Source: Gammaproteobacteria bacterium MOLA455
Lineage (GTDB): Bacteria; Pseudomonadota; Gammaproteobacteria; Pseudomonadales; Porticoccaceae
Length of the DNA: 64,000 bases
Reading direction: 5' to 3'
Assembly (NCBI GenBank): GCA_000511875.1
Contig: AZIN01000001.1
Location: forward strand, 496,001-560,000
Shown: piece after piece, positions 1-64,000 of the stretch
Layout of the letters: every line of letters begins with the position of its first letter
Position numbering within the stretch: the first letter of the stretch is position 1
Translations under genes and position numbers: made by a program
Notes under the pieces: generated by a model
What the model was told of the DNA's origin: nothing
The model's input: the letters and a program-made list of their open reading frames with translations, nothing else
Databases searched by the model: none

Positions 1-1448
1 TGCTAAAGGCCGCCGCCGGTGGCGGCGGCAAAGGTATGCGCGCCGTATACCATGCCGACCAATTTGACCAAGCCCTAGCCGCCGCCAAGCGCGAAGCCAA
101 ACACAGCTTTAACGATGAAATTATGTTGGTAGAGAAATATCTCCAGCAACCTCGCCATGTAGAAATTCAAGTGTTCTGCGATCAGTACAACAATGCAGTC
201 CACCTATTCGAACGCGACTGTTCGCTGCAACGCCGGCACCAAAAAGTAATCGAAGAAGCACCGGCCCCGGGCATGAGCGAAGAACTGCGCCAGCGCATGG
301 GCGAAGCCGCAATCCGCGCAGCCAGCGCGATCAATTATCAGGGCGCAGGCACCGTAGAATTTTTACTCGACAGCAGCGGCGAATTCTTCTTTATGGAAAT
401 GAACACCCGCCTTCAAGTAGAACACCCAGTCACCGAAATGATCAGCGGCCAAGACCTCGTAGAATGGCAGCTGCGAGTCGCCAACGGAGAACCTCTTCCC
501 TGCACCCAAGATCAACTGCTACTCAAAGGTCACGCCTTTGAAGCGCGGGTTTATGCCGAGGATCCAGAGCAGGACTTCCTGCCCTCTACAGGTCAACTCA
601 AAGTGCTTCAAGCACCAATAGAAAATGCTCATGTGCGCATCGACAGCGGTGTTGTCGAAGGAGACCAGGTCTCAGTATTCTACGACCCCATGATCGCCAA
701 GTTAGTGGTCTGGGACAGCAACCGCGAGCGCGCCCTGCAGCGACTCATCCAAGCCCTCAGTGACTATAAAATCGGCGGCGTTACAACAAACATACCATTC
801 CTCTACAACCTCGTCAGCAGCGCCGCTTTTAAGCGTGGCGAGGTCAACACCGGCTTTATCGAAGAACATGAGCAGGAGATATTCCACCGCCGCCAAGAAG
901 ATCTAGACTACGCAGCACCACTAGCCGCTCGGGCTATTTTGACAGCGCGAATAGAGAGCGCCCAACAGATCGCCAATCAGTCCAGCGAACCCAACTCACC
1001 CTGGCACCTCGCCAACCATTGGCGCGCGAGTGACAGCAGCCCGCAAAAGCTGAATATCACCGTCGGCACAGACCAGCTTGAAGTGATTGCAGAAACCGCA
1101 CAGATGCCAGCTAACATCAAAGCCGTCAGTGACCAAGCCGGGTTCAATCTATTCACTCCAAAAGGTGTTTTTCACTGCGCCGAAACCCCAGCCGATCTTG
1201 GCCTCAACCAAGACCAAGATAGCAGCGGCAACCTCACCGCTCCCATGAACGGCACAGTAGTCACACTACTGGTAGAGGTTGGCGCAGCCGTCGCCAAAGG
1301 TGAAACCCTACTGGTTATGGAAGCAATGAAAATGGAACACACCATCGCCGCACCCAAGGACGGCAAAGTCAGTGAATTCTTTTATCAGCCGGGTGAATTA
1401 GTCGATGGCGGCGCAGAGTTGTTGGCCTTTGAAATAGCCGAAGCCTAA
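1..1448 (+). CDS. Biotin-containing acyl-CoA carboxylase alpha subunit, 5'-truncated (probably methylcrotonyl-CoA carboxylase)
   Basis: The reading frame is open from base 3 to the stop at 1448 (481 residues seen), so the gene starts upstream of the window. The first residues are the glycine-rich ATP-grasp loop of biotin carboxylase (KAAAGGGGKGMR). A biotin carboxylase C-terminal domain follows, and the C-terminal biotinyl domain carries MEAMKMEH with the biotinylated lysine about 38 residues from the end. Such subunits carboxylate biotin with ATP and bicarbonate. The family includes methylcrotonyl-, propionyl- and geranyl-CoA carboxylases. I favour methylcrotonyl-CoA carboxylase (leucine breakdown), but the beta subunit that would decide this lies outside the window. 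Roughly 150-170 N-terminal residues are missing. Confidence 0.85.
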   Translation, partial: LKAAAGGGGKGMRAVYHADQFDQALAAAKREAKHSFNDEIMLVEKYLQQPRHVEIQVFCDQYNNAVHLFERDCSLQRRHQKVIEEAPAPGMSEELRQRMGEAAIRAASAINYQGAGTVEFLLDSSGEFFFMEMNTRLQVEHPVTEMISGQDLVEWQLRVANGEPLPCTQDQLLLKGHAFEARVYAEDPEQDFLPSTGQLKVLQAPIENAHVRIDSGVVEGDQVSVFYDPMIAKLVVWDSNRERALQRLIQALSDYKIGGVTTNIPFLYNLVSSAAFKRGEVNTGFIEEHEQEIFHRRQEDLDYAAPLAARAILTARIESAQQIANQSSEPNSPWHLANHWRASDSSPQKLNITVGTDQLEVIAETAQMPANIKAVSDQAGFNLFTPKGVFHCAETPADLGLNQDQDSSGNLTAPMNGTVVTLLVEVGAAVAKGETLLVMEAMKMEHTIAAPKDGKVSEFFYQPGELVDGGAELLAFEIAEA

Positions 1449-1480
1449 ACAAAAAATTGGCTTGCAGCCTCGCCAAACAG

Positions 1481-1508
1481 TTGGCACTGCAGGCCAGTAA
1501 GCTATACT
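1481..1508 (+). promoter_or_regulatory. Candidate sigma-70 promoter of hisA
   Basis: TTGGCA at 1481-1486 and TATACT at 1503-1508 are separated by 16 bases, close to the sigma-70 consensus. The predicted start would lie about 30 bases before the hisA start codon. No other promoter this good was seen in the gap after the carboxylase gene. Confidence 0.55.
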
Positions 1509-1541
1509 AGCGCCCTCTCAATCCCATCCGGAGTAGGCTCC

Positions 1542-2300
1542 TTGACCGCGTTTCGTCCATGTATCGACCTTCACCAGGGTCAGGTAAAGCAGATAGTTGG
1601 CGGCAGCCTCAATGATTCCGGTGCCGAAACAAACTTCGTCAGCAGCCACAATGCAGCCTACTATGCCAAACTCTACCGGCAGCAAGGACTCACCGGCGGC
1701 CACGTAATTGCCTTGGGCCCAAACAATCAACAGCAAGTTCTCGAAGCCCTAGCCGCCTACCCCAACGGCATGCAGTTTGGCGGAGGCGTCAATCTTGAGA
1801 ACGCCAGCAGCTATTTAGAAGCCGGCGCATCAGAGATAATTGTCACCTCTTATTTATTTGAAAACGGCGATTTCTCTTGGTCCCGCTTAGAGAAGATAAA
1901 AGCTGAAGTGGGAGCCGATAAACTAGTCCTCGACCTAAGCTGTCGCAAGACCCAAAACGGCTGGATGATCGCCACCGACCGCTGGCAGACCATTACCAAC
2001 CTGCAGATCAACCAACAAACCATTGCCGAGTTGGAAAGCCACTGCGCCGAGTTTTTAATTCATGCCGCAGATGTCGAAGGTCTCCAGGCAGGAATCGACA
2101 GCGACCTAGTCAGCCTTCTCGGCAACTGCTGCACTCTCCCCACCACCTATGCAGGTGGCGCCCGAAGCCTCGCCGATCTCGATCTCGTCAAATCACTCTC
2201 CAACGGCAAAGTCGACCTCACTATTGGCAGTGCCTTGGATATCTTCGGTGGCTCTGGCGTGACGCTTGAAGACTGTGTGCGCTGGAATCAACAGCCCTGA
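1542..2300 (+). CDS. hisA: Phosphoribosylformimino-AICAR ribotide isomerase, eukaryotic (HIS6) type
   Basis: The 252-residue protein opens with FRPCIDLHQGQVKQIVGG, the signature start of the fungal/plant HIS6 branch of HisA rather than the usual bacterial one. It would catalyse the Amadori isomerisation in histidine synthesis (ProFAR to PRFAR) in a (beta/alpha)8 barrel. Phosphate-loop-like stretches are visible (QFGGGVN, TYAGGARS, LTIGSALDIFGG). The start is TTG, supported by GGAG at 1530-1533, eight bases upstream, and by the family N-terminus. The gene stands alone with its own promoter, away from the hisI and hisE genes at 55 kb. The last codons and stop begin an 18-bp tandem array. Confidence 0.85.
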   Translation: MTAFRPCIDLHQGQVKQIVGGSLNDSGAETNFVSSHNAAYYAKLYRQQGLTGGHVIALGPNNQQQVLEALAAYPNGMQFGGGVNLENASSYLEAGASEIIVTSYLFENGDFSWSRLEKIKAEVGADKLVLDLSCRKTQNGWMIATDRWQTITNLQINQQTIAELESHCAEFLIHAADVEGLQAGIDSDLVSLLGNCCTLPTTYAGGARSLADLDLVKSLSNGKVDLTIGSALDIFGGSGVTLEDCVRWNQQP

Positions 2301-2416
2301 GCAGATAGACAGCCCTGAGCGAATAGACAGCCCTGAGCGAATAGACAGCCCTGAGCGAATAGACAGCCCTGAGCGAATAGACAGCCCTGAGCGAATAGAC
2401 AGCCCTGAGCGAGTAA
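2291..2416 (+). repeat. 18-bp tandem array, 7 copies, starting at the hisA stop
   Basis: Seven near-perfect 18-bp units begin at 2291, 2309, 2327, 2345, 2363, 2381 and 2399. The first includes the last hisA codons and TGA stop, so the same frame meets a TGA every 18 bases (2298, 2316, and so on to 2406). The copies are nearly identical (GCAGAT versus GCGAAT in the first), which points to recent expansion. A plus-frame ORF with SPERID repeats and a minus-frame one are by-products of the array. Confidence 0.95.
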
Positions 2417-2494
2417 ACAACCCATCATCTCGCACCAATGCGATAGATCTCAAAGAAAGTAGCAAGAGACCCTAGAAGTACCGCGAACCTCCAC

Positions 2495-2652
2495 ATAGAC
2501 CCTGCTCATACCCTTTCGATCAATCAGGGCCCGCTTATGGCTGCGATTATTTTCAGAAAAAGAGAGCACTTGTCTGAGCGACAGCGAGTTGTGCGAACGC
2601 TGAAAATAAGAGCATCCATGGGACCGATCGCAAGGGTATGAGCAGGGTCTAT
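2495..2652. repeat. Long palindromic element, copy A (158 bp)
   Basis: Perfect 21-bp terminal inverted repeats lie at 2495-2515 and 2632-2652, and an inner pair TTATTTTCAG / CTGAAAATAA flanks a loop of about 45 bases. The core CAGGGCCCGCTTATGG and the loop are shared with copies at 24734-24891 and 56195-56337, but the arm sequences differ and remain self-complementary within this copy. It has no coding capacity. Copies A and B are also both followed by TCACACCCAACA. Confidence 0.85.
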
Positions 2653-2688
2653 TCACACCCAACACCCAACACCCAACACCCAACACCC
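2653..2688. repeat. 7-bp tandem repeat (ACACCCA)
   Basis: About five copies of ACACCCA follow palindrome copy A directly. The rest of the 2301-2764 gap between hisA and the DUF3422 gene, outside this array, the 18-bp array and the palindrome, shows nothing I can name. Confidence 0.8.
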
Positions 2689-2764
2689 GGGATCACAGGT
2701 TTAGAGTTTAGGAACTTCTGGATAGACCCGACTGAACCAACAAAAACCGCCTATCCCCAACAAT

Positions 2765-4024
2765 TCATTTGTCCAACTTATTGCGAATCCTCTTCACCAA
2801 CATCAACGCACCAGTAAAAACAAATGGCGTCATAAACGCCAATGCCATGGTCTTAGACATTGACAAATATTGCTCAACCGGCAACGGCTCAATCAGCAAC
2901 TTAATCAAATTCATACTGTAATAAGTCATGGCCACGACCGACAACCCCTCCACCGTCTGCTGCAAACGCAACTGCAACGCACTGCGCTTATCCATCGAAG
3001 CCAACAAGCGCTGATTCTGCAACTCTAACGACAACTGCAATCGAGAATTCAACAACTCCGTCGTCCGACTAATCCGTTTCGACAAATCCTCCTTACGCTT
3101 AACCACAGACATACAAGTATGAAATGCCGGAATAAAACGTCGCACATGAAACTGCTTCAACGTGCGAAAAGTCGGTAACTTTTGTTCCCTTAACATATCC
3201 AACCGACTTTCAGTCAAACTGAAATACGCCTGAGTCGCAGAAAAACGAAAATTGTGGTCAGCAACCAACTTCTCCAACTGCGTTGCCTCCGCAATCAACT
3301 CAGTCATCAAATTTTGTTCATCCTCCACAGTCTGCAACAGATTAAGTTTGGCATTAGTGTCCACCAACTGCCCCTCCAACTTAGTCACTGCCGGAATCAA
3401 TTCTCGCGCTATAGGCAAAGCCAGCAAAGTCATCGCCCGGTACGCCGCGATCTCCAAAAGGTTACGAATCGCTCGACCAGCCTGCAACGCGTCAATCCCC
3501 TCATCCACCACCAAGGTGCGAATAAAACCATCGTCATCATGCTGCACCGACGTCCACACCGTCGCCAGACCATCATAAATTTTGCTACCCACCAAACGTT
3601 TGCCGTCGAAATAATCTTGTAACTCTTGCGACGCCATAGATGTTGGACGCAGATCTATATGATTAGCTGCGATCACTTCACCAGATAGCCTATCCAACCA
3701 ATCAGCATCGATTAACGAAAACAGATTCCGGCATAACTCAGTTTCAGACTGACGCTGACAAATCACCGTATAGGTGGAAAACTCATTATGCCGTTCCCAA
3801 CGAAAATCAAATTCTTTAAAACTTTGATAGTAACAGCTCTCACCCACCGCAGGCGGCGCAGCATCATACATGGCGGCTAAATCTGAGAGTCGATCAACTT
3901 CTGGCTGGCGGTCGCCAGGATTGAACAGCACCAGACTAGAAACCTGGGCCGGCAAAGACACTACCGGGAAATTGCGGTTGTGCAATTCTTCAATTAATGC
4001 ATTTTTTTGTGGGTGAAATTTCAT
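2765..4024 (-). CDS. DUF3422 family membrane-anchored protein
   Basis: A 419-residue protein starting MKFHPQKNALIEELHNRNFP, the typical N-terminus of the DUF3422 family (about 430 residues, function unknown). Two hydrophobic segments near the C-terminus (around VEGLSVVAMTYYSMNLIKLL and AFMTPFVFTGALML) suggest membrane anchoring after a long helical, coiled-coil-like middle. An upstream ATT-rich extension in the same frame lacks family resemblance, so I chose the internal ATG at 4024. It is monocistronic between repeats and the convergent end of other genes. Confidence 0.75.
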   Translation of the reverse strand: MKFHPQKNALIEELHNRNFPVVSLPAQVSSLVLFNPGDRQPEVDRLSDLAAMYDAAPPAVGESCYYQSFKEFDFRWERHNEFSTYTVICQRQSETELCRNLFSLIDADWLDRLSGEVIAANHIDLRPTSMASQELQDYFDGKRLVGSKIYDGLATVWTSVQHDDDGFIRTLVVDEGIDALQAGRAIRNLLEIAAYRAMTLLALPIARELIPAVTKLEGQLVDTNAKLNLLQTVEDEQNLMTELIAEATQLEKLVADHNFRFSATQAYFSLTESRLDMLREQKLPTFRTLKQFHVRRFIPAFHTCMSVVKRKEDLSKRISRTTELLNSRLQLSLELQNQRLLASMDKRSALQLRLQQTVEGLSVVAMTYYSMNLIKLLIEPLPVEQYLSMSKTMALAFMTPFVFTGALMLVKRIRNKLDK

Positions 4025-4201
4025 GCTGACTGCCCCATTATTATTATTTTTAATACAGTCTTTATTAAATTCAATCCTTTGCTTTACAAAACAGCTGCAA
4101 CAGAGTTTCAACAATGCTCTAAAATATCGTAGTGTACAAGTGCGGCTTCCACCAAGAGGGTAGAAGCCACACCGATTGTTAACTAAAACTCAATCTAAAC
4201 A

Positions 4202-5380
4202 TTATGCAGTTTCAACAGTAAACGTTAACCCCGCATTAGCCTGTAAGCGCTCAATCAACGCCGTACCCATAGCCGGTGCTGAAGTCCAAATACCACCAGA
4301 GGCCAACTCAGGGTTCATTACCAAACAGACCGCACTCTCAGCAATCATCTTCGACGTGGAACCATAACCCGGATCCATATCACCTTTAACGCTAACCCGC
4401 ACAGAGCGACCGTCAGTGGCTTCACCAATTATCAGCAAGTCATAATTACCGTTGACACGCTCATCCAAATCAGGACCTTCACCTGGCTGACGAGGGTCAT
4501 TGGCCATAGAGGTATCTTCGCTCACTGCTTTAGCAATAGCTTCACCGCGATCACCGGGACCGGTAACTAACATTTCGTCATAGACAAAATCAGTACCATA
4601 GGCATGGCCCATCAACTTATTGGAACGGTGTATATTTTTAGTATTAATGCTCGCCATAACAAAGGGTGCAACCCAGCTCTGCAGCGCATCATCAAACATT
4701 GGCTTATCGCCACGCGGTTGATCAGCACCAGTAAAACCTTCAGTGAGTGCAAAGGGGTTACGTAACACACTGATAAGCTCACGGTCTTTACCTGCAGCAG
4801 CCATAGTGGCGCGAAAGCTCGCCAGTGTGCCGCCAGAAAAAGTACCCTTCATTGAACGGACGCGACCTTTAACGCGCGGCACCATGGCACCCAACTGCTG
4901 CTCCGCCATGTGCTGTAGAAACAGTACACCCAGATCAAAAGGAATCGAATCAAAACCACAGGAAAAGACAATTCGTGCACCGCTGGCCTCAGCCGCTGCC
5001 GAGTGCGCTGCAATCATCTGATGCATCCAAGCTGGCTCACCGCAAAGGTCGACATAATCAGTACCATGCTCAGCACAGGCCGCAACCAGCTCATTGCCAT
5101 ACAGCTGGTAAGGGCCGACAGTGGTTAGAATAACCTTGCTGTTTAGCACCATTGCATTCAATGAAGGCGAGTCTGCAGCGTCGGCAACAATTAACGGTAC
5201 ATCAGCTGAAATACCCATCTCATCGCGCACAGCCTCAAGCTTGGCCCGACTACGCCCCGCCATAGCCCACTTTAGCTCATCGTTGACACCGTATTGGTTA
5301 TTCAAATATTCCGCGACCAGCCGTCCAGTAAAACCTGTGGCACCGTAGACCACTACATCTAATTCTCTGCTACTCTGCAT
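4202..5380 (-). CDS. Saccharopine dehydrogenase-like NAD(P)-binding reductase (trans-acting enoyl reductase type)
   Basis: A 392-residue protein with an N-terminal Rossmann motif, VVYGATGFTGRLVAEYL, followed by AGRSRAKLEAV, typical of the saccharopine dehydrogenase/trans-acting enoyl reductase family. The family includes lipid and polyketide enoyl reductases, but most bacterial members have no known substrate. The start at 5380 is set by the family N-terminus; the 67 codons upstream look non-coding. It is transcribed away from the FadB-like gene, so a lipid role is plausible but not shown. Confidence 0.75.
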   Translation of the reverse strand: MQSSRELDVVVYGATGFTGRLVAEYLNNQYGVNDELKWAMAGRSRAKLEAVRDEMGISADVPLIVADAADSPSLNAMVLNSKVILTTVGPYQLYGNELVAACAEHGTDYVDLCGEPAWMHQMIAAHSAAAEASGARIVFSCGFDSIPFDLGVLFLQHMAEQQLGAMVPRVKGRVRSMKGTFSGGTLASFRATMAAAGKDRELISVLRNPFALTEGFTGADQPRGDKPMFDDALQSWVAPFVMASINTKNIHRSNKLMGHAYGTDFVYDEMLVTGPGDRGEAIAKAVSEDTSMANDPRQPGEGPDLDERVNGNYDLLIIGEATDGRSVRVSVKGDMDPGYGSTSKMIAESAVCLVMNPELASGGIWTSAPAMGTALIERLQANAGLTFTVETA

Positions 5381-5570
5381 TGTTTTTAATCTCGTTGTGG
5401 AGTGAAAGGAAAGTTGCTCTTGGCAAAAGTATATCAGCCTAAGGCACCCATAGGACTTTGAGAAAGTGACTGGCCAACCACTGCCATTATTAAGTCGCCA
5501 AAAGTAACCAGAATGTAGACTGCAGCGGTTTAACAATAACAATAAGTAATAATTCAATTTGGGGAACACT

Positions 5571-7700
5571 ATGTCAGACACAAACTCATCAATAACAAGC
5601 TCGTCAGTTACTAGCTATGAAGTGCGCGGCGATATCGGAATCATCTGGATCAACAACCCACCGGTCAACGCACTGTCGCAGGCACTGCGCGACGGTATCT
5701 ATGTCGCAGTTAACGCCGCACAGGACGACGCCACCAAAGCGTTAATACTGATCTGTCAGGGCCGCACTTTTATTGCTGGCGCCGACATCTCTGAGTTCGA
5801 CAAAGCCCCCACCGAACCCTCGTTTAATAAAATTCTCGAAACCATAGAGCAGTCAGCCAAGCCTATGGTCGCCGCGATTCACGGCACCGCACTGGGTGGC
5901 GGACTAGAAACCGCCCTCGCATGCCACTACCGCTGCGCAGTGAGCACAGCCATGGTGGGTCTGCCGGAAGTGAAACTCGGCCTGCTGCCGGGCGCTGGCG
6001 GCACCCAACGTGCACCACGCCTAACCGGCGTCGAAGCTGCGATCACGTTAATTACTGGCGGCAGCCCAATTAACGCTAAAGCCGCTGTCGGCTTAAACCT
6101 GATCGACCACATCGTTGAAGGCGACGACCTGCTTGAAGGCGCTATGGCCTATGCTCATCAATTGCTTGCAGAAAATGCTCCGCTGCGCAAAGTGCGCGAT
6201 ATCAACATAGATCCCGCCTCCTTTGATCGCGCTATTTTCGACAACTCACGCAAGCAACTCAGCCGTCGCGCCCGCGGTCAGCTGGCTCCACAGCGTATTG
6301 TCGACTGCATTGAAGCTGCAGCCACACTGTCTTTCGATGAAGGCTTAGCCACTGAAGGCCGTCTCTTTATGGAACTCAAAGACGGTAGCCAGTCAACTGC
6401 TATGCGCCATATGTTTTTCGCCCAGCGCGAAGCCAACAAGATTAAAGGCTTAGCTAAAGAGACAGCTAAGCGATCCATAAAGTCTGTTGCCATTATCGGC
6501 GGCGGCACCATGGGTGGCGGCATCGCCATGAACTTTGCCAATGTCGGCATTCCCGTAACCATGTTGGAAATTAACGATGAAGCGCTGCAGCGTGGTTTGG
6601 GAATTATCGACAGAAACTATTCCATGACAGTAAAAAAAGGCAAGCTTAGCGAAGAGCAAAAGCAAGGCTGTTTGGGCCTGATTAGCGGCACTACCGACTA
6701 CCAGGATCTGGCCAATGCCGACCTAGTAATTGAGGCGGTGTTTGAAAACCTCGAGATCAAACAACAGGTATTCACCCAGCTCGACAACGTCTGCAAGCCA
6801 GGCGCCATCTTGGCCAGCAATACGTCCTATCAGAATGTTAATGCCATAGCTGCGGTCACCAAGCGACCTGAAGACGTTATCGGCCTGCACTTTTTCAGCC
6901 CCGCCAACATCATGAAACTGCTGGAAATTGTCCGCGCCGACAAGACTTCTGACGAAGTGATTGCCACCGCTATGGACGTGGCTAAAGCCATAGGTAAAGT
7001 CCCGGTGCTTTCTGGGGTGTGTTTTGGCTTTATCGGCAATCGCATGTTCAGCGAGTACGGCCGCGAAACCCAACTCTGTTTGATTGAAGGCGCCAGCGCC
7101 GAACAGATCGATCGCGTAATGGAAGAGTATGGCATGGCCATGGGCCCCTTAGCCGTGAGCGATCTCGCTGGCATTGATATTGGCTACAAGGTTCGCGAAG
7201 GCTTATCCGCAGAAGAAAAAGGCGATCCACGAAGCTTCTGTGTTGCCGACGCACTAGTAGATCAAGGTCGTTTGGGACAGAAAAGCGGTGCCGGGTTTTA
7301 TCAATACGACCCCCAGACTCGCGCTCGTATCAGCGACCCGGAGGTCAGCGCTCTGGTCGAAGCCAAAGCCGCCGAATACGGCGTTAAGCGCAGAGACTTC
7401 AGTGACCAAGAGATCCGCGATCGCCTGTTACTGCCACTGATTAACGAAGGCGCAAAAATCCTTCAGGAGGGCATAGCCCAGCGCTCCGGTGACATAGATG
7501 TGGTCTATGTTTACGGCTACGGCTTCCCGGTCTATCACGGCGGGCCAATGCAATATGCCGACCATCTGGGTCTGGATACAGTCTATAAAAAGCTCAGTGC
7601 CCTGCACCGTGAGAGCGGCGAAGACTATTGGAAGCCAGCGGATTTGATCAAGACTCTGGCCGAAAGCGGCAGCAGTTTTGCCGCGTGGTCTCAGAGGTAG
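5571..7700 (+). CDS. Multifunctional enoyl-CoA hydratase / 3-hydroxyacyl-CoA dehydrogenase
   Basis: A 709-residue beta-oxidation enzyme. The N-terminal crotonase domain (about residues 10-190) contains FIAGADISEF and GGGLETALACHYR with the oxyanion-hole glycines. The NAD-binding domain starts near residue 305 with IIGGGTMGGGIA, followed by the dehydrogenase signature VIGLHFFSPANIMKLLE. A duplicated C-terminal helical domain (YGYGFPVYHGGPM) ends the protein. It hydrates trans-2-enoyl-CoA and oxidises L-3-hydroxyacyl-CoA with NAD. The domain order resembles FadJ/peroxisomal bifunctional enzymes. ATG at 5571 is preceded by GGGGAA. No thiolase gene is adjacent. Confidence 0.9.
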   Translation: MSDTNSSITSSSVTSYEVRGDIGIIWINNPPVNALSQALRDGIYVAVNAAQDDATKALILICQGRTFIAGADISEFDKAPTEPSFNKILETIEQSAKPMVAAIHGTALGGGLETALACHYRCAVSTAMVGLPEVKLGLLPGAGGTQRAPRLTGVEAAITLITGGSPINAKAAVGLNLIDHIVEGDDLLEGAMAYAHQLLAENAPLRKVRDINIDPASFDRAIFDNSRKQLSRRARGQLAPQRIVDCIEAAATLSFDEGLATEGRLFMELKDGSQSTAMRHMFFAQREANKIKGLAKETAKRSIKSVAIIGGGTMGGGIAMNFANVGIPVTMLEINDEALQRGLGIIDRNYSMTVKKGKLSEEQKQGCLGLISGTTDYQDLANADLVIEAVFENLEIKQQVFTQLDNVCKPGAILASNTSYQNVNAIAAVTKRPEDVIGLHFFSPANIMKLLEIVRADKTSDEVIATAMDVAKAIGKVPVLSGVCFGFIGNRMFSEYGRETQLCLIEGASAEQIDRVMEEYGMAMGPLAVSDLAGIDIGYKVREGLSAEEKGDPRSFCVADALVDQGRLGQKSGAGFYQYDPQTRARISDPEVSALVEAKAAEYGVKRRDFSDQEIRDRLLLPLINEGAKILQEGIAQRSGDIDVVYVYGYGFPVYHGGPMQYADHLGLDTVYKKLSALHRESGEDYWKPADLIKTLAESGSSFAAWSQR

Positions 7701-7935
7701 AGTTACCACAGAATAGTTAAAACGCTAGATCAACTGGGTCTGACAGAAAATCGTTAGCCCCAGTTTCCTAAACCACTACTGCGCCAGACCCTCGATTAAA
7801 AATCCCTTCACCACAGGCTTATTAACCCCACTCCCTATTACCCGCAGCCTCATCACTGGTACAATCGCCGCCGCGGCAACCTGTCCGCCAATGTCTCGCG
7901 ATTACAGGCTCAACTATCAAATAAAGGACTTCTAC

Positions 7936-8868
7936 ATGCGGATTCAGCTCTTGCGCTCTTTTGTCGCGCTTACCCTGCTGTTTGCAAACTCTATTTCTAG
8001 CGCCTCGCCCGTGGGCCTCAGCACTAACTCTGCCGCCACTGGTTCTTACAATAGCCCCAGCGCCAAGACACTTGTCTTCAGCGCCATTCCCGATCAGGAC
8101 GAAGCCAACCTGCAAGAGCGCTTTGATAAGGTAGCCGTCTATTTACAGGCTCAGCTGGGCATAGAAGTCCGCTATATTCCGGTTAAGAGCTACTCCGCAG
8201 CAGTCACCGCCTTTCGCAACAATCAGGTTCAACTGGCCTGGTTTGGTGGACTCTCAGGTGTTCAGGCGCGACGTCTAGTGCCCGGCAGCCAAGCCATTGC
8301 CCAGGGCACAGAAGACCCCTTTTTCAGCAGCTATATTATTGCTCACAGCAGCACCGCTATAGAGCCCAGCGACAACTTGCCGACAGCCATCAAAGGCAAA
8401 ACCTTCACCTTTGGCTCCAAGGGATCAACCTCTGGACGACTGATGCCAGAACACTTTATTCGTGAAAATCTAGGCGATACGCCAGACCAGCTGTTTAGCA
8501 AGGTCGGCTACAGCGGCGACCACAGCCGTACTATTGCCCTAGTGCAGTCCGGTGCCTATGAAGTTGGCGCTGTGAACTACAAAGTCTGGGACCAGCAACT
8601 AGCCGCCGGTGAAATCGACAGTGATAAAGTCAAAGTAATTTGGCGCACGCCAAGCTATCCTGACTATCAGTGGACTGTGCGCGGTGACGTCAATGACAGC
8701 TGGGGCGAAGATTTTCAGGCGCGCCTAACTGAAGCCTTATTGGCTATGGACGACCCCGATCTGCTGGCAAGCTTTCCCCGCAGTGGCTTTATTGCCGCAG
8801 ACAATGAACTCTACCAGCCGATTTTAGATACTGCGATTAGCGTCGGTATCATTGATGCTGACAAGTAG
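7936..8868 (+). CDS. PhnD-like ABC transporter substrate-binding protein (putative selenate/phosphonate type)
   Basis: A 310-residue exported protein with a signal peptide (residues 1 to about 24, cleavage near SISSA). The mature part begins KTLVFSAIPDQDEANLQERF and contains VKSYSAAVTAFRNNQVQLAW, typical of the PhnD-like group that databases often label putative selenate-binding. AGGA at 7925-7928 supports the ATG at 7936. It is the first of a three-gene transporter operon with the ATPase and permease. The ligand (phosphonate, phosphite, selenate or other oxyanion) cannot be decided from sequence here. Confidence 0.8.
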   Translation: MRIQLLRSFVALTLLFANSISSASPVGLSTNSAATGSYNSPSAKTLVFSAIPDQDEANLQERFDKVAVYLQAQLGIEVRYIPVKSYSAAVTAFRNNQVQLAWFGGLSGVQARRLVPGSQAIAQGTEDPFFSSYIIAHSSTAIEPSDNLPTAIKGKTFTFGSKGSTSGRLMPEHFIRENLGDTPDQLFSKVGYSGDHSRTIALVQSGAYEVGAVNYKVWDQQLAAGEIDSDKVKVIWRTPSYPDYQWTVRGDVNDSWGEDFQARLTEALLAMDDPDLLASFPRSGFIAADNELYQPILDTAISVGIIDADK

Positions 8869-8877
8869 GCAACAGAG

Positions 8878-9597
8878 TTGAGCCAGAGCACTCACGAGAG
8901 CACTCACCAGAGCACTAGCCAGAGCAGCAACTCGTCAGCAGTGCTGTTCCAGTTTAGCGACCAACGCCTGCAGTATGAAGGGCGTACGCTGTTCGACAAT
9001 CTCTCCCTGAGCATTGCCAAGGGCGAGCGCGTGGCCTTAATTGGTGAGAGTGGCGCCGGTAAATCAACACTGCTTAAAGCGCTGCGCGAGCAGCGTCCGG
9101 ATCAGGTTGCATGGTGTCCCCAGCAACCGGGTCTGGTGCCCATACTGAGCACCTTTCACAATATCTATATGGGCGCACTGAGCTCCCACTCCCTGGCCTA
9201 CAACCTGGTCAATTTGATCAAACCTCTGCCCGGCGCGCTGAGTATTGTTGAGCCAATCGCCAAGCAGCTAGGGCTCGAACAGCACCTGTTTAGCTCCACC
9301 GACAAGCTCTCCGGCGGTCAGCAACAACGCACCAGCATTGGCCGCGCTCTGATTCAACAGCGACCAATTTTTCTCGGTGATGAGCCTGTAGCCAATGTCG
9401 ATGAATATCAGGGTCAAGCACTGCTGCAGCTGATCTGCCAAGGTCATGACACTGTGGTGCTGGCACTCCACGATATAGCCCAAGCCCTGTCCATTTGCAC
9501 GCGCATTATCGGCCTACAAAACGGCGCCATTGTTATCGACGCACCCAGTGACCAATTGCAGGCCAGTGACCTTGCCGGCCTCTATGGCGCTAGCTGA
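8878..9597 (+). CDS. ABC transporter ATP-binding protein of the PhnD-like system
   Basis: A 239-residue ABC ATPase: Walker A GESGAGKST, signature LSGGQQQR, Walker B PIFLGDEP, and H-loop LALHDIAQ. It energises import with the fused permease downstream. The annotated start is TTG nine bases after the previous stop; a GTG at 8941 is an alternative. The residues between them are mostly S/T/H/Q, encoded by a 12-bp repeat, and precede the conserved domain. Its stop overlaps the permease start (TGATG). Confidence 0.85.
   Translation: MSQSTHESTHQSTSQSSNSSAVLFQFSDQRLQYEGRTLFDNLSLSIAKGERVALIGESGAGKSTLLKALREQRPDQVAWCPQQPGLVPILSTFHNIYMGALSSHSLAYNLVNLIKPLPGALSIVEPIAKQLGLEQHLFSSTDKLSGGQQQRTSIGRALIQQRPIFLGDEPVANVDEYQGQALLQLICQGHDTVVLALHDIAQALSICTRIIGLQNGAIVIDAPSDQLQASDLAGLYGAS
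8884..8930 (+). repeat. 12-bp imperfect tandem repeat at the ATPase N-terminus
   Basis: About four 12-bp units of the CAGAGCACTCAC type sit between the TTG start and the conserved ABC domain. They are in frame and encode a hydrophilic ST-rich tail, or lie in the leader if translation starts at 8941. Confidence 0.8.
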
Positions 9598-11153
9598 TGC
9601 CCCTCTCAGCCCCTAACAAAACCAGTAGCCCGGCCCCTCAGTCAATCTCTAGCGCGATCAATACCTCCGCCGGCGCTCTGCGCACTATCAGCTTCTGGTT
9701 TGCCATCTGCGCTCTGCTCTGCCTCCTACTGGTGGATATAGATATCAGCACAACGGATCCCTGGGCGGAAATGGGTTTGATGACAGCTGGCGCCCTAAGC
9801 CCCTTAGTCTGGTCCTGGCCGACACTGCTTAGCAGCCTCGCTAATACTTTCGCCTTTGCCCTACAGGGTGTGACCGTCGCAGCCATCGTTGGCTTTGCGC
9901 TGGCACTGGGTTACCGTTTTACCTTGGTGCGGGCATTCTGCGCCTTTATTCGCTCGATCCATGAACTGTTCTGGGCACTGCTGTTTATTCAGGTGGCTGG
10001 GCTCTCGTCTCTGACCGGCCTGCTGGCCATCGCCATTCCCTATGCCGGCACCTTGGCGAAAATCTATGGCGAGCTGTTTGAAGAGGTGGACCCAGCACCG
10101 TCGAATAATCTTCCCAGGGGTAAGAGTCGGCCCCTGAGTGAGTTTTTCTATTCGGTACTGCCGCTGGCATGGCACTCCATGGCTACCTACACCAGCTACC
10201 GTTTTGAGTGCGCTATTCGCTCCAGTGCGATTCTCGGTTTTGTCGGCTTACCCACCCTGGGCTTTCACCTTGAGACCGCCCTAAGTGATGGCCACTACAG
10301 TCAAGCGGCCGCGTTCTTTTATGCTCTACTGCTGATGATTGGCACATTGCGCCTGTGGCTGCACAAGAGCCTGCTGCCGATCTATTTGGTGGCGGTGTTT
10401 TACTATCTGCCGCCTCAGGCGACGATTTCTTGGCAGCTGCTAGTGCGTTTTGTCACTGAAGATATAGTGCCGGCACCGCTCCGTGGGCAAGCATTACTCA
10501 GCGGCGAAACAATGAGTAATGTTGTCCAGTGGATTAACCTACTCTGGCAACAGCAGATCTGGCCCGGTTTGTTGAATACAGTGCTGCTAGGGCAGATCAG
10601 CCTGGTCTTTACCGGGCTCTTAGCTCTCGCCTTACTGCCACTCAATTCTTCGCTCTTTATTCAGCGTCGTTGGAAACGCGGCATCGGCGATTCAGTTTTA
10701 ATTTTGCTGCGCACATTGCCAGAGACCCTACTGGCCTTTATTGGACTGCTGATCTTGGGCCCCTCAATGTTACCGGCCATATTGGCCCTGGGCATTCACA
10801 ATGGTGCGATTATTGGCCATCTGCTTGGGCGCTATACTGAAGAACTTAATTTGCGTGCGGATGCCAGTCGTGGCGTCACTCTGTATTTCTACGAAGTGCT
10901 GCCGCGAATTTACCGGCAGTTTTTAGCGTTCTTGTTTTATCGCTGGGAAGTCATTCTGCGGGAGACCGCGATTCTTGGAATTCTCGGCATTGCCACATTG
11001 GGCTTTTACATTGACTCGGCCTTTGAGACCTTTCGCTTTGATGTGGCCCTGCTGCTGATTCTAGTCAGTGCCGCTCTGAATATTAGCGTTGATCAATTTG
11101 CCCGCTATCTGCGCCAGCGCCTGCAACTTAAGACTGTGCCTGAATCGCTTTAG
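9597..11153 (+). CDS. ABC transporter permease, tandem double-domain PhnE-like
   Basis: The 518-residue membrane protein holds two homologous permease halves. Each has a coupling-loop region with matching text (RFECAIRSSAILGFVGLPTLGF in the first half, RWEVILRETAILGILGIATL in the second). Usual PhnE proteins have one domain and act as dimers, so one polypeptide probably supplies the whole channel here. The start overlaps the ATPase stop. The stop codon TAG is followed by a short array that repeats TAG in frame. Confidence 0.85.
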   Translation: MPLSAPNKTSSPAPQSISSAINTSAGALRTISFWFAICALLCLLLVDIDISTTDPWAEMGLMTAGALSPLVWSWPTLLSSLANTFAFALQGVTVAAIVGFALALGYRFTLVRAFCAFIRSIHELFWALLFIQVAGLSSLTGLLAIAIPYAGTLAKIYGELFEEVDPAPSNNLPRGKSRPLSEFFYSVLPLAWHSMATYTSYRFECAIRSSAILGFVGLPTLGFHLETALSDGHYSQAAAFFYALLLMIGTLRLWLHKSLLPIYLVAVFYYLPPQATISWQLLVRFVTEDIVPAPLRGQALLSGETMSNVVQWINLLWQQQIWPGLLNTVLLGQISLVFTGLLALALLPLNSSLFIQRRWKRGIGDSVLILLRTLPETLLAFIGLLILGPSMLPAILALGIHNGAIIGHLLGRYTEELNLRADASRGVTLYFYEVLPRIYRQFLAFLFYRWEVILRETAILGILGIATLGFYIDSAFETFRFDVALLLILVSAALNISVDQFARYLRQRLQLKTVPESL

Positions 11154-11198
11154 GCACTTTAGAAGGCACTTTAGAAGGCGCGTTAGAAGCCACGTTAG
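11151..11198 (+). repeat. 12-bp repeat of the permease stop region
   Basis: After the true stop (11151-11153) the same frame meets TAG again at 11160, 11172, 11184 and 11196, within units of the CTTTAGAAGGCA type that decay along the array. It fills the gap between convergent genes. It matches in layout the arrays at hisA and the symporter. Confidence 0.85.
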
Positions 11199-11209
11199 CC
11201 ATCAGGCGT

Positions 11210-12136
11210 TTACTGCCCACCGGTGTCGGCTGCAGCCTCTACTTTATCCATATGCCCACGCATCCGTGAGATCAGCTCAGGCATGACATGGTCGGGCATG
11301 TTGTGGCCCATTCCTTCCAACAGCACAAACTCAGAGCCCTTAATTAACTCCGCGGTGTGCACACCATGTGCCGGTGGCACCAATGTGTCATCAACACCGT
11401 GCAGCACAAGGGTGCTGGCCTGAATGCTGGCCACATCGTTAGAGCGGTCACCGGACTTAAAAATCGCCATCAGCTGACGCGGCATTGAATCGGGGAAAAA
11501 ACCCCGAGCGCGCATAATGGCGTCCCGCTCCGCCGCCGCATCACCCACGGCAAGCTCACGCAAATTGCCCTCGGCCTGGCGCGTTGGCGAAGGCAGATGA
11601 CGGGCACCAGTGGAGGACATAATGGACACCAAACTGCGTGTCCGCTGGGGATATTGCGCGGCGACAACCTGGGCGATCATACCGCCCATAGAGGTGCCGA
11701 TAATATGGGCATCTTGATACTCCAGCGCATCCATTAGGGCCACTGTATCAGTCGCCATGTCATCCAATGTATAGGGCGCATTTACTGGCAAACCGATTTT
11801 CTGCTTAATCAGCTGCAACCACAGAGTCGGCTGCCCCCAATCGGCAAAACTCGTCGAACCGCCGACATCACGGTTATCAAACATCAGTAGCTCATAGCCG
11901 CCCTCTTCAAGGCCCTTGACCAGAGTATCGCCCCACACAAGGTTGGAGCCACCCAGACCCATGATGATCACTATCTTAGGGCTATCTGGGTTCCGCCCAA
12001 CAATTCGATAGGCCATTTCAATGCCATTGACCGCAACTGTTTCCAATGGATGGGATTCGATATAGCTACGGGAATACTCGGCACGCACGAAGGGCGCAGC
12101 CACTGTTAGCAGAAGACCTAAAACAATCGTTTTCAT
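11210..12136 (-). CDS. Exported alpha/beta-fold hydrolase
   Basis: A 308-residue protein with a clear signal peptide (MKTIVLGLLLTVAAPFVRA). The alpha/beta-hydrolase core has an oxyanion region MGLGGSN, nucleophile elbow GTSMGG, a likely acid in the stretch GVDDTLVPP, and a C-terminal catalytic His in GMGHNMP. It would act in the periplasm on an ester or similar bond; substrate unknown. ATG at 12136 has AGGA upstream and is preferred to GTG two codons earlier. It is the last gene of the 17.3-11.2 kb minus-strand set, 13 bases after the TauD-like gene. Confidence 0.8.
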   Translation of the reverse strand: MKTIVLGLLLTVAAPFVRAEYSRSYIESHPLETVAVNGIEMAYRIVGRNPDSPKIVIIMGLGGSNLVWGDTLVKGLEEGGYELLMFDNRDVGGSTSFADWGQPTLWLQLIKQKIGLPVNAPYTLDDMATDTVALMDALEYQDAHIIGTSMGGMIAQVVAAQYPQRTRSLVSIMSSTGARHLPSPTRQAEGNLRELAVGDAAAERDAIMRARGFFPDSMPRQLMAIFKSGDRSNDVASIQASTLVLHGVDDTLVPPAHGVHTAELIKGSEFVLLEGMGHNMPDHVMPELISRMRGHMDKVEAAADTGGQ

Positions 12137-12149
12137 AACCACATCCTAC

Positions 12150-13187
12150 TCAAGCAACCAATGAAGCCAACACAGCACGTTTGCCCTGAAAGGGCCGCCG
12201 TCCATGCATTACCAAAAAATTATCTAACACAACAACATCACCAGACTGCCAGGGAATATCGAAGGTCAGCTGGTCGGCGAGCTCTATAGCCAGAGCCATA
12301 TGATTGCTGTCGATAGCCGAACCATCGCCAAAACAGATCGACTTTTCACCGCTATTGCGAGCATCTTTCCAACCACGAAAGGCGGCGATCAGCTGATTGA
12401 AAAACACGCTTCGGCCATTATCCAAGTGGCGGACCGCTGGCAATACAGGGGTGGTCACACTCAGTGAACCGTCTTCCTGCCACTGCCAGTCGTAATTCAA
12501 ATTCTCAAGTTTTCTCTCGGCCTGCTGGCGATTCTCGGCACTCAAGGTGCTCTGCCAGCTGCGGCCCTGGCCTGAAGCCAAGTCCTCTACAAGAGGCATG
12601 GTCTGGGAATAGCGCACGCCTTTGTTCTCGCAATCTGTCACAAAAGCCGGCAGTTGCTGACGCAGTTGCTGCAGTAAAATATCCGAGCGACAGATCGGTG
12701 TAGCTCCGCCGCTCTCGGCCGCCTGTTCACAGAAAAAGAATAGCTTCGAGGGATAAACTGGGGTCTGGGCCATTTCGTGATGCAAAAAGATCGACACCGT
12801 TGGCGGCGCTTCATTGGCGGTAAACACCAACTCCGTACGATTGCGTCTCACGGCATTGGAAAGAGACTCAGCATAGGTGAAATTGGCCCAGTTAAAGGCG
12901 CGAATAAAATCATCGAAATCGCGATCGTCTACTAGCCCAAAGCCGCGAAATAAAATCGCACCAGTGACTGCCAGCTGCTCTTCGATACGATCTCGATGCT
13001 CTGCAATCCACTCTCTAATTCCCTCTCCAGCTCCCTCTCCAATTCCCTCTCCAATTCCCTCTCCAATTCCCTCGGCGATAACGGTTTTCTCTGCCTGCTT
13101 CTGCGCCCCGAACACCAGCGGAAAAACCGTCTCGGCATAATACTGTTGCCCGGCTAGATCGATAGTCTCAACGTTTAATTGGCTCAT
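12150..13187 (-). CDS. TauD/TfdA family Fe(II)/2-oxoglutarate dioxygenase with repeat insert
   Basis: A 345-residue protein of the TauD/TfdA (clavaminate synthase-like) family. GAILFRGFG is the usual N-terminal strand, HHEM supplies the His-x-Glu iron ligands, and VMHGRRPF near the C-terminus gives the second His and a 2-oxoglutarate-binding Arg. Between about residues 40 and 57 there is an in-frame glycine/glutamate repeat (GEGIGEGIGEG) absent from typical relatives. It lies 5 bases after the aldo/keto reductase gene in a tight operon. The substrate is unknown; relatives hydroxylate sulfonates, amino acids and betaines. Confidence 0.8.
   Translation of the reverse strand: MSQLNVETIDLAGQQYYAETVFPLVFGAQKQAEKTVIAEGIGEGIGEGIGEGAGEGIREWIAEHRDRIEEQLAVTGAILFRGFGLVDDRDFDDFIRAFNWANFTYAESLSNAVRRNRTELVFTANEAPPTVSIFLHHEMAQTPVYPSKLFFFCEQAAESGGATPICRSDILLQQLRQQLPAFVTDCENKGVRYSQTMPLVEDLASGQGRSWQSTLSAENRQQAERKLENLNYDWQWQEDGSLSVTTPVLPAVRHLDNGRSVFFNQLIAAFRGWKDARNSGEKSICFGDGSAIDSNHMALAIELADQLTFDIPWQSGDVVVLDNFLVMHGRRPFQGKRAVLASLVA
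13013..13073 (-). repeat. 12-bp tandem repeat inside the dioxygenase gene
   Basis: About five units of CCCTCTCCAATT (plus strand) code in frame for Gly-Glu-Gly-Ile blocks. One unit carries a CCAGCT variant. Being a multiple of three, it lengthens a surface loop without shifting the frame. Confidence 0.9.
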
Positions 13188-13192
13188 AGGGA

Positions 13193-14200
13193 TTAATCGT
13201 AAATCGAATGGAAAGTATTAAACGCCGCTTCGCAAAACTGTGCCGGATCATTAAAGCGGCGGTTCTGATTAAGCGCTGAAATAGCGTCCATTTCGTTATC
13301 GTTTAAAGTAAATTCTGTGAGGCTCAAATTCTCAATCAATCGTTGGGGATTGCTGGTTTTCGGGATCACCGCCGTGCCCCGCTGAATACCCCAGCGCAAA
13401 ACCACCTGCGCCGCCGTAGCACCAGTGCGCTGTGCTGCCGCCAGTACTGAGGGATCGGTTAGCACTGTGTCATTGGCAGCGGCCATATTCAGTTCCACAT
13501 AGGACAGAGAGCCCAGTGGCGAGAACGCTGTGACGGCCATATTGTAAGATCGCGCGGTGCGCAATAGGGCTTCCTGAGTAAGGTAGGGATGAGATTCAAT
13601 CTGCAGCATGGTCGGCTTGATTCGGGCGTAACTCATCAGATCATGTAACAGAGCTGCGCTGTAATTACAGACGCCAATTTGACGCACCAAGCCATTTTCC
13701 ACTAGCTGTTCCATAGCGCCCCAGGTTTCACTCAGGGGAACCTGATCCAGCTCCATGCCAGGATTCTCGGCGCTGTGATCGAAGATCCACTCCGCCGGGT
13801 AGCGATGATTAAAATCCACATAGCGCAGCGCTATAGGAAAATGCACCAGGTAGAGGTCGATATAATCCAGGCCCAGATCATCCATTGATCGACGACAGGC
13901 CGCCTCAACATGCTCGGCACGGTGATAGGTATTCCACAGTTTGCTCGTTACCCACAGCTCGTCACGACTACAGAGTCCATCGGCGATGGCTCTGGCAATG
14001 CCCTCGCCCACCTGCTGCTCGTTGCCATAATCCGCGGCGCTATCCAAGTGGCGATAGCCCACCTTGATAGCCTCATAGACTGCATCTGCAGCACTGTCTT
14101 GGTCGATCTTCCACAAACCAAGACCCACAGCGGGCATGGACTTGGAGGAGACTTTAATCAGCGGCGCTCGAACAGCTTGAGCTTGAATAGCTTGAGACAT
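13193..14200 (-). CDS. Aldo/keto reductase, xylose reductase-like
   Basis: A 335-residue NADPH-type aldo/keto reductase. Visible signatures are GLGLWKI, the catalytic stretch DSAADYGNE (Asp and Tyr), TSKLW (Lys), LVHFPI (His), and the C-terminal IPKTSNPQRLIENL nucleotide-binding site. The block HFPIALRYVDFNHRYP resembles AKR2-type xylose reductases. It probably reduces a sugar or other carbonyl compound, fitting its neighbours, a sodium/solute symporter and a Gfo/Idh dehydrogenase. Start ATG has AGGAAT just upstream. Seven bases separate it from the Gfo/Idh stop. Confidence 0.85.
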   Translation of the reverse strand: MSQAIQAQAVRAPLIKVSSKSMPAVGLGLWKIDQDSAADAVYEAIKVGYRHLDSAADYGNEQQVGEGIARAIADGLCSRDELWVTSKLWNTYHRAEHVEAACRRSMDDLGLDYIDLYLVHFPIALRYVDFNHRYPAEWIFDHSAENPGMELDQVPLSETWGAMEQLVENGLVRQIGVCNYSAALLHDLMSYARIKPTMLQIESHPYLTQEALLRTARSYNMAVTAFSPLGSLSYVELNMAAANDTVLTDPSVLAAAQRTGATAAQVVLRWGIQRGTAVIPKTSNPQRLIENLSLTEFTLNDNEMDAISALNQNRRFNDPAQFCEAAFNTFHSIYD

Positions 14201-14207
14201 AATATTC

Positions 14208-15578
14208 CTAATCGTTTACGTAATGGGCCAAATCATTGGCCGCCATAAATTGGTTTATATCCACTGCCCCGCCACTGGCGATAGACGCCTGAGCGGCACT
14301 GGCAACAATCATCGACCAGAGTCCCTGGAGTGGCGTCGCCGCCGACACAGACTTTTTCTCGAGCCGATCAACAAAGGCAATATGTTCAAAATAAGTAGCG
14401 CCGTGATGGCCGCTCTGCTCTATCAGTGCAGGGTAAGTCACATCTATGGTTTTCGAGGGACCCGATTCACCGACTTCAATCGCCAGGGTCGCTTTGGCAC
14501 CTTGCAGCTGGTGAAAACTAAACACTTCCGTAGCCTTGAGGCGACCGCGGTCACCGCTGACAACTAGCTCTTCACTAAAATCATGACAAAACATATTCAG
14601 GGTGAAATTGGCGCGGGTACCATTGGCGTAATCAATCACCACAAAGGCATGATCATCAATATCAGACTTTTTACCATCGCGCTCAAGGTCGACAAAGTTC
14701 ACCGCTTGACCGCCGCTGGCATAAACCTTCAACGGCTGAGACTGAGCCAGCAGATTAATCAGATCGAAATAATGGCAGCACTTTTCCACCAAGGTGCCAC
14801 CACTGGTGCTATTAAATTTGTTCCACTGTGCCACCTTATCCAAAAAGGGCGGGCGGTATTCGCTGAGGCTAATGGTCTTGATATCACCCAGCGAGGCCCT
14901 CTCCAGAGCCTCGTAAAAAGCCTCGACATACTGCGCCTTATAACGGTACTGCAAACCGATCTGGATAAACGAGGAATAGTCTCTCGCCATAGCTTCAGTA
15001 GCCGCGGCATCCTGCAAGTCAGTGGCCATAGGTTTTTCTAAAAAGATCGGTTTGCCCGACTTGATCGCGGTTTGCAAGATCTCGAAGTGGGTATAATTGG
15101 GCGTGCAGATAAACAGTGCATCTACAGCGGGATCATTACAGGCGGACTCTAGGTCTGGGTAACGCACCAGCGACTTATCCGAGTATTCCGCGAAATTGGC
15201 CTCGGCAATATCCATGCTGTGTTTTTGCGTATCGAAGATACCGTGGACTTGCGCGCGACCCAGTAGCGTCGCGACACGCATATGCTCTTGGCCCATAGTG
15301 CCAGTACCAATCACCACCACGTTATGACTGGGTTTTGGGCGTTGATAGAGGTACTGATCAGATTCAACTATATGTCGCTGCCCCGGCGCATCTTCGAAGA
15401 AGCGTAGTCTCGGTTTAGTCTTGTTAGAATTATTCAATCTGGAGTCCGCATTTATTGTTGTATTTTTTATTCTGCTTTTTACTCTGCTTTTTATTCTGCT
15501 TTTTACTCTGCTTTTTATTCTGCTTTTTATTCTGCTTTTTATTCGATTGCCACGAATTGCTCTCTGGCCCCGCGCCAC
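14208..15578 (-). CDS. Gfo/Idh/MocA family oxidoreductase (start uncertain)
   Basis: The conserved part runs from about residue 57 (KPRLRFFEDAPGQRH) through the Rossmann motif VVVIGTGTMGQEHM to EKPMATDLQDAA, the dinucleotide-binding signature of Gfo/Idh/MocA dehydrogenases. These oxidise or epimerise sugars and cyclitols. The longest frame begins at a GTG inside the 3' end of the symporter gene and reads through a 12-bp repeat as IKSR/VKSR units. A TTG at 15437, after the repeat and with GGA nearby, may be the real start. It lies in the middle of the minus-strand set. Confidence 0.8.
   Translation of the reverse strand: MARGQRAIRGNRIKSRIKSRIKSRVKSRIKSRVKSRIKNTTINADSRLNNSNKTKPRLRFFEDAPGQRHIVESDQYLYQRPKPSHNVVVIGTGTMGQEHMRVATLLGRAQVHGIFDTQKHSMDIAEANFAEYSDKSLVRYPDLESACNDPAVDALFICTPNYTHFEILQTAIKSGKPIFLEKPMATDLQDAAATEAMARDYSSFIQIGLQYRYKAQYVEAFYEALERASLGDIKTISLSEYRPPFLDKVAQWNKFNSTSGGTLVEKCCHYFDLINLLAQSQPLKVYASGGQAVNFVDLERDGKKSDIDDHAFVVIDYANGTRANFTLNMFCHDFSEELVVSGDRGRLKATEVFSFHQLQGAKATLAIEVGESGPSKTIDVTYPALIEQSGHHGATYFEHIAFVDRLEKKSVSAATPLQGLWSMIVASAAQASIASGGAVDINQFMAANDLAHYVND
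15467..15541 (-). repeat. 12-bp tandem array starting at the symporter stop codon
   Basis: On the minus strand the unit is GAATAAAAAGCA. The symporter ends GAA-TAA and the array repeats this so that its frame meets TAA seven times at 12-base steps (15541, 15529, 15517, 15505, 15493, 15481, 15469). In another frame the array encodes the basic IKSR repeats at the N-terminus of the Gfo/Idh open frame. Confidence 0.95.
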
Positions 15579-17266
15579 CAGAGCACCATATTAATACCAA
15601 CTAAGATCAATATCAGTGGCCAAAATGCCACGCTGATGCCATTGACTAAACCAATCGGCGAAAACAGCAAATATAGCCCCACCACTGACGATGCCAGAGT
15701 CACGGCGCAGGGAATTGCATAGCGCCAACGCTGCAAGTCTATTTTGTCGCTGGGTTTAAAGGTCCAGGCCTCATGGCGGGGATATAGCCGACCAATCACT
15801 AGCATCATCGCTATTTCGATAACAAACAGAATGGCATACAGGTGTAGGAAGTGAATCGTCACCCAGTCATCGAAAACAAACTTCAATAACCCATAGGCAA
15901 TCACATGGAAAACGATAACCAGCTTCGCTGCCAGGGCCGGCACACGAAGAGTAAATAGCCCGACAATCACAATCGCAATCACCGGAATATTATAGAAGCC
16001 GGTAAAAATGCGAATAATCTGCCACAGCCCCTCAGGGGCGAATTGCAGCATAGGCGCCACCACAAAGGAGAACAGAGCAATAACCACTGAGGCGCGCTTG
16101 GCAACCTTGACCAACTGTTCATCACTCACTGCTGGAGCACCCCGCCGCTGTTTTAACGGCAGGTAAATATCCAGACAGAACAGTGTCGCAGCACTGTTGA
16201 GCAGAGAATTAAACGAGCTAAATACCGCTCCTAACAAGACCGCCAAAAAGAAACCCATTGCATAGCTGGGCAGCACATCGCGGATCAATTGCGGATAGGC
16301 TAGATCAATCGAGGGCAGACCGCCCTCGGAACCTACAGCGCCGTAAAGGTGAAAGGCAATCACCCCGGGAATCATCATGATAAAAGGCACCAAGACTTTA
16401 AAAAATCCGGAGAACAGCACGCCCTTTTGCCCCTCGGCGAGATTTTTCGCCGCCAGGGTTCGTTGAATTACATATTGATTGGTGCACCAATAAAATAGAT
16501 TGGCAAAGATCATCCCAGTAAACAGCGTACCAAAAGGCGTTGGATCGGTTGGCCCACCAATGGCATTAAGCTTATCAGTGTGAGTATTAGCCACTATATG
16601 CAGACCATCGCCAACATTGCCATTACCCAAGGCTGAAAGCCCCAAAACGGGCACTGCAAGGCCAATTAGTAACAAACCAATACCGTTTAACGTGTCCGAC
16701 ACTGCAACTGCCTTAAGGCCGCCAAACACTGCATACAGAGCGCCGGTGCTGCCGATCATTACAATAGTCAGAGTTAGCGCCTGAGTGTAAGGCAGGTTGA
16801 ACAGATCCGGCACATCAAATAGCCGCAGCACTGCAATAGAACCGGAGTAGAGCACTGACGGAATAGTCACCAAACCGTAACCGAGCATAAATAGCAGCAC
16901 GGTTAAGCGCCGCACATCGTCATCAAAACGGCTGTTTAAGAATTCTGGCAACGTGGAAAAGGCACCGGCTAGATAGCGCGGTAGAAAAATAAACGCCATA
17001 CAAATAGTGGCGATCGCAGCGGTCACTTCCCAGGCCATACTACTGAGATTAAAACCATAGGCCGAACCATTGAGACCGATCAACTGTTCCGCGGAGAGAT
17101 TGGTCAATAGTAGTGAGCCCGCAATAAAGACCGCAGTGAGTCCGCGACCGGCAAGAAAATAACCCTCGCGAGTGGCCACTTCTCCTCTGCTTTTACGGTA
17201 GGAAATCCAAGCCACCAACAGCATAAAGAAAAGGCAGCTTAAGAGCGTTGTACCCAAGTCGGTCAT
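15539..17266 (-). CDS. Sodium:solute symporter (SSS family, SglT-like)
   Basis: A 575-residue protein with about 14 hydrophobic segments. SSS signatures include FLAGRGL, SLLLTNLSAEQLIG (sodium-site helix TM1), VFGGLKAVAVSDTLNGIG, and NQYVIQRTLAAKN. The family takes up sugars, carboxylates or polyols with Na+. The closest look-alikes are sugar (SglT/YidK-type) transporters. It is the first gene of the minus-strand catabolic set and most likely brings in the compound processed by the downstream dehydrogenase, reductase and dioxygenase. Its stop codon opens the 12-bp repeat array. Confidence 0.85.
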   Translation of the reverse strand: MTDLGTTLLSCLFFMLLVAWISYRKSRGEVATREGYFLAGRGLTAVFIAGSLLLTNLSAEQLIGLNGSAYGFNLSSMAWEVTAAIATICMAFIFLPRYLAGAFSTLPEFLNSRFDDDVRRLTVLLFMLGYGLVTIPSVLYSGSIAVLRLFDVPDLFNLPYTQALTLTIVMIGSTGALYAVFGGLKAVAVSDTLNGIGLLLIGLAVPVLGLSALGNGNVGDGLHIVANTHTDKLNAIGGPTDPTPFGTLFTGMIFANLFYWCTNQYVIQRTLAAKNLAEGQKGVLFSGFFKVLVPFIMMIPGVIAFHLYGAVGSEGGLPSIDLAYPQLIRDVLPSYAMGFFLAVLLGAVFSSFNSLLNSAATLFCLDIYLPLKQRRGAPAVSDEQLVKVAKRASVVIALFSFVVAPMLQFAPEGLWQIIRIFTGFYNIPVIAIVIVGLFTLRVPALAAKLVIVFHVIAYGLLKFVFDDWVTIHFLHLYAILFVIEIAMMLVIGRLYPRHEAWTFKPSDKIDLQRWRYAIPCAVTLASSVVGLYLLFSPIGLVNGISVAFWPLILILVGINMVLWWRGAREQFVAIE

Positions 17267-17676
17267 ATTGATAGGATTCTCCCCAAGAGTGGCTGATTAA
17301 GAATGGCTAAATTAATAGCCTGCCACTGATTTTTATTATTATTCTGCCATTCTAGCCTAATCAACCGTCTCCGTAGCAAGACCTATGGATGATCAGACAA
17401 CAAGAGCAGCAGGAATTGGGCAACATAATTAACGACTTTTTTACCTACATATCAGGTTCTGACAACACAGAAATTCAAAAAAAATCCACGGTAACACTGT
17501 GAAGCGAAACAGGTATAGCAGGTCGAATGGCACTGCTCCCCCCCTCCGCTAGACCAGCACCCAACCAAGTGTATTGTGACGATGCTACTCTCGACACCGG
17601 CTGCACTTTTTTGGACCTTTTATTAGAACTTGAAATGCCGCATAAGGAACGGCACACTGATAAAAAAGATCAGCTT
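17267..17676. other. Divergent intergenic region between symporter and TauD-like genes
   Basis: About 410 bases separate the divergent starts. The frame upstream of the 17677 start is open from 17527 but does not resemble the family, so I treat it as non-coding. It probably holds promoters for both directions, yet I see no convincing -35/-10 pair, operator or RNA element. Confidence 0.4.
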
Positions 17677-18513
17677 ATGACATTTACAGTATCAGTTTCA
17701 GGACAGGCCTGTGGCGCTAGCATAGACGGTCTAGACTTATCCCAGCCACTAGATAGCACGACCATTGGGCAGATTCGCGCCGCCTGGCTCGAACACCATG
17801 TGGTCTGTTTCCCAGATCAAAGTATCAGTGATGACGACCTTGAACGCTTTAGCCAATACTTTGGTGAATTTGCCGGTGACCCCTACATCGCCTCATTAAA
17901 AGATCGCAAAAATATTATCCAGCTGCGCCGCACCGCCGATGAGCAGACGCCGATCTTCGCCGATGCCTGGCACACCGATTGGAGCTTTGGTGAGAAGCCA
18001 CCAGCTGCCACTATTCTCTATGGCATTACCATTCCTCCACAGGGTGGTCACACCAGCTTTATCAATCAACACAAGGCCCTTGCCGCCATGCCGGAGAACC
18101 TGCTGACACGTATTCGCAACAAGGTTGCTCTGCATTCGGCACAAAAAGCCTATGCGCCAGACGGAGCCTATGGCGATCAGGAGAAAGATGGTGATCGCGG
18201 CTTTACTATAAACTGCTCTGACTCTGCCTATGCTGTGCAACCCCATCCGCTTATCCGCCGGCACCCGGAGACCGGTGAAGAATGTCTCTATGGTTGCCTT
18301 GGTTATATTATCGGTATAGAGGGGATGAGTGACGAAGAGTCCATGACATTACTCAGTGATTTATATCTCTGGCAGACCCGTGAAGAATTTCAATATCAGC
18401 ACCAGTGGAAAGCGGGAATGTTGGTGATGTGGGATAACCGCTCGCTACTGCACAAAGCCAATGGGGGATATCAGGGTCATGAGCGAGTGCTGCACCGAAC
18501 AGTGGTTGGTTAA
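17677..18513 (+). CDS. TauD/TfdA family dioxygenase
   Basis: A 278-residue protein with classical taurine dioxygenase layout: ACGASIDGLDLSQPLD at the N-terminus, WHTDWSF with the His-x-Asp iron ligands, FINQHKAL, and the C-terminal LLHKANGGYQGHERVLHR supplying the distal His and the 2-oxoglutarate Arg. Length fits TauD (about 280). It oxidatively cleaves or hydroxylates a small substrate; taurine is possible but no taurine transporter is present. The start at 17677 follows the family. It is divergent from the symporter set and could belong to the same pathway. Confidence 0.85.
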   Translation: MTFTVSVSGQACGASIDGLDLSQPLDSTTIGQIRAAWLEHHVVCFPDQSISDDDLERFSQYFGEFAGDPYIASLKDRKNIIQLRRTADEQTPIFADAWHTDWSFGEKPPAATILYGITIPPQGGHTSFINQHKALAAMPENLLTRIRNKVALHSAQKAYAPDGAYGDQEKDGDRGFTINCSDSAYAVQPHPLIRRHPETGEECLYGCLGYIIGIEGMSDEESMTLLSDLYLWQTREEFQYQHQWKAGMLVMWDNRSLLHKANGGYQGHERVLHRTVVG

Positions 18514-18670
18514 GCGCGCTCCTAGTGAACTAATATTAAGGACCTAGATAGCACACCGGGTAAATGAAGCCTTACAAGGGCGCCACTACTAACCGCCAAC
18601 GCGCGACATTAGGGTTGCTAACCAGGCTCATTTCGTCGACGGCCTCACAACCACCCAGAAGATATAAGGC

Positions 18671-19351
18671 TCAGCCTAAATGACCGGTTTTAACATAGAT
18701 AAGCGCGCCATCATCTTTGGTGTAAGGGCTGTGTTGACTCAGATGTGGACTGCGCAACCAGGTGCCCGCTGGATAGGCGCCCTGCTCATCATAGAAAGTC
18801 CCCTCTAGAACCAGTATCTCTTCTCCACCCCAATGTTGATGGCGATTGAATTGGGTGTTTGGCTGCCATTTGACCAATGCGGCATGTTCAGTTTGAAACT
18901 CATGTAAGGGCATCACTGACAAGCCCGCAACCATTCCCTGAAACCACTGCCCGGTACTGGTATGGATAATTTTATGCTCAGAATCCTGCTCGTCAAACTG
19001 ATGTAGTTTGACAAAGATAGTCGCACCCTCAGCACCCACTTTAGGCCTATGGGAAGAACCTATAGGGTTGCGCACATAGCTACCTTTTGGGTAGCAATAA
19101 TGCTCATCGGCAAAGACCCCTTCGAGAACCAAAAACTCCTCGCCACCATCGTGGTTATGGGGCGAAAAACTACTATTGGGCGCATAGCGCACAATCGAGG
19201 TAGCTCGGGCAACTTCATCACCTATTCGGTCCAGCATCATACGCTCGACACCCTGCATGGGAGATGGCAACCAGCGGTAGTCGTGAGGATAGACTACTAT
19301 CCGCTGATCAAAGTCCGCGTTGTAACGCATCGGGCTGGGGGTTTTGTTCAT
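18671..19351 (-). CDS. Double-cupin protein (ChrR-like cupin)
   Basis: A 227-residue protein made of two cupin repeats. The metal motifs are HNHDGGEEFLVLEG in the first half and HQHWGGEEILVLEG in the second, each followed by the PxG-type second cupin motif. The pattern matches the ChrR-like cupin family, known as the C-terminal domain of anti-sigma factors but here without the zinc-binding anti-sigma N-terminus. It is therefore more likely a metal-dependent enzyme or sensor than an anti-sigma factor. ATG at 19351 has AGGTGA six bases upstream. Confidence 0.8.
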   Translation of the reverse strand: MNKTPSPMRYNADFDQRIVVYPHDYRWLPSPMQGVERMMLDRIGDEVARATSIVRYAPNSSFSPHNHDGGEEFLVLEGVFADEHYCYPKGSYVRNPIGSSHRPKVGAEGATIFVKLHQFDEQDSEHKIIHTSTGQWFQGMVAGLSVMPLHEFQTEHAALVKWQPNTQFNRHQHWGGEEILVLEGTFYDEQGAYPAGTWLRSPHLSQHSPYTKDDGALIYVKTGHLG

Positions 19352-19414
19352 TGCGGTCACCTGAGGGTTGTAAGGGCCTTATGGTACATGACTGATAAGT
19401 AGGACATTAAATAG

Positions 19415-19462
19415 CACTGGACTAACTAACACTGGACTATCTAACACTGAACTAACTAGCAC
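19415..19462. repeat. 15-bp degenerate repeat
   Basis: About three units of the ACACTGGACTAACTA type lie between the cupin gene and the small gene at 19590. It resembles the other short arrays of the window but is not tied to a stop codon. Confidence 0.65.
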
Positions 19463-19589
19463 AGAATGAAATACCACAAAACCAGCGCTGCGGCTGTCTG
19501 ACCGAGTAAACTAAAGGCCCTCTTAAGCAGTAATACTTACATAACAGCGTTAGAGAAGACTACACTTTGATACAAGGCACGCAAGAAAA

Positions 19590-20048
19590 ATGAGTACCTC
19601 GATTGAAAATATGATCGACCTGATACGAGTCTGTCGTGAACGCAACCGTGATCTTGGGTCTACGTTTAGCGCGGCCACGATTACCGATATCTGCAACCAT
19701 ATTCGACTCCCCTTTCTCATTGAAGCGCTGACAAAAACCGGGCGCGCCGAAAAAGCCAGCATTACTCACACGAAGGCATTTGAACAGCTCAGATCATTTG
19801 GCCCAAACAGTGGTGAGTTTTATTTCGCCGAGGCCATGCAGCCCTCGATTGTAAATATTGTTAGTCACAGGAGCGTTCGGGCAAAATGGATTCATCAGCT
19901 AATCCATGAGGGTGAATCTAAGGCAGATGCCATTGACCATGTGTTAAAACTGTGGATTGTCCCAGACAACGCCCCTGACCTCGACAGACCTAGTCTAAAA
20001 CGCGAGTATGAACATTGGCTTCAGGCGCAAGACAGGGTCTCGGAGTAA
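19590..20048 (+). CDS. Hypothetical protein, 152 aa
   Basis: I do not recognise this protein. It is mostly soluble and helical with charged stretches (IDLIRVCRERNRDLGS; LKREYEHWLQAQDRVSE at the end) and has no signal peptide or membrane segment. The ATG follows an A/G-rich stretch (AAGAAAA). Composition is like a real gene, and no competing frame spans it. It stands alone between the cupin gene and DUF2452. Confidence 0.55.
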   Translation: MSTSIENMIDLIRVCRERNRDLGSTFSAATITDICNHIRLPFLIEALTKTGRAEKASITHTKAFEQLRSFGPNSGEFYFAEAMQPSIVNIVSHRSVRAKWIHQLIHEGESKADAIDHVLKLWIVPDNAPDLDRPSLKREYEHWLQAQDRVSE

Positions 20049-20395
20049 CAATTCCAACGGCCTAAAAAGCCTTCTACTTAAACAGCCAGTGATTTAAAAA
20101 GGTCGGGCCGCAACAAGACCTTGCACGCGACGATAATTCTGCACAGCGGATACACCACCGACTACTTTGCTGTGACCGGCTAGATGTAATCTAGGCCTTT
20201 AGATCAGCACTAGAGAGCGGCATCCCCAGGATTTAGTGAGCACAGCATTCGACACTGTTTCGCCGCTGTTTCAAATTCAAGATATTAAGCCATGCGCATT
20301 TTATCAGTATCACCTTTTTTTTAACACGCCAACAATGGTCCAAAACAGCTGTCTCTCGCGTATCTCGAGCGCTACTCAAAATAAGGTTGTAAACA
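20049..20395. other. Intergenic stretch, nothing identified
   Basis: A 347-base gap. The only open frame (20236 to 20442) overlaps the DUF2452 gene out of frame and has no recognisable features. No repeat, RNA gene or clear terminator was seen. Confidence 0.4.
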
Positions 20396-20758
20396 ATGAC
20401 AGGCTTGAAAAAAGCGCTACTGCCCTACGGAACAACGTCTAGCTCACCCTCCATAGTTCTGCCTGATACCGCGCTATTCCTTTCTGAACGCGGGTCATTA
20501 ACCAAGAACTATTTTGACAATGCTGTTGAGCTGTTGAATAGGGAGTATGAGGCTATAAAAAGTCTTGCCCTGTTAAATGAGCTCGTCTACAAGGCGTCCT
20601 ACAATTTCGTCCCTCGCGTAGGGCAACGCTACCACCTCTACAAAAAGGCCGATGACAGCTATCTTTTAAGCATGATTGAAAACTGGACTGCCTATGAGTT
20701 TGTTGTCTCCGTAGAGTTCACCGCCGACAGTGTATGGAAGGATGTCAGTTCTTTTTAG
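20396..20758 (+). CDS. DUF2452 domain protein
   Basis: A 120-residue protein with the DUF2452 pattern: an LPYGTTSSSPSIVLPD start region, then LNELVYKASYNFVPRVGQRY followed by HLY and LSMIENW. The function of the family is unknown; small soluble proteins of this kind are common in gammaproteobacteria. ATG at 20396 has AAGG eight bases upstream. Nothing nearby suggests a pathway. Confidence 0.65.
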   Translation: MTGLKKALLPYGTTSSSPSIVLPDTALFLSERGSLTKNYFDNAVELLNREYEAIKSLALLNELVYKASYNFVPRVGQRYHLYKKADDSYLLSMIENWTAYEFVVSVEFTADSVWKDVSSF

Positions 20759-20809
20759 CAGCGTCGTATGGCCAAAAAAGCTCAGCTTTGCAGCCTAAAT
20801 TTTCTATCC

Positions 20810-21241
20810 TCAGTCCGCCAAGATCGGTTGTCGCTCTACTATATTGGCTTTGTAAAACGGGGGAATGGGAATAGATTTACGGGTTTTAGGATCGACAAAT
20901 ACCTGGGTCAAGCCCCCTTTAGCTAAGAGCGTCCCATCACCACTGTTATAGAGTTCAAACACCGCATCAGCACTAGAGTTGCCTAAACGGGAATAGCCAA
21001 CAGCCACCCTAACCTCGCTATTGCCGCCGACCTCATTGATATAGTCACAGTGTATATTCACCGTAAAGATCAGACAGGGCGCGACAAGCGGGTCCATAAT
21101 GTCGAGACCCAGCTGTTCCATATAGCCACCCAGAACCTCGTCCCCATAGACTAGATAGTTGGCAAAATAGAGATGCCCTTGAGCATCTAGATCGCGAAAC
21201 CGCACTTTGACATTTTCACTAAAGGGTAATTGGCTAGTCAT
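20810..21241 (-). CDS. Acyl-CoA thioesterase, 4HBT hotdog fold
   Basis: A 143-residue single-hotdog protein. VRFRDLDAQGHLYFANYLVY is the 4-hydroxybenzoyl-CoA thioesterase-type active-site motif, with the catalytic Asp in RDLDAQGH. The C-terminus (GTLLAKGGLTQVFVDPKTRK) is also typical. It likely hydrolyses an acyl- or aryl-CoA. The start at 21241 was chosen because of AAGGA upstream and the family length. Confidence 0.8.
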   Translation of the reverse strand: MTSQLPFSENVKVRFRDLDAQGHLYFANYLVYGDEVLGGYMEQLGLDIMDPLVAPCLIFTVNIHCDYINEVGGNSEVRVAVGYSRLGNSSADAVFELYNSGDGTLLAKGGLTQVFVDPKTRKSIPIPPFYKANIVERQPILAD

Positions 21242-21382
21242 TCGATAGATATCCTTGGAAATGGTGAAATTGGAGGCGATCACAGCAGTCTAAGGCATAG
21301 AAAAACCACTGTAAAATAAGACGTAGAACGAGACTGCAAGGGCTCAATCGATCCATTTAGTAGATCCCGCAGTATAAAAGCT

Positions 21383-21577
21383 ATGCCAATCAGCGATCGT
21401 TTACTTAAATACTTTAACCGCAAGAAATCAGATTCTACGGATAAAAATCACACCCGTTACAGAAACGATATCTGTAACCACTGGGATCTAGATTATTTAT
21501 CTCTAGACGAAATCGATAAGCGCCTTGAAGCCGGCCAGGTTGAGACCACCGTAGTGCGTAAAAAGAAAGAGCGTTAA
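21383..21577 (+). CDS. Small hypothetical protein, 64 aa
   Basis: Unrecognised, highly charged small protein (MPISDRLLKYFNRKKSD; end VVRKKKER) with an acidic centre (LDYLSLDEIDKRLEAG). No membrane segment. It starts just after the divergent promoter region of the thioesterase gene and precedes the lipoprotein remnant. The lack of a strong ribosome binding site lowers confidence. Confidence 0.45.
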   Translation: MPISDRLLKYFNRKKSDSTDKNHTRYRNDICNHWDLDYLSLDEIDKRLEAGQVETTVVRKKKER

Positions 21578-21601
21578 AAAAAGGCAAAGCATAGGAAGCC
21601 C

Positions 21602-21858
21602 TTCAGGAAGGTATTTATTCTGGTAGGTGTTTTGCTTTTAAGCGCTTGCGGTGGCGGAGATAGTGCCGCCACGGTCTCAATCTTAACGCCTGAATCCAAG
21701 ACTCCAGTCTCCCCCCCGCTATCCCGAGAATCTCACAGAAAATCAGTATTATGATGGCACTGCGATGGTTGCTGCAGAACTAACCGGATCTACGCTTATA
21801 TCTGCTGATCTCCGTTGAAAAGGACCAGCTAGTGACAAGTTATGAGGCCTATAGTTAG
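21602..21858 (+). pseudogene. Frame-disrupted lipoprotein remnant
   Basis: One frame encodes a lipoprotein signal peptide with lipobox (VFILVGVLLLSACGGGDS), but has no ATG/GTG/TTG start in a usable place. After a run of seven C at 21711-21717 a sensible reading continues only in another frame (RYPENLTENQYYDGTAMVAA), and a second shift near 21800 gives SVEKDQLVTSYEAYS before TAG at 21858. I read this as a decayed outer-membrane or periplasmic lipoprotein gene. Sequencing error in the C run could explain only one of the breaks. Confidence 0.45.
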
Positions 21859-21873
21859 GCGCTCTCCTAGCAG

Positions 21874-23250
21874 TCAGATAACACGATTAGGATTTAATAT
21901 TCCCTTAGGATCCATGGCCAGCTTCAAGGTTTTCATCAATGCAATTTCACTAGGGGTTCTCGACAGCGCCAAAAAATCACGCTTCAAAACCCCCACACCA
22001 TGCTCTGCGGTAATAGCACCAGAGTACTCACCAATCATCAGCATAATATCTTCGTTAATTCTCAACTTATCTTCATCGCGTCCAGTATAAGCACAGACAT
22101 GTAGATTATTGTCGCCAATATGGCCGAACAGCAGGACGCCAATATTGGGATATTTGGCCTTTAAGCGCTGATCCAAATCATCAGCAAACGGTCCAATCTG
22201 TTCCAGCGGCAAACTCACATCTTGATTAGAAACCGGCCCTAAAACCTGAAAAAGCTCGCCGATACCATCGCGTATCTGCCAAAATTTATCCGCATCCTGG
22301 TGCGACTGCGCGATCAGTGCATCGTCGATCAGACCAGACTCAAGTTGCTCAAACAGTGCCGATTCAAAACGCTCAGACCCCAGCACTTGATTGTTATCTT
22401 TGTACTCAAGCAGAAGATAATAGGCATGCTTTTCTTGAAAGGGGCTGATCAAACTAGGCAGCACTTCGAGCACTTTAGTGTAATAGCTATCCCACATCAG
22501 CTCAAAACCAGTCAGCCCCGAGCCGAGACTGCGCTTGAGTTCGACCAATAATTTCGTCACCGACTCATAGCTATTGAGAGCGCAGAGCGCAGTATGAGAA
22601 CTACGAGACTTTGGCTGCAGTTGCAGCACCACCCGAGTGACAATACCCAGCGTGCCCTCAGAGCCAATAAAGAGATGTTTCAAATCAAAACCGGAATTGT
22701 TTTTAACCATTTTGTTCATGGCATTAACCACCGTGCCATCAGCTAAAACAGCTTCCAGGCCGAGCACCATTGAACGGGTCATACCATAGCGAATCACTTC
22801 AGTGCCACCGGCATTAGTCGCCACATTGCCGCCAATATTACAGCTGCCCCGCGCGCCCAAGTCTAACGGCAAAAACAGCTCAGCCCCATCCGCAGAATCC
22901 TGCAGTACCTGCAGCGGCGTACCTGCCAGTGCGGTCACCGTCATGGCTGTGACGTCGAGCTCTTCAATACCATTCATACGTTCTAGGGAGATAGCGATTT
23001 CGCCGGATTGCGGTGTTGCACCGCCGGCTAGCCCAGTCAGGCCACCCTGAATCACTACCGGCTGATCATGCTTATGGCAGAGTGCCATAATCTCGGAGAG
23101 TTGCTGGGTCGTTTTTGGCTTTAGCAGCGCCAGTGGCTGACAGGGATCTGCGCCACTCCAATCGGCGTGATATTTTTCACTGATATCCACGCCGGTAAGT
23201 ACTGTAGACGAGCCGAATAGCTCGATCAGAGAAGCAATTAGGTTATTCAT
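21874..23250 (-). CDS. FAD-linked 2-hydroxyacid dehydrogenase (D-lactate/D-2-hydroxyglutarate type)
   Basis: A 458-residue flavoprotein. The PCMH FAD-binding domain shows VIQGGLTGLAGGATP and NIGGNVATNAGGTEVIRYG, and the C-terminal FAD-oxidase domain has GHIGDNNLHV and ends AMDPKGILNPNRVI, as in GlcD, Dld and D-2-hydroxyglutarate dehydrogenases. It would oxidise a D-2-hydroxyacid to the 2-oxoacid and pass electrons to an acceptor such as ETF or quinone. It is followed, in the same direction, by nothing closely linked. Confidence 0.85.
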   Translation of the reverse strand: MNNLIASLIELFGSSTVLTGVDISEKYHADWSGADPCQPLALLKPKTTQQLSEIMALCHKHDQPVVIQGGLTGLAGGATPQSGEIAISLERMNGIEELDVTAMTVTALAGTPLQVLQDSADGAELFLPLDLGARGSCNIGGNVATNAGGTEVIRYGMTRSMVLGLEAVLADGTVVNAMNKMVKNNSGFDLKHLFIGSEGTLGIVTRVVLQLQPKSRSSHTALCALNSYESVTKLLVELKRSLGSGLTGFELMWDSYYTKVLEVLPSLISPFQEKHAYYLLLEYKDNNQVLGSERFESALFEQLESGLIDDALIAQSHQDADKFWQIRDGIGELFQVLGPVSNQDVSLPLEQIGPFADDLDQRLKAKYPNIGVLLFGHIGDNNLHVCAYTGRDEDKLRINEDIMLMIGEYSGAITAEHGVGVLKRDFLALSRTPSEIALMKTLKLAMDPKGILNPNRVI

Positions 23251-23322
23251 TGAGGCTTTGCTGCCAGGTTATAAATTATAGCGCATGATAACCGACAACC
23301 CTCGCCGGCTACTAATCGCGAC

Positions 23323-24393
23323 CTACCACTTACCCTCAAGAGCCTGAACACGATCAAAGGACTCACCGATCAAGACACCCAATTCACGCTGCTCACCCTC
23401 TTCAAGGTGCACCGCAGGGCGGCCATGGGCAAAGCGGTAGTTACAGATCAGAGCAATGTCACCCACTTGCCAATTAATCGGAATGCCGTAGTCATCATAG
23501 ACATCTAGGAACAGCTTTTTTTCTTCCAGTGACATCTCGCTGCCATCACCAAAAGTGAGTTTTAGCGGTCGCTCTTCTGGCGGCAAGTGCTGTACCAGAG
23601 GCCAGCTATCAAACCAGGCGTCGTCGTCAGCCAAGCTGCTATACAAGAGGTTGCGGTCAAGATGTGGAAAATACTCAAACGCTGAGATGTAATAGCGAGT
23701 CATCAACTTGCGATCAGGTCCCCACTCGGCCTCAAGGCCTCGGCGGCGCGCTTCGGCAATTGCTTCATCTTGATCGTCAGTCAACATCGACTGCTGCCAA
23801 TGGTTATAGACACCTATATCGAGGCGACCCTCAAAGGCATCACGATCAGTGAGATCGCGATGGTAGCAAAGACCTAAGGCTTTAAGCTTCTGGCCAAAGG
23901 CTGTGGCCATTAATGCATCAGTTGCCCGGCAGTTGTCAGAGACAAACGTAGCACCGCCAACCTTAGGCATCTTGTGGGCCATAAAGCTAACCATTTTGGT
24001 GCTAGAACCAATGTAGGCCATTTCGTGATGATAGTGGAGTGATGCGGCTAATGGCGCACCTACTTCATAGACATTCTTTTCAATAATTTTCCGCGGGTTG
24101 GCACCACCCTCATATTTGCGCTCATTTTTGAGCACCTGAGTGGCAACTAGACGCATAGCCTGCAAGTCGTCTAAACCGCTATTGATAACATGGACCAGAC
24201 CAACCTTGTCGAAGGTGCTTTGCATGCGCTCGGCCAACTCCGGGCTAGCAACCAAAGGCTGACCATCAACGCGAAACTCATTGCCGTCGATTACAAAAAG
24301 GTCTGGAGAAATTGCTGGTGTACCAGTCCACCATCTAGGCTCAAGACGCCCTGCTAGCGGTGCAAATTCTTCGGCAAAGTTCGGGTTCAACAT
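23323..24393 (-). CDS. TauD/TfdA family dioxygenase (third in region)
   Basis: A 356-residue member with iron ligands in LHYHHEMAYIG, the block FVSDNCRATD, and the distal His with substrate/2-oxoglutarate residues in RFAHGRPAVHLEEGEQREL. It is longer than TauD, closer to SyrP/clavaminate-like relatives, and not a close copy of the other two dioxygenases in this window. It lies 72 bases upstream of the FAD dehydrogenase gene in the same direction, so the pair may form an operon acting on one substrate. Start ATG at 24393. Confidence 0.8.
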   Translation of the reverse strand: MLNPNFAEEFAPLAGRLEPRWWTGTPAISPDLFVIDGNEFRVDGQPLVASPELAERMQSTFDKVGLVHVINSGLDDLQAMRLVATQVLKNERKYEGGANPRKIIEKNVYEVGAPLAASLHYHHEMAYIGSSTKMVSFMAHKMPKVGGATFVSDNCRATDALMATAFGQKLKALGLCYHRDLTDRDAFEGRLDIGVYNHWQQSMLTDDQDEAIAEARRRGLEAEWGPDRKLMTRYYISAFEYFPHLDRNLLYSSLADDDAWFDSWPLVQHLPPEERPLKLTFGDGSEMSLEEKKLFLDVYDDYGIPINWQVGDIALICNYRFAHGRPAVHLEEGEQRELGVLIGESFDRVQALEGKW

Positions 24394-24670
24394 GGATATC
24401 AATCATCTCAAAAGTGTAAAAAAGCACGGCAGTTTAGCCGTGAACTTGTGTGTCGACAATAAAAAAATGAATTGCCAACTCAGGTTGCTTAGAGCAGTTT
24501 GCTATTTACTTACAACTTAACCGCTTAGGCAGACGCTTTAATGAGTCTCTATACGCAGTTTATTAAGGTTTTGGTTTGGTCTGAGAGGCTATGGCGGCGG
24601 GAAATTTAGTTAATTTAAAACGGCCCATTTGAGACTGGCATTGCGGATTGGGACAATCCCCCGCAACACT

Positions 24671-24712
24671 ATCATCCTGAAAAAGCAAAGCGAAGCGAAC
24701 CGAGGCATCTAC
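24671..24712 (+). repeat. Dispersed REP-like repeat (ATCATCCTGA ... GAGGCATCTAC)
   Basis: Degenerate member of a family that begins (G)TCATCCTGA, has an AGCGAAGCGA/GCGCAGCGA centre and ends near GATCTC. Others lie at 37972, 38671, 56140, 56370 and 56409, in both orientations. Here it sits 22 bases from palindrome copy B. Confidence 0.6.
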
Positions 24713-24733
24713 CTCCAGCACGGCCGAGCGCTA

Positions 24734-24891
24734 AGCAAAGCCATGCAGACCCTTTGGATCAGTCAGGGCCCGCTTATGGGTCGCTCATTTTCAGATCAAG
24801 AGAGCGCCTTGTTTGAGCGAAAGCGAGTTACGCGAACGCTGAAAATGAGCATCCCATGGGACCGATCGCAAAGGGTCTGCATGGCTTTGCT
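24734..24891. repeat. Long palindromic element, copy B (158 bp)
   Basis: Perfect 23-bp terminal inverted repeats lie at 24734-24756 and 24869-24891, with a perfect inner 12-bp pair GCTCATTTTCAG / CTGAAAATGAGC. The loop is nearly identical to those of copies A and C, and the core CAGGGCCCGCTTATGG is the same. It has exactly the same length as copy A and the same orientation. Confidence 0.9.
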
Positions 24892-24949
24892 CACACCCAA
24901 CAAAGAGATTCCTCACCGCTCCGCTCTGTCGAGAGCGCCCGCTCAGTCT

Positions 24950-27900
24950 CTATCCTCGACCATCAATCGACGCCTGCACCAAATCCAGCAACTCACGAAG
25001 TGCCACAGAAATCATTGCAAAATCCGGTGTCGGCCCATGACGCAAATCTTTGATCATAAACCTCCAGCGTTCTATCAAGGGGGCTTGCTGTTGCTGCCAA
25101 CCCTCCACCAACAACTGGATATTATCCCCCACAAGATCACCCATCAGATTCGCCGTAAGCCTACGACGCTGCCCTTCGAGATCATCAACATAGGATTCAC
25201 GCGCCAAATCCTGCCAGCGATTCCCCGGATTCAATGCAACAATCTGGGCCATAAACCAGTCCAGAGAGAGAAACTCACCTAGCTTAAAGTAGAGTTTAGC
25301 AACCTGCTGCACCGGCTTACCTAAATACAGCGCTGTATCCACCACACCCAAGCAGATAAACATACTGTCCGATGCCGCAAGCCGCGAGGCAAGCAGATCA
25401 TCGACACCCAGCTCAGTGATGTTGGCTTTTTCAGCACTCCAGAGCTTTATCCACTCAACTTCATGGAGTTCCGGCAACTGCTGCAAGAGTAGATGCATTG
25501 GCGCAGTAAATTGACCAACAATCTCCGAACAATTTAGATTATGACGGCGATTGCGCAGCAACCATCGAGTAGTGCGCCGGGTCAGGCGAATTAAAATATG
25601 CAATAGATCCAACTGCACAGTGGCTGGCAAGTCACTGTTTTCTATATTGTCCCAGAGCTGATGCAGGCCGAGAATATTCATCGCAATGCTATAAGCACGA
25701 ATCACATCCCCTGCCGAAGCACCGGTGGATTCCATCTGGCGAAAAAAGAAACTAAAGCCAACCCGATCGACCATATCATTGGCCAGCTGGGTAGCGACAA
25801 TCTCCTGGCGCAGCTGATGGTTGGCCACCTCATCCGGATACCGCGCAACCAATGCTGGCGGGAAAGCTCGTTCAACTGACGCAGCCAAAAAAGGTTCAGA
25901 TAATAAATCTGCTACTACCAGCGCCTCTTTAAGCATCACCTTGGAATAGCACACCAAAACTGCCAATTCCGGTCGAGTCCAACTCGGCTTATGGCGATTA
26001 ATTCGCTCGCCGAGCTGATCGTCCGTCGGCAAAAACTCCAACTCTCGATCGAGCTTGCCACTGCTCTCTAGCCAAGCCATGAACCGCTGATACTCTGCGT
26101 GCTGCAGATCACTGCGATGCTGAGCCAAACTAATTGCCTGGGTCTGACGCAAATTGTTGTGCAGCACCAGTTCAGCAACAGTGTCGGTCATCGACTCAAG
26201 GAATTGATTGCGCTCCGCAACGCCCAAGTGCCCATTCAGCAATAACTGATTGAGCAAAATTTTAATATTGACCTCATGATCCGAGCAATCAACACCAGCA
26301 GCATTATCGATAAAGTCCGTATTGCAAAGTCCGCCCTTTAGACAAAACTCAATACGACCGCGCTGGGTCATCCCCAAATTGCCACCCTCACCAAAGACCT
26401 TACAGCGCAGATCACGACCATTTACCCTCAGTGCATCATTGGCCCTGTCGCCCACCTCAGCATTGTTCTCAGAAGAGGCTTTCACATAGGTGCCAATACC
26501 CCCATTCCAGATCAGATCCACCGGCGACTTTAGGATCGCATTGATCAATTCCGTCGGCGTCATTTCATCCTGCTCAATGGCAAAGCGCTGTTTGATCTGC
26601 GGCGTGATGGTCAATGATTTCGAGTCGCGAGAATAGATAGCACTGCCCTCAGACATCAGCCCGCGATCAAAATCATCCCAGCTACTCCGCGGCGTATCAA
26701 AAAGGCGCTGACGCTCGACAAAGGTACTCGCCGCATCAGGATTGGGGTCGACAAAAATATGCAGATGGTTGAATGCCGATACCAGCCGAATATGCTCAGA
26801 TAACAGCATGCCATTGCCAAATACATCACCGCCCATATCGCCGACGCCGATCACCGTAAAGTCCTGCTGCTGAATATCTATGCCGATCTCACGGAAGTGT
26901 CGCTGCACCGCCACCCAAGCACCACGGGCCGTAATGCCCATGGCTTTGTGGTCATAACCATTGCCGCCACCGGAGGCGAAGGCATCACCAAGCCAGAAGT
27001 TGTTGGCATGGGAAATTTCGTTGGCTATGTCGGAAAATGTCGCAGTACCTTTATCGGCGGCGACGACCAGGTAGGGATCGTCACCATCCCGGCGCACCAC
27101 ATCCACCGGTGGCACAATTTTTCCCTCGATAATATTGTCGGTGATATCCAGCAGCGCCTGTATATAGAGCATATAACTGGCAATACCCTCCTGCAGCCAG
27201 GCATCTCGTCCAGCGGCCAGTGAGGCCTGTTTAGCGACAAACCCGCCCTTGGCACCTGTGGGTACAATCACCGCATTTTTAACCTGCTGGGCTTTTACTA
27301 AGCCCAACACCTCAGTGCGATAATCTTCCAATCTATCAGACCAGCGCAGACCGCCACGGGCGACTTTACCGCCGCGCAGATGCACACCTTCCACTCGCGG
27401 AGAGTAGACAAAGATCTCGAACTCCGGACGCGGCTTAGGTGCCAGGGATATTTTCCCAGACTCTAACTTTACCGAAATATAGGATTTACAACTGCCGTCT
27501 TCGATGGTTTGGAAGAAGTTGGTGCGCAGAGTGGCCTGTATCACTTCCAGGTAACTGCGAATAACATTGTCTTCACTAATATTGTCGACGTCGTCCAGTG
27601 CCGAGAGAATCTTGATAACCAACCCCTGAACTCGTTCACTGCGAGTTTCACCAGCGTAACGGGGATCGAAATAGCTCTTAAACAGCGCGACAAGATTGCG
27701 TGTAATCTCTAAATAGCGGCACAGAGTATCGGCAATAAACTCCTGACTATAACTGATGCCAAGCTGCTTTAGATAGCGTGCATAGAGCCGCAACATGGCC
27801 ACTGCGCGCCAATCGAGTCGCGCACCAATCACCAAACGGTTAAAGCTATCATTCTCAGCGTCGCCCTTCCAAACCGTACTCAGAGCCTCTTTAAAGCTGC

Positions 27901-29815
27901 CCTGCACCGCTTCCACATCAACATTCACATCAAGGGAAAAGGACAGCTGGAATTCCTGCATCCAGACATCAGCATCACCCTCCGGACGAATCAGATAGGG
28001 GTGCTCCATTACCACGCGGAAGCCGAGGTTTTCCAACATCGGAATCATATCCGACAGCTCCAAGGGCGTCTGGCGATGAAACAGCTTTAACTGTAGATGA
28101 TTATTCTCTACCGCCAGCTGATGCTGCAGTTGAATCGCGATATCACCAGTGCCCTCGAGGATATCGAAGAGTTCAATATGAGCCAAAGCCTGGAGCGGCG
28201 AATAGAGTTCTCGATAAGCCCCGGGGAAAGCCCGCTGAAAGCGCCGCGTCAAGGTAGCACTTTGGGTCTCTGTACTCCGATTCTCAGCGCCCTGCTCAAT
28301 GACGACGGCCGCAAATTCATCGCACCAGTCGCGGGTCACCTGACGAACAATATCCTCCAGATCTGAACTGACCACATTCAAATACTGCTTATTGCGCACC
28401 TGATAGACTAAATAGATTCGCACCAATACCGATTCTGGCAAAAACTGCGTGGTAAATTCACTCTCTACAGCATCCAGGCGATCGCCAATACTATGCTGAA
28501 TTTTCATTCGCGCCTGAGTGCTGAAGGACTCCCGAGGCAAGTAGACAATGCAGCTGACAAACTTATCAAAAGGGTCTGGATGCACAAAGGCTTTGATCAC
28601 CCGACGCTCGTAGATTTGCCATATCCCAATAGCAGTCTCAGCCAGACTTTCGCGACTGAGGAAAAACAGCTCATCTCGAGGATGGAAATCGAGAATCGCC
28701 ATCAACGCTTTACCGTCGTGACTCGTGGCTTTAAAACCAGAGTTCTCCATCACCCAATTAACCTTATTGCGCAGAATTGGAATGCGCCGCGGGCTGTAAG
28801 AGTAGAATTGCGACGTATAGAGCCCCATAAAGCGCACTTCACCGCAGGGCTGGCCATCTCTATCAAAGCGTTTGACCACTACATAATCAGAGTAGACGTC
28901 ACGGTGAACCCGAGAGCGCTGAGAGGATTTAGTAATAGTCAGCAGCTCATCGCTTTCATAGAGCGCGCGAACACCAGGACTAAGCTCTTCGACCCAGCCC
29001 TCACGGCGATCACCGCTGTATTTTCTCAGAAGACCACAGCGGCTATCTGCCGCTTCACTGAGATAGAGATTGTCGCCATCGATTTTTAAGTCGAACTCGA
29101 CACAGCCAGTAAAGGTAAAATAGCCATTTTGAATCCAGCGCAAAAATTCCAACGACTCATTGAGCTGCTCAACCTCTGGGGCATTGTTTTGTAGCTCTTC
29201 AATAAGCGTTTCGACGCGCTGACGCATGGGGTCAAAATCAGCCACCACCACTTCTACGTCATCTAGCACGTCGAGCAATTCGCGCCGTAGGTCGCTGAGT
29301 TCAGACTCAAGATGGAGGTCCACTTCAATAGTGATTAAAGCCTCCCGCTCAGCATTCTCGGCAAAATCTGCACAAGTCCGCTCAACCACACCCTGAGCAT
29401 TGCGCACAACCCAGACTGGATTGCTCTGCAAGGTAAAAATATTTAAACCACGGCGATTCAGCACATTGCGCAGAGAATCAACCAAAAATGGCATATCCCG
29501 CTGATTAATATAGATTGTAGTATGCCCACTGAGCCAGCCATCCAGCTCTGGATCAGGGTTAAACACCCGCACTCGAGCGCGACTCTCTGTGCTGGCCATA
29601 TCGATCTGCTCGGCACTGAACCGGCAGAGTCCCCAGAGGTTCCAAAAAATATCTTGAATCGGTCGCGCGAGATAATCTGCATCCGGGTAGAAGTGCATGG
29701 CATTTGCAATAAAGCCATCAAACTGCTGCGCATGAGATTGAGTGAGCTGACGAGCGGCTATTTTGTTCAGAGAGGCAATAAGTACGCCGCGCTGATTATA
29801 CGTTTTGGCATCCAT
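24950..29815 (-). CDS. NAD-dependent glutamate dehydrogenase, large (180-kDa class)
   Basis: The 1621-residue protein matches in length the large bacterial NAD-GDH class. Around residue 835 it has [20 protein letters not shown] and [12 protein letters not shown], diagnostic of this class, and further on [16 protein letters not shown] for NAD binding and [16 protein letters not shown]. It oxidatively deaminates glutamate to 2-oxoglutarate and ammonia in the cytoplasm, mainly for amino-acid catabolism. The long N-terminal half carries the ACT-like regulatory part of the family. It is monocistronic and divergent from the moxR operon, across a 216-base gap. Confidence 0.95.
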   Translation of the reverse strand: [1621 protein letters not shown]

Positions 29816-30031
29816 GGGCGAAATTCTAAACCTTTTCCAGTTATGTCAGTCTATTGCCTTCTTACCCGCTCTTTGATGAGTGCTGTATTATCCAAGAACA
29901 GCGAAATCTATTCATAATCAAATAAAGATATCGCATCTAGCTGATATAAAAAAGGTCAATTTTGTGTTGCAATAATAGCCACTAGAATCAAACATCGCGC
30001 GAATTATCACAACTTTTATCAGGGGTTAGTT

Positions 30032-30985
30032 TTGCACCAGAAAATTCATTTACTCAAAGATTGGCTGAACACACAAATTGTCGGTCAGGAGCATCTTGTT
30101 GAACGTCTGATCATCGCCCTATTGGCAGATGGGCACTTACTGGTAGAAGGCGCACCGGGACTGGCTAAAACCAAAGCGATCAAGACGCTCTCCGAGGGAA
30201 TTGAAGGGGATTTTCAGCGTGTGCAGTTCACTCCAGATCTATTGCCAGCAGATATAACAGGCAGCGATATCTATCGCCCCGAGCAGGGCAATTTTGAATT
30301 CCAAGCCGGGCCGCTGTTCCACAACTTAGTCTTGGCTGATGAAATTAACCGCGCCCCGGCCAAAGTTCAGTCGGCACTGCTCGAAGCCATGGCCGAGCGC
30401 CAGGTCTCAGTGGGTGGCACGACCTATTCCCTGCCCGAACTATTTATGGTCATGGCAACCCAGAACCCAATCGAACAAGAAGGTACCTACCCGCTTCCCG
30501 AAGCACAGATGGACCGCTTCTTAATGCACATTATGGTGGATTATCCGGCGCCAAAAACCGAGCGCTTGATTCTCGAACTGTCCCGCAGAGAAGCCCTCAA
30601 ACAAGCCCCGCAGACTGTCGATCTGCTAACCCAAGAGACATTGTTTGGCGCACGTAAAGAAGCCCTTGCAGTGCATATGGCAGAGCCGGTCGAGGAGTAC
30701 TTAGTACAACTTATTCTCGCCACCAGAGACGCTAAACTCTACGGCGGCGATCTCGCTAAATGGCTCGACTATGGCGCCAGCCCCCGAGCCACTATTGCAT
30801 TGGATCGCTGCAGTCGCGCTCTAGCCTGGCTTCAGGGCCGTGACTTTGTCACCCCTGATGATATTCGCGCCGTGGCCCACGATGTCTTGCGCCACCGTTT
30901 GATCCTTAGCTTTGAAGCCGAGGCCAGTGGCGTAACCGCCAATCAAGTGATTGACACACTACTGGAATCTGTTGCCTCAGCCTGA
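30032..30985 (+). CDS. MoxR family AAA+ ATPase
   Basis: A 317-residue AAA+ protein: Walker A EGAPGLAKTKAIK, Walker B LVLADEINRAPAK, sensor MATQNPIEQEGTYPLPEAQ, all diagnostic for MoxR. The start is TTG with GGGG upstream, and the protein begins where family members begin. MoxR proteins act as chaperones for the maturation of complexes together with VWA proteins. It heads a six-gene operon, and its stop overlaps the next start (TGATG). Confidence 0.9.
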   Translation: MHQKIHLLKDWLNTQIVGQEHLVERLIIALLADGHLLVEGAPGLAKTKAIKTLSEGIEGDFQRVQFTPDLLPADITGSDIYRPEQGNFEFQAGPLFHNLVLADEINRAPAKVQSALLEAMAERQVSVGGTTYSLPELFMVMATQNPIEQEGTYPLPEAQMDRFLMHIMVDYPAPKTERLILELSRREALKQAPQTVDLLTQETLFGARKEALAVHMAEPVEEYLVQLILATRDAKLYGGDLAKWLDYGASPRATIALDRCSRALAWLQGRDFVTPDDIRAVAHDVLRHRLILSFEAEASGVTANQVIDTLLESVASA

Positions 30986-31926
30986 TGAATCAACCCCCAG
31001 AACAGGACAATCATCCCGCCATCGCCAGCCTCAGTGAGATGGTGCGTCTGCGTTACGCTGCCCGTGAGTTGACAGGCTTTCCCCGAGTGCAGGCGCGACA
31101 GATGATGGCTGGCGGACACCGCTCAAGCTTTCGCGGCCGCGGCATGGACTTCGATGAGGTGCGGATCTATCAGCCCGGCGACGATGTGCGCACTATCGAT
31201 TGGCGAGTGACGGCCAAGACTCAAGTGCCTCACACTAAAATCTTCCGCGAAGAGCGGGAGCGACCTGTGCTGGTGGTTTGCGACCTTCGTGGGCCGATGT
31301 TTTTTGGTAGTCAGCGTCTAAAATCCGTGGTCGCCTGCGAAATATCCGCAGCTCTGGCCTGGGCCGGGCTCAGTGCCAACGATCGTGTCGGCGGTCTTGT
31401 ATTTGGTGCGCAACAGCAAGCCGAAGTGAAATCGCGACGCAGTCACCATGCGGTGCTGCAATATATCCATCAGCTGCAGGACTTTAGCCAGCAACTACTG
31501 CAGCCAGCACCAGATCAATTCAGCCTCGCCCATATTCTCGAAGAGGCACGGCGCTTTGCCCTGCCCGGCACCACGGTGTTTATTGTCAGCGACTTCCATG
31601 ATATTGATGATGCCTGCGAGCGACAGCTATTTGAATTGGCCCGTCACAGCAATCTCAACTTCTGCCATATTTTCGATTCTATTGAAACCGAACTGCCCCC
31701 TGCAGCCCTCTATGCAGTAAGCGATGGCGAACAGCAAACATTACTCAACACCGGCGACCACAAACTGCGCGATGAATTTGAGCAGGCCTTTATTAATAGA
31801 AGCCAGAAACTAAAGCGAGCGAGCCAACAACTTTCCGCTGGACTCTTACCTTTTAATAGTGCCGATCCCGTGATGTCGGTGCTGGCCCAGGCCTACGGTA
31901 AACGACGCAAAGGGCGCCGCAGCTGA
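30985..31926 (+). CDS. DUF58 domain protein of the MoxR-Bat operon
   Basis: A 313-residue protein with the DUF58 hallmark GRGMDFDEVRIYQPGDDVRTI followed by DWRVTAKT and a VWA-like fold (FIVSDFHDIDD). Such proteins are standard partners of MoxR. The exact function is unknown; a role in assembling or activating envelope complexes is proposed for the system. It overlaps both neighbours by a base, which indicates translational coupling. Confidence 0.9.
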   Translation: MNQPPEQDNHPAIASLSEMVRLRYAARELTGFPRVQARQMMAGGHRSSFRGRGMDFDEVRIYQPGDDVRTIDWRVTAKTQVPHTKIFREERERPVLVVCDLRGPMFFGSQRLKSVVACEISAALAWAGLSANDRVGGLVFGAQQQAEVKSRRSHHAVLQYIHQLQDFSQQLLQPAPDQFSLAHILEEARRFALPGTTVFIVSDFHDIDDACERQLFELARHSNLNFCHIFDSIETELPPAALYAVSDGEQQTLLNTGDHKLRDEFEQAFINRSQKLKRASQQLSAGLLPFNSADPVMSVLAQAYGKRRKGRRS

Positions 31927-32450
31927 TGGCCACTTCGTCTAACACCCAAGCGCCAGCAGCCAACCCCTTAGATCAACTGCGGGATATACATCTGCCCGAA
32001 GCGATTTCCTGGTGGCCACCGGCGCCGGGATGGTGGATTTTGGCCCTGGCTGGCTCCGCCCTCACAGTTTGGCTGTTGAGATGGCTTTACCGCCGTTACA
32101 ACGCCAAGCATTATCGTCGTCAGGCACTGGCGCAGCTGCGAGAGTTGCAAGCCGGCAGTGACAGCCAAGAACAGCTTCGAGCTCTGTTTGTGCTGCTAAA
32201 ACAGACCGCCAACTGCGCTTATCCCAACCGTCAGCCAAGCGCTATGGCCATCGAACCTTTTGTCGAGTTTTTGCATTTCAGCTGTGACAAATCAGTATTT
32301 AACCAGCCCACCAGCGAACTGCAAACTCTGCTCTACGCCGAACAAAGCAGTGCCCAGAGCCAAGATCTGGACGCTCTTTTTGATGATGCCCGTGTCTGGA
32401 TCCAAAACCATATGGTGGAAGATAAGCTGGAGTTGGGTGTGCCATGTTAG
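31926..32450 (+). CDS. DUF4381 membrane protein of the MoxR-Bat operon
   Basis: A 174-residue protein with one membrane segment near the N-terminus (WWILALAGSALTVWLLRWLY) after the motif DIHLPEAISWWPPAPG, characteristic of DUF4381. A soluble C-terminal part follows. It always accompanies BatA-like proteins. It overlaps the next gene by seven bases. Confidence 0.85.
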   Translation: MATSSNTQAPAANPLDQLRDIHLPEAISWWPPAPGWWILALAGSALTVWLLRWLYRRYNAKHYRRQALAQLRELQAGSDSQEQLRALFVLLKQTANCAYPNRQPSAMAIEPFVEFLHFSCDKSVFNQPTSELQTLLYAEQSSAQSQDLDALFDDARVWIQNHMVEDKLELGVPC

Positions 32451-33448
32451 AACTGATCTGGCCCTGGGCTCTGGCACTGGCCCCGCTGCCGTTTATCTAT
32501 CGCTGGGTGCGCAAGCCCGCGGAGGTGCGCATGCGCGCCCTGCGCGCGCCTCTATTAGCCAATGCTGCTGGTGGCAGCAGCTCTGCCGCCATATCGTCCT
32601 GGCGCAAATCGCTACTACTATTAACCCTTGTCGTTATCTGGCTCTGCACATTGTTAGCCATCGCACGACCAGTTTGGATCGGTGATCCAGTGACTCTACC
32701 CACCAGTGGTCGCGATATTTTATTGGCCGTAGATATCTCCGGCAGTATGGAGCGGGAAGACATGCAGATCAGCGGTCAAACCGTCAATCGACTGCAGGCG
32801 GTAAAGGCCGTGGTAGGCAAATTTGTCACCGAGCGCGAAGGGGATCGTCTGGGGCTGATCTTATTTGGCGAGAAGGCCTACCTTCAGACCCCACTGACCT
32901 TCGACCGCAAAACCATGCAGACATTGCTCTATGAGGCGCAGCTCGGGTTTGCCGGCAATGGCACTGCTATTGGCGACGCCATTGGGCTTTCGGTTAAACG
33001 CCTGCAACAGCGCCCAGAGAATCATCGCGTGGTCATTCTGCTCACCGACGGTGCCAACAATGCCGGTGAACTGGAACCCTTAAAAGCCGCCGAGCTGGCC
33101 AGTCGCGCCAATGTTAAGATTTATACCATCGGCGTAGGGGCTGAAACTCAAGAGTCATGGGGATTGTTTGGCAAGCGCGTCACCAACCCCTCGGCAGATC
33201 TTGATGAAAAAACCTTAGCTGCCATAGCCGACACCACCGGCGGAGAATACTTTCGTGCACGCAATCCCGAGGAGTTGGTCGCTATCTACGAAGAGCTCAA
33301 CCGCTTGGAACCCATTGAACAGGACGCCGAGATGATTCGACCCGTCGCCGCGCTCTATTATTGGCCCCTGGCGTTAGCCTTTTTACTGAGCTTGCTGATC
33401 GGACTTATCAGCGGCCCCAGAGAGTACAATCGGGGCTCACATGTTTGA
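32444..33448 (+). CDS. VWA domain protein, BatA-like
   Basis: A 334-residue protein with membrane segments near both ends and a von Willebrand A domain between. The MIDAS metal site is complete: DISGSM, the Thr in PLTFDRKT, and LLTDGANNAG. It is probably exposed to the periplasm and anchored in the inner membrane. It overlaps both DUF4381 and the following BatB-like gene. Confidence 0.9.
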   Translation: MLELIWPWALALAPLPFIYRWVRKPAEVRMRALRAPLLANAAGGSSSAAISSWRKSLLLLTLVVIWLCTLLAIARPVWIGDPVTLPTSGRDILLAVDISGSMEREDMQISGQTVNRLQAVKAVVGKFVTEREGDRLGLILFGEKAYLQTPLTFDRKTMQTLLYEAQLGFAGNGTAIGDAIGLSVKRLQQRPENHRVVILLTDGANNAGELEPLKAAELASRANVKIYTIGVGAETQESWGLFGKRVTNPSADLDEKTLAAIADTTGGEYFRARNPEELVAIYEELNRLEPIEQDAEMIRPVAALYYWPLALAFLLSLLIGLISGPREYNRGSHV

Positions 33449-35294
33449 GTTTTTACATAGCGACTTCAGCCAATTGCACCTGCTGCGGCCACTGGCGCTG
33501 CTGGGTTTGATTCCAGCACTGATTGCAGTGGCTCTGGCCCAGTGGCGCAAACGCAGCGCCGGCAACTGGGAAAAAATTATCAATCCAGCGCTGCTGCCCT
33601 ATTTAATGCAGGGTGAGAGCAACAAAAAACAACGTGGCATGCTCTGGGTGCTGCTGGCCTGGATTATCGCGTGCCTAGCCCTGGCCGGCCCAAGTTGGCA
33701 ACAATTGCCGCAGCCGGTGCACAAGAAGGACGCAGCGCTGATTTTGATTATGGATCTGTCGCCGTCAATGCTCGCTGAAGACGTTAAACCAAACCGCTTG
33801 GAACGGGCGCGTTACAAGTTAATTGATATTCTGAAAAATCGCAGTGAAGGCTTTAGTGCGCTGGTGGTCTATGGCGGCGCTGCCTATACGCTAGCCCCTC
33901 TAACTGAGGACAGCAACACCATTATCAGCCTAGTGCCGGTGCTGCATCCGACGCTCTTACCCGAATACGGCAGCAACACCGAAGACGCCATAGAAACAGC
34001 TCTGGAACTGGCGATCAATGGCGGCTACCAACAAGGTGACCTCCTTTTGATCACCGATGAGGTATCGCGATCAGCCTTTAATAGCATCCAGTCGATGATC
34101 TCTAGAGCCGGTAAATTTAGACTCTCTATATTGGGAGTGGGCACCCAACAGGGTGCGCCGATACCCACAGGTGCCGGGGGCTTCGCCAAAGACCGCAATG
34201 GTGCGATTATTATTCCCAAGCTGTCTCCCGCGTCACTGCAAATGCTGGCGCAGAGTAATGCCGGCATCTATGCCGGCATGAGTGCCGATGATTCGGATAT
34301 AGAAGCATTGCTGGCCATCACCGAAGAATTGTTTCCCGATGCCACCAAAGAGTTAGAGCGCTCCTTTGATCTCTGGGATGACCAGGGCTTTTGGCTAGCA
34401 TTTTTGTTGCTGCCGATCATTGTGCTAAGTTTTCGCAAAGGCAACATCGCAATAATTCTATTGGCTCCCCTACTGTTTTCAGACCCCGCCGTGGCCCTTG
34501 GCTGGCAAGACCTGTGGAAGACCGCCGACCAGCAGGCCAGTGAAGCGCTGGAAAACGGCGATGCCGCGACAGCCCAGAGCCTGTTTCAAGATCCCGAATG
34601 GCGTGGCAGCGCAGCCTACAAGGCTGGAGATTATGAGACCGCAATCAATCAGTTTGCCGATTTCGATGATGCCGATAGCCACTACAATCGCGGCAATGCC
34701 CTGGCCCATTCTGGGGATCTGGATGCCGCTATCAATGCCTATGATCAGGCCCTGGAACTGAATCCTGACATGGAAGATGCCGAGGCCAACAAAGCGCTGC
34801 TTGAACAACTAAAACAGCAGCAGGAGCAGGAGCAGCAGGACTCTGATAATTCAGAAGACGCAGAAGATTCAGACTCCGAGCAGTCCCAGGATCAGGACTC
34901 TCAGTCACAGGACTCTCAGTCACAGGATTCTCAGCCGCAGGGTTCAGAATCCCAGGAACAACAATCTCAGGATCAGCAACAGTCTGACGCTCAAGAGTCC
35001 GAGACAAAAGAAGGCGAGACCGAACAGTCTGAAGAACCGAAGTCTGAAGAGCAACAGCGCCAGGAACAAGAGGCCGAGCAAGAGCAAAATGCTGCTGAGC
35101 CTACTGCAGAGCCCTCTAAAGAAGAAAGTGAAGCCGAAAAACAGGCCCAGCAAGAACTGGAGCAGTGGCTGCGTCGTGTTCCAGATGATCCAGGTGGTTT
35201 GCTGCGAGAGAAATTCCGCTATCAATCGCGGCAGCGGGCCCTTGAGCAGCGCCGCCCAGTACCTCCCAATAATGAACAGCAAGAGCGCTGGTAG
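33441..35294 (+). CDS. VWA plus TPR protein, BatB-BatC fusion-like
   Basis: The 617 residues combine a BatB-like half (membrane segments near residues 10-30 and 65-85, VWA with MIDAS DLSPSM, another membrane segment near 315) with a BatC-like half. That half has a TPR unit (YNRGNALAHSGDLDAAINAY) and a very acidic Q/S/E-rich tail of more than 100 residues. In many bacteria BatB and BatC are separate genes. The tail contains a 15-bp repeat. The C-terminal LRRVPDDPGGLLREKFRYQ is conserved in these fusions. Confidence 0.85.
   Translation: MFEFLHSDFSQLHLLRPLALLGLIPALIAVALAQWRKRSAGNWEKIINPALLPYLMQGESNKKQRGMLWVLLAWIIACLALAGPSWQQLPQPVHKKDAALILIMDLSPSMLAEDVKPNRLERARYKLIDILKNRSEGFSALVVYGGAAYTLAPLTEDSNTIISLVPVLHPTLLPEYGSNTEDAIETALELAINGGYQQGDLLLITDEVSRSAFNSIQSMISRAGKFRLSILGVGTQQGAPIPTGAGGFAKDRNGAIIIPKLSPASLQMLAQSNAGIYAGMSADDSDIEALLAITEELFPDATKELERSFDLWDDQGFWLAFLLLPIIVLSFRKGNIAIILLAPLLFSDPAVALGWQDLWKTADQQASEALENGDAATAQSLFQDPEWRGSAAYKAGDYETAINQFADFDDADSHYNRGNALAHSGDLDAAINAYDQALELNPDMEDAEANKALLEQLKQQQEQEQQDSDNSEDAEDSDSEQSQDQDSQSQDSQSQDSQPQGSESQEQQSQDQQQSDAQESETKEGETEQSEEPKSEEQQRQEQEAEQEQNAAEPTAEPSKEESEAEKQAQQELEQWLRRVPDDPGGLLREKFRYQSRQRALEQRRPVPPNNEQQERW
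34893..34937 (+). repeat. 15-bp in-frame repeat in the BatB-C tail
   Basis: Three units of CAGGACTCTCAGTCA code for QDSQS blocks in the low-complexity acidic tail. The third unit is diverged. Confidence 0.85.
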
Positions 35295-35296
35295 TA

Positions 35297-37093
35297 ATGA
35301 TAAATATGACTGTAAAAAAGACTTTGGTGACAAGCACTTTGGTAAAAAGCACTCTGGTAAAAAGTACTCTGGTAAAAAGTACTCTGGTGAAACGTATCCT
35401 GTGCATAACGCTGACGGCGACCTTAGCGCTTGCCTGCGGTCATAGCTGGGCCACCCTCACGGCCACAGCCGATCGCACTATTATCGACAGCAACGAAACT
35501 CTGCAGCTTTTAGTGCGCCTAGACTCTCAAGCACTAATGGGCGAGCCAGACTTCACAGTGATCGAGAGCGACTTCGAGATTCTCTCTACCAGCCGTCAGC
35601 AGCAATATTCTCGGGTCAATGGACAGACTCAGTCCTTCACCGATTGGAATTTACTCTTGGCCCCCAAGCGCACCGGTAGACTGCTGGTGCCATCGATCAA
35701 ATATAAAAAAGATATCAGCAATGCCATCGAGATTACCGTGCGCAAGGCTAGCGCTGTCTCGGCTGCGGGCCAGCCGGTGTATACCGAAACCCTAGTGGAT
35801 AAATCCGAAGTCTATATCCAGCAGCAGCTGCTGCTCACTCACCGACTTTACACCTCGGTGCGACTCAGCGACCTGAGTCTTGACCCCCTCAAAATTGATG
35901 ATGCGCTGATGCAAAAAGTCTCAGAGACTCAATTCCAGAAAAATGTCGCCGGCAAAAACTATCAGGTAGTGGAAATCGTTTACGCCCTATTCCCTCAGGC
36001 CAGCGGCAAACTGCAGATCCCAGCGCTGCGCTTTTCCGCCTACGAAGCGAGCAACAATCGCTACGGCGGTTTTAGCGCCAGAGGCAATCGCATTATCCGC
36101 AGCACCGACGCCAAAACCATCGACGTGATGGCGAGACCTACCCAAGTAGATATAGACAGCTGGATGCCGGCCAGTAGTATCGATTTGAATCAGCAGTGGA
36201 GCAGCCCTCTGGATCAGCTTAAAGTCGGCGAGCCTGTCACTCGCAATATTAGCATTACCGCCAAAGGCTTAACCGGCGCTCAGATTATGCCCCTGACTCT
36301 GGTCGAAAGTGACGACTATAAAGTCTATCCGGATCAACCACAGTTAGACGACAGTGCCGACATCTCAGGTGTTACCGGTGTTCGTCGAGAATCCTTTGCC
36401 CTAGTGCCCAATCGCCCGGGAGAGATAACAGTCCCAGGGATCAGCCTGCGTTGGTGGAACAGTGGTAAACAGCGCATGGAGACGGCGACCTTGGACCCAG
36501 TGACCCTGCAAGTGGCTGCTGCAGATGTCAGTGCAGTGAGCAACTACAGTCCAGCGCCGCGCGCAGCAATTGGAGCGAACAGTCTACCCATAGAGGCTAC
36601 ACCAGAGGCGCCAAAGTCTCTTATGGCAGAGCTGCGCTGGTCCCTAGCGCTGCAGCTGTCGGTAGCCGCTAACGCAGTGCTATTGCTATTCTTGTTGTTT
36701 AAATACCTAGGTCGCTCCTCGACCCCAGCGCCACGCAGAGATTTGAGTGGGCAGAATAGCGCGCGCTTGGAGCTCAAGCAGCTACTGACTGCTATAGAAC
36801 GGGCAGCGCAGAAGACGGATCTAGCGCCGCTGCGGGATAGTCTTCTGGCCTGGGGTCGTTGCATTTTCCCGAAGCAAAAAATTAAAACTCTGGCCGAAAT
36901 TGCCGCACTGCTCGACAATGCACAGCTGCAGCAGCAGTTTGACCTGCTTGATCAAGCCTTATATACCCGCAATTCTGAGCAGCAGCCAGATCTCAAACTA
37001 CTGGTCAATTTGGTCCGCAATGCCATAGTGCCAAAAACCGAAAGCGCAGGAGCCACTACTGTAGCGCTTAAGCCGCTCTATCCGGGGAGCTAA
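35297..37093 (+). CDS. BatD-like protein
   Basis: The 598-residue product has an N-terminal signal segment (RILCITLTATLALACGHSWA), a large periplasmic part with the BatD start LTATADRTIIDSNETLQLLV, and a C-terminal membrane helix (LQLSVAANAVLLLFLLF) followed by a cytoplasmic tail. This fits BatD/oxygen-tolerance proteins. The signal peptide is preceded by an unusual n-region of TLVKS repeats made by five 15-bp units. The start could be ATG 35297 or ATG 35306. It is the last gene of the MoxR operon. Confidence 0.85.
   Translation: MINMTVKKTLVTSTLVKSTLVKSTLVKSTLVKRILCITLTATLALACGHSWATLTATADRTIIDSNETLQLLVRLDSQALMGEPDFTVIESDFEILSTSRQQQYSRVNGQTQSFTDWNLLLAPKRTGRLLVPSIKYKKDISNAIEITVRKASAVSAAGQPVYTETLVDKSEVYIQQQLLLTHRLYTSVRLSDLSLDPLKIDDALMQKVSETQFQKNVAGKNYQVVEIVYALFPQASGKLQIPALRFSAYEASNNRYGGFSARGNRIIRSTDAKTIDVMARPTQVDIDSWMPASSIDLNQQWSSPLDQLKVGEPVTRNISITAKGLTGAQIMPLTLVESDDYKVYPDQPQLDDSADISGVTGVRRESFALVPNRPGEITVPGISLRWWNSGKQRMETATLDPVTLQVAAADVSAVSNYSPAPRAAIGANSLPIEATPEAPKSLMAELRWSLALQLSVAANAVLLLFLLFKYLGRSSTPAPRRDLSGQNSARLELKQLLTAIERAAQKTDLAPLRDSLLAWGRCIFPKQKIKTLAEIAALLDNAQLQQQFDLLDQALYTRNSEQQPDLKLLVNLVRNAIVPKTESAGATTVALKPLYPGS
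35321..35395 (+). repeat. 15-bp tandem repeat in the BatD signal region
   Basis: Five units of the ACTCTGGTAAAAAGT type encode TLV(K/T)S repeats ahead of the hydrophobic signal core, extending the positively charged n-region. Confidence 0.9.
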
Positions 37094-37184
37094 CTAAAAC
37101 GTAATTTTTCCACCCGCCACTATCGCTTTAGCCTCAGGTTTGGGTAGAATCGGGCATCCTCTGACTGATAATGGAGCTAAGCAA

Positions 37185-37958
37185 ATGCGTAGAGTTATTT
37201 TTAATGAGAAAGGCGGCGTCGGAAAATCCAGCATTACCTGCAATCTGGCGGCCATTAGTGCTTCCAGAGGCAAGCGCACCCTAGTAGTGGACCTCGATTC
37301 CCAGTGTAACTCCACTCATTATCTGCTCGGTGACAGTCCTGAAAAAAATACAGTTGCCGACTATTTTGATGGCACCTTAGAGTTCTCCTCAAAGCTTAAT
37401 GAAGCTCTGGATTATGTCCATGAAACGCCCTACGAAAATCTCTCTGTACTGCCCTCTAGCGTCAATCTGCTGGCCCTAGAGCACAAGCTTGAATCACGGC
37501 AGAAGATCTACAAACTGCGTGATCTATTAAATAAACTCGACAGTGAATTTGACGAAATTTATATAGATACGGCGCCGGCGTTAAATTTTTATACACGTTC
37601 GGCGTTAATTGCCGGCGACTCTGTGCTGATTCCTTTTGACTGCGATGCCTTTTCTCGCCAGGCACTTTATTCGATACTCGATGTGATCTATGAGATTCGT
37701 GAAGATCATAATGAAAGATTGAATGTTGGCGGTATTGTGGTGAATCAGTTCCAACCCACGGCATCGTTACCCACTCGCTTGATTGCCGAAATGAAAAAAG
37801 AAAAGTTGCCAGTGATTCCCAGCTACCTCAATCAGTCGGTGAAAATGAAAGAGTCGCACAATGAGTGCGTGCCGCTGATTTATTACGCGCCCTCGCATAA
37901 GCTTACAAAGCAGTATATTGCGCTGTTTGATCATTTAGCGCGAAAGCGCCGCAAGTGA
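37185..37958 (+). CDS. Orphan ParA family ATPase
   Basis: A 257-residue ParA/Soj-like ATPase with deviant Walker A NEKGGVGKSSIT, Walker A' VVDLDSQCNST and Walker B IYIDTAPAL. GGAG eight bases before ATG 37185 fixes the start. No parB gene or parS-like sites are next to it, so it is not the chromosomal parAB pair. Related orphan ParA proteins position various cell structures; this one has no recognisable cargo gene nearby. Confidence 0.85.
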   Translation: MRRVIFNEKGGVGKSSITCNLAAISASRGKRTLVVDLDSQCNSTHYLLGDSPEKNTVADYFDGTLEFSSKLNEALDYVHETPYENLSVLPSSVNLLALEHKLESRQKIYKLRDLLNKLDSEFDEIYIDTAPALNFYTRSALIAGDSVLIPFDCDAFSRQALYSILDVIYEIREDHNERLNVGGIVVNQFQPTASLPTRLIAEMKKEKLPVIPSYLNQSVKMKESHNECVPLIYYAPSHKLTKQYIALFDHLARKRRK

Positions 37959-37971
37959 CGGGGAAAGCCCA

Positions 37972-38003
37972 GTCATCCTGAGAGCGCGCAGCGACGAGGA
38001 CTC
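37972..38003 (+). repeat. Dispersed REP-like repeat (GTCATCCTGA ... GAGGACTC)
   Basis: A well-preserved member of the GTCATCCTGA...GCGCAGCGACGAGG family, located just after the orphan parA stop and before shikimate kinase. Confidence 0.65.
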
Positions 38004-38046
38004 TTCTATTTCAAACACAGCACAATCCAATTCGACATAAAAGAAT

Positions 38047-38556
38047 ATGCCTAACAATCACAACAGCATCGTCCTTATCGGCATGCCCGGCGCCGGGAAA
38101 AGCACCCTCGGGATCCTCTTAGCCAAAGAACTGGGCCTAGATTTTGTCGACACCGATGTCACTATCCAGGTCCGTGAAGGTCGCACTCTGCAGGAAATCC
38201 TCGATCAGAGCGATTATCTCCATCTACGCGAGATCGAGGAGCAGGTTTTGTTGAGCGAAGATATTAGTGGAAAGGTGGTCGCCACTGGCGGCAGTGCAGT
38301 CTATTCAGACGCTGGCATGGTACGCTTAAAACAGATCGCAACCGTGGTGTTTCTCGATGTGCCGCTAGAGGAATTGCGCAAGCGCATAGGCAATTTCGAT
38401 GCCCGGGGCATTGCCCGCAAGCCCAATCAGAGTCTCGAGTCTCTGTTCGATGAACGCTGTGCGCTGTATAAAACCTATGAGGATATACGAGTTGACTGCG
38501 ATCAGCAGTCACTGCAGCAGAGCCTAGACTCGGTGCTGCAGCAACTTGACAGATAA
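38047..38556 (+). CDS. Shikimate kinase family protein
   Basis: A 169-residue P-loop kinase: Walker A GMPGAGKST, the shikimate-binding DTD in FVDTDV, and GGSAVYS, the equivalent of the GGG motif of AroK (the GGS is a slight deviation). The adenine loop and lid lie around RARGIARKPN-like text (FDARGIARKP). It probably phosphorylates shikimate, or a related compound in shikimate-kinase-like paralogues. The last 43 bases are part of an 86-bp segment repeated at 40526. Confidence 0.75.
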   Translation: MPNNHNSIVLIGMPGAGKSTLGILLAKELGLDFVDTDVTIQVREGRTLQEILDQSDYLHLREIEEQVLLSEDISGKVVATGGSAVYSDAGMVRLKQIATVVFLDVPLEELRKRIGNFDARGIARKPNQSLESLFDERCALYKTYEDIRVDCDQQSLQQSLDSVLQQLDR

Positions 38557-38599
38557 CGCTAATCTACTTAAGTACGGTGCGAATCGACTCAGCCAGATA
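38514..38599. repeat. 86-bp direct duplication, left copy
   Basis: Matches 40526-40611 with three differences, all G here and A there. This copy contains the intact 3' end of the shikimate kinase gene and, beyond its stop, a stranded piece of the aminotransferase 3' end (which would read LAESIRTVLK on the minus strand). Confidence 0.95.
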
Positions 38600-38670
38600 A
38601 AAAGTCCCAGGAGGCACTTCCAGAAAATCACCTCAAACTGGCGAAGGCCAGTATCTAGTTCTAACGTTTA

Positions 38671-38696
38671 GATCTGAGCCTTCGTTCGGATGACGG
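38671..38696 (-). repeat. Dispersed REP-like repeat, reverse orientation
   Basis: GATCTGAGCC...TTCGTTCGGATGAC, a half of the REP-like family read on the minus strand, near the left side of the inserted segment. Confidence 0.5.
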
Positions 38697-38724
38697 GTTC
38701 ATTTTTTCCCTGCTAAAAAACTTT

Positions 38725-38755
38725 TGCAACCTTTTCTCAATACTCAAGGTATATA
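38725..38755 (+). promoter_or_regulatory. Candidate ECF-type promoter of the sigma operon
   Basis: TGCAACC at 38725-38731 resembles the AAC-containing -35 element of ECF sigma promoters, and GGTATATA at 38748-38755 sits about 16 bases downstream. ECF sigma operons often control themselves, so this would be the expected place. AAGGGA at 38783-38788 is the ribosome binding site of the first gene. Confidence 0.35.
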
Positions 38756-38794
38756 TGAAGAACACAACTTAACAAAAGCAATAAGGGAAAAATT

Positions 38795-39187
38795 ATGGAA
38801 GGTTTTATAGATGCATTAGTCCCCATCGTTGGCATGGTTAGTGTTTTTGGCATGCCAGTATTTATCGTCTGGATTGCCCTACACTTCAACAATAAAAAGA
38901 AAGAGCAGTTTCACGCATCTCTACAAAAATTAATTGCAAGCGGCCAGGAATTATCGCCAGAATTATTGCAGAGTATTCCAGGTTATGTGGAAGAAGATAA
39001 AAAATCCAATGATATTAAATTTGCTGCGATTTTAATCGGTGTAGGTGTAGGTGTTGTATTCCTTGGTTACTTCGGATTGCATGCGAAGGTAGTCTGGGCG
39101 TCAGGATTACTGGTGACATCCCTAGGTTTGGCGCTGCTTGCTTATGGCATTTACGCTGAGAAAAAAAATAGTGATGATGCCGCTTAA
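38795..39187 (+). CDS. DUF6249-like small membrane protein
   Basis: A 130-residue protein with an N-terminal membrane helix (VFGMPVFIVWIALHF), a basic loop (NNKKKEQFHASLQKLIASGQ), the stretch ELSPELLQSIPG, and two more helices (FAAILIGVGVGVVFLGYF; LLVTSLGLALLAYGIYA). The layout is that of DUF6249 proteins, which are commonly encoded with ECF sigma factors. It may act with the last gene of the operon to hold the sigma factor at the membrane. Its stop overlaps the sigma start (TAATG). Confidence 0.65.
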   Translation: MEGFIDALVPIVGMVSVFGMPVFIVWIALHFNNKKKEQFHASLQKLIASGQELSPELLQSIPGYVEEDKKSNDIKFAAILIGVGVGVVFLGYFGLHAKVVWASGLLVTSLGLALLAYGIYAEKKNSDDAA

Positions 39188-39678
39188 TGGAGACTGATGA
39201 AGAGCTTGTAAGAAGAGCACTCAAAGGTGGTAATCACCACTACGGGGTTCTTATCCAACGCTATGCTGATTATCTATTTGGCTTGGGAATGCGCTTGACT
39301 GCAGGTAACAGAGAACTTGCTGAGGATATCTCTCAGCAAAGTTTTCTCAAGTCTTACAGCTACCTTAAAAGCTTTGATTCGCGCAAAACCTATAAATATT
39401 GGCTGACAGGAATTGCCGTCAATTGCTTTAAGGATATGATCAAAAAGGAGCAGAAATATACGGATTTGGAAGCAGGCAATGAACCCAGTTATGTCCCACA
39501 GCTCGAGGGTAATACCGGATTTTTCTGCTTGATCAAACCGCTGACCGAGGATGAAAAGATTCTCTTTACGCTAAAATATATTTACGATTATCAAGTCAGC
39601 GATCTTGCCGATTTTTTAGACCTAAAACCTGGCACGGTAAAATCCAAAATAAGCCGTGCTTTGGAGAAACTTAAATGA
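39187..39678 (+). CDS. ECF-type RNA polymerase sigma factor
   Basis: A 163-residue protein with region 2 (LVRRALKGGNHHYGVLIQRY, then ELAEDISQQSFLKSY) and region 4 (DEKILFTLKYIYDYQVSDLA, then LDLKPGTVKSKISRALEKL). It would direct RNA polymerase to a small regulon. It is coupled to both neighbours by overlapping start and stop codons. No typical zinc anti-sigma factor follows; the next gene encodes a small membrane protein instead. Confidence 0.85.
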   Translation: METDEELVRRALKGGNHHYGVLIQRYADYLFGLGMRLTAGNRELAEDISQQSFLKSYSYLKSFDSRKTYKYWLTGIAVNCFKDMIKKEQKYTDLEAGNEPSYVPQLEGNTGFFCLIKPLTEDEKILFTLKYIYDYQVSDLADFLDLKPGTVKSKISRALEKLK

Positions 39679-40001
39679 CTTTATTTAAAGAAATCGTTAA
39701 GCAGGAAAAGCAAAACTCATACGTTCAAAGAGACCGCGAGCTGTTTAGCTTTTATACGTTGACCCTGATTGCTCAGGAACAGGCGTCACAAAAGCTAAAA
39801 CGAAAACTTTGGGCTTGCCTGATACTGTTGACTGTCTGTTTAGGCCTGTTTTTTGCGCCGATTAACCAGCTAGTGGGCGCACTAATAACTTATTTAAACA
39901 CTATCGATATGATGGGTATTCTCAAAATGGCGCTAATCAGTTATGGGGTTGCAGGGCTGTGCTTGGTATTGATTAAAAGGGGAAAAATCATTTTAAGATA
40001 G
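39675..40001 (+). CDS. Small membrane protein, possible anti-sigma partner
   Basis: A 108-residue protein: cytoplasmic N-terminal helix-rich part (about residues 1-50), a membrane helix (LWACLILLTVCLGLFFAPI) and a second one (MALISYGVAGLCLVLI). Overlap with the sigma gene (ATGA) and topology suggest an anti-sigma factor, but no family is recognised. Confidence 0.6.
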   Translation: MTLFKEIVKQEKQNSYVQRDRELFSFYTLTLIAQEQASQKLKRKLWACLILLTVCLGLFFAPINQLVGALITYLNTIDMMGILKMALISYGVAGLCLVLIKRGKIILR

Positions 40002-40082
40002 GGCCGTGGCGCCGAGGCATTAGTCTTAAGCCACCTGAATCCCATTAGCCCCCTGATAAAGCTTGGAAATCCAGTTCAATCT

Positions 40083-40532
40083 CTAAGCCTTAGCAAAGCC
40101 CTCTAGCCGCTGAATATTATTATTCCCTATAATCGGTAGAATATTTGCCAGATGTTTTAGCAGCAATGCAACCGCAAGAGAAGCGGCACCCACAGAAAAC
40201 CCCTCAGCCATTTCTGTTAGCTTTAAACTTAAATCCGAGTGCCGTTAATTAATCAGTGATTCACCAGCCAGGGGAGACCCTGCCATAGGCGCAACGCTAT
40301 GCTGTTGCAAATAGACCAAGTCACCATTGATCAGAGCAGTATTTTCTGCAAGGCTAATTTCAATTTGGTCGGTGACCAGCTTATGACTCATTCGCGACTG
40401 ATGCAGTTCTATATCCCAGGGACGGACATTTGAAACCCCAACCACTTTTACCTTGCCACTGTTAACTAGCTGGTCAAGAGCGCCACCAGTTTCATCTGCA
40501 TTTAGCAAAGTATCTGAGCGGTGAAGCAGCAG
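40083..40532 (-). pseudogene. Aldo/keto reductase fragment, broken
   Basis: Read on the minus strand, 40532 to 40245 encodes LLLHRSDTLLNADE, then LDQLVNSGKVKVVGVSNVRP and VAPMAGSPLAGESLIN before a stop. About 40 bases on, another frame gives VGAASLAVALLLKHLANILP ending in a stop at 40083. Together these are the C-terminal half of a YdhF-type aldo/keto reductase with a frame break and internal stop. The N-terminal half is missing, and the fragment begins exactly at the 86-bp duplication, where GCAGCAG may be microhomology. Confidence 0.75.
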
Positions 40533-40611
40533 AGCCTAAACTCGGTGCTGCAGCAACTTGACAGATAACACTAATCTACTTAAGTACGGTGCGAATCGAC
40601 TCAGCCAAATA
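40526..40611. repeat. 86-bp direct duplication, right copy
   Basis: Second copy of 38514-38599. It contains the genuine last 12 codons of the aminotransferase (minus strand) and a stranded tail of shikimate kinase (QSLNSVLQQLDR plus stop on the plus strand). Confidence 0.95.
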
Positions 40612-41769
40612 GGCCACATTGCTTGAGTTAATACCGGCTAGATTAATCCGCGTTGACGAGACAATATAAATACCAAACTCTTCTCGCAGGCGGACTAAAT
40701 GCTCTGAGCTAATACCCAAGAACGAGAACATGCCGTTCTGGCGCTTGATATGACTGAAGTCCATTCCCGCGGCATTGTCCTGAATACTATCAGCCAGCAA
40801 TGTACGCATAGACTTAATGCGCAAGCGAACTTCTTCCAACTCAGCTTTCCAGTCCTTACACAGCTCTTCATCGCCCAGAATCAACGACACCAAAAGCGCA
40901 CCGTGAGCCGGTGGCATGGAGTACATCTGACGGGCAACTGCCATGGCCTGACCGCCAACTATAGCCGCCTGCTCTGGCGTTTGGGTAATAAAAGTAATGG
41001 ATCCGGTACGCTCACGATAGAGACCAAAGTTCTTCGAGCAGCTTGATGCCACCACTAACTCCGGTAACTTCTCAGCCATCAGGCGCATACCATAGGCATC
41101 TTCGTCGAGGCCATCACCAAGGCCCTGATAGGCTGTATCTATAAAGGGTACAAAGCCGCGCTCTAGAGCTATATCGGTAATCTGATCCCACTGCTCGTTG
41201 GTCAAATCAGCACCGGTGGGGTTGTGACAACAGCCGTGGAGCAGCACCACATCACCAGCGGGAACCTGACGCAATGTCTCAAGCATCAGGTCAATATTGA
41301 CCTCGCGAGTCGCTGTGTCGTAATAGGGATATTCTGCAATCTCAAAACCGGCACTGCCCAGCAGTGGAATATGGTTCGGCCAGGTAGGTGTACCCACCCA
41401 TAATTTTGCTTCGGGGCGAGCGCGACGAATCACTTCGGCGCCTACTCTCAACGCACCAGAGCCACCTGGAGCCTGTAAGCTTTTAACGCGCCCAGAGGAC
41501 AGAACAGCGTGGTCGGGACCAAACATCAGCTGCAACATTCTGCTGTTGTACTCAGCGTCGCCGGCAATGCCTTGGTAGGATTTGGTTTTCTCGAGCTCAG
41601 CCAATTTGGCTTCGGCGCGCTTTACCGCATCCATAACCGGGGTTTGACCGCGGTCATTCATATAGACGCCAACGCCTAAATCGATTTTAGTCTCTCGCGG
41701 ATCTTCTCGAAAAGCCGCCATCAATCCAAGAATAGGATCAGCAGCTACAGGCTTTAAAGTTTCAAACAT
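40576..41769 (-). CDS. Aromatic/aspartate aminotransferase, class I (AspC/TyrB type)
   Basis: A 397-residue PLP enzyme starting MFETLKPVAADPILGLMAAF. The block LGVGVYMNDRG, GCCHNPTGADL, FVPFIDTAYQGLGDGL and the PLP-lysine region VASSCSKNFGLYRERTG identify the AspC/TyrB group. It transfers amino groups between aspartate or aromatic amino acids and 2-oxoglutarate. AGGAAA eight bases upstream fixes the start at 41769. It faces shikimate kinase in a convergent arrangement that is interrupted by the inserted segment. Confidence 0.9.
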   Translation of the reverse strand: MFETLKPVAADPILGLMAAFREDPRETKIDLGVGVYMNDRGQTPVMDAVKRAEAKLAELEKTKSYQGIAGDAEYNSRMLQLMFGPDHAVLSSGRVKSLQAPGGSGALRVGAEVIRRARPEAKLWVGTPTWPNHIPLLGSAGFEIAEYPYYDTATREVNIDLMLETLRQVPAGDVVLLHGCCHNPTGADLTNEQWDQITDIALERGFVPFIDTAYQGLGDGLDEDAYGMRLMAEKLPELVVASSCSKNFGLYRERTGSITFITQTPEQAAIVGGQAMAVARQMYSMPPAHGALLVSLILGDEELCKDWKAELEEVRLRIKSMRTLLADSIQDNAAGMDFSHIKRQNGMFSFLGISSEHLVRLREEFGIYIVSSTRINLAGINSSNVAYLAESIRTVLK

Positions 41770-41867
41770 CGGTGGTTTCCTGTGGAATAAAATGGGGGCC
41801 AAAATGCCGGTAAAAGGTCGGGTTAAAAATTTGCAGGCGCAATTCTACTATGTCTGTCGGCAATTGG

Positions 41868-42680
41868 TTATGATTTTATAGCTGTTTTCTTCTCAATAAA
41901 GGCCCCTATTAGAGCGTTTACTGTCTCTGGCTTCTCTGCATGTAACCAATGGGCGGTATCTGCGACAACGTTTATCTGAGAATGGGGGAACATCTGTTCA
42001 ATCACCGGGCGATGTTTTTCCTGGATATAAGCCGAGTGCTCGCCCTTCAAAAACAGCGTTGGCCCCTCATAGGGCTGTCCCGTGGGCGCCAATACCAGTT
42101 TGCTGCTGTAATTCTGATTGATTGAAGCCAGATTCAGTTTTAGCCTAAAGTCGCCCTCAGGGTTGCGGCCAAGATTTTTCAACAAAAAGGCACGCACTGA
42201 AGTCTCGGCAATATGCCCGCTGATCAAGGCATCAGCATCGCGGCGACTTTCAATCCTATGTTCCGCCAGTAGGTTAAGCGCGTCGAGCGCCGCATCCTGG
42301 CGTGCGCCATAGGCCACCGGCGCTATATCAATCACCACCAGTTCACTGACTCGGTCAGGATTATTCAGCGCCACCTGCATAGCGACTTTACCGCCCAGGG
42401 AATGACCAATCAAGGCTGCACGGGCAAGTCCGAGATCATCCATCAACTCAACTATATCAGCAGCCATAAGATGCAGATCCATAGCCAATTCATGGGGCGA
42501 ATCACCATGGTTGCGCAGATCCACGCTGATCACTCGATAATCTGCAACCAGAGCTCGCGCTAGCACTCCCAGATTACTCAGGGAGCCAAACATGCCGTGA
42601 ATCAGGATAACCGCTGGACTGTTGTCTTGTCCTTCTGGTGGCAGCTGATAGCCAGACTGAAGTGAATAGTTAAGTTTCAT
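41868..42680 (-). CDS. Alpha/beta-fold hydrolase, YbfF-like esterase
   Basis: The 270-residue cytoplasmic protein has AVILIHGMFGSLSNLG (oxyanion region), nucleophile elbow GHSLGGKVAMQ, and a C-terminal His in DTAHWLHAEKP, as in the YbfF esterase group. It likely cleaves acyl esters or thioesters; the substrate is unknown. It follows the SDR gene by 65 bases in the same direction, with a GAGGGATTAA direct repeat just before its start. Confidence 0.85.
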   Translation of the reverse strand: MKLNYSLQSGYQLPPEGQDNSPAVILIHGMFGSLSNLGVLARALVADYRVISVDLRNHGDSPHELAMDLHLMAADIVELMDDLGLARAALIGHSLGGKVAMQVALNNPDRVSELVVIDIAPVAYGARQDAALDALNLLAEHRIESRRDADALISGHIAETSVRAFLLKNLGRNPEGDFRLKLNLASINQNYSSKLVLAPTGQPYEGPTLFLKGEHSAYIQEKHRPVIEQMFPHSQINVVADTAHWLHAEKPETVNALIGAFIEKKTAIKS

Positions 42681-42745
42681 AATGTCTCTTTAATCCCTCG
42701 TTAATCCCTCTGTCTTACCTCTATCGTGTCTCTACTGGATTAGCG

Positions 42746-43573
42746 CTACTTTGCAGCTTGACGATTGCGGTACTTTTGTTTGTTTTTTCGGCCCTGCTCG
42801 TAGAGCTTTGGACGCAAACGGCGGCGTAACTTGGGGAACAGGTAGCTAAGGTGAGTGAGCTTCGCGATGGCTGCAGGCAATACCACTTCGATCTCCTTTC
42901 CAGCAGCCACAGCTAAAATACCCTCTGCAACCTGCTCCGCAGTACTCATGGGCTGGGAGAAAACGATATCTTCCACCGCGTCGATCTGATCCATAATGAA
43001 GCCAGTATCGATTGGGCCGGGTGAAACTGAGCCTACGCTGATACCGCTGTCTCGCAGCTCATCTGCCAGGGCATAGCTAAAGGCACGCAATCCCGCCTTG
43101 GTGGCACTGTAAGTTGCGGCACCCTGCAGTGGCGCACGGCCAGCCAGAGAGCCAACGTTGACAATGGCCCCTTCACCAGCGCGCTGGAGGTAGGGAATCG
43201 CGGCACAGGACAGTAGCAAAGGCGCTCGCATATTAATGTCGACCATGGCGGCAACATCCATCGGCGAGATCGTAGAGAGATCACCTCGCGCATGCATGCC
43301 CGCGTTATTGATAATCACATGTACAGCGCCAAAAGCAGCTTCGGCCTTTTCCAGCAAGGTTAAACAGTCTTCATTGCTCGCCACATTCATTACTACAGTC
43401 AACACTTCGCACTGAGGGCGTAGCTCATCGGCAATGGTATTGAGAGCGGCTTCACCACGGGCTACTAGAACAAGCTTGGCTTTGTGGCCGGCGAACAAAC
43501 GAGCGCAGGCCGCGCCAACACCGGCGGATGCCCCGGTAATAACTACGGTTTTGTTTTCAAAGGACGTTATCAT
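42746..43573 (-). CDS. Short-chain dehydrogenase/reductase
   Basis: A 275-residue SDR with cofactor motif TGASAGVGAACA, NNAG (IINNAGMHARG), and active site Ser then YSATKAGL (Tyr-x-x-x-Lys). A basic C-terminal tail (LRRRLRPKLYEQGRKNKQK) follows a hydrophobic stretch, as in membrane-associated SDRs acting on lipids or ketones. The substrate is unknown. Confidence 0.85.
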   Translation of the reverse strand: MITSFENKTVVITGASAGVGAACARLFAGHKAKLVLVARGEAALNTIADELRPQCEVLTVVMNVASNEDCLTLLEKAEAAFGAVHVIINNAGMHARGDLSTISPMDVAAMVDINMRAPLLLSCAAIPYLQRAGEGAIVNVGSLAGRAPLQGAATYSATKAGLRAFSYALADELRDSGISVGSVSPGPIDTGFIMDQIDAVEDIVFSQPMSTAEQVAEGILAVAAGKEIEVVLPAAIAKLTHLSYLFPKLRRRLRPKLYEQGRKNKQKYRNRQAAK

Positions 43574-43740
43574 TTTTATAATTATTCCTAGGTAAGATTA
43601 AGCGCTAGATTAAGAGCTAGATTAAGAGATCCGTTAAAACATCGTATTTTTATTGGCCCCGAGTATAACTGCATAGAGATCCAAAGCGTACGCTCAGACT
43701 CGACTGTAAGATTGGTTTTTCGGTGCAAATGCATCTATGG

Positions 43741-43788
43741 CTAATGTCTAAAACCATGCCTACAAAATGTCTACAACAATGTCTAAAC
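43741..43788 (-). repeat. Degenerate 12-bp repeat at the aminotransferase stop
   Basis: On the minus strand about four units of the GTTTAGACATTG type begin with the last codon and TAG stop. The first following unit repeats TAG in frame, and later units have lost length and frame. Confidence 0.65.
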
Positions 43789-45132
43789 CAGCAGCTGCTC
43801 TTTTCTACAGTATTCGAGGGTCTCATCAAGGGCCTGAGACGTGGCATCAATAATCTCGTCGATCTGCCCTGGCGTAATAATCAGCGGTGGACAAAACGCC
43901 AGACTTGAACCGGCTACGGTGCGTAATATCACCCCCCTGTCCTGCACTGCTTTTTGGGCATAGGCACCCACGGCGCCATTGGCAAAGGCTTGACCTGTGT
44001 CTTTGTTGGCAACCAATTCAAGAGCACCTATAAGGCCACTACCGCGCACTTCGCCGACCAATGGATGATCGCCAAACTCTGCCAGACGCTGTTGAAGATA
44101 CTTACCGGTGATAGCCGCTTTTTCGAAAATATTGTCGCGCTGATAAATCTCTAAAACTTTGAGTGCCACTGCGCAAGCCACTGGGTGGCTGGAATAGGTG
44201 TAACCATGACCAAAGGCACCGGCAGCGGCGCTCTGATCGACCATTGCCTCATACATATCGCGGCGAATCGCCGAGGCACTGATAGGCATGTAAGCGGACG
44301 ACAGTTGCTTGGCAAACGTCATCATATCCGGGGCTTCAATGCCCATGGTAGTGCAACCAAAATCCTTACCGGTACGACCAAAACCAGTAATCACCTCATC
44401 AGCCCAAAACATAATTCCGTGTTTGCTCAGAAGTGCCTGAACCTTCGGATAATAATCCTCTGGCGGCACAATCACGCCACTGGCGCCGGTAATCGGCTCA
44501 GCGATAAAGGCGGCAATAGTCTCTGGCCCCTCTTTTAATATCATTGTCTCTAGATTGCCGACAATGCGCTCAACAAATTCAGCTTCGCTCTCATTGCCTA
44601 TTTTGCCGCGATAATAATGGGGATGATCGGTGCGCAATATGCCCAGGGCATCTACTGGCAAATCAAAGTGCGCCTGCGTCACTGGCAATCCAGTGAGCGC
44701 TGCGGAGGCAATTGTCACACCATGATAGGAGCGTTCACGGGCGATAATTTTACGGCGCTCGGGCTTGCCGATCGCCTCATGGTAGTAGCGCAGTAATTTA
44801 ATATGGGTGTCATTGGCATCGCTGCCGGAGTTACCAAAAGACAGCACCGCATCCTGCATGGGAATCATCTCAGCCAGCTTGTCCGCCAGTTCGACACCCA
44901 CTGAATGCGTCTTGCCGCCAAACATATGACTGAAGGTAAGCTTATTCATCTGCTCGCTGGCGGCCTGAATAATTTCCTGATTGCCATAACCTAATGCGGT
45001 ACACCAAAGCCCGGCCATACCTTCAAGATACTTATTGCCCTGGTCATCCCAGACATAACAGCCTTCACCGCGCTCAATACTGATCTGTTCGATCGCTTTA
45101 AGATTGGTGGTGGGATAAATCAAATGAGTCAT
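43783..45132 (-). CDS. Class III omega-aminotransferase
   Basis: A 449-residue PLP enzyme with YLEGMAGLWCTALGYG, SFGNSGSDANDTHIKL, ARERSYHGVT, WADEVITGFGRTG and the PLP-lysine stretch MTFAKQLSSAYMPISA. These fit omega-amino acid:pyruvate or putrescine/GABA aminotransferases. It follows the semialdehyde dehydrogenase gene by 14 bases, so the pair probably converts an omega-amino acid such as GABA to a semialdehyde and then to the acid. Confidence 0.9.
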   Translation of the reverse strand: MTHLIYPTTNLKAIEQISIERGEGCYVWDDQGNKYLEGMAGLWCTALGYGNQEIIQAASEQMNKLTFSHMFGGKTHSVGVELADKLAEMIPMQDAVLSFGNSGSDANDTHIKLLRYYHEAIGKPERRKIIARERSYHGVTIASAALTGLPVTQAHFDLPVDALGILRTDHPHYYRGKIGNESEAEFVERIVGNLETMILKEGPETIAAFIAEPITGASGVIVPPEDYYPKVQALLSKHGIMFWADEVITGFGRTGKDFGCTTMGIEAPDMMTFAKQLSSAYMPISASAIRRDMYEAMVDQSAAAGAFGHGYTYSSHPVACAVALKVLEIYQRDNIFEKAAITGKYLQQRLAEFGDHPLVGEVRGSGLIGALELVANKDTGQAFANGAVGAYAQKAVQDRGVILRTVAGSSLAFCPPLIITPGQIDEIIDATSQALDETLEYCRKEQLLV

Positions 45133-45146
45133 AGTGGTTCGCCCTA

Positions 45147-46610
45147 TTACTTATCTATGCCGCCCATACAGATGTATTTCATCACCATATAGTCGTCCAT
45201 TCCGTACTTGGATCCCTCGCGGCCACTGCCGGATTCTTTAATACCACCGAAGGGTGCCATTTCATTGGAGAGAACGCCCTCATTGACACCGACCATGCCA
45301 TACTCAAGTTGCTCGGCAACGCGCCAGACACGACCTATATCTCGTGAATAGAAATAAGCAGCCAAACCAAGCTCTGTGTCATTGGCCATCTCCACCACTT
45401 CGGCTTCGGTTTCGAATTTAAATACCGGCGCCACTGGGCCAAAAATCTCTTCGGAGAAAACGCGCATGTCACGGCTGACATCCGTAAGAATCGTCGGTTT
45501 GACAAAGGAACCACCCAGCTCGCTGCGACCACCGCCGAGAGCAACCTTGGCACCCTTGGCCACGGCATCATCAATAAAGTCGCAGACATTATTGGCAGCC
45601 TTTTCATCAATTAGCGGCCCAACGGTGACGCCCTCCTCGCTGCCATTACCCATTACTAAGCTCTGGGTAGCAACCGTCAGCTTGCTGACAAATTCATCGT
45701 AGATTCCAGCTTGAACAATAATCCGGTTGGAACAGACACAGGTCTGTCCGGCATTGCGATACTTTGATGTCAGGGTGCCCTGCACCGCCGCATCAATATC
45801 CGCATCATCAAAAACAATAAAGGGCGCATTGCCACCCAGCTCCATAGAGGTGCGCTTAACCGTCTCGGCGCATTCCGCTATCAGCTGTTTACCCACTGGT
45901 GTAGAACCGGTAAATGTCAGTTTACGGACTATGGGATTAGCAGTTAACTCGGCGCCAATCTGAGCAGTACGACCAGTGACTATATTCATCAAGCCTGGGG
46001 GGAAACCGGCACGGACAGCCAGCTCCATTAGCGCTAGGGCCGACAGCGGTGTCGCATTGGCGGGTTTACAGACCACTGCACAACCTGCCGCAATAGCCGG
46101 GGCAATCTTGCGTGTGAGCATGGCATTGGGGAAATTCCAGGGCGTAATACAGGCCACCACACCCACCGGCTGCTTAATCACCACAATGCGTTTATCGTTG
46201 GAGGACTGGGCGATAGTGTCGCCATAGACACGCTTCGACTCTTCAGAGAACCACTCTATATAGCTAGCACCATAGGCTACTTCACCACGGGCTTCGGCGA
46301 GGGGCTTGCCCTGCTCCGCAGTCAGGATCTGTGCCAGGTCTTCTTGATTCTTCATGACCAGATCAAACCAGCGGCGCAGTACAGCAGCACGCTCTTTGAT
46401 GGTGGACTTGGCCCACTGCTTTTGCGCCTCAGCGGCAGCTTCGATCATACGCCGAGTTTCGGCGCTGCCACAGTTGGCCACTTCGGCGATTAGCTCACCA
46501 TTGGCAGGATTGGTAACCTCTAGGGTTTCACCGCAATCTGCATCTAACCACTGGCCGTTAATATGAGCCTGAGTTTTCAGTAAGCTGTTGTCTTGTAATT
46601 GCAATTCCAT
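45147..46610 (-). CDS. gabD: NAD(P)-dependent succinate-semialdehyde dehydrogenase
   Basis: A 487-residue aldehyde dehydrogenase. TPWNFPNAMLTRKIAPA, FTGSTPVGKQL, MELGGNAPFIVFDDADID (catalytic Glu), NAGQTCVCSNR (catalytic Cys) and GIKESGSGREGSKYGMDDY at the end are characteristic of the GabD subfamily. It oxidises succinate semialdehyde to succinate, feeding the TCA cycle. It is the first gene of a pair with the omega-aminotransferase. Confidence 0.9.
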   Translation of the reverse strand: MELQLQDNSLLKTQAHINGQWLDADCGETLEVTNPANGELIAEVANCGSAETRRMIEAAAEAQKQWAKSTIKERAAVLRRWFDLVMKNQEDLAQILTAEQGKPLAEARGEVAYGASYIEWFSEESKRVYGDTIAQSSNDKRIVVIKQPVGVVACITPWNFPNAMLTRKIAPAIAAGCAVVCKPANATPLSALALMELAVRAGFPPGLMNIVTGRTAQIGAELTANPIVRKLTFTGSTPVGKQLIAECAETVKRTSMELGGNAPFIVFDDADIDAAVQGTLTSKYRNAGQTCVCSNRIIVQAGIYDEFVSKLTVATQSLVMGNGSEEGVTVGPLIDEKAANNVCDFIDDAVAKGAKVALGGGRSELGGSFVKPTILTDVSRDMRVFSEEIFGPVAPVFKFETEAEVVEMANDTELGLAAYFYSRDIGRVWRVAEQLEYGMVGVNEGVLSNEMAPFGGIKESGSGREGSKYGMDDYMVMKYICMGGIDK

Positions 46611-46855
46611 GTCTCCTTGGGGTTCGCTAAGCCGGTATTGATAAGTACATTATTGATGAGCGCGTTATTAATGAGTGCCCTATGGGTTGTGGGCGAAGAC
46701 TATAAAGTTACCGGTCAGTTCTCAACAATACCCTATAGAGGTAACGGCCACCACAGGCTACGAGTGTAGAACAACTATTTCCAGTATGCGTAAAAAAGCG
46801 GTAACCTGACCAAGGGATGAATGCTCAATAAACTAAACTGCCGATCGACAACGCT

Positions 46856-47443
46856 ATGCCAGATTCACAACTCTACTTTTTCCGCGACGGCATCCACACT
46901 CATCTAATGGTGCCCAGCGCCGCCTTGCTTCGCGTCTTGCCGGAACTGGCTGAGCAGCTGCAGGATACAGAGTGGGCACGAATTGGCTGGGGCGACTACC
47001 GCTATTACGGCTCAGCGCAGCAAACTCTGCTTCTCGGTCTCCGCGCACTGTTACTGCCAACCAGAGCCACCATCGCCGTGCTTGGCATCCCAGACATTAA
47101 CAATCATCGCAGCGCCACTAGCCGCATCTACAGAATCGACACCAATCTTGGGGTGATAGACGCCGTGGTAGCTTTTATATCAAGGCACTTTAAAGTTGAT
47201 CGATCCAACCAGCTTGTTAAGGTTCGTGCCAGAGACAGTGGTGAAATATTTTTCCAGTCGCGGGGCATCTATATGTGCATCAACACCTGCAATAATTGGA
47301 CATCCCACGGCCTAAAAATAGCCGGACTGCGCTGCCTACCCCGATTTAATTTTTTACCCGGTCAGGTGGAGCGCTCGGTGCGCCGCAATGGTTACCTGCC
47401 GCTGCCGTTTTTATTACCGCCACCGTTAGAGCAGGGTAATTAA
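46856..47443 (+). CDS. DUF2459 family protein
   Basis: A 195-residue protein with the DUF2459 pattern: HTHLMVP near the N-terminus, RIGWGDYRYYG, and NTCNNWTSHGLKIAGL. Members are often exported; here no signal peptide is seen, so either the start is correct and the form is cytoplasmic, or the N-terminus is reduced. The conserved Cys in NTCNNW hints at a papain-like hydrolase, which is inference. Stands alone. Confidence 0.7.
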   Translation: MPDSQLYFFRDGIHTHLMVPSAALLRVLPELAEQLQDTEWARIGWGDYRYYGSAQQTLLLGLRALLLPTRATIAVLGIPDINNHRSATSRIYRIDTNLGVIDAVVAFISRHFKVDRSNQLVKVRARDSGEIFFQSRGIYMCINTCNNWTSHGLKIAGLRCLPRFNFLPGQVERSVRRNGYLPLPFLLPPPLEQGN

Positions 47444-47552
47444 CCCCCCTGTGGCTGCGCGGTCAGATTTAATCCTGTCAAAGGATTAGCCGCTCCCCTA
47501 GGATGGTAAAAACAAAAAGTCTAACAAAACAACAATTACCAAGAGGCGAGCA

Positions 47553-48230
47553 ATGATTGAATATACTCAGGCAGGCGACGTAGCAATCCTTAACTGGGAC
47601 GACGGCAAGGTGAACTCGTTGAGTCATGCCACTGTAGACCGCCTTAATGAACTCCTGGATCGCGCTGAAAAAGAAGCCTCAGCAGTGGTTATTCACGGTC
47701 GTCCTGGTCTGCTCTCTGCTGGGTTCAACCTCAAAGAGGTTACTGCAGAAACCGCTGCCCAGACGCCAGATGACAGTCTTTTGCCGGCCCTAGTCAATAA
47801 GGGTGCAGCCTTGCTATTGAGAATATTTAGCCATCCCCAGCCAGTAGTCACCGCCTGCACCGGCCATGCCATTGCTGCCGGCGGCATGATGTTGCTGGCC
47901 TCAGACACCCGCATTGGCGTCCACGGCGAATTCAAAATTGCCCTCAATGAAACAGCCATTGATATGATCTTGCCGGCCTTTGGTATCGAGCTGGTTAAGT
48001 CGCGACTGTCGCCGCGATTTCAGACTATGTGCGCTATTCAGTCACATATGTTCAGCCCAGAAACAGCCCTCGAAGCCGGCTTCTTTGATGAGTTAGTCAG
48101 CGCCGAAGAGGTCCTGCCCCGCGCCATTGAACATGCGACTCATTTAGCCACACTGCCAGCGGTCTATGGCGTCAACAAGATGATGTTGCGTCAAGCGCAT
48201 GCCGATATCATCAGAGCCAGCCTTAACTAG
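47553..48230 (+). CDS. Crotonase/enoyl-CoA hydratase family protein
   Basis: The 225-residue protein has the crotonase fold with VIHGRPGLLSAGFNLKE and ACTGHAIAAGGMMLLASDTR supplying the oxyanion hole. It is shorter than typical enoyl-CoA hydratases (about 260), lacking most of the C-terminal helical part, as in some bacterial crotonase-like proteins. AAGAGG before ATG supports the start. A GST gene follows in the same direction, 35 bases on. Confidence 0.8.
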   Translation: MIEYTQAGDVAILNWDDGKVNSLSHATVDRLNELLDRAEKEASAVVIHGRPGLLSAGFNLKEVTAETAAQTPDDSLLPALVNKGAALLLRIFSHPQPVVTACTGHAIAAGGMMLLASDTRIGVHGEFKIALNETAIDMILPAFGIELVKSRLSPRFQTMCAIQSHMFSPETALEAGFFDELVSAEEVLPRAIEHATHLATLPAVYGVNKMMLRQAHADIIRASLN

Positions 48231-48265
48231 ATTATCCAAATCTAAAAGTGCTCAAGGAGCGTTCC

Positions 48266-49285
48266 ATGACTGATTTTTCCGCTGATATTTCAAGCCAAAA
48301 ATACCGTATTTTTGGTGCCGAACTCTCACCCTATTCTGTCAAGGTACGCTCCTACTTCCGCTTTAAGCAGATTCCCCACCAGTGGATTATTCGCAGCGCT
48401 GCAACCATGGACGAGTTTGCTAAATTTGCCAAGCTGCCGATTATTCCTTTAGTGGTTAGCCCGCAACTGAAAGGCTCTCAGGATTCAACCCTGATTATTG
48501 AGCAGCTGGAAGAAAAATACCCAAAAAACAGCATTTACCCAGAGGATATAACAGTCAACTTTGTCTCTACTCTGCTCGAAGAGTTGGGTGATGAGTGGGG
48601 CAACAAATGGATGTTTCATTATCGTTGGGCACGAGATATTGATCAGCTTGCCTCGGCGCGGCGCATTGCCCTGCTGACTCAGCCAGATGCCACCAGCGAC
48701 CAATTAGATAAGCTAACCGAGCAGGTGCGTCAGCGCATGACTGGTCGGTTGTGGTTTGTCGGCTCTAACGCAGAGACCTCACCGCAGATCGAAGCGTCTT
48801 TGCATCTGGCTCTAGAGCAGCTTGAAGTGCATCTTGAATCACGTGCCTACCTGCTTGGCGGACGCCCCTCCTTCGGCGATTTTAGCCTTTGGGGGCAGCT
48901 CTACAACGTCTGGACTGATCCCACCAACTGTGCACTGATCGAAGCCAAAATGCCCAACGTATTGGCTTGGATACAGCGTATGTTATTCCCACGCATTGAA
49001 GGGGACTTTGAAAGTTGGGAGACATTGAAGCCAACACTCAAGTGCTTTATTAAAGCCCAGATTGGCGATCTATTTTTGCCCTGGACACAGGCCAATGCCG
49101 AAGCCATAGATCAGGGTAAAGAAACAGTTTCTGTGCAGCTAAAGGGTCAGACCTGGACGCAAAAACCGCAGAAGTATCACGCCAAGTCCTACCAAGTGCT
49201 GCGTGAAAAATATGCCGCACTCAACAGCCATCAGACGACCAACGAGCTATTGCAAAAAACCGGTTGTCTTGGCGCGCTGATTTAA
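48266..49285 (+). CDS. Glutathione S-transferase family protein
   Basis: A 339-residue protein with an N-terminal thioredoxin-like GST domain (IFGAELSPYSVKVRSYFRFK; IEQLEEKYP) and an all-helical C-terminal domain (YLLGGRPSFGDFSLWGQLYN). It is about 100 residues longer than usual GSTs, with an added C-terminal part. AAGGAG before ATG 48266 fixes the start. It may conjugate glutathione or act on a CoA-linked compound with the neighbouring crotonase. Confidence 0.8.
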   Translation: MTDFSADISSQKYRIFGAELSPYSVKVRSYFRFKQIPHQWIIRSAATMDEFAKFAKLPIIPLVVSPQLKGSQDSTLIIEQLEEKYPKNSIYPEDITVNFVSTLLEELGDEWGNKWMFHYRWARDIDQLASARRIALLTQPDATSDQLDKLTEQVRQRMTGRLWFVGSNAETSPQIEASLHLALEQLEVHLESRAYLLGGRPSFGDFSLWGQLYNVWTDPTNCALIEAKMPNVLAWIQRMLFPRIEGDFESWETLKPTLKCFIKAQIGDLFLPWTQANAEAIDQGKETVSVQLKGQTWTQKPQKYHAKSYQVLREKYAALNSHQTTNELLQKTGCLGALI

Positions 49286-49368
49286 TAACGGCAAATCTTA
49301 ACGGCCTAAACTGCAGCCGCAGCTAACCTAGTATTAAAGACTTTTATCAGCTTTTTCTCCCGAGGCTA

Positions 49369-49395
49369 TTGATATTCTCTTTGGCGACCCCATTT
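49369..49395 (+). promoter_or_regulatory. Candidate sigma-32 heat-shock promoter of hslVU
   Basis: CCCCATTT at 49388-49395 matches the sigma-32 -10 element, and TTGATA at 49369-49374 is a partial -35 element with 13 bases between. hslVU is a sigma-32 operon in E. coli, which supports the reading; the -35 match is only fair. Confidence 0.5.
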
Positions 49396-49424
49396 CAACA
49401 AGTATCACTAAAAGGAGTAAGCTC

Positions 49425-49970
49425 GTGGAACAGTACCGCGGAACAACTATTCTCTCTGTACGTCGCAATGGCAAAGTTGTGATTGGCGGCGACGGCCAGG
49501 TTAGTCTTGGCAATACCATTATGAAGGGTAATGCACGTAAAGTGCGGCGCCTGTACAACGACAAAGTGATCGCCGGTTTTGCCGGCGGCACTGCCGATGC
49601 CTTCACCCTGTTTGAGCGCTTTGAAGCCAAGCTCGAACAGCATCAGGGCAATCTCACTCGAGCCGCAGTGGAGCTGGCCAAAGACTGGCGCAGCGACCGT
49701 ATACTGCGCAAGCTCGAAGCCCTGCTTGCAGTGGCAGACAGTGAAGCCTCGCTGATTATTACCGGCAACGGCGATGTGATTCAGCCCGAAGATGATTTGA
49801 TCGCCATAGGGTCCGGCGGTCCCTTCGCCCAGTCTGCTGCCCGTGCACTTCTCGAGAACACCGATATGGGTGCTCGAGACATTGTTGAGCAGGGTCTGAA
49901 AATCGCCGGTGATATCTGTATCTACACTAATCACAATCGCACTATCGAAGAGCTCGACAGTAATGTTTAA
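49425..49970 (+). CDS. hslV: ATP-dependent protease subunit HslV
   Basis: A 181-residue proteasome-like peptidase. It begins [19 protein letters not shown]; cleavage after Gly6 would expose the catalytic Thr7. [19 protein letters not shown] and [12 protein letters not shown] are family signatures. It forms a dodecamer that works with the HslU ATPase in the cytoplasm to degrade misfolded proteins. The start is GTG with AAAGGAG upstream. Confidence 0.95.
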
Positions 49971-50023
49971 AGGCCATCAGCTGCCCGTCAAAAACTGCGC
50001 CGCTAACCGCCAGCAATAATGCC

Positions 50024-50098
50024 GTGCCCACAGCGTCTCGTAATAGAGGTGCCCACAGCGTCTCGTAATAGAGGTGCCCACAGCGTCTCGCAATAAAA
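50024..50098 (+). repeat. 25-bp tandem repeat, 3 copies, between hslV and hslU
   Basis: Units beginning GTGCCCACAGCGTCTCGTAA start at 50024, 50049 and 50074 and are nearly identical. The array ends about 10 bases before the hslU start, ahead of the ribosome binding site AAGGAC. hslV and hslU are usually only a few bases apart, so the array has widened the gap to 138 bases. Confidence 0.9.
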
Positions 50099-50108
50099 AG
50101 GACCACAT

Positions 50109-51437
50109 ATGTCTCAAATGACCCCCCGCGAAATCGTCCACGAACTCAATCGCCATATTATTGGTCAAGATGACGCCAAGCGCTCAGTGGCCATAGCCCT
50201 GCGCAATCGCTGGCGCCGTGCCCAGTTGGACGATGAGATGCGCAACGAAGTGACACCTAAAAACATTCTAATGATCGGCCCCACCGGCGTCGGTAAAACC
50301 GAAATTGCACGACGTCTGGCTCGTCTCGCCAACGCCCCCTTTGTCAAGGTGGAAGCAACCAAATTTACCGAAGTGGGATACGTGGGCAAAGACGTTGAAT
50401 CGATTGTTCGCGATCTGGTGGAAACCTCGGTTAAACAGGTGCGCGAGCAAGAGCTCAAAAAGGTTGAGCAGCGCGCAGAGGACTCCGCCGAAGAGCGCAT
50501 TCTCGATGTTCTTCTGCCTCCAGCGCGGAGCACAGATAGTCAGTCAGAGCAGAGCAGCTCGACGCGACAGATCTTCCGCAAGAAGCTTCGCGAAGGTGCC
50601 CTCAACGACAAAGAGATCGAAATAGAGCTCAGCCAGATCGCCGCCGGTGTCGAAATCATGGCTCCCCCTGGCATGGAAGAGATGACCTCGCAGCTGCAAA
50701 ATATGTTTAGCAGCATGGGTAAAGGCAAGGCGGTTACGCGCAAGCTCACCGTCGCCGAAGCCCTAAAGAGCCTCAAAGAAGAGGAAGCCGCCAAGCTGAT
50801 CAATGAAGAAGAGATCAAAGCTGCCGCGGTTAGTGCAGCAGAGCAGAATGGTATAGTTTTTCTCGATGAAATCGACAAAGTCTGTCGCCGTGGTGAAGCC
50901 AGTGGTGCCGATGTCTCCCGGGAAGGTGTGCAGCGTGATCTGTTGCCGCTGATAGAGGGCAGCACAGTCTCCACCAAATACGGCATGATCAAAACTGACC
51001 ATATACTATTTATTGCCTCCGGTGCCTTTCATTTGGCCAAGCCATCCGATCTAATTCCTGAACTCCAGGGTCGGCTGCCGATTCGAGTGGAGTTGAACTC
51101 ATTAAAAATCAATGACTTCGAGCGTATTCTTACCGAACCCAAAGCCTCACTCACCAAGCAGTACCGTGAGCTGATGGCCACTGAAGGGTTAGCAATCACC
51201 TTTACTGACGATGGCGTGCGGCGCATTGCCGAGATCGCCTTTGACGTCAATGAAGGCACAGAGAATATTGGTGCGCGACGTCTGCACACCATTATGGAGC
51301 GACTGCTGGAAGAAATTTCCTATGACGCCTCTGACCTGGGTGCAAAAGGCGAAAGCTTCTCTATCGACAAAGCCTTTGTCGACAAGCAGCTCGGCGAGTT
51401 GGCCGCGAATGAAGATCTCACCCGGTTTATTCTCTAA
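50109..51437 (+). CDS. hslU: HslU ATPase subunit of the HslVU protease
   Basis: A 442-residue AAA+ unfoldase: Walker [10 protein letters not shown] (residues 57-65), the intermediate I-domain (about 110-240), Walker [10 protein letters not shown], and arginine finger/sensor 2 region [17 protein letters not shown]. The C-terminus LTRFIL is the tail that inserts into HslV. It unfolds substrates using ATP. Confidence 0.95.
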
Positions 51438-51438
51438 T

Positions 51439-51834
51439 ATGAGCCACGATCTGAGCAGCACAGTTCCCCGGCGTCTTTCAGTCAATCAAGCCAAAGATTG
51501 TCTGACTATCGACTATGCCGGGGACCTCCGCCACCCATTGCCAGCCGAGTATCTGAGGGTGCACTCCCCCAGCGCCGAAGTGCGCGGCCATGGCAAGGGC
51601 CAGGAAGTGCTGCAATTTGGCAAGCGACTGGTATGCATAGATTCGATCAGCAAATCCGGCAACTACGCCATCCAGATCTTCTTTAATGATGGTCATGACT
51701 CGGGGATTTTCACCTGGGATTATCTCTATGATCTAGGTGCCAACTACGACAGCCGCTGGGCGACCTATTTAGAGTGCCTAAACCGAGCCGGCCAAAGTCG
51801 GGATCCGGATACTCAGATCGTTAAACTGGTATAG
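51439..51834 (+). CDS. DUF971 domain protein (gamma-butyrobetaine hydroxylase-like N-terminal domain)
   Basis: A 131-residue protein. PAEYLRVHSPSAEVRGHG and ISKSGNYAIQIFFNDGHDSG, then YLYDLG, match the DUF971 family, which resembles the zinc-binding N-terminal domain of gamma-butyrobetaine hydroxylase. It usually lies after hslVU in gammaproteobacteria. Its function is uncertain; a role in iron-sulfur or related cofactor handling has been proposed for relatives. Start ATG follows the hslU stop by one base. Confidence 0.85.
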   Translation: MSHDLSSTVPRRLSVNQAKDCLTIDYAGDLRHPLPAEYLRVHSPSAEVRGHGKGQEVLQFGKRLVCIDSISKSGNYAIQIFFNDGHDSGIFTWDYLYDLGANYDSRWATYLECLNRAGQSRDPDTQIVKLV

Positions 51835-51947
51835 GCTAGCGATTACACGCAGGTATACATTCAGCCGCCCACATTTGCCGATAGACGTACCTAAATGGTC
51901 GAACTGTCGCTACAATAGTGGCCCCTTATTTAACGATAGCTGGCCCT

Positions 51948-52694
51948 ATGTCTGACAAAACCACCCACTTTGGTTTCCAAACCGTTAATAGCGAGGAAAA
52001 GGCCGGCAAAGTTGCCGACGTCTTTCACTCCGTAGCCTCCAGTTATGACCTCATGAATGACCTGATGTCCGCGGGCATCCATCGCCTGTGGAAGCGCGTC
52101 ACTATCGAGATGTCTGGCGTGCGCCGTGGCCACAAGGTATTAGATATAGCCGGCGGCACCGGTGATCTGGCGGCCAAATTTTCCCGCATAGTCGGCAGTG
52201 ATGGGCTAGTGGTCCTGGCAGATATCAATGACTCTATGCTTAAAGTCGGCCGTGACCGCCTGCTGGATCGCGGCATCGCCAACAATATTCAATTCGCTCA
52301 GGCCAACGCCCAATATCTGCCCTTTCCGGACAATACCTTCGATGTGATTACCATTGCCTTTGGACTGCGCAATGTCACCGATAAAGAGATGGCCCTGCGC
52401 TCCATGTATCGGGTACTTAAGCCCGGTGGCAAGCTGCTGGTGCTGGAATTTTCCAAGCCACCGAACACAGTGCTATCGAAGATCTACGACAGCTATTCAT
52501 TTAACATTCTGCCCAAACTCGGCAAACTCTTTGCCAGTGATGCAGACAGTTACCAATATCTCGCCGAGTCAATTCGCATGCATCCAGATCAGGAAACCCT
52601 GATGGAGATGGTTGAAAAAGCCGGTTTTAGTAACTGCGACTACCACAATATGACCGGCGGCATTGTAGCTCTGCATCGCGGGGTTAAGGCCTAG
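51948..52694 (+). CDS. ubiE: Ubiquinone/menaquinone methyltransferase UbiE
   Basis: A 248-residue SAM-dependent C-methyltransferase. The start [20 protein letters not shown] is diagnostic, with SAM motif [10 protein letters not shown] and [14 protein letters not shown]. It methylates the quinone ring in ubiquinone synthesis. Its stop shares one base with the ubiJ start. Confidence 0.95.
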
Positions 52695-53365
52695 TGTTTT
52701 TCTCCGCACTGCAGTCTGGCGCATTTGAAGCAGCGGAGTCGCTGATCAATGGCGCGCTGAAGTATGACCCGGCGACTTTGCGTAAGATGGGCGAGTTGGA
52801 AGGTAAGGTACTGCTCATCGAGAGCACCATGCCACCCCTCAAGCTGGCCATGGAAACCAACGCTCAGGGCATCATGTTGCACAGTAACTGGCAGGATATA
52901 GCGGACACCACCGTGTCTGGCTCGCTGATTTCCATTGCCGGCCTGGCGATTAACTCAGCCTCTCAAGCATCCTTTTCCGGCAGCGGCGTTAACGTGTCGG
53001 GTGATCTAGACTTATTGTTAAAAATCAATAGCTTAATGGCCGAACTTAATGTTGACTGGGAAGCAATTTTAGCATCAGTTATTGGCGATATCCCTGCTCA
53101 TTTGATGGCCGATAAGCTACGCAAATCGGCCGCCATGGCTAAAGACGTAGGCCAGCGCGCCACGTCTGCGGCTGCCGAAGTGGCGAAAGAAGAACTGCGA
53201 GTCACGCCCACTTCTCCCGAATTTAAGGGCTTCTCGCAACAGGTGCGGGAACTCTCCAGCGGCGTCGAACGAGCCGCTGCACGACTCAACAAAAGTCGCC
53301 AAATTCTCAGTAAAATATTGGCCGAGCAAAACAGCCAAGACCAATCAAAGGGGTCCAACTCTTGA
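52694..53365 (+). CDS. ubiJ: Ubiquinone biosynthesis accessory factor UbiJ (SCP2 domain)
   Basis: The 223-residue protein has an SCP2-like lipid-binding domain (about residues 10-110; [30 protein letters not shown]) and a helical C-terminal half. UbiJ gathers the Ubi enzymes into a soluble complex and binds ubiquinone intermediates. The GTG start overlaps the ubiE stop. It overlaps ubiB. Confidence 0.85.
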
Positions 53366-54987
53366 TCCGCTTGCGTCGTCTGGCTGCGATTGCCAACGTT
53401 GTTTTTAAATACCGCCTCGACACCTTGCTCGACAAAAGTAAGACGCCATTGCCACTGCGTCTGCTGCTGTCCCCAGCGGTTCTCTGGGGCAAACCGAAAG
53501 TCAGCCGCGGTGAACGCCTGCGCAAAGCGCTGGAAAGCTTGGGACCAATATTCGTTAAATTTGGCCAGCTACTGTCTACTAGACCAGATCTAGTGCCAGC
53601 AGATATCTGTTCAGAATTGGCTCAGCTGCAAGATAATGTCACGCCCTTTGATTCAGACAAATTTCGTCAGATTGTAGAAGTCGCTTTGGGGGACTCGGTT
53701 GATGAAATATTCCTCAGCTTTGACACACAACCTCTAGCCTCCGCCTCGGTGGCTCAGGTTCATGCCGCCGTGCTGAAAGACGGCAGCGATGTGGTGGTTA
53801 AAGCGGTGCGTCCGAACATTGAACAGACTATCGCCAAAGATATAGCGCTGATGTATACATTGGCGCGCCTGCTGGCCAAGTACAGTCGGGATGGTCGTCG
53901 TCTGCGTCCCGTGGAAGTGATCGCCGATTATGAGCAGGTTATCTACGACGAGCTCAACTTGCAGGCCGAGGGCGCCAACGCCTCGCTGCTGAGACATAAT
54001 TTCGAAGGTTCAGCACTGCTCTATGTCCCCAAGATCAACTGGGACTATTCCAATGAGAAAGTGTTAGTGATGGAGCGTATTTACGGCACACCTGTGACCA
54101 ACATTGCCGACTTAGAAGAAGCGGGAATCGACTTTAAGCTGCTCGCCGAGCGCGGTGTGGAGATTTTCTTCACTCAGGTCTTTGAGCACAACTTTTTCCA
54201 TGCGGATATGCACCCAGGCAATATTTTTGTCGATACCAGCAATCCGAAAAAGCCCTCTTACATAGGCATCGACTGCGCGATCATGGGTTCTCTGAGCAAA
54301 GAAGATCAGTACTATATGGCGCGCAATCTGATCGCCATCTTCCAGCGCGACTACCGCAAGGTTGCAGAGCTGCATATTCGCTCTGGCTGGGTGCCTAAGA
54401 CTACGCCTGTAAATGAGTTTACCGGTGCTATTCGCGCGGTCTGTGAACCTATTTTTCAACGCCCGCTGAATGAAATATCCCTTGGTCATATGCTCATCAG
54501 CCTGTTTACCACGGCGCGGCGCTTTGAGATGGAAGTACAGCCGTCATTGGTACTATTGCAAAAGACGCTATTGAATATTGAAGGACTGGGGCGTCAGCTC
54601 TACCCGCAGCTGGACCTCTGGACTACCGCTAAGCCATTTTTGGATCGCTGGTTAAAGCAGCGCTACTCCCCCAAGAGCCTGTTCAAACAATTTAAGCAGC
54701 TGGTGCCCGACTGGTTGGAGCAGCTGCCGGAGATTCCACCGTTGATTTATTCGGCGCTTAAGAACGCTCAGCAGACAGCCGAGTATGCCGCACCGACTAC
54801 TGTGATAACCACCCCAGGGCCTGCAGCTAAACAGCCACTGCGCCGATTGATTCCCTGGCTCAGTGCTGCAGCCGTAGGCGTGGGTTTTGGCTTGGCCGCT
54901 GCCAGCTGGACTGAGTCACTGGCGCAAGTGCCTGTGACTAGTCTGATATTGGTTGGGGTTGGCTTGCTGGCGTTGTTACTGCGCTAG
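53362..54987 (+). CDS. ubiB: Ubiquinone biosynthesis ATPase/kinase-like protein UbiB
   Basis: A 541-residue protein of the ABC1/ADCK/UbiB family. [12 protein letters not shown] is the KxGQ motif, [10 protein letters not shown] the alanine-rich loop, and [10 protein letters not shown] and [10 protein letters not shown] carry the metal-binding residues. Two C-terminal membrane helices follow. It is needed for ubiquinone synthesis, probably extracting intermediates from the membrane. TTG start with AAAGGGG upstream, overlapping the ubiJ stop. Confidence 0.95.
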
Positions 54988-55056
54988 CGTTTTTACTGTT
55001 GTTGGCCTACAACAGCTGCCATAATTTCAAGACCGATTAGTAAGGGACTTTTGGAT

Positions 55057-55437
55057 ATGAGTTTTCTCGACGACATAAGCTGGAATAGTGATGGTCTAGT
55101 TCCCGCTATTGCCCAAGACGCGGCAACTGGCCGTGTGCTGATGGTCGCCTGGATGAATGCCGAAGCTCTACAATTAAGTGTCGATGAGAATCGTGCGGTC
55201 TATTGGTCGCGATCAAGAAAGAAGCTCTGGCGCAAAGGTGAAGAGTCAGGTCATGTGCAGCAAATTAAAGAGCTGCGCCTGGACTGCGATAGCGACGTAA
55301 TTGTGATGCAGATCGAACAGCTCGGTGGCATTGCCTGTCATACCGGCCGCGAATCTTGCTTTTATCGAGTGTTTGATAATGGTGAGTGGAAAACCGTAGA
55401 CGCTGTAATCAAAGATCCAAAGGATATTTACCAATGA
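55057..55437 (+). CDS. hisI: Phosphoribosyl-AMP cyclohydrolase
   Basis: The 126-residue protein has [30 protein letters not shown] and the zinc ligands in DCDSD and [12 protein letters not shown]. It opens the purine ring of PR-AMP in histidine synthesis. It is a separate gene, not fused to hisE, as in Pseudomonas-like gammaproteobacteria. AAGGGA supports ATG 55057. Overlaps hisE. Confidence 0.95.
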
Positions 55438-55778
55438 CCAATAGGCAATCAAGCGGCGATGTGTTGGCTCAGCTCTGCGCTGTACTAGAAGCGCGTAAAG
55501 CGGCTTCAGCTGAGAACTCTTATGTGGCCAGTCTGCATAGCAGTGGTCTGAATAAGATTCTCGAGAAGGTTGGCGAAGAGAGTATTGAGACCATTCTAGC
55601 GGCGCGAGACGCGCAGGATAGCGGCGATAATACCAAGCTTATCTATGAGACGGCGGACCTTTGGTTCCACAGTTTGGTTATGCTTTCGCACCTTGGTGAA
55701 GACGCCCAGGCGGTGCTGGCAGAGCTCGAGCGACGGTTCGATCTCTCTGGCCTTAAAGAGAAAGCGGCGCGAGACTAA
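55434..55778 (+). CDS. hisE: Phosphoribosyl-ATP pyrophosphohydrolase
   Basis: A 114-residue MazG-like protein. [20 protein letters not shown] and [13 protein letters not shown] are the metal-binding helices. It hydrolyses PR-ATP to PR-AMP, the step before HisI. Its ATG overlaps the hisI stop (ATGA). The conserved hisI-hisE-tatABC order is seen. Confidence 0.95.
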
Positions 55779-55821
55779 GTAAAAAATTAATATCACTAAT
55801 TCATAGCGAAGGAGTATTGAG

Positions 55822-56073
55822 ATGGGTTTTGGATGGCAGGAACTACTGATTATTTTGGTTATTGTGGCGCTGATTTTTGGCACCAAGAAGTTGCGCGGTA
55901 TTGGCTCAGATTTGGGTGGCGCAGTAAAAGGGTTTAAAGATTCTGTGGGCACTGACGGCGCTGGTGGCGTTGACGCTAGTGTTAAGAAAGAGAGTACTGA
56001 GACAGAGAGCACTGAGACAGAGAGTACTGAGACAGAAAGTACTGCGAAAGAGACTGATAAGCCACAGGGTTGA
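55822..56073 (+). CDS. tatA: Twin-arginine translocase subunit TatA
   Basis: An 83-residue protein with the N-terminal membrane helix ([20 protein letters not shown]) and amphipathic helix ([11 protein letters not shown]) of TatA. It forms the protein-conducting part of the Tat system that exports folded proteins. The C-terminal tail carries EST/TET repeats from four 15-bp units. TatB follows only after 438 bases of repeat DNA. Confidence 0.9.
55990..56049 (+). repeat. 15-bp in-frame repeat in the tatA tail
   Basis: Four units of the GAGAGTACTGAGACA type encode ESTET blocks. The fourth unit is diverged. The frame is kept. Confidence 0.9.
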
Positions 56074-56139
56074 TTGCCTTGGAGGGCTGCTATTTCGCTA
56101 GGACAGCTTAATTGTCGTCCTGACAGAGCCACTTAATGT

Positions 56140-56174
56140 GTCATCACGGCAGAGCATAGCGACGAGGGATCTCG
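56140..56174 (+). repeat. Dispersed REP-like repeat
   Basis: GTCATCACGG ... GACGAGGGATCTC member of the dispersed family, about 20 bases left of palindrome copy C. Confidence 0.6.
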
Positions 56175-56194
56175 TGGTTGAGCGCAGGCAAATC

Positions 56195-56337
56195 CATGCA
56201 GGCCCTTTGCGATCGGTCCCATGTGTTTGTTATTTTCAGCGTTCGCGCAACTCGCTCTCGCTCAAACAGGGCGCTCTCTTAATCTGAAAAGAACAAACCC
56301 ATAAGCGGGCCCTGATTGATCGCAAAGGACCTACATG
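56195..56337. repeat. Long palindromic element, copy C, inverted orientation
   Basis: Terminal arms of 20 bases at 56195-56214 and 56318-56337 pair with two mismatches, and an inner pair (TTTGTTATTTTCAG / CTGAAAAGAACAAA, one mismatch) surrounds the same loop as in copies A and B, read on the minus strand. With flanks it is about 159 bases. It lies between tatA and tatB. Confidence 0.85.
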
Positions 56338-56369
56338 TCTTCGGGGAGAGATTGAGGGTGCTGATGGTA

Positions 56370-56395
56370 GATCTCTCACATTCGTTCGAGATGAC
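56370..56395 (-). repeat. Dispersed REP-like repeat, reverse orientation
   Basis: GATCTCTCAC...TTCGTTCGAGATGAC, a minus-strand copy just right of palindrome C. Confidence 0.55.
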
Positions 56396-56408
56396 GGTTG
56401 GGTGGTTC

Positions 56409-56440
56409 GAGATGACAGAGCGCAGCGATGAGGGATCTCA
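56409..56440 (+). repeat. Dispersed REP-like repeat, forward orientation
   Basis: GAGATGACAGAGCGCAGCG followed by ATGAGGGATCTC, the sixth member in the window. Together with the element at 56370 it forms a head-to-head pair. The rest of 56074-56511 holds nothing else I can name. Confidence 0.6.
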
Positions 56441-56511
56441 ATACCTCTCACATGCACCCAAAAAGACAGTGAATGAACAGGCAACATAAAACCAAAAGGC
56501 ACCTCTAAACA

Positions 56512-56868
56512 ATGTTTGATATAGGCTTCTCCGAACTCTTGGTAATCGCCACTGTCGCTCTGATAGTGATGGGTCCCGAGCGCCTGCCACAAACAGTTCG
56601 CAGCATCAGCCTATGGGTCGGCCGCCTCAAGCAGATGGTCGCCTCAGCACGGAAAGATTTCGAGCAGGAAGTGGGAATGGACGATATTCGCCAACAGCTA
56701 CACAATGAAAAAATCATGCGCGATCTCAGCCAAACCAAGCAAGACCTGCAACACACTCTCGATGCCACAGCTCTCGAAGCCGCTTCCATTGAAGAAACCA
56801 TCAAGAGCCCTCTAGACGCCATGCCAGAGACCAAACCCGACTCAACTAAGACTGCAGCTGATGAGTGA
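56512..56868 (+). CDS. tatB: Twin-arginine translocase subunit TatB
   Basis: The 118-residue protein begins MFDIGFSELLVIATVALIVM, then GPERLPQTVRSISLWVGRLK, the TatB signature. It binds Tat substrates with TatC. It overlaps tatC by eight bases but is far from tatA. Confidence 0.95.
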   Translation: MFDIGFSELLVIATVALIVMGPERLPQTVRSISLWVGRLKQMVASARKDFEQEVGMDDIRQQLHNEKIMRDLSQTKQDLQHTLDATALEAASIEETIKSPLDAMPETKPDSTKTAADE

Positions 56869-57598
56869 AGAGCCCTTAGAAAGCCAACCTTTCATGGCCC
56901 ACCTGATTGAGTTTAGGGACCGTATGCTGCGCGCCATTGCTTCTGTGGCACTGGTTTTTATCGGCCTGTTTTCCTTTAGTAACGAACTCTACCTCTACGT
57001 CTCCGAGCCACTGCGTCAGTATCTGCCCGAATCATCAACCATGATCGCCACTGACGTCACCTCGCCGTTTTTAACGCCGTTTAAATTAACTCTGGTGCTG
57101 TCGCTATTTGCCGCCATGCCCTATGTGCTCTATCAAGTCTGGGCCTTTGTGGCACCGGGACTCTACAAGCGCGAAAAGAAAATCGTCATCCCCCTATTCT
57201 GCTCCAGTGTAATTTTGTTTTACGCTGGTATGGCTTTCGCCTACTACGTGGTATTCCCCTTGGTGTTTATGTTTTTTACCAGTGTCGGCCCCGAAGGCAT
57301 TTCCATCATGACCGATATCCGCAGCTATTTAGACTTTGTATTAAAGCTGTTTTTCGCGTTTGGTATCAGTTTTGAAATTCCTATCGCGGTAATTATCCTC
57401 TCTTGGATGGGCGCTGTGGATCCAGAGAATCTGGCCAAGAAGCGGCCCTATGTTTTTATCCTCTGCTTTGTCTTTGGCATGTTGTTAACGCCGCCCGATA
57501 TACTCTCCCAAACACTGCTCGCCATCCCTATGTGGCTACTGTTTGAAATCGGGATTATGTTTGGTCGATTGGTAAAACCCAAGTCAGAAGCAAGCTAA
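56861..57598 (+). CDS. tatC: Twin-arginine translocase subunit TatC
   Basis: A 245-residue protein with six membrane helices. MAHLIEFRDRML is the N-terminal signature and FAFGISFEIPIAVIIL the conserved helix. It recognises twin-arginine signal peptides. Confidence 0.95.
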   Translation: MSEEPLESQPFMAHLIEFRDRMLRAIASVALVFIGLFSFSNELYLYVSEPLRQYLPESSTMIATDVTSPFLTPFKLTLVLSLFAAMPYVLYQVWAFVAPGLYKREKKIVIPLFCSSVILFYAGMAFAYYVVFPLVFMFFTSVGPEGISIMTDIRSYLDFVLKLFFAFGISFEIPIAVIILSWMGAVDPENLAKKRPYVFILCFVFGMLLTPPDILSQTLLAIPMWLLFEIGIMFGRLVKPKSEAS

Positions 57599-57720
57599 AC
57601 CACTTGCAAGAATAGTTGTACCTGGCTCGTACTATCCAGACCGGTATTGTCCCGGATGCTGGTCCGTCCCATGCAAAAACCCATGCTAAAAACCCATGTA
57701 CAATCACAATAAAATCCTTA

Positions 57721-57740
57721 TACTGTTTATCCATACAGTA
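57721..57740 (+). promoter_or_regulatory. LexA (SOS) box of dnaE2
   Basis: TACTGTTTATCCATACAGTA matches the gammaproteobacterial LexA palindrome (CTGT-N8-ACAG) perfectly. It ends 13 bases before the dnaE2 start, so LexA binding would block expression until DNA damage. Confidence 0.85.
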
Positions 57741-57753
57741 TTTTTATTCCGTC

Positions 57754-60700
57754 ATGTTCTACGCCGAACTCCATTGCATCAGCAACTTCACCTTTCTTCG
57801 CGGTGCCTCTCATCCCCACGAACTGGTCAAACGCGCCAGTGAACTGCACTACAACGCCCTCGCCATCACTGACGAATGCTCCCTTGCCGGTGTCGTCAAA
57901 GCTCATGTCGCCGCTATAGATCATGATCTAAAACTGATTATCGGCAGCGAATTCCGCCTCGACGGCCACAAACTAATCGCCCTGGCCCCCAACCGCCAAG
58001 CCTACTCAGAACTCTCCGCCCTGATCACTCTCGCCCGCCGCCGCAGCGATAAAGGCAGCTACCAGCTGGACTGGAACGACCTCAAAGGCAATCTGCGCAG
58101 CGCACTGCTCATTTGGATACCCTCACAACAGCTTGGCGATGACCATCGGCGCGGCGAACAACTCAGCAGCTGGTTCAAAGATCGACTCTGGATTGGTGTC
58201 ACCCACCTACTCAGCGGTCATGACGCCAACGACTATTATTACTACCGCAACCTCGCGGCCATGTGGCAACTGCCTATGGTCGCCTGCGGTGATGTGCATA
58301 TGCACAGCCGCCAGCGCCAACCACTGCAAGACACATTGACCGCCATCCACCACAACTGCTCGGTGATGCAGCTCGGGCAACGGCGCTTTGCCAACAGCGA
58401 ACGCCACCTACGCGGGCTCAACCAGCTAGAGAAACTTTACCCCGCGGCTCTGCTTCGGGAAACTCTGAACATAGCCAAACGCTGCCACTTCTCACTGGAA
58501 GAGCTGCGCTACGAATATCCCTCAGAAGTGGTACCAGAACATCTCACTGCCACTGAGCAACTGCGATTTCTGGTGGAGGACGGTGTCGGCAAGCGTTGGC
58601 CCGATGGTATTAGTTCGACCATCCGCAAGCAGATTGAATATGAGTTGCAGGTGATCGCTGAGCTTAACTATGAAAGCTATTTTTTAACCGTCCACGATAT
58701 AGTGGCCTTTGCCCGCAGCCGTAATATTCTCTGTCAGGGACGCGGATCAGCAGCTAACTCGGTGGTTTGCTATTGCCTGTTTATCACCGAGGTCTCACCG
58801 GACCAGGTTTCATTACTGTTCGAACGCTTTATCTCCAGAGAACGCAACGAGCCACCGGATATAGATGTGGACTTTGAACATCAGCGCCGGGAAGAGGTAA
58901 TTCAATATATCTACAAAAAATACAGTCGCGAACGGGCCGCTCTGGCCGCTACGGTGATCAGCTACCGACCCCGCAGCGCGGTGCGCGATGTGGGCAAAGC
59001 CCTGGGGTTGGATGCATTGTTTATTGAGCAACTCAGCCAATCCATGTCTTGGTGGGATCGACAGGCGGATCTTCAGGCGCTATTTCAACAGCAAGGCGGT
59101 GATAGCCAGGGGCAGATCGCCGAGCACTTTTTTAAATTGCTCAAAGAGATCCTTGGCTTTCCCCGCCATCTTTCACAGCATGTGGGCGGTTTTATTATTA
59201 CTAAAAGTCCCATCAGCACTCTGGTGCCAGTGGAGAACGCCAGCATGGCAGATCGCACCGTGATTCAGTGGGATAAATACGATATCGAAGCCCTGGGTCT
59301 ACTCAAAATCGATGTCCTCGCTCTGGGCATGCTCAGTGCAGTGCACCGCTGTTTTGAGCTGATCAGCGACCATCAGCAGATCAACTTAACCATGCAGTCT
59401 ATTCCCAAAGACGATCCCGAGACCTACGATATGCTCTGCGCCGCCGACAGTGTCGGTGTGTTTCAAATTGAATCACGAGCCCAGATGGCCATGTTGCCGC
59501 GTCTAAAGCCACGCTGTTTTTACGATCTGGTTATCGAAATTGCCATTGTTCGTCCCGGCCCCATTCAAGGCGGTATGGTGCATCCTTATTTACGCCGTCG
59601 ACAGGGCTTGGAAGTCGTGGATTATCCCAGTCAGGAGATTAAATCCGTGCTGGAAAGGACTTTGGGTATACCAGTATTTCAGGAGCAGGTCATTCGCCTG
59701 GCTATGGTTGCGGCAGGATTTAGTGGCGGTCAGGCAGACCAGTTGCGTCGCGCCATGGCCAGTTCTGGGAAAAGCGGATCCAGCTCGGGCAACAACCCCA
59801 CTCTGGTCCAGTTTGAACAGAAACTCACCGACGGCATGATAGCGCGAGGCTATTCTCTGGATTTTGCCGAGCGCCTGTACAAACAGATCCAGGGCTTTGG
59901 GGTCTATGGCTTCCCCGAATCTCACTCCGCCAGCTTTGCTCTGCTGGCCTACGTCTCCGCCTGGCTTAAATGCCACCATCCTGCGGCCTTCTGCTGTGCC
60001 CTGCTCAACAGCCAGCCCATGGGTTTTTACACCCCATCACAGCTATTACAGGACGCTCAGCGGCATCAGATAGAGATACGCCCCATAGATCTGTGCTACA
60101 GCGGCTGGGAACACAGCTTGGAAACGAGCAGCTTGGAAACTGGCAACAGCGCTGAACCGGCAATACGCTTGGGGCTCTGCTTGATCAAAGGCTTCTCCCA
60201 TCGAGCCGCGGAGCGAATTGTCTCGGCCGTTAAAAACAGCCCTCAGAGATTTAACAGCCTCCAAGATTTGAGTCGAGCGGCAGGATTATCCCAAGCGGAC
60301 CTAGCCCTGCTGAGCAGTGCCGGTGCATTGCGCTCACTCACTAGCAATCGTCGTCAAGCGCACTGGGATGCATTGGCTATTGAAGACTATCGACCGCTGC
60401 TGGAGTCAGTACAAGACTGTGACTCCCTCCCGTCTGTCCTATCCACGCCCTCAGAGGTGGAAGAGCTAAATGCCGATTACAGCAGTACCGGTGTCAGCCT
60501 CGGCCGTCACCCCATGGCAATACTGCGGGAGCAGTCCAAAACCCTGCAGCGCTGCAAGCGAACCATTGATCTACCCACCATGGGCAATCGCCGTTTTGTG
60601 CGCATAGCCGGTTTAGTGACCGGACGCCAACGGCCAGGCACAGCGTCGGGAGTGATTTTTTTAACCCTTGAGGATGAAACGGGGAACAGTAATATCGTGG

Positions 60701-60849
60701 TTTGGACAACGGTTCAGGAACGCTGTCGCAAAGCCTTATTAAAAGGCAGTCTGCTGATGGTTAAAGGGGTGGTGGAGACAGATGGCAATGTGGTTCATGT
60801 GATTGCTCAGGAGCTGACTGATTGCAGCTCCCTTATGGCAGAGCTCTAA
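57754..60849 (+). CDS. dnaE2: Error-prone DNA polymerase (ImuC/DnaE2)
   Basis: A 1031-residue C-family polymerase. It begins MFYAELHCISNFTFLRGASH, typical of DnaE2, with a PHP domain (about 1-200), GRGSAANSVVCYC near 329, catalytic aspartates in PPDIDVDFEHQRREEVIQ near 370, helix-hairpin region, and a C-terminal OB fold (VRIAGLVTGRQRPGTASG). It copies damaged DNA in SOS-induced mutagenesis. The start at 57754 follows the LexA box. The usual partners imuA and imuB are not adjacent. The stop opens a degenerate repeat. Confidence 0.95.
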   Translation: MFYAELHCISNFTFLRGASHPHELVKRASELHYNALAITDECSLAGVVKAHVAAIDHDLKLIIGSEFRLDGHKLIALAPNRQAYSELSALITLARRRSDKGSYQLDWNDLKGNLRSALLIWIPSQQLGDDHRRGEQLSSWFKDRLWIGVTHLLSGHDANDYYYYRNLAAMWQLPMVACGDVHMHSRQRQPLQDTLTAIHHNCSVMQLGQRRFANSERHLRGLNQLEKLYPAALLRETLNIAKRCHFSLEELRYEYPSEVVPEHLTATEQLRFLVEDGVGKRWPDGISSTIRKQIEYELQVIAELNYESYFLTVHDIVAFARSRNILCQGRGSAANSVVCYCLFITEVSPDQVSLLFERFISRERNEPPDIDVDFEHQRREEVIQYIYKKYSRERAALAATVISYRPRSAVRDVGKALGLDALFIEQLSQSMSWWDRQADLQALFQQQGGDSQGQIAEHFFKLLKEILGFPRHLSQHVGGFIITKSPISTLVPVENASMADRTVIQWDKYDIEALGLLKIDVLALGMLSAVHRCFELISDHQQINLTMQSIPKDDPETYDMLCAADSVGVFQIESRAQMAMLPRLKPRCFYDLVIEIAIVRPGPIQGGMVHPYLRRRQGLEVVDYPSQEIKSVLERTLGIPVFQEQVIRLAMVAAGFSGGQADQLRRAMASSGKSGSSSGNNPTLVQFEQKLTDGMIARGYSLDFAERLYKQIQGFGVYGFPESHSASFALLAYVSAWLKCHHPAAFCCALLNSQPMGFYTPSQLLQDAQRHQIEIRPIDLCYSGWEHSLETSSLETGNSAEPAIRLGLCLIKGFSHRAAERIVSAVKNSPQRFNSLQDLSRAAGLSQADLALLSSAGALRSLTSNRRQAHWDALAIEDYRPLLESVQDCDSLPSVLSTPSEVEELNADYSSTGVSLGRHPMAILREQSKTLQRCKRTIDLPTMGNRRFVRIAGLVTGRQRPGTASGVIFLTLEDETGNSNIVVWTTVQERCRKALLKGSLLMVKGVVETDGNVVHVIAQELTDCSSLMAEL

Positions 60850-60905
60850 ATCAAGAGCTCTGAATTAAACGCTCTTAACAACAAGCTCTTAACAAAAGCC
60901 TCTAG
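60841..60905 (+). repeat. Degenerate 13-16-bp repeat at the dnaE2 stop
   Basis: The last codons and stop GAGCTCTAA are followed by GAGCTCTGA, GCTCTTAA, GCTCTTAA and GCCTCTAG in units of irregular length. It resembles the stop-region arrays of hisA and the symporter in an eroded state. Confidence 0.55.
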
Positions 60906-60906
60906 A

Positions 60907-61392
60907 CTACGACGCCTCAGCCAACACCTTATACGCGGCAATAACAGTCTCTGGTGCCTGCACTAACTCAACCAAGACACCTTCCGCCGACAGCGGAAAT
61001 TCGTCATTGGCCACGGGATGAACAAAACACACATCGTGCCCCGCCGCTCCCTTGCGAATACCACCAGGAGTAAAGCGCAGACCCTGTTCAGTGAGCCAGT
61101 CCACGGCCGACGCCAGATCATCAACCCAGAGTCCCACATGGTTCAGTGCCGGCTTATCAACTCGCGGTCGTCGCTCAGTATCCAGAGGCTGCATCAAATC
61201 CACTTCCACAGCAAAGGCACCGGCGCCCATCTCACAGATATCTTCATCGACGTTTTCAGACTCACTGACAAAGGTATCGCGATATTTTAACCCCAGCAAA
61301 TCGACCCAGAAACCGCGTAACTTAGCTTTGCTGGCACCGCCGACGGCGATCTGCTGAATACCCAAAATAGAAAATGGACGTGAATTAGACAA
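60907..61392 (-). CDS. VOC (glyoxalase-like) family protein
   Basis: A 161-residue protein of the vicinal oxygen chelate fold with two beta-alpha-beta-beta-beta units ([38 protein letters not shown]). Metal ligands could be His in LNHVG and Glu in VLVELVQAP. The fold resembles methylmalonyl-CoA epimerase and glyoxalase. The substrate is unknown. It shares direction with the DHH gene, 30 bases downstream of it. Confidence 0.8.
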
Positions 61393-61422
61393 GCTGTTCT
61401 CTCCGACTGGTTGTTCGTGAAA

Positions 61423-62385
61423 TTAAGCGCTAAACGCCTGCTTAAATTTATCCAAGAAATTCGCCAACATATCCGCAGGCAAATCATTAATCCCCGCCGC
61501 AGCCTCGCGACCGCCGCCAGTGGGGAAATGCATACAAAGTGCCGCAGCACCCTTCTTATTGTTTAGTGGTGCGCGCACGCTAACCAAATAGTGGCCGTTG
61601 GGCTTAACCGTCAGTACCGCATGACCACGGTCTGGATTGTCATTGGCCAGCTGATTACTATAGACCCCGCTGGCACGACGAGCCCAGGGTTCGTCAGGGA
61701 GTACAAAGGCGGCAATCGCATCCGTAGCCACTAGGGCAATCGTCGACTGCGCAGCTTCAATATCCTGCTGATAGCCCTGTTCAAGCTTTTGAAAGTTCTC
61801 ATTGTTGTCGCTGACAAAATCGAAGGGACTAGAGTACTGACTGAGCACAGCATAGAGTTCATCCGGTGCAAAGTGCAGTTCTTCGACGCTGGCGCCATAT
61901 CCGTTGTAGTTAATATAGATACCGAGATTTTCCAGCAACGCCGCTTTCTCTGCCGACAAGTTCAGATTCTTCAGTAACTTTGCCGCCGTGTATTTAAGGT
62001 TGTCACCAAAGGTACCCACTACCGCCCACTCGCGATAGGCGCCACGGAGATAATGGTTAATCAGTACTGATGTACAGACATCCGGGGCTTCATTGATCAA
62101 CGACTTAAGCGATGCAGAGGCTGGAACCGAGCCGGCAAAATGGTGATCCACATAGAATACCTGAGCACCTACATCCAGGGCCCGATTTAAACCTTCGCGA
62201 TTTTTATCCAAAGAGATATCCAACACCGTAATACGATCATCGGCCTCGGGGTAAACCCGGTTTAAGAGGTCTATTTCCCGCTTCACACCGGTGATCAACT
62301 GGGCTTCGCGAGGTTCTGCAAAGCGCAGTTGCAGCAGTGCGCAGATACCATCCGCATCACCATTAAAGACATCGTAGTCGGCCAT
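61423..62385 (-). CDS. DHH family phosphoesterase
   Basis: A 320-residue protein with FNGDADGICA (first metal motif), VLDISLDKN, VDHHFAG (DHH motif) and the C-terminal DHHA1 nucleotide-binding GGGREAAAG. Such proteins cleave small phosphodiesters or oligonucleotides; the family includes NrnA, RecJ and exopolyphosphatase-like enzymes. The exact substrate is unknown. Confidence 0.85.
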   Translation of the reverse strand: MADYDVFNGDADGICALLQLRFAEPREAQLITGVKREIDLLNRVYPEADDRITVLDISLDKNREGLNRALDVGAQVFYVDHHFAGSVPASASLKSLINEAPDVCTSVLINHYLRGAYREWAVVGTFGDNLKYTAAKLLKNLNLSAEKAALLENLGIYINYNGYGASVEELHFAPDELYAVLSQYSSPFDFVSDNNENFQKLEQGYQQDIEAAQSTIALVATDAIAAFVLPDEPWARRASGVYSNQLANDNPDRGHAVLTVKPNGHYLVSVRAPLNNKKGAAALCMHFPTGGGREAAAGINDLPADMLANFLDKFKQAFSA

Positions 62386-62440
62386 CTATCTCTCTGTATA
62401 CTCGTTAGATTAGTTTTTCGATTATAACCGTTAATCTAAC

Positions 62441-63379
62441 CTATTGGCCGTATTGACGATGAAGATTGTCAATTGCAGCATTAAAACCGGCCATGGTTTC
62501 ATCAATTATTTCCTCGGCACTCAGCACCCTGTCTATACGACCGCCCACCTGACCCTGCAGCGGAATCGCCGCTTCCATATCACCACCGAAATAGAGCGCC
62601 TGTAAATTAGCCATGTGCTGCATGATATTAAACTTGCCCAGAGTTTCGAGACCCGCGGTCAATTCCGTCTTCAGTGCCCGCAGCGCCGGTCGCCCCTGCT
62701 GATTCAAAAATACTGTATCGGTTTCACGGCAGTTCACGATCGCCTCTTTCCAGTTGTTGTGCACCGGCGACTCAGCGCAGGAAAGCATCCTTGTGCCCAT
62801 CTGCACACCCTCAGCACCCAGAGCAAAAGCGGCGGCCATGGAGGGACCATCGGCAATACCGCCAGCAGCGATAATGGGCACATCACACTGGGAGCGGATC
62901 AACGGCAACAACACCATAGAGGAGACCGGGCTAGGATTTTTAAAACCACCGCCTTCGCCTCCTTCTACTACCAGGCCATCAACACCTGCATCTAGGGCCT
63001 TAAGTGCCATTTCTAAGGTCGGCACCACATGAAAGACAGTAATTCCCGCTGCTTGAAAGTCCTTGGTGCAGACACTGGGACTGCCCGATGAGGTGGTGAC
63101 AAATTTGATTCCCTGCTCGACCACAAAATCGATAATATTGCTGTCCCGCACATAGGACAGCGCCACATTCATACCAAATGGCTTGTCGGTGAGTTCGCGC
63201 ATCTTTGCCACTTCCAGCTTGATATTGTCGAGCTCACCAGAGCTGGTTTCGATAACCCCCAAACCACCTGCATTACTCACCGCAGCGGCTAGCTGTGAAC
63301 GGGCAATCCAGCCCATAGGGGCTTGAATGATCGGATACTGCGCACCGGTTAATTGGGTGATGCGATTTGAAAAGGTCAT
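62441..63379 (-). CDS. Nitronate monooxygenase-like flavin enzyme
   Basis: The 312-residue TIM barrel begins LTGAQYPIIQAPMGWIARSQ and contains VVEGGEGGGFKNP and IIAAGGIADGPSMAAAFALG followed by GVQMGTRM, the FMN-binding signature of nitronate monooxygenases and related flavin oxidoreductases. Many members work on nitroalkanes, others on CoA-linked substrates. It is 30 bases downstream of the isomerase gene. Confidence 0.85.
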   Translation of the reverse strand: MTFSNRITQLTGAQYPIIQAPMGWIARSQLAAAVSNAGGLGVIETSSGELDNIKLEVAKMRELTDKPFGMNVALSYVRDSNIIDFVVEQGIKFVTTSSGSPSVCTKDFQAAGITVFHVVPTLEMALKALDAGVDGLVVEGGEGGGFKNPSPVSSMVLLPLIRSQCDVPIIAAGGIADGPSMAAAFALGAEGVQMGTRMLSCAESPVHNNWKEAIVNCRETDTVFLNQQGRPALRALKTELTAGLETLGKFNIMQHMANLQALYFGGDMEAAIPLQGQVGGRIDRVLSAEEIIDETMAGFNAAIDNLHRQYGQ

Positions 63380-63408
63380 TTACATACTCTTGATTATTTT
63401 TAATTTTA

Positions 63409-64000
63409 TTATTGGGTGCGCTGAGCAAGGTCTTGAATAATCCCCTGTTCAATACGGTCGAGGCGATCCTGACCAAATACTTTCGTTTCGCCATATACCA
63501 GACTAGGCACACCCCAGAGATCCTGACCATAGAGCTCGGCCAAATTATCCTGGGCCCAAACCCGCCAGGAATCGTCTTTCAGCAGCGGCCGCGCCTGACT
63601 CCAGTCGAGTCCGGCACGCTCCACCAACTGCTGCAACCCAGGATCTGACTCTGCAAAAATCCCTTCGGACCAAGCACCCTCGGCGCAGCTCTGTAAAAAA
63701 CTCAGTCCGAGGCCATGGGACTGAGCATAGGCAAACAGTGCGTAACAGCGCTCAACACCGGCACCCAGGGGATCAGCAGCATGGCCAAAAGGAATGCCAT
63801 ATTTCTCAGCTTCTCGCGCTACATCGGCAATGATATAACCGCCCTTGGTATCGGGCACCTGCATACGCCGCATCACCATCGGCAATACCGGCTTCACCTC
63901 TAAGGGTACCTGGTAGTGGTCGGCCAGTTGCCGAGCGCGCACCAGCGCAAGATAGGAATAAGGGCTGCGCAGCGACCAGTACATAACAATGGCGTTGACC
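63409..64000 (-). CDS. DsbA family / 2-hydroxychromene-2-carboxylate isomerase-like protein, 5' end outside the window
   Basis: The thioredoxin-fold protein has YWSLRSPYSYLALVRA, the HCCA isomerase N-terminal motif, and a C-terminal LWGVPSLVYGETKVFGQDRL carrying the cis-proline and the family signature. The frame stays open upstream of the first ATG at 63984 to the window edge (VNAIVMYWS), so the gene, or a two-domain version of it, may begin beyond base 64000. It likely catalyses a glutathione-linked isomerisation, but the substrate is unknown. Confidence 0.75.
   Translation of the reverse strand, partial: VNAIVMYWSLRSPYSYLALVRARQLADHYQVPLEVKPVLPMVMRRMQVPDTKGGYIIADVAREAEKYGIPFGHAADPLGAGVERCYALFAYAQSHGLGLSFLQSCAEGAWSEGIFAESDPGLQQLVERAGLDWSQARPLLKDDSWRVWAQDNLAELYGQDLWGVPSLVYGETKVFGQDRLDRIEQGIIQDLAQRTQ

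Follow-up and report, generated by a model that had tools for sequence, protein, structure and literature searches.

A window of 64,000 nucleotides from Gammaproteobacteria bacterium MOLA455 contains three copies of a palindrome of about 158 bp, and the locus raises the question of what keeps such a palindrome able to fold, on which strand, and as DNA or as RNA. The answer that we favour, tentatively, is that the repeat is a slow-moving, non-autonomous, REP/REPIN-like element working as a single-stranded DNA hairpin that is read by a strand-specific factor.

All three copies reported in a first-pass annotation were found where it had placed them (Table 1). Its bounds held for copies 1 and 2; those of copy 3 (56195-56337) were a few bases short and are corrected in the table, together with the strand. 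The arms had been called perfectly or nearly self-complementary, which is true of copies 1 and 2, whereas copy 3 pairs less well in its outer arms, which extend the modelled stem by 4 pairs, compared with 11 and 12 in the other two. The string CAGGGCCCGCTTATGG matches exactly in all three copies, and GAGCGNNAGCGAG, which forms the middle of the conserved tip, is present three times in the window, each time within a copy, against an expectation of 0.06. Folded as single-stranded DNA, the core strands of copies 1-3 gave z = -4.5, -6.5 and -6.7; for each of them, none of 200 shuffles folded as well.

Table 1. Positions of the three palindromes and their unpaired or conserved parts, numbered from the start of the window.
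Feature	Position	Strand	Details
Copy 1, whole palindrome	2495..2652	+	outer arms ATAGACCCTGCTCATACCC.. / ..GGGTATGAGCAGGGTCTAT; fold, alignment
Copy 1, first 5'-side bulge	2522..2526	+	AATCA
Copy 1, second 5'-side bulge	2533..2536	+	GCTT
Copy 1, conserved tip	2571..2590	+	TGTCTGAGCGACAGCGAGTT
Copy 2, whole palindrome	24734..24891	+	fold, alignment
Copy 2, first 5'-side bulge	24761..24765	+	AGTCA
Copy 2, second 5'-side bulge	24772..24775	+	GCTT
Copy 2, conserved tip	24810..24829	+	TGTTTGAGCGAAAGCGAGTT
Copy 3, whole palindrome	56188..56341	-	arms less perfect; contig C1:552188-552341 of the window's genome (G000)
Copy 3, conserved tip	56249..56268	-	TGTTTGAGCGAGAGCGAGTT

The palindrome is present in 17 copies in the window's genome, and within one group of marine bacteria up to 19 copies were found per genome, in intergenic positions. 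Our genus alignment comprises 111 copies drawn from 100 loci, with several copies of known carriers, for example most of those in G001 and G032, lying outside it; an antisense match (L088:2732-2865:+) was taken out of its 112 rows and is still counted in the covariation test. The mean fraction of pairs kept is lowest in the window's genome (0.898, 17 copies), compared with 0.911-1.0 in the other 15 genomes. The arms covary, as the first-pass annotation had claimed: two-sided pair changes filled 963 cells against 288 +/- 15 after shuffling, and slid partners reached at most 0.081 compared with 0.537 for the true partners. Among close relatives, 15 two-sided Watson-Crick changes were found over 13 loci. 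Two one-sided bulges on the 5' side are each kept in 104 of the 111 copies, and the 20-nt tip is nearly fixed across the genus. The covariation and this tip bear out the earlier proposal of a maintained fold with a conserved loop.

The tip takes the form GAGC-GNA-GCGAG in 41 copies and GAGC-GNNA-GCGAG in 43, that is, in 84 of 111 altogether, and 38 of the 43 GNNA tips have C or T as their third base. Passages of one study describe very stable DNA mini-hairpins made of a GNA or GNNA loop and two G-C pairs (PMC4686876), and the GC-GNA-GC or GC-GNNA-GC centre of the tip fits this form, although the mini-hairpin is a structural motif rather than a family of elements.

The mispairs distinguish the two strands. 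In an alignment treating both strands alike, the tip strand carries 197 G·T mispairs against 86 A·C; by locus cluster the ratio is 26 to 9, with 4 ties (p = 0.006). The bias recurs in the 11 bp outside the model (94:37) and in relatives (64:33). Since G·T mispairs exceed A·C on the tip strand, this is the strand that is kept foldable, and in 98 of 111 copies it folds more stably as DNA than its complement does. On the favoured reading, the strand with TGTYTGAGCG..AGCGAGTT would, once exposed, fold into a long hairpin; the two 5'-side bulges and the mini-hairpin tip would mark it rather than its complement; and a candidate factor on single-stranded DNA would read these marks, leaving the stem letters free to change provided that pairing holds. 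Such a factor would presumably be a recombinase or a host protein and may have spread the copies. Through its covarying stems, strand bias and nearly fixed tip, a palindrome resembling junk would thus become a defined substrate. The folded strand could be used as bait against its complement, and the family gives an opening to study when single strands of the chromosome fold in vivo.

The strand bias bears also on an alternative in which a start of its own, or read-through, would yield a transcript of the tip strand that acts as a ~160-nt hairpin RNA or within an mRNA. G-U pairs would favour RNA too, which counts against the DNA reading; the covariation is strong, in 101 of 111 copies the tip strand folds more stably than its complement as RNA too, and the copies are intergenic and rarely lie in divergent gaps (3 of 37 loci). 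Against this, no Rfam 15 family matches the window at the gathering score, and with E values up to 10 neither copy 2 nor a divergent copy matched anything near that score, in line with the first-pass view that no known RNA family name fits. No promoter-like consensus precedes the element in a flank profile of 100 copies (11 of the 111 omitted), and the idea of an own promoter was dropped. The GNNA loops also avoid the purine of GNRA, which occurs in 5 of 43 cases in the genus and 15 of 66 outside it. Moreover, where neighbouring genes read only the opposite strand, the bias persists by copy (57:29) but is weak by locus (8:6). The tip form and this persistence favour DNA over RNA, and we regard the structured RNA as unlikely, if a serious contender. 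Template-switch correction of quasi-palindromes is a known process, and it could keep the arms alike with no selection at all, one arm being corrected from the other and decay following in between. The compensated changes between close relatives would suit such a process. Nevertheless, correction would erase one-sided bulges that nearly all copies keep, and it predicts neither the G·T bias nor a nearly fixed tip in other phyla; this account is already in conflict with the bulges and the strand bias, and we consider it very improbable.

Gene context bears on two further explanations; 7 of the 111 copies, which have no gene on one side, were omitted from these counts. A bidirectional terminator or mRNA 3'-end hairpin would agree with the convergent gaps at 16 of the 37 loci and with a median of 110 bases, over 84 copies, between the element and the stop codon where a gene reads toward it. 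However, neither foot carries a T-run in the 100-copy profile, termination has no need of the bulges, tip or strand bias, and in relatives the element is missing from leuB-asd gaps of 32-53 bases. This last comparison used 28 of 30 loci, omitting two leuB paralogue loci (45-46% identity) and taking 400 bases in G057, where asd was not found. A terminator is the least probable of the explanations weighed here. The repeat could also serve for recombination: integron integrases act on attC in the form of a folded strand, and the element might be read likewise, with genes entering and leaving as cargo at the site. Like attC, the repeat combines a folded single strand, unpaired marks and a variable sequence, with core boxes here judged by eye; it differs in having a conserved tip and mostly no cassette. 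Most genus copies are single, and four divergent close pairs were found in the genus loci searched. Three of the four bracket an ORF (a GFA domain, a metallo-beta-lactamase fold and an unassigned ORF of 124 aa accompanied by a site that looked attC-like by eye) where the compared relatives have single elements. Alignment coordinates in G018 show the single element as a composite, in which the outer arm of one element is continued by the body of the other. The loss of cargo is nonetheless explained by ordinary deletion between the arms of palindromes, and most copies have no cargo. In tandem gaps, orientation relative to the neighbouring gene is 37:11 by copy; we dropped it as proof of an attC-like mechanism because counting by locus gave 13:5 (p = 0.10) and relatives showed no imbalance. 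A recombination site appears improbable.

The history of the loci agrees with slow movement of the REP/REPIN-like hairpin. Orthologous gaps are shared at 25 of 39 loci, copies resemble each other more between species than within one genome, and copy loss at the compared sites is by deletion; for these reasons we regard the repeats as old and slow-moving. No target-site duplication or new insertion was seen, and the empty sites resemble deletions: at the window-genome sites of copies specific to G023, one is a clean deletion and one a loss between direct repeats, while for two further such copies only one flank was found. Of the three options raised by the first-pass annotation, a non-autonomous mobile element fits best, with the qualification that the copies are old, most of them having been inherited at their present positions; a chromosome-organising site found no support in the comparisons of copies, context and loci.

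The comparison with known systems places the repeat nearest to REPs. Published studies describe TnpA-REP as reading one hairpin strand through its bulge and loop (PMC8266576) and REPINs as inverted pairs (PMC3116915). By analogy, the hairpin would work like those of REPs and REPINs, yet it is not a GTAG REP. Like REP, BIME and REPIN sequences with RAYT, it is an extragenic palindrome of which one strand would be read in hairpin form, by way of bulge and loop, and its close neighbours outside the genus are, like REPINs, inverted pairs in 24 of 27 cases. It differs in its length (158 bp against 20-50 nt), in standing mostly as single copies within this genus and in a conserved tip where REPs have a tag, and no conserved GTAG, as defined in passages of PMC8266576, stands at its foot in the 100 flank profiles and listed arms. 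The first-pass annotation had suggested looking for a matching transposase; RAYT of the Y1 family (Y1_Tnp, PF01797) was not found in the window's genome, and that search yielded no partner protein for the hairpin. RAYT is present in 8 of 39 genus genomes, and its co-occurrence with the repeat (4 of 17 carriers against 3 of 18 non-carriers) does not support it as the mover in the genus.

One large class of REPs, tagged by CGTC, apparently has no dedicated transposase; PMC3733652 describes it from several phyla, mainly as inverted dimers, each repeat having a stem of 8-9 bp, a loop of 4-5 bases and the tag on one end. Our repeat likewise forms palindromes across several phyla, but its stems and loop are far longer and its foot lacks the CGTC tag. 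In keeping with the first-pass reading, it thus belongs to neither the GTAG nor the CGTC REPs. A sharp recognition pattern in several phyla nevertheless offers a way to seek the partner of the transposase-less class. ERIC/IRU, YPAL, RPE and MITE-like palindromic repeats are similarly intergenic long stem-loops of about 100-170 bp; the present repeat differs in its conserved tip and freely covarying stems, with no target duplication shown. Copy 2 matched no plasmid or phage, and nothing by blastn at E 0.01 in 5,426 E. coli genomes, through which the comparison with ERIC was made. MITEs were compared through the deletion-like empty sites and, for transposases, through the Y1 family only. Among the matches listed in literature searches by sequence words (judged by title) and by topic, none was a published description naming the repeat.

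Viral, plasmid and phage searches led us to reject a phage or plasmid origin. In viral contigs, no stretch carried a 24-base motif whose loop gap was two bases long; with a one-base gap the motif occurred in 1 stretch, close to the end of the sequence fetched. A 37-base tip query matched no plasmid or E. coli sequence, and its single phage hit was partial, covering 22 bases at E 0.5. A looser 14-base pattern occurred in at least 120 viral stretches, which we take for chance at such a length. Relatives, which the first-pass annotation had proposed to seek, do exist, the family model having hits in 23 further genomes when 369 from the class were sampled. It is rather doubtful that all of these hairpins form one cross-phylum superfamily of single-stranded DNA elements with a GC-GN(N)A-GC tip, lineage-specific one-sided bulges and a putative strand-specific recombinase or host factor, sometimes bracketing cargo. 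The tip does recur in other phyla, mostly inside palindromes and often as inverted pairs, and in SAR86 the copies have unrelated stems and keep the bulge and the tip.

The arms of this intergenic palindrome differ between copies and stay complementary, as the first-pass annotation had claimed, and a covariance model built from genomic copies places their pairing far above shuffled and slid controls. In an alignment of 112 matches from 100 loci, which was fitted to the structure so that such numbers are inflated, 95.2% of stem cells are paired, 37 of 43 pairs carry two-sided changes, 963 cells have changed on both sides (288 ± 15 in shuffles), and once the partner is slid by 1–3 columns the covariation score, 0.537 in register, does not exceed 0.081. 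A free left-to-right alignment of the arms agrees, with 5,024 Watson–Crick pairs and 477 mismatches, and 11 bp outside the model, whose bases were never fitted, also pair.

Copies of the element in the window
Feature	Position	Strand	Basis
Element copy 1	2495-2652	+	sequence
Element copy 2	24734-24891	+	sequence
Element copy 3	56188-56341	-	sequence

On the tip strand, which carries the conserved tip, all three window copies have an outer stem of ~27 bp with GATC at its end and two 5′-side bulges, AATCA (AGTCA in copy 2) and GCTT, separated by GG/CC and CCC/GGG pairs. The variable inner stem ends in TTTTCAG/CTGAAAA and encloses a ~44-nt loop that contains the tip TGTYTGAGCGNNAGCGAGTT as well as a short stem. 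Core strands of these copies folded as single-stranded DNA give z = −4.5 to −6.7. Among 111 genus copies, A[AG]T[CT]A and G[CT]TT are each kept in 104 (exactly AATCA in 72 and GCTT in 89). Rfam queries with the window, copy 2 and one divergent copy returned no match to the element. Next to copy 3 (56370-56396 and 56418-56428) lie CGTCATCTCGA..GAGAGATC, a repeat resembling a REP, and a hairpin tip, GAGCGCAGCGA; REP-like sequence of a similar kind is found around many of the genus copies. The window also holds short tandem arrays at 2267-2441 (unit 18), 15452-15556 (12), 50024-50107 (25) and 55985-56059 (15 bases), and 86-base direct repeats (38514-38599 and 40526-40611), 97% identical and 2,012 bases apart.

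Of the 2.6-Mb genome the window covers C1:496001-560000. In the whole genome the first model, R1, built from 11 copies, finds 17, plus weak antisense shadows of some; by eye, the stems of the copy at C1:616207 share little with the others. Under strict filters, R1 has matches in 17 of 35 genomes from the genus, counting the window's own, and in none of 21 same-order genomes outside it; we take the genus to be that of HTCC2207 (SAR92 group). Tandem copies occur, for example three spaced ~190 bases.

A G·T mispair on one strand is A·C on its complement. In the free alignment the tip strand has 197 G·T and 86 A·C mispairs; when each locus cluster has a single vote, G·T leads in 26 and A·C in 9, with 4 ties (p = 0.006), and tips outside the genus, where related copies are not independent, give 64 versus 33. 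Of 111 copies, 98 fold more stably on the tip strand when treated as DNA, and 101 do so when treated as RNA. Template-switch correction of one arm from the other would account for neither a strand bias nor one-sided bulges, and is an unlikely explanation.

We favour an element that would act as DNA rather than RNA, based on the bias under opposite-strand reading, the loop types of the tips and the lack of a promoter-like consensus upstream in the flank profile of genus copies. Where adjacent genes would read through on the opposite strand only, the G·T bias stays, at 57:29 by copy and only 8:6 by cluster. The tip fits GAGC-G(N)NA-GCGAG in 84 of 111 genus copies (27 do not fit), the loop being a three-base GNA in 41 and a four-base GNNA in 43. 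RNA GNRA loops need a purine at the third position; the third base of GNNA is C or T in 38/43 loops in the genus and 51/66 outside it. GNA and GNNA loops with two G–C pairs are very stable DNA mini-hairpins (PMC4686876). The recognition mechanism is inferred: REP-like, single-strand-specific recognition is the best fit. TnpA-REP, a RAYT transposase, recognizes one hairpin strand via bulge and loop features (PMC8266576), and a strand-specific factor would read the folded tip strand in the same way. The element differs from GTAG REPs in tag, size and RAYT association, which rule out that assignment.

By copy, the element occupies 47 convergent and 9 divergent gaps, and tandem gaps whose genes run opposite to it (37) or along it (11); by locus these are 16, 3, 13 and 5, the tandem difference (13 versus 5) not being significant. 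In Blautia and in other relatives, orientation in tandem gaps is balanced (11 versus 9 and 8 versus 8). Among the genus loci searched, four close pairs are divergent (L069–L072), three of which bracket an ORF: one with a GFA domain, one with a metallo-beta-lactamase fold, and one of 124 aa without assignment, followed by a site that by eye resembles an integron attC (L070:3271-3805). Compared relatives have single elements at these three sites, except for L072, a pair without that ORF. In alignment coordinates, the single element of one relative (G018) looks as if the outer arm of one element had been fused to the other's body, and another (G034) keeps the cargo ORF with the first element mostly gone.

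Two or more loci are found in 25 of 39 locus clusters, one gap is occupied in nine genomes, and flanking identity at shared loci is as low as about 70%; neighbours presumably include leuB-asd, groEL, serS and xseA, judged by eye from protein starts. Mean identity is 0.81 for orthologous copies (184 pairs), 0.72 within genomes (547) and 0.71 for other pairs (5,364). The element is present in 10 of 28 leuB-asd gaps read; there G034 retains just GCGAAGCCATGGCTTCGC at the position where, in the closely related G017, outer arms enclose the full element. At a second locus the window's genome retains the 5′ arm to GATC and then jumps straight to the right flank, and at a third it lacks a two-copy stretch lying between 36-base direct repeats. 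We read these three cases, from sequence comparison, as probable losses; insertion instead is possible at leuB-asd and the 36-base-repeat locus. Slow copying is suggested, since some copies at different places in a relative, G023, are 0.90–0.93 alike. Three leuB-asd gaps (L309, L313 and L315, of G019, G013 and G002) hold another long palindrome, whose stems are unrelated and enclose a loop like GACACGCCGTGAATACATCCATGTAGGCTC; a search of the window that allowed up to 3 mismatches found no such loop.

At 13 loci common to the window's genome and G023, 42 pairs unpaired in the former are Watson–Crick in the latter and 10 are the reverse (p = 9e-6), beside 15 two-sided compensated changes. Mean pairing is lowest in the window's genome among 16, although its copies made the first model. 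One reading is that selection has relaxed in this genome, perhaps once a partner had been lost.

The strict tip motif, a pattern for the conserved tip, occurs in at least 80 genome-contig stretches; among the matches listed, 36 are taken, from title and sequence, to belong to the genus, and the remaining 44 include Arenicellales, Thiotrichaceae, SAR86, Methylobacillus, Lachnospiraceae, Saccharibacteria, other Patescibacteria and Gastranaerophilales. Arm complementarity exceeds the best of 20 shuffles at 38 of 52 tips outside the genus and does not at 14. Across the phylum the 20-base motif is scattered but rare (3 of 398 genomes drawn, own included). At E ≤ 0.01 the refined model R2 has matches in 24 of the 369 class genomes, own included; about 4 would be expected by chance at this threshold and E-values are rough, but ten besides the window's genome have values of 1.1e-4 or lower. 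Many matches span the inner stem and tip only. SAR86 copies align with R2 end to end, with AATCA and the tip kept and the stems changed. Among 22 genomes picked for holding the motif, G063 has 214 tips versus 0 for the reversed pattern and G079 has 29 versus 6; the 214 (L218–L224, WFRP01 record set) lie in short hairpins inside a longer repeat. Outside the genus, pairs of neighbouring tips within 900 bp are divergent in 18 cases, convergent in 6 and direct in 3, and at five Arenicellales loci whole units align, with 332–358 bases between tips.
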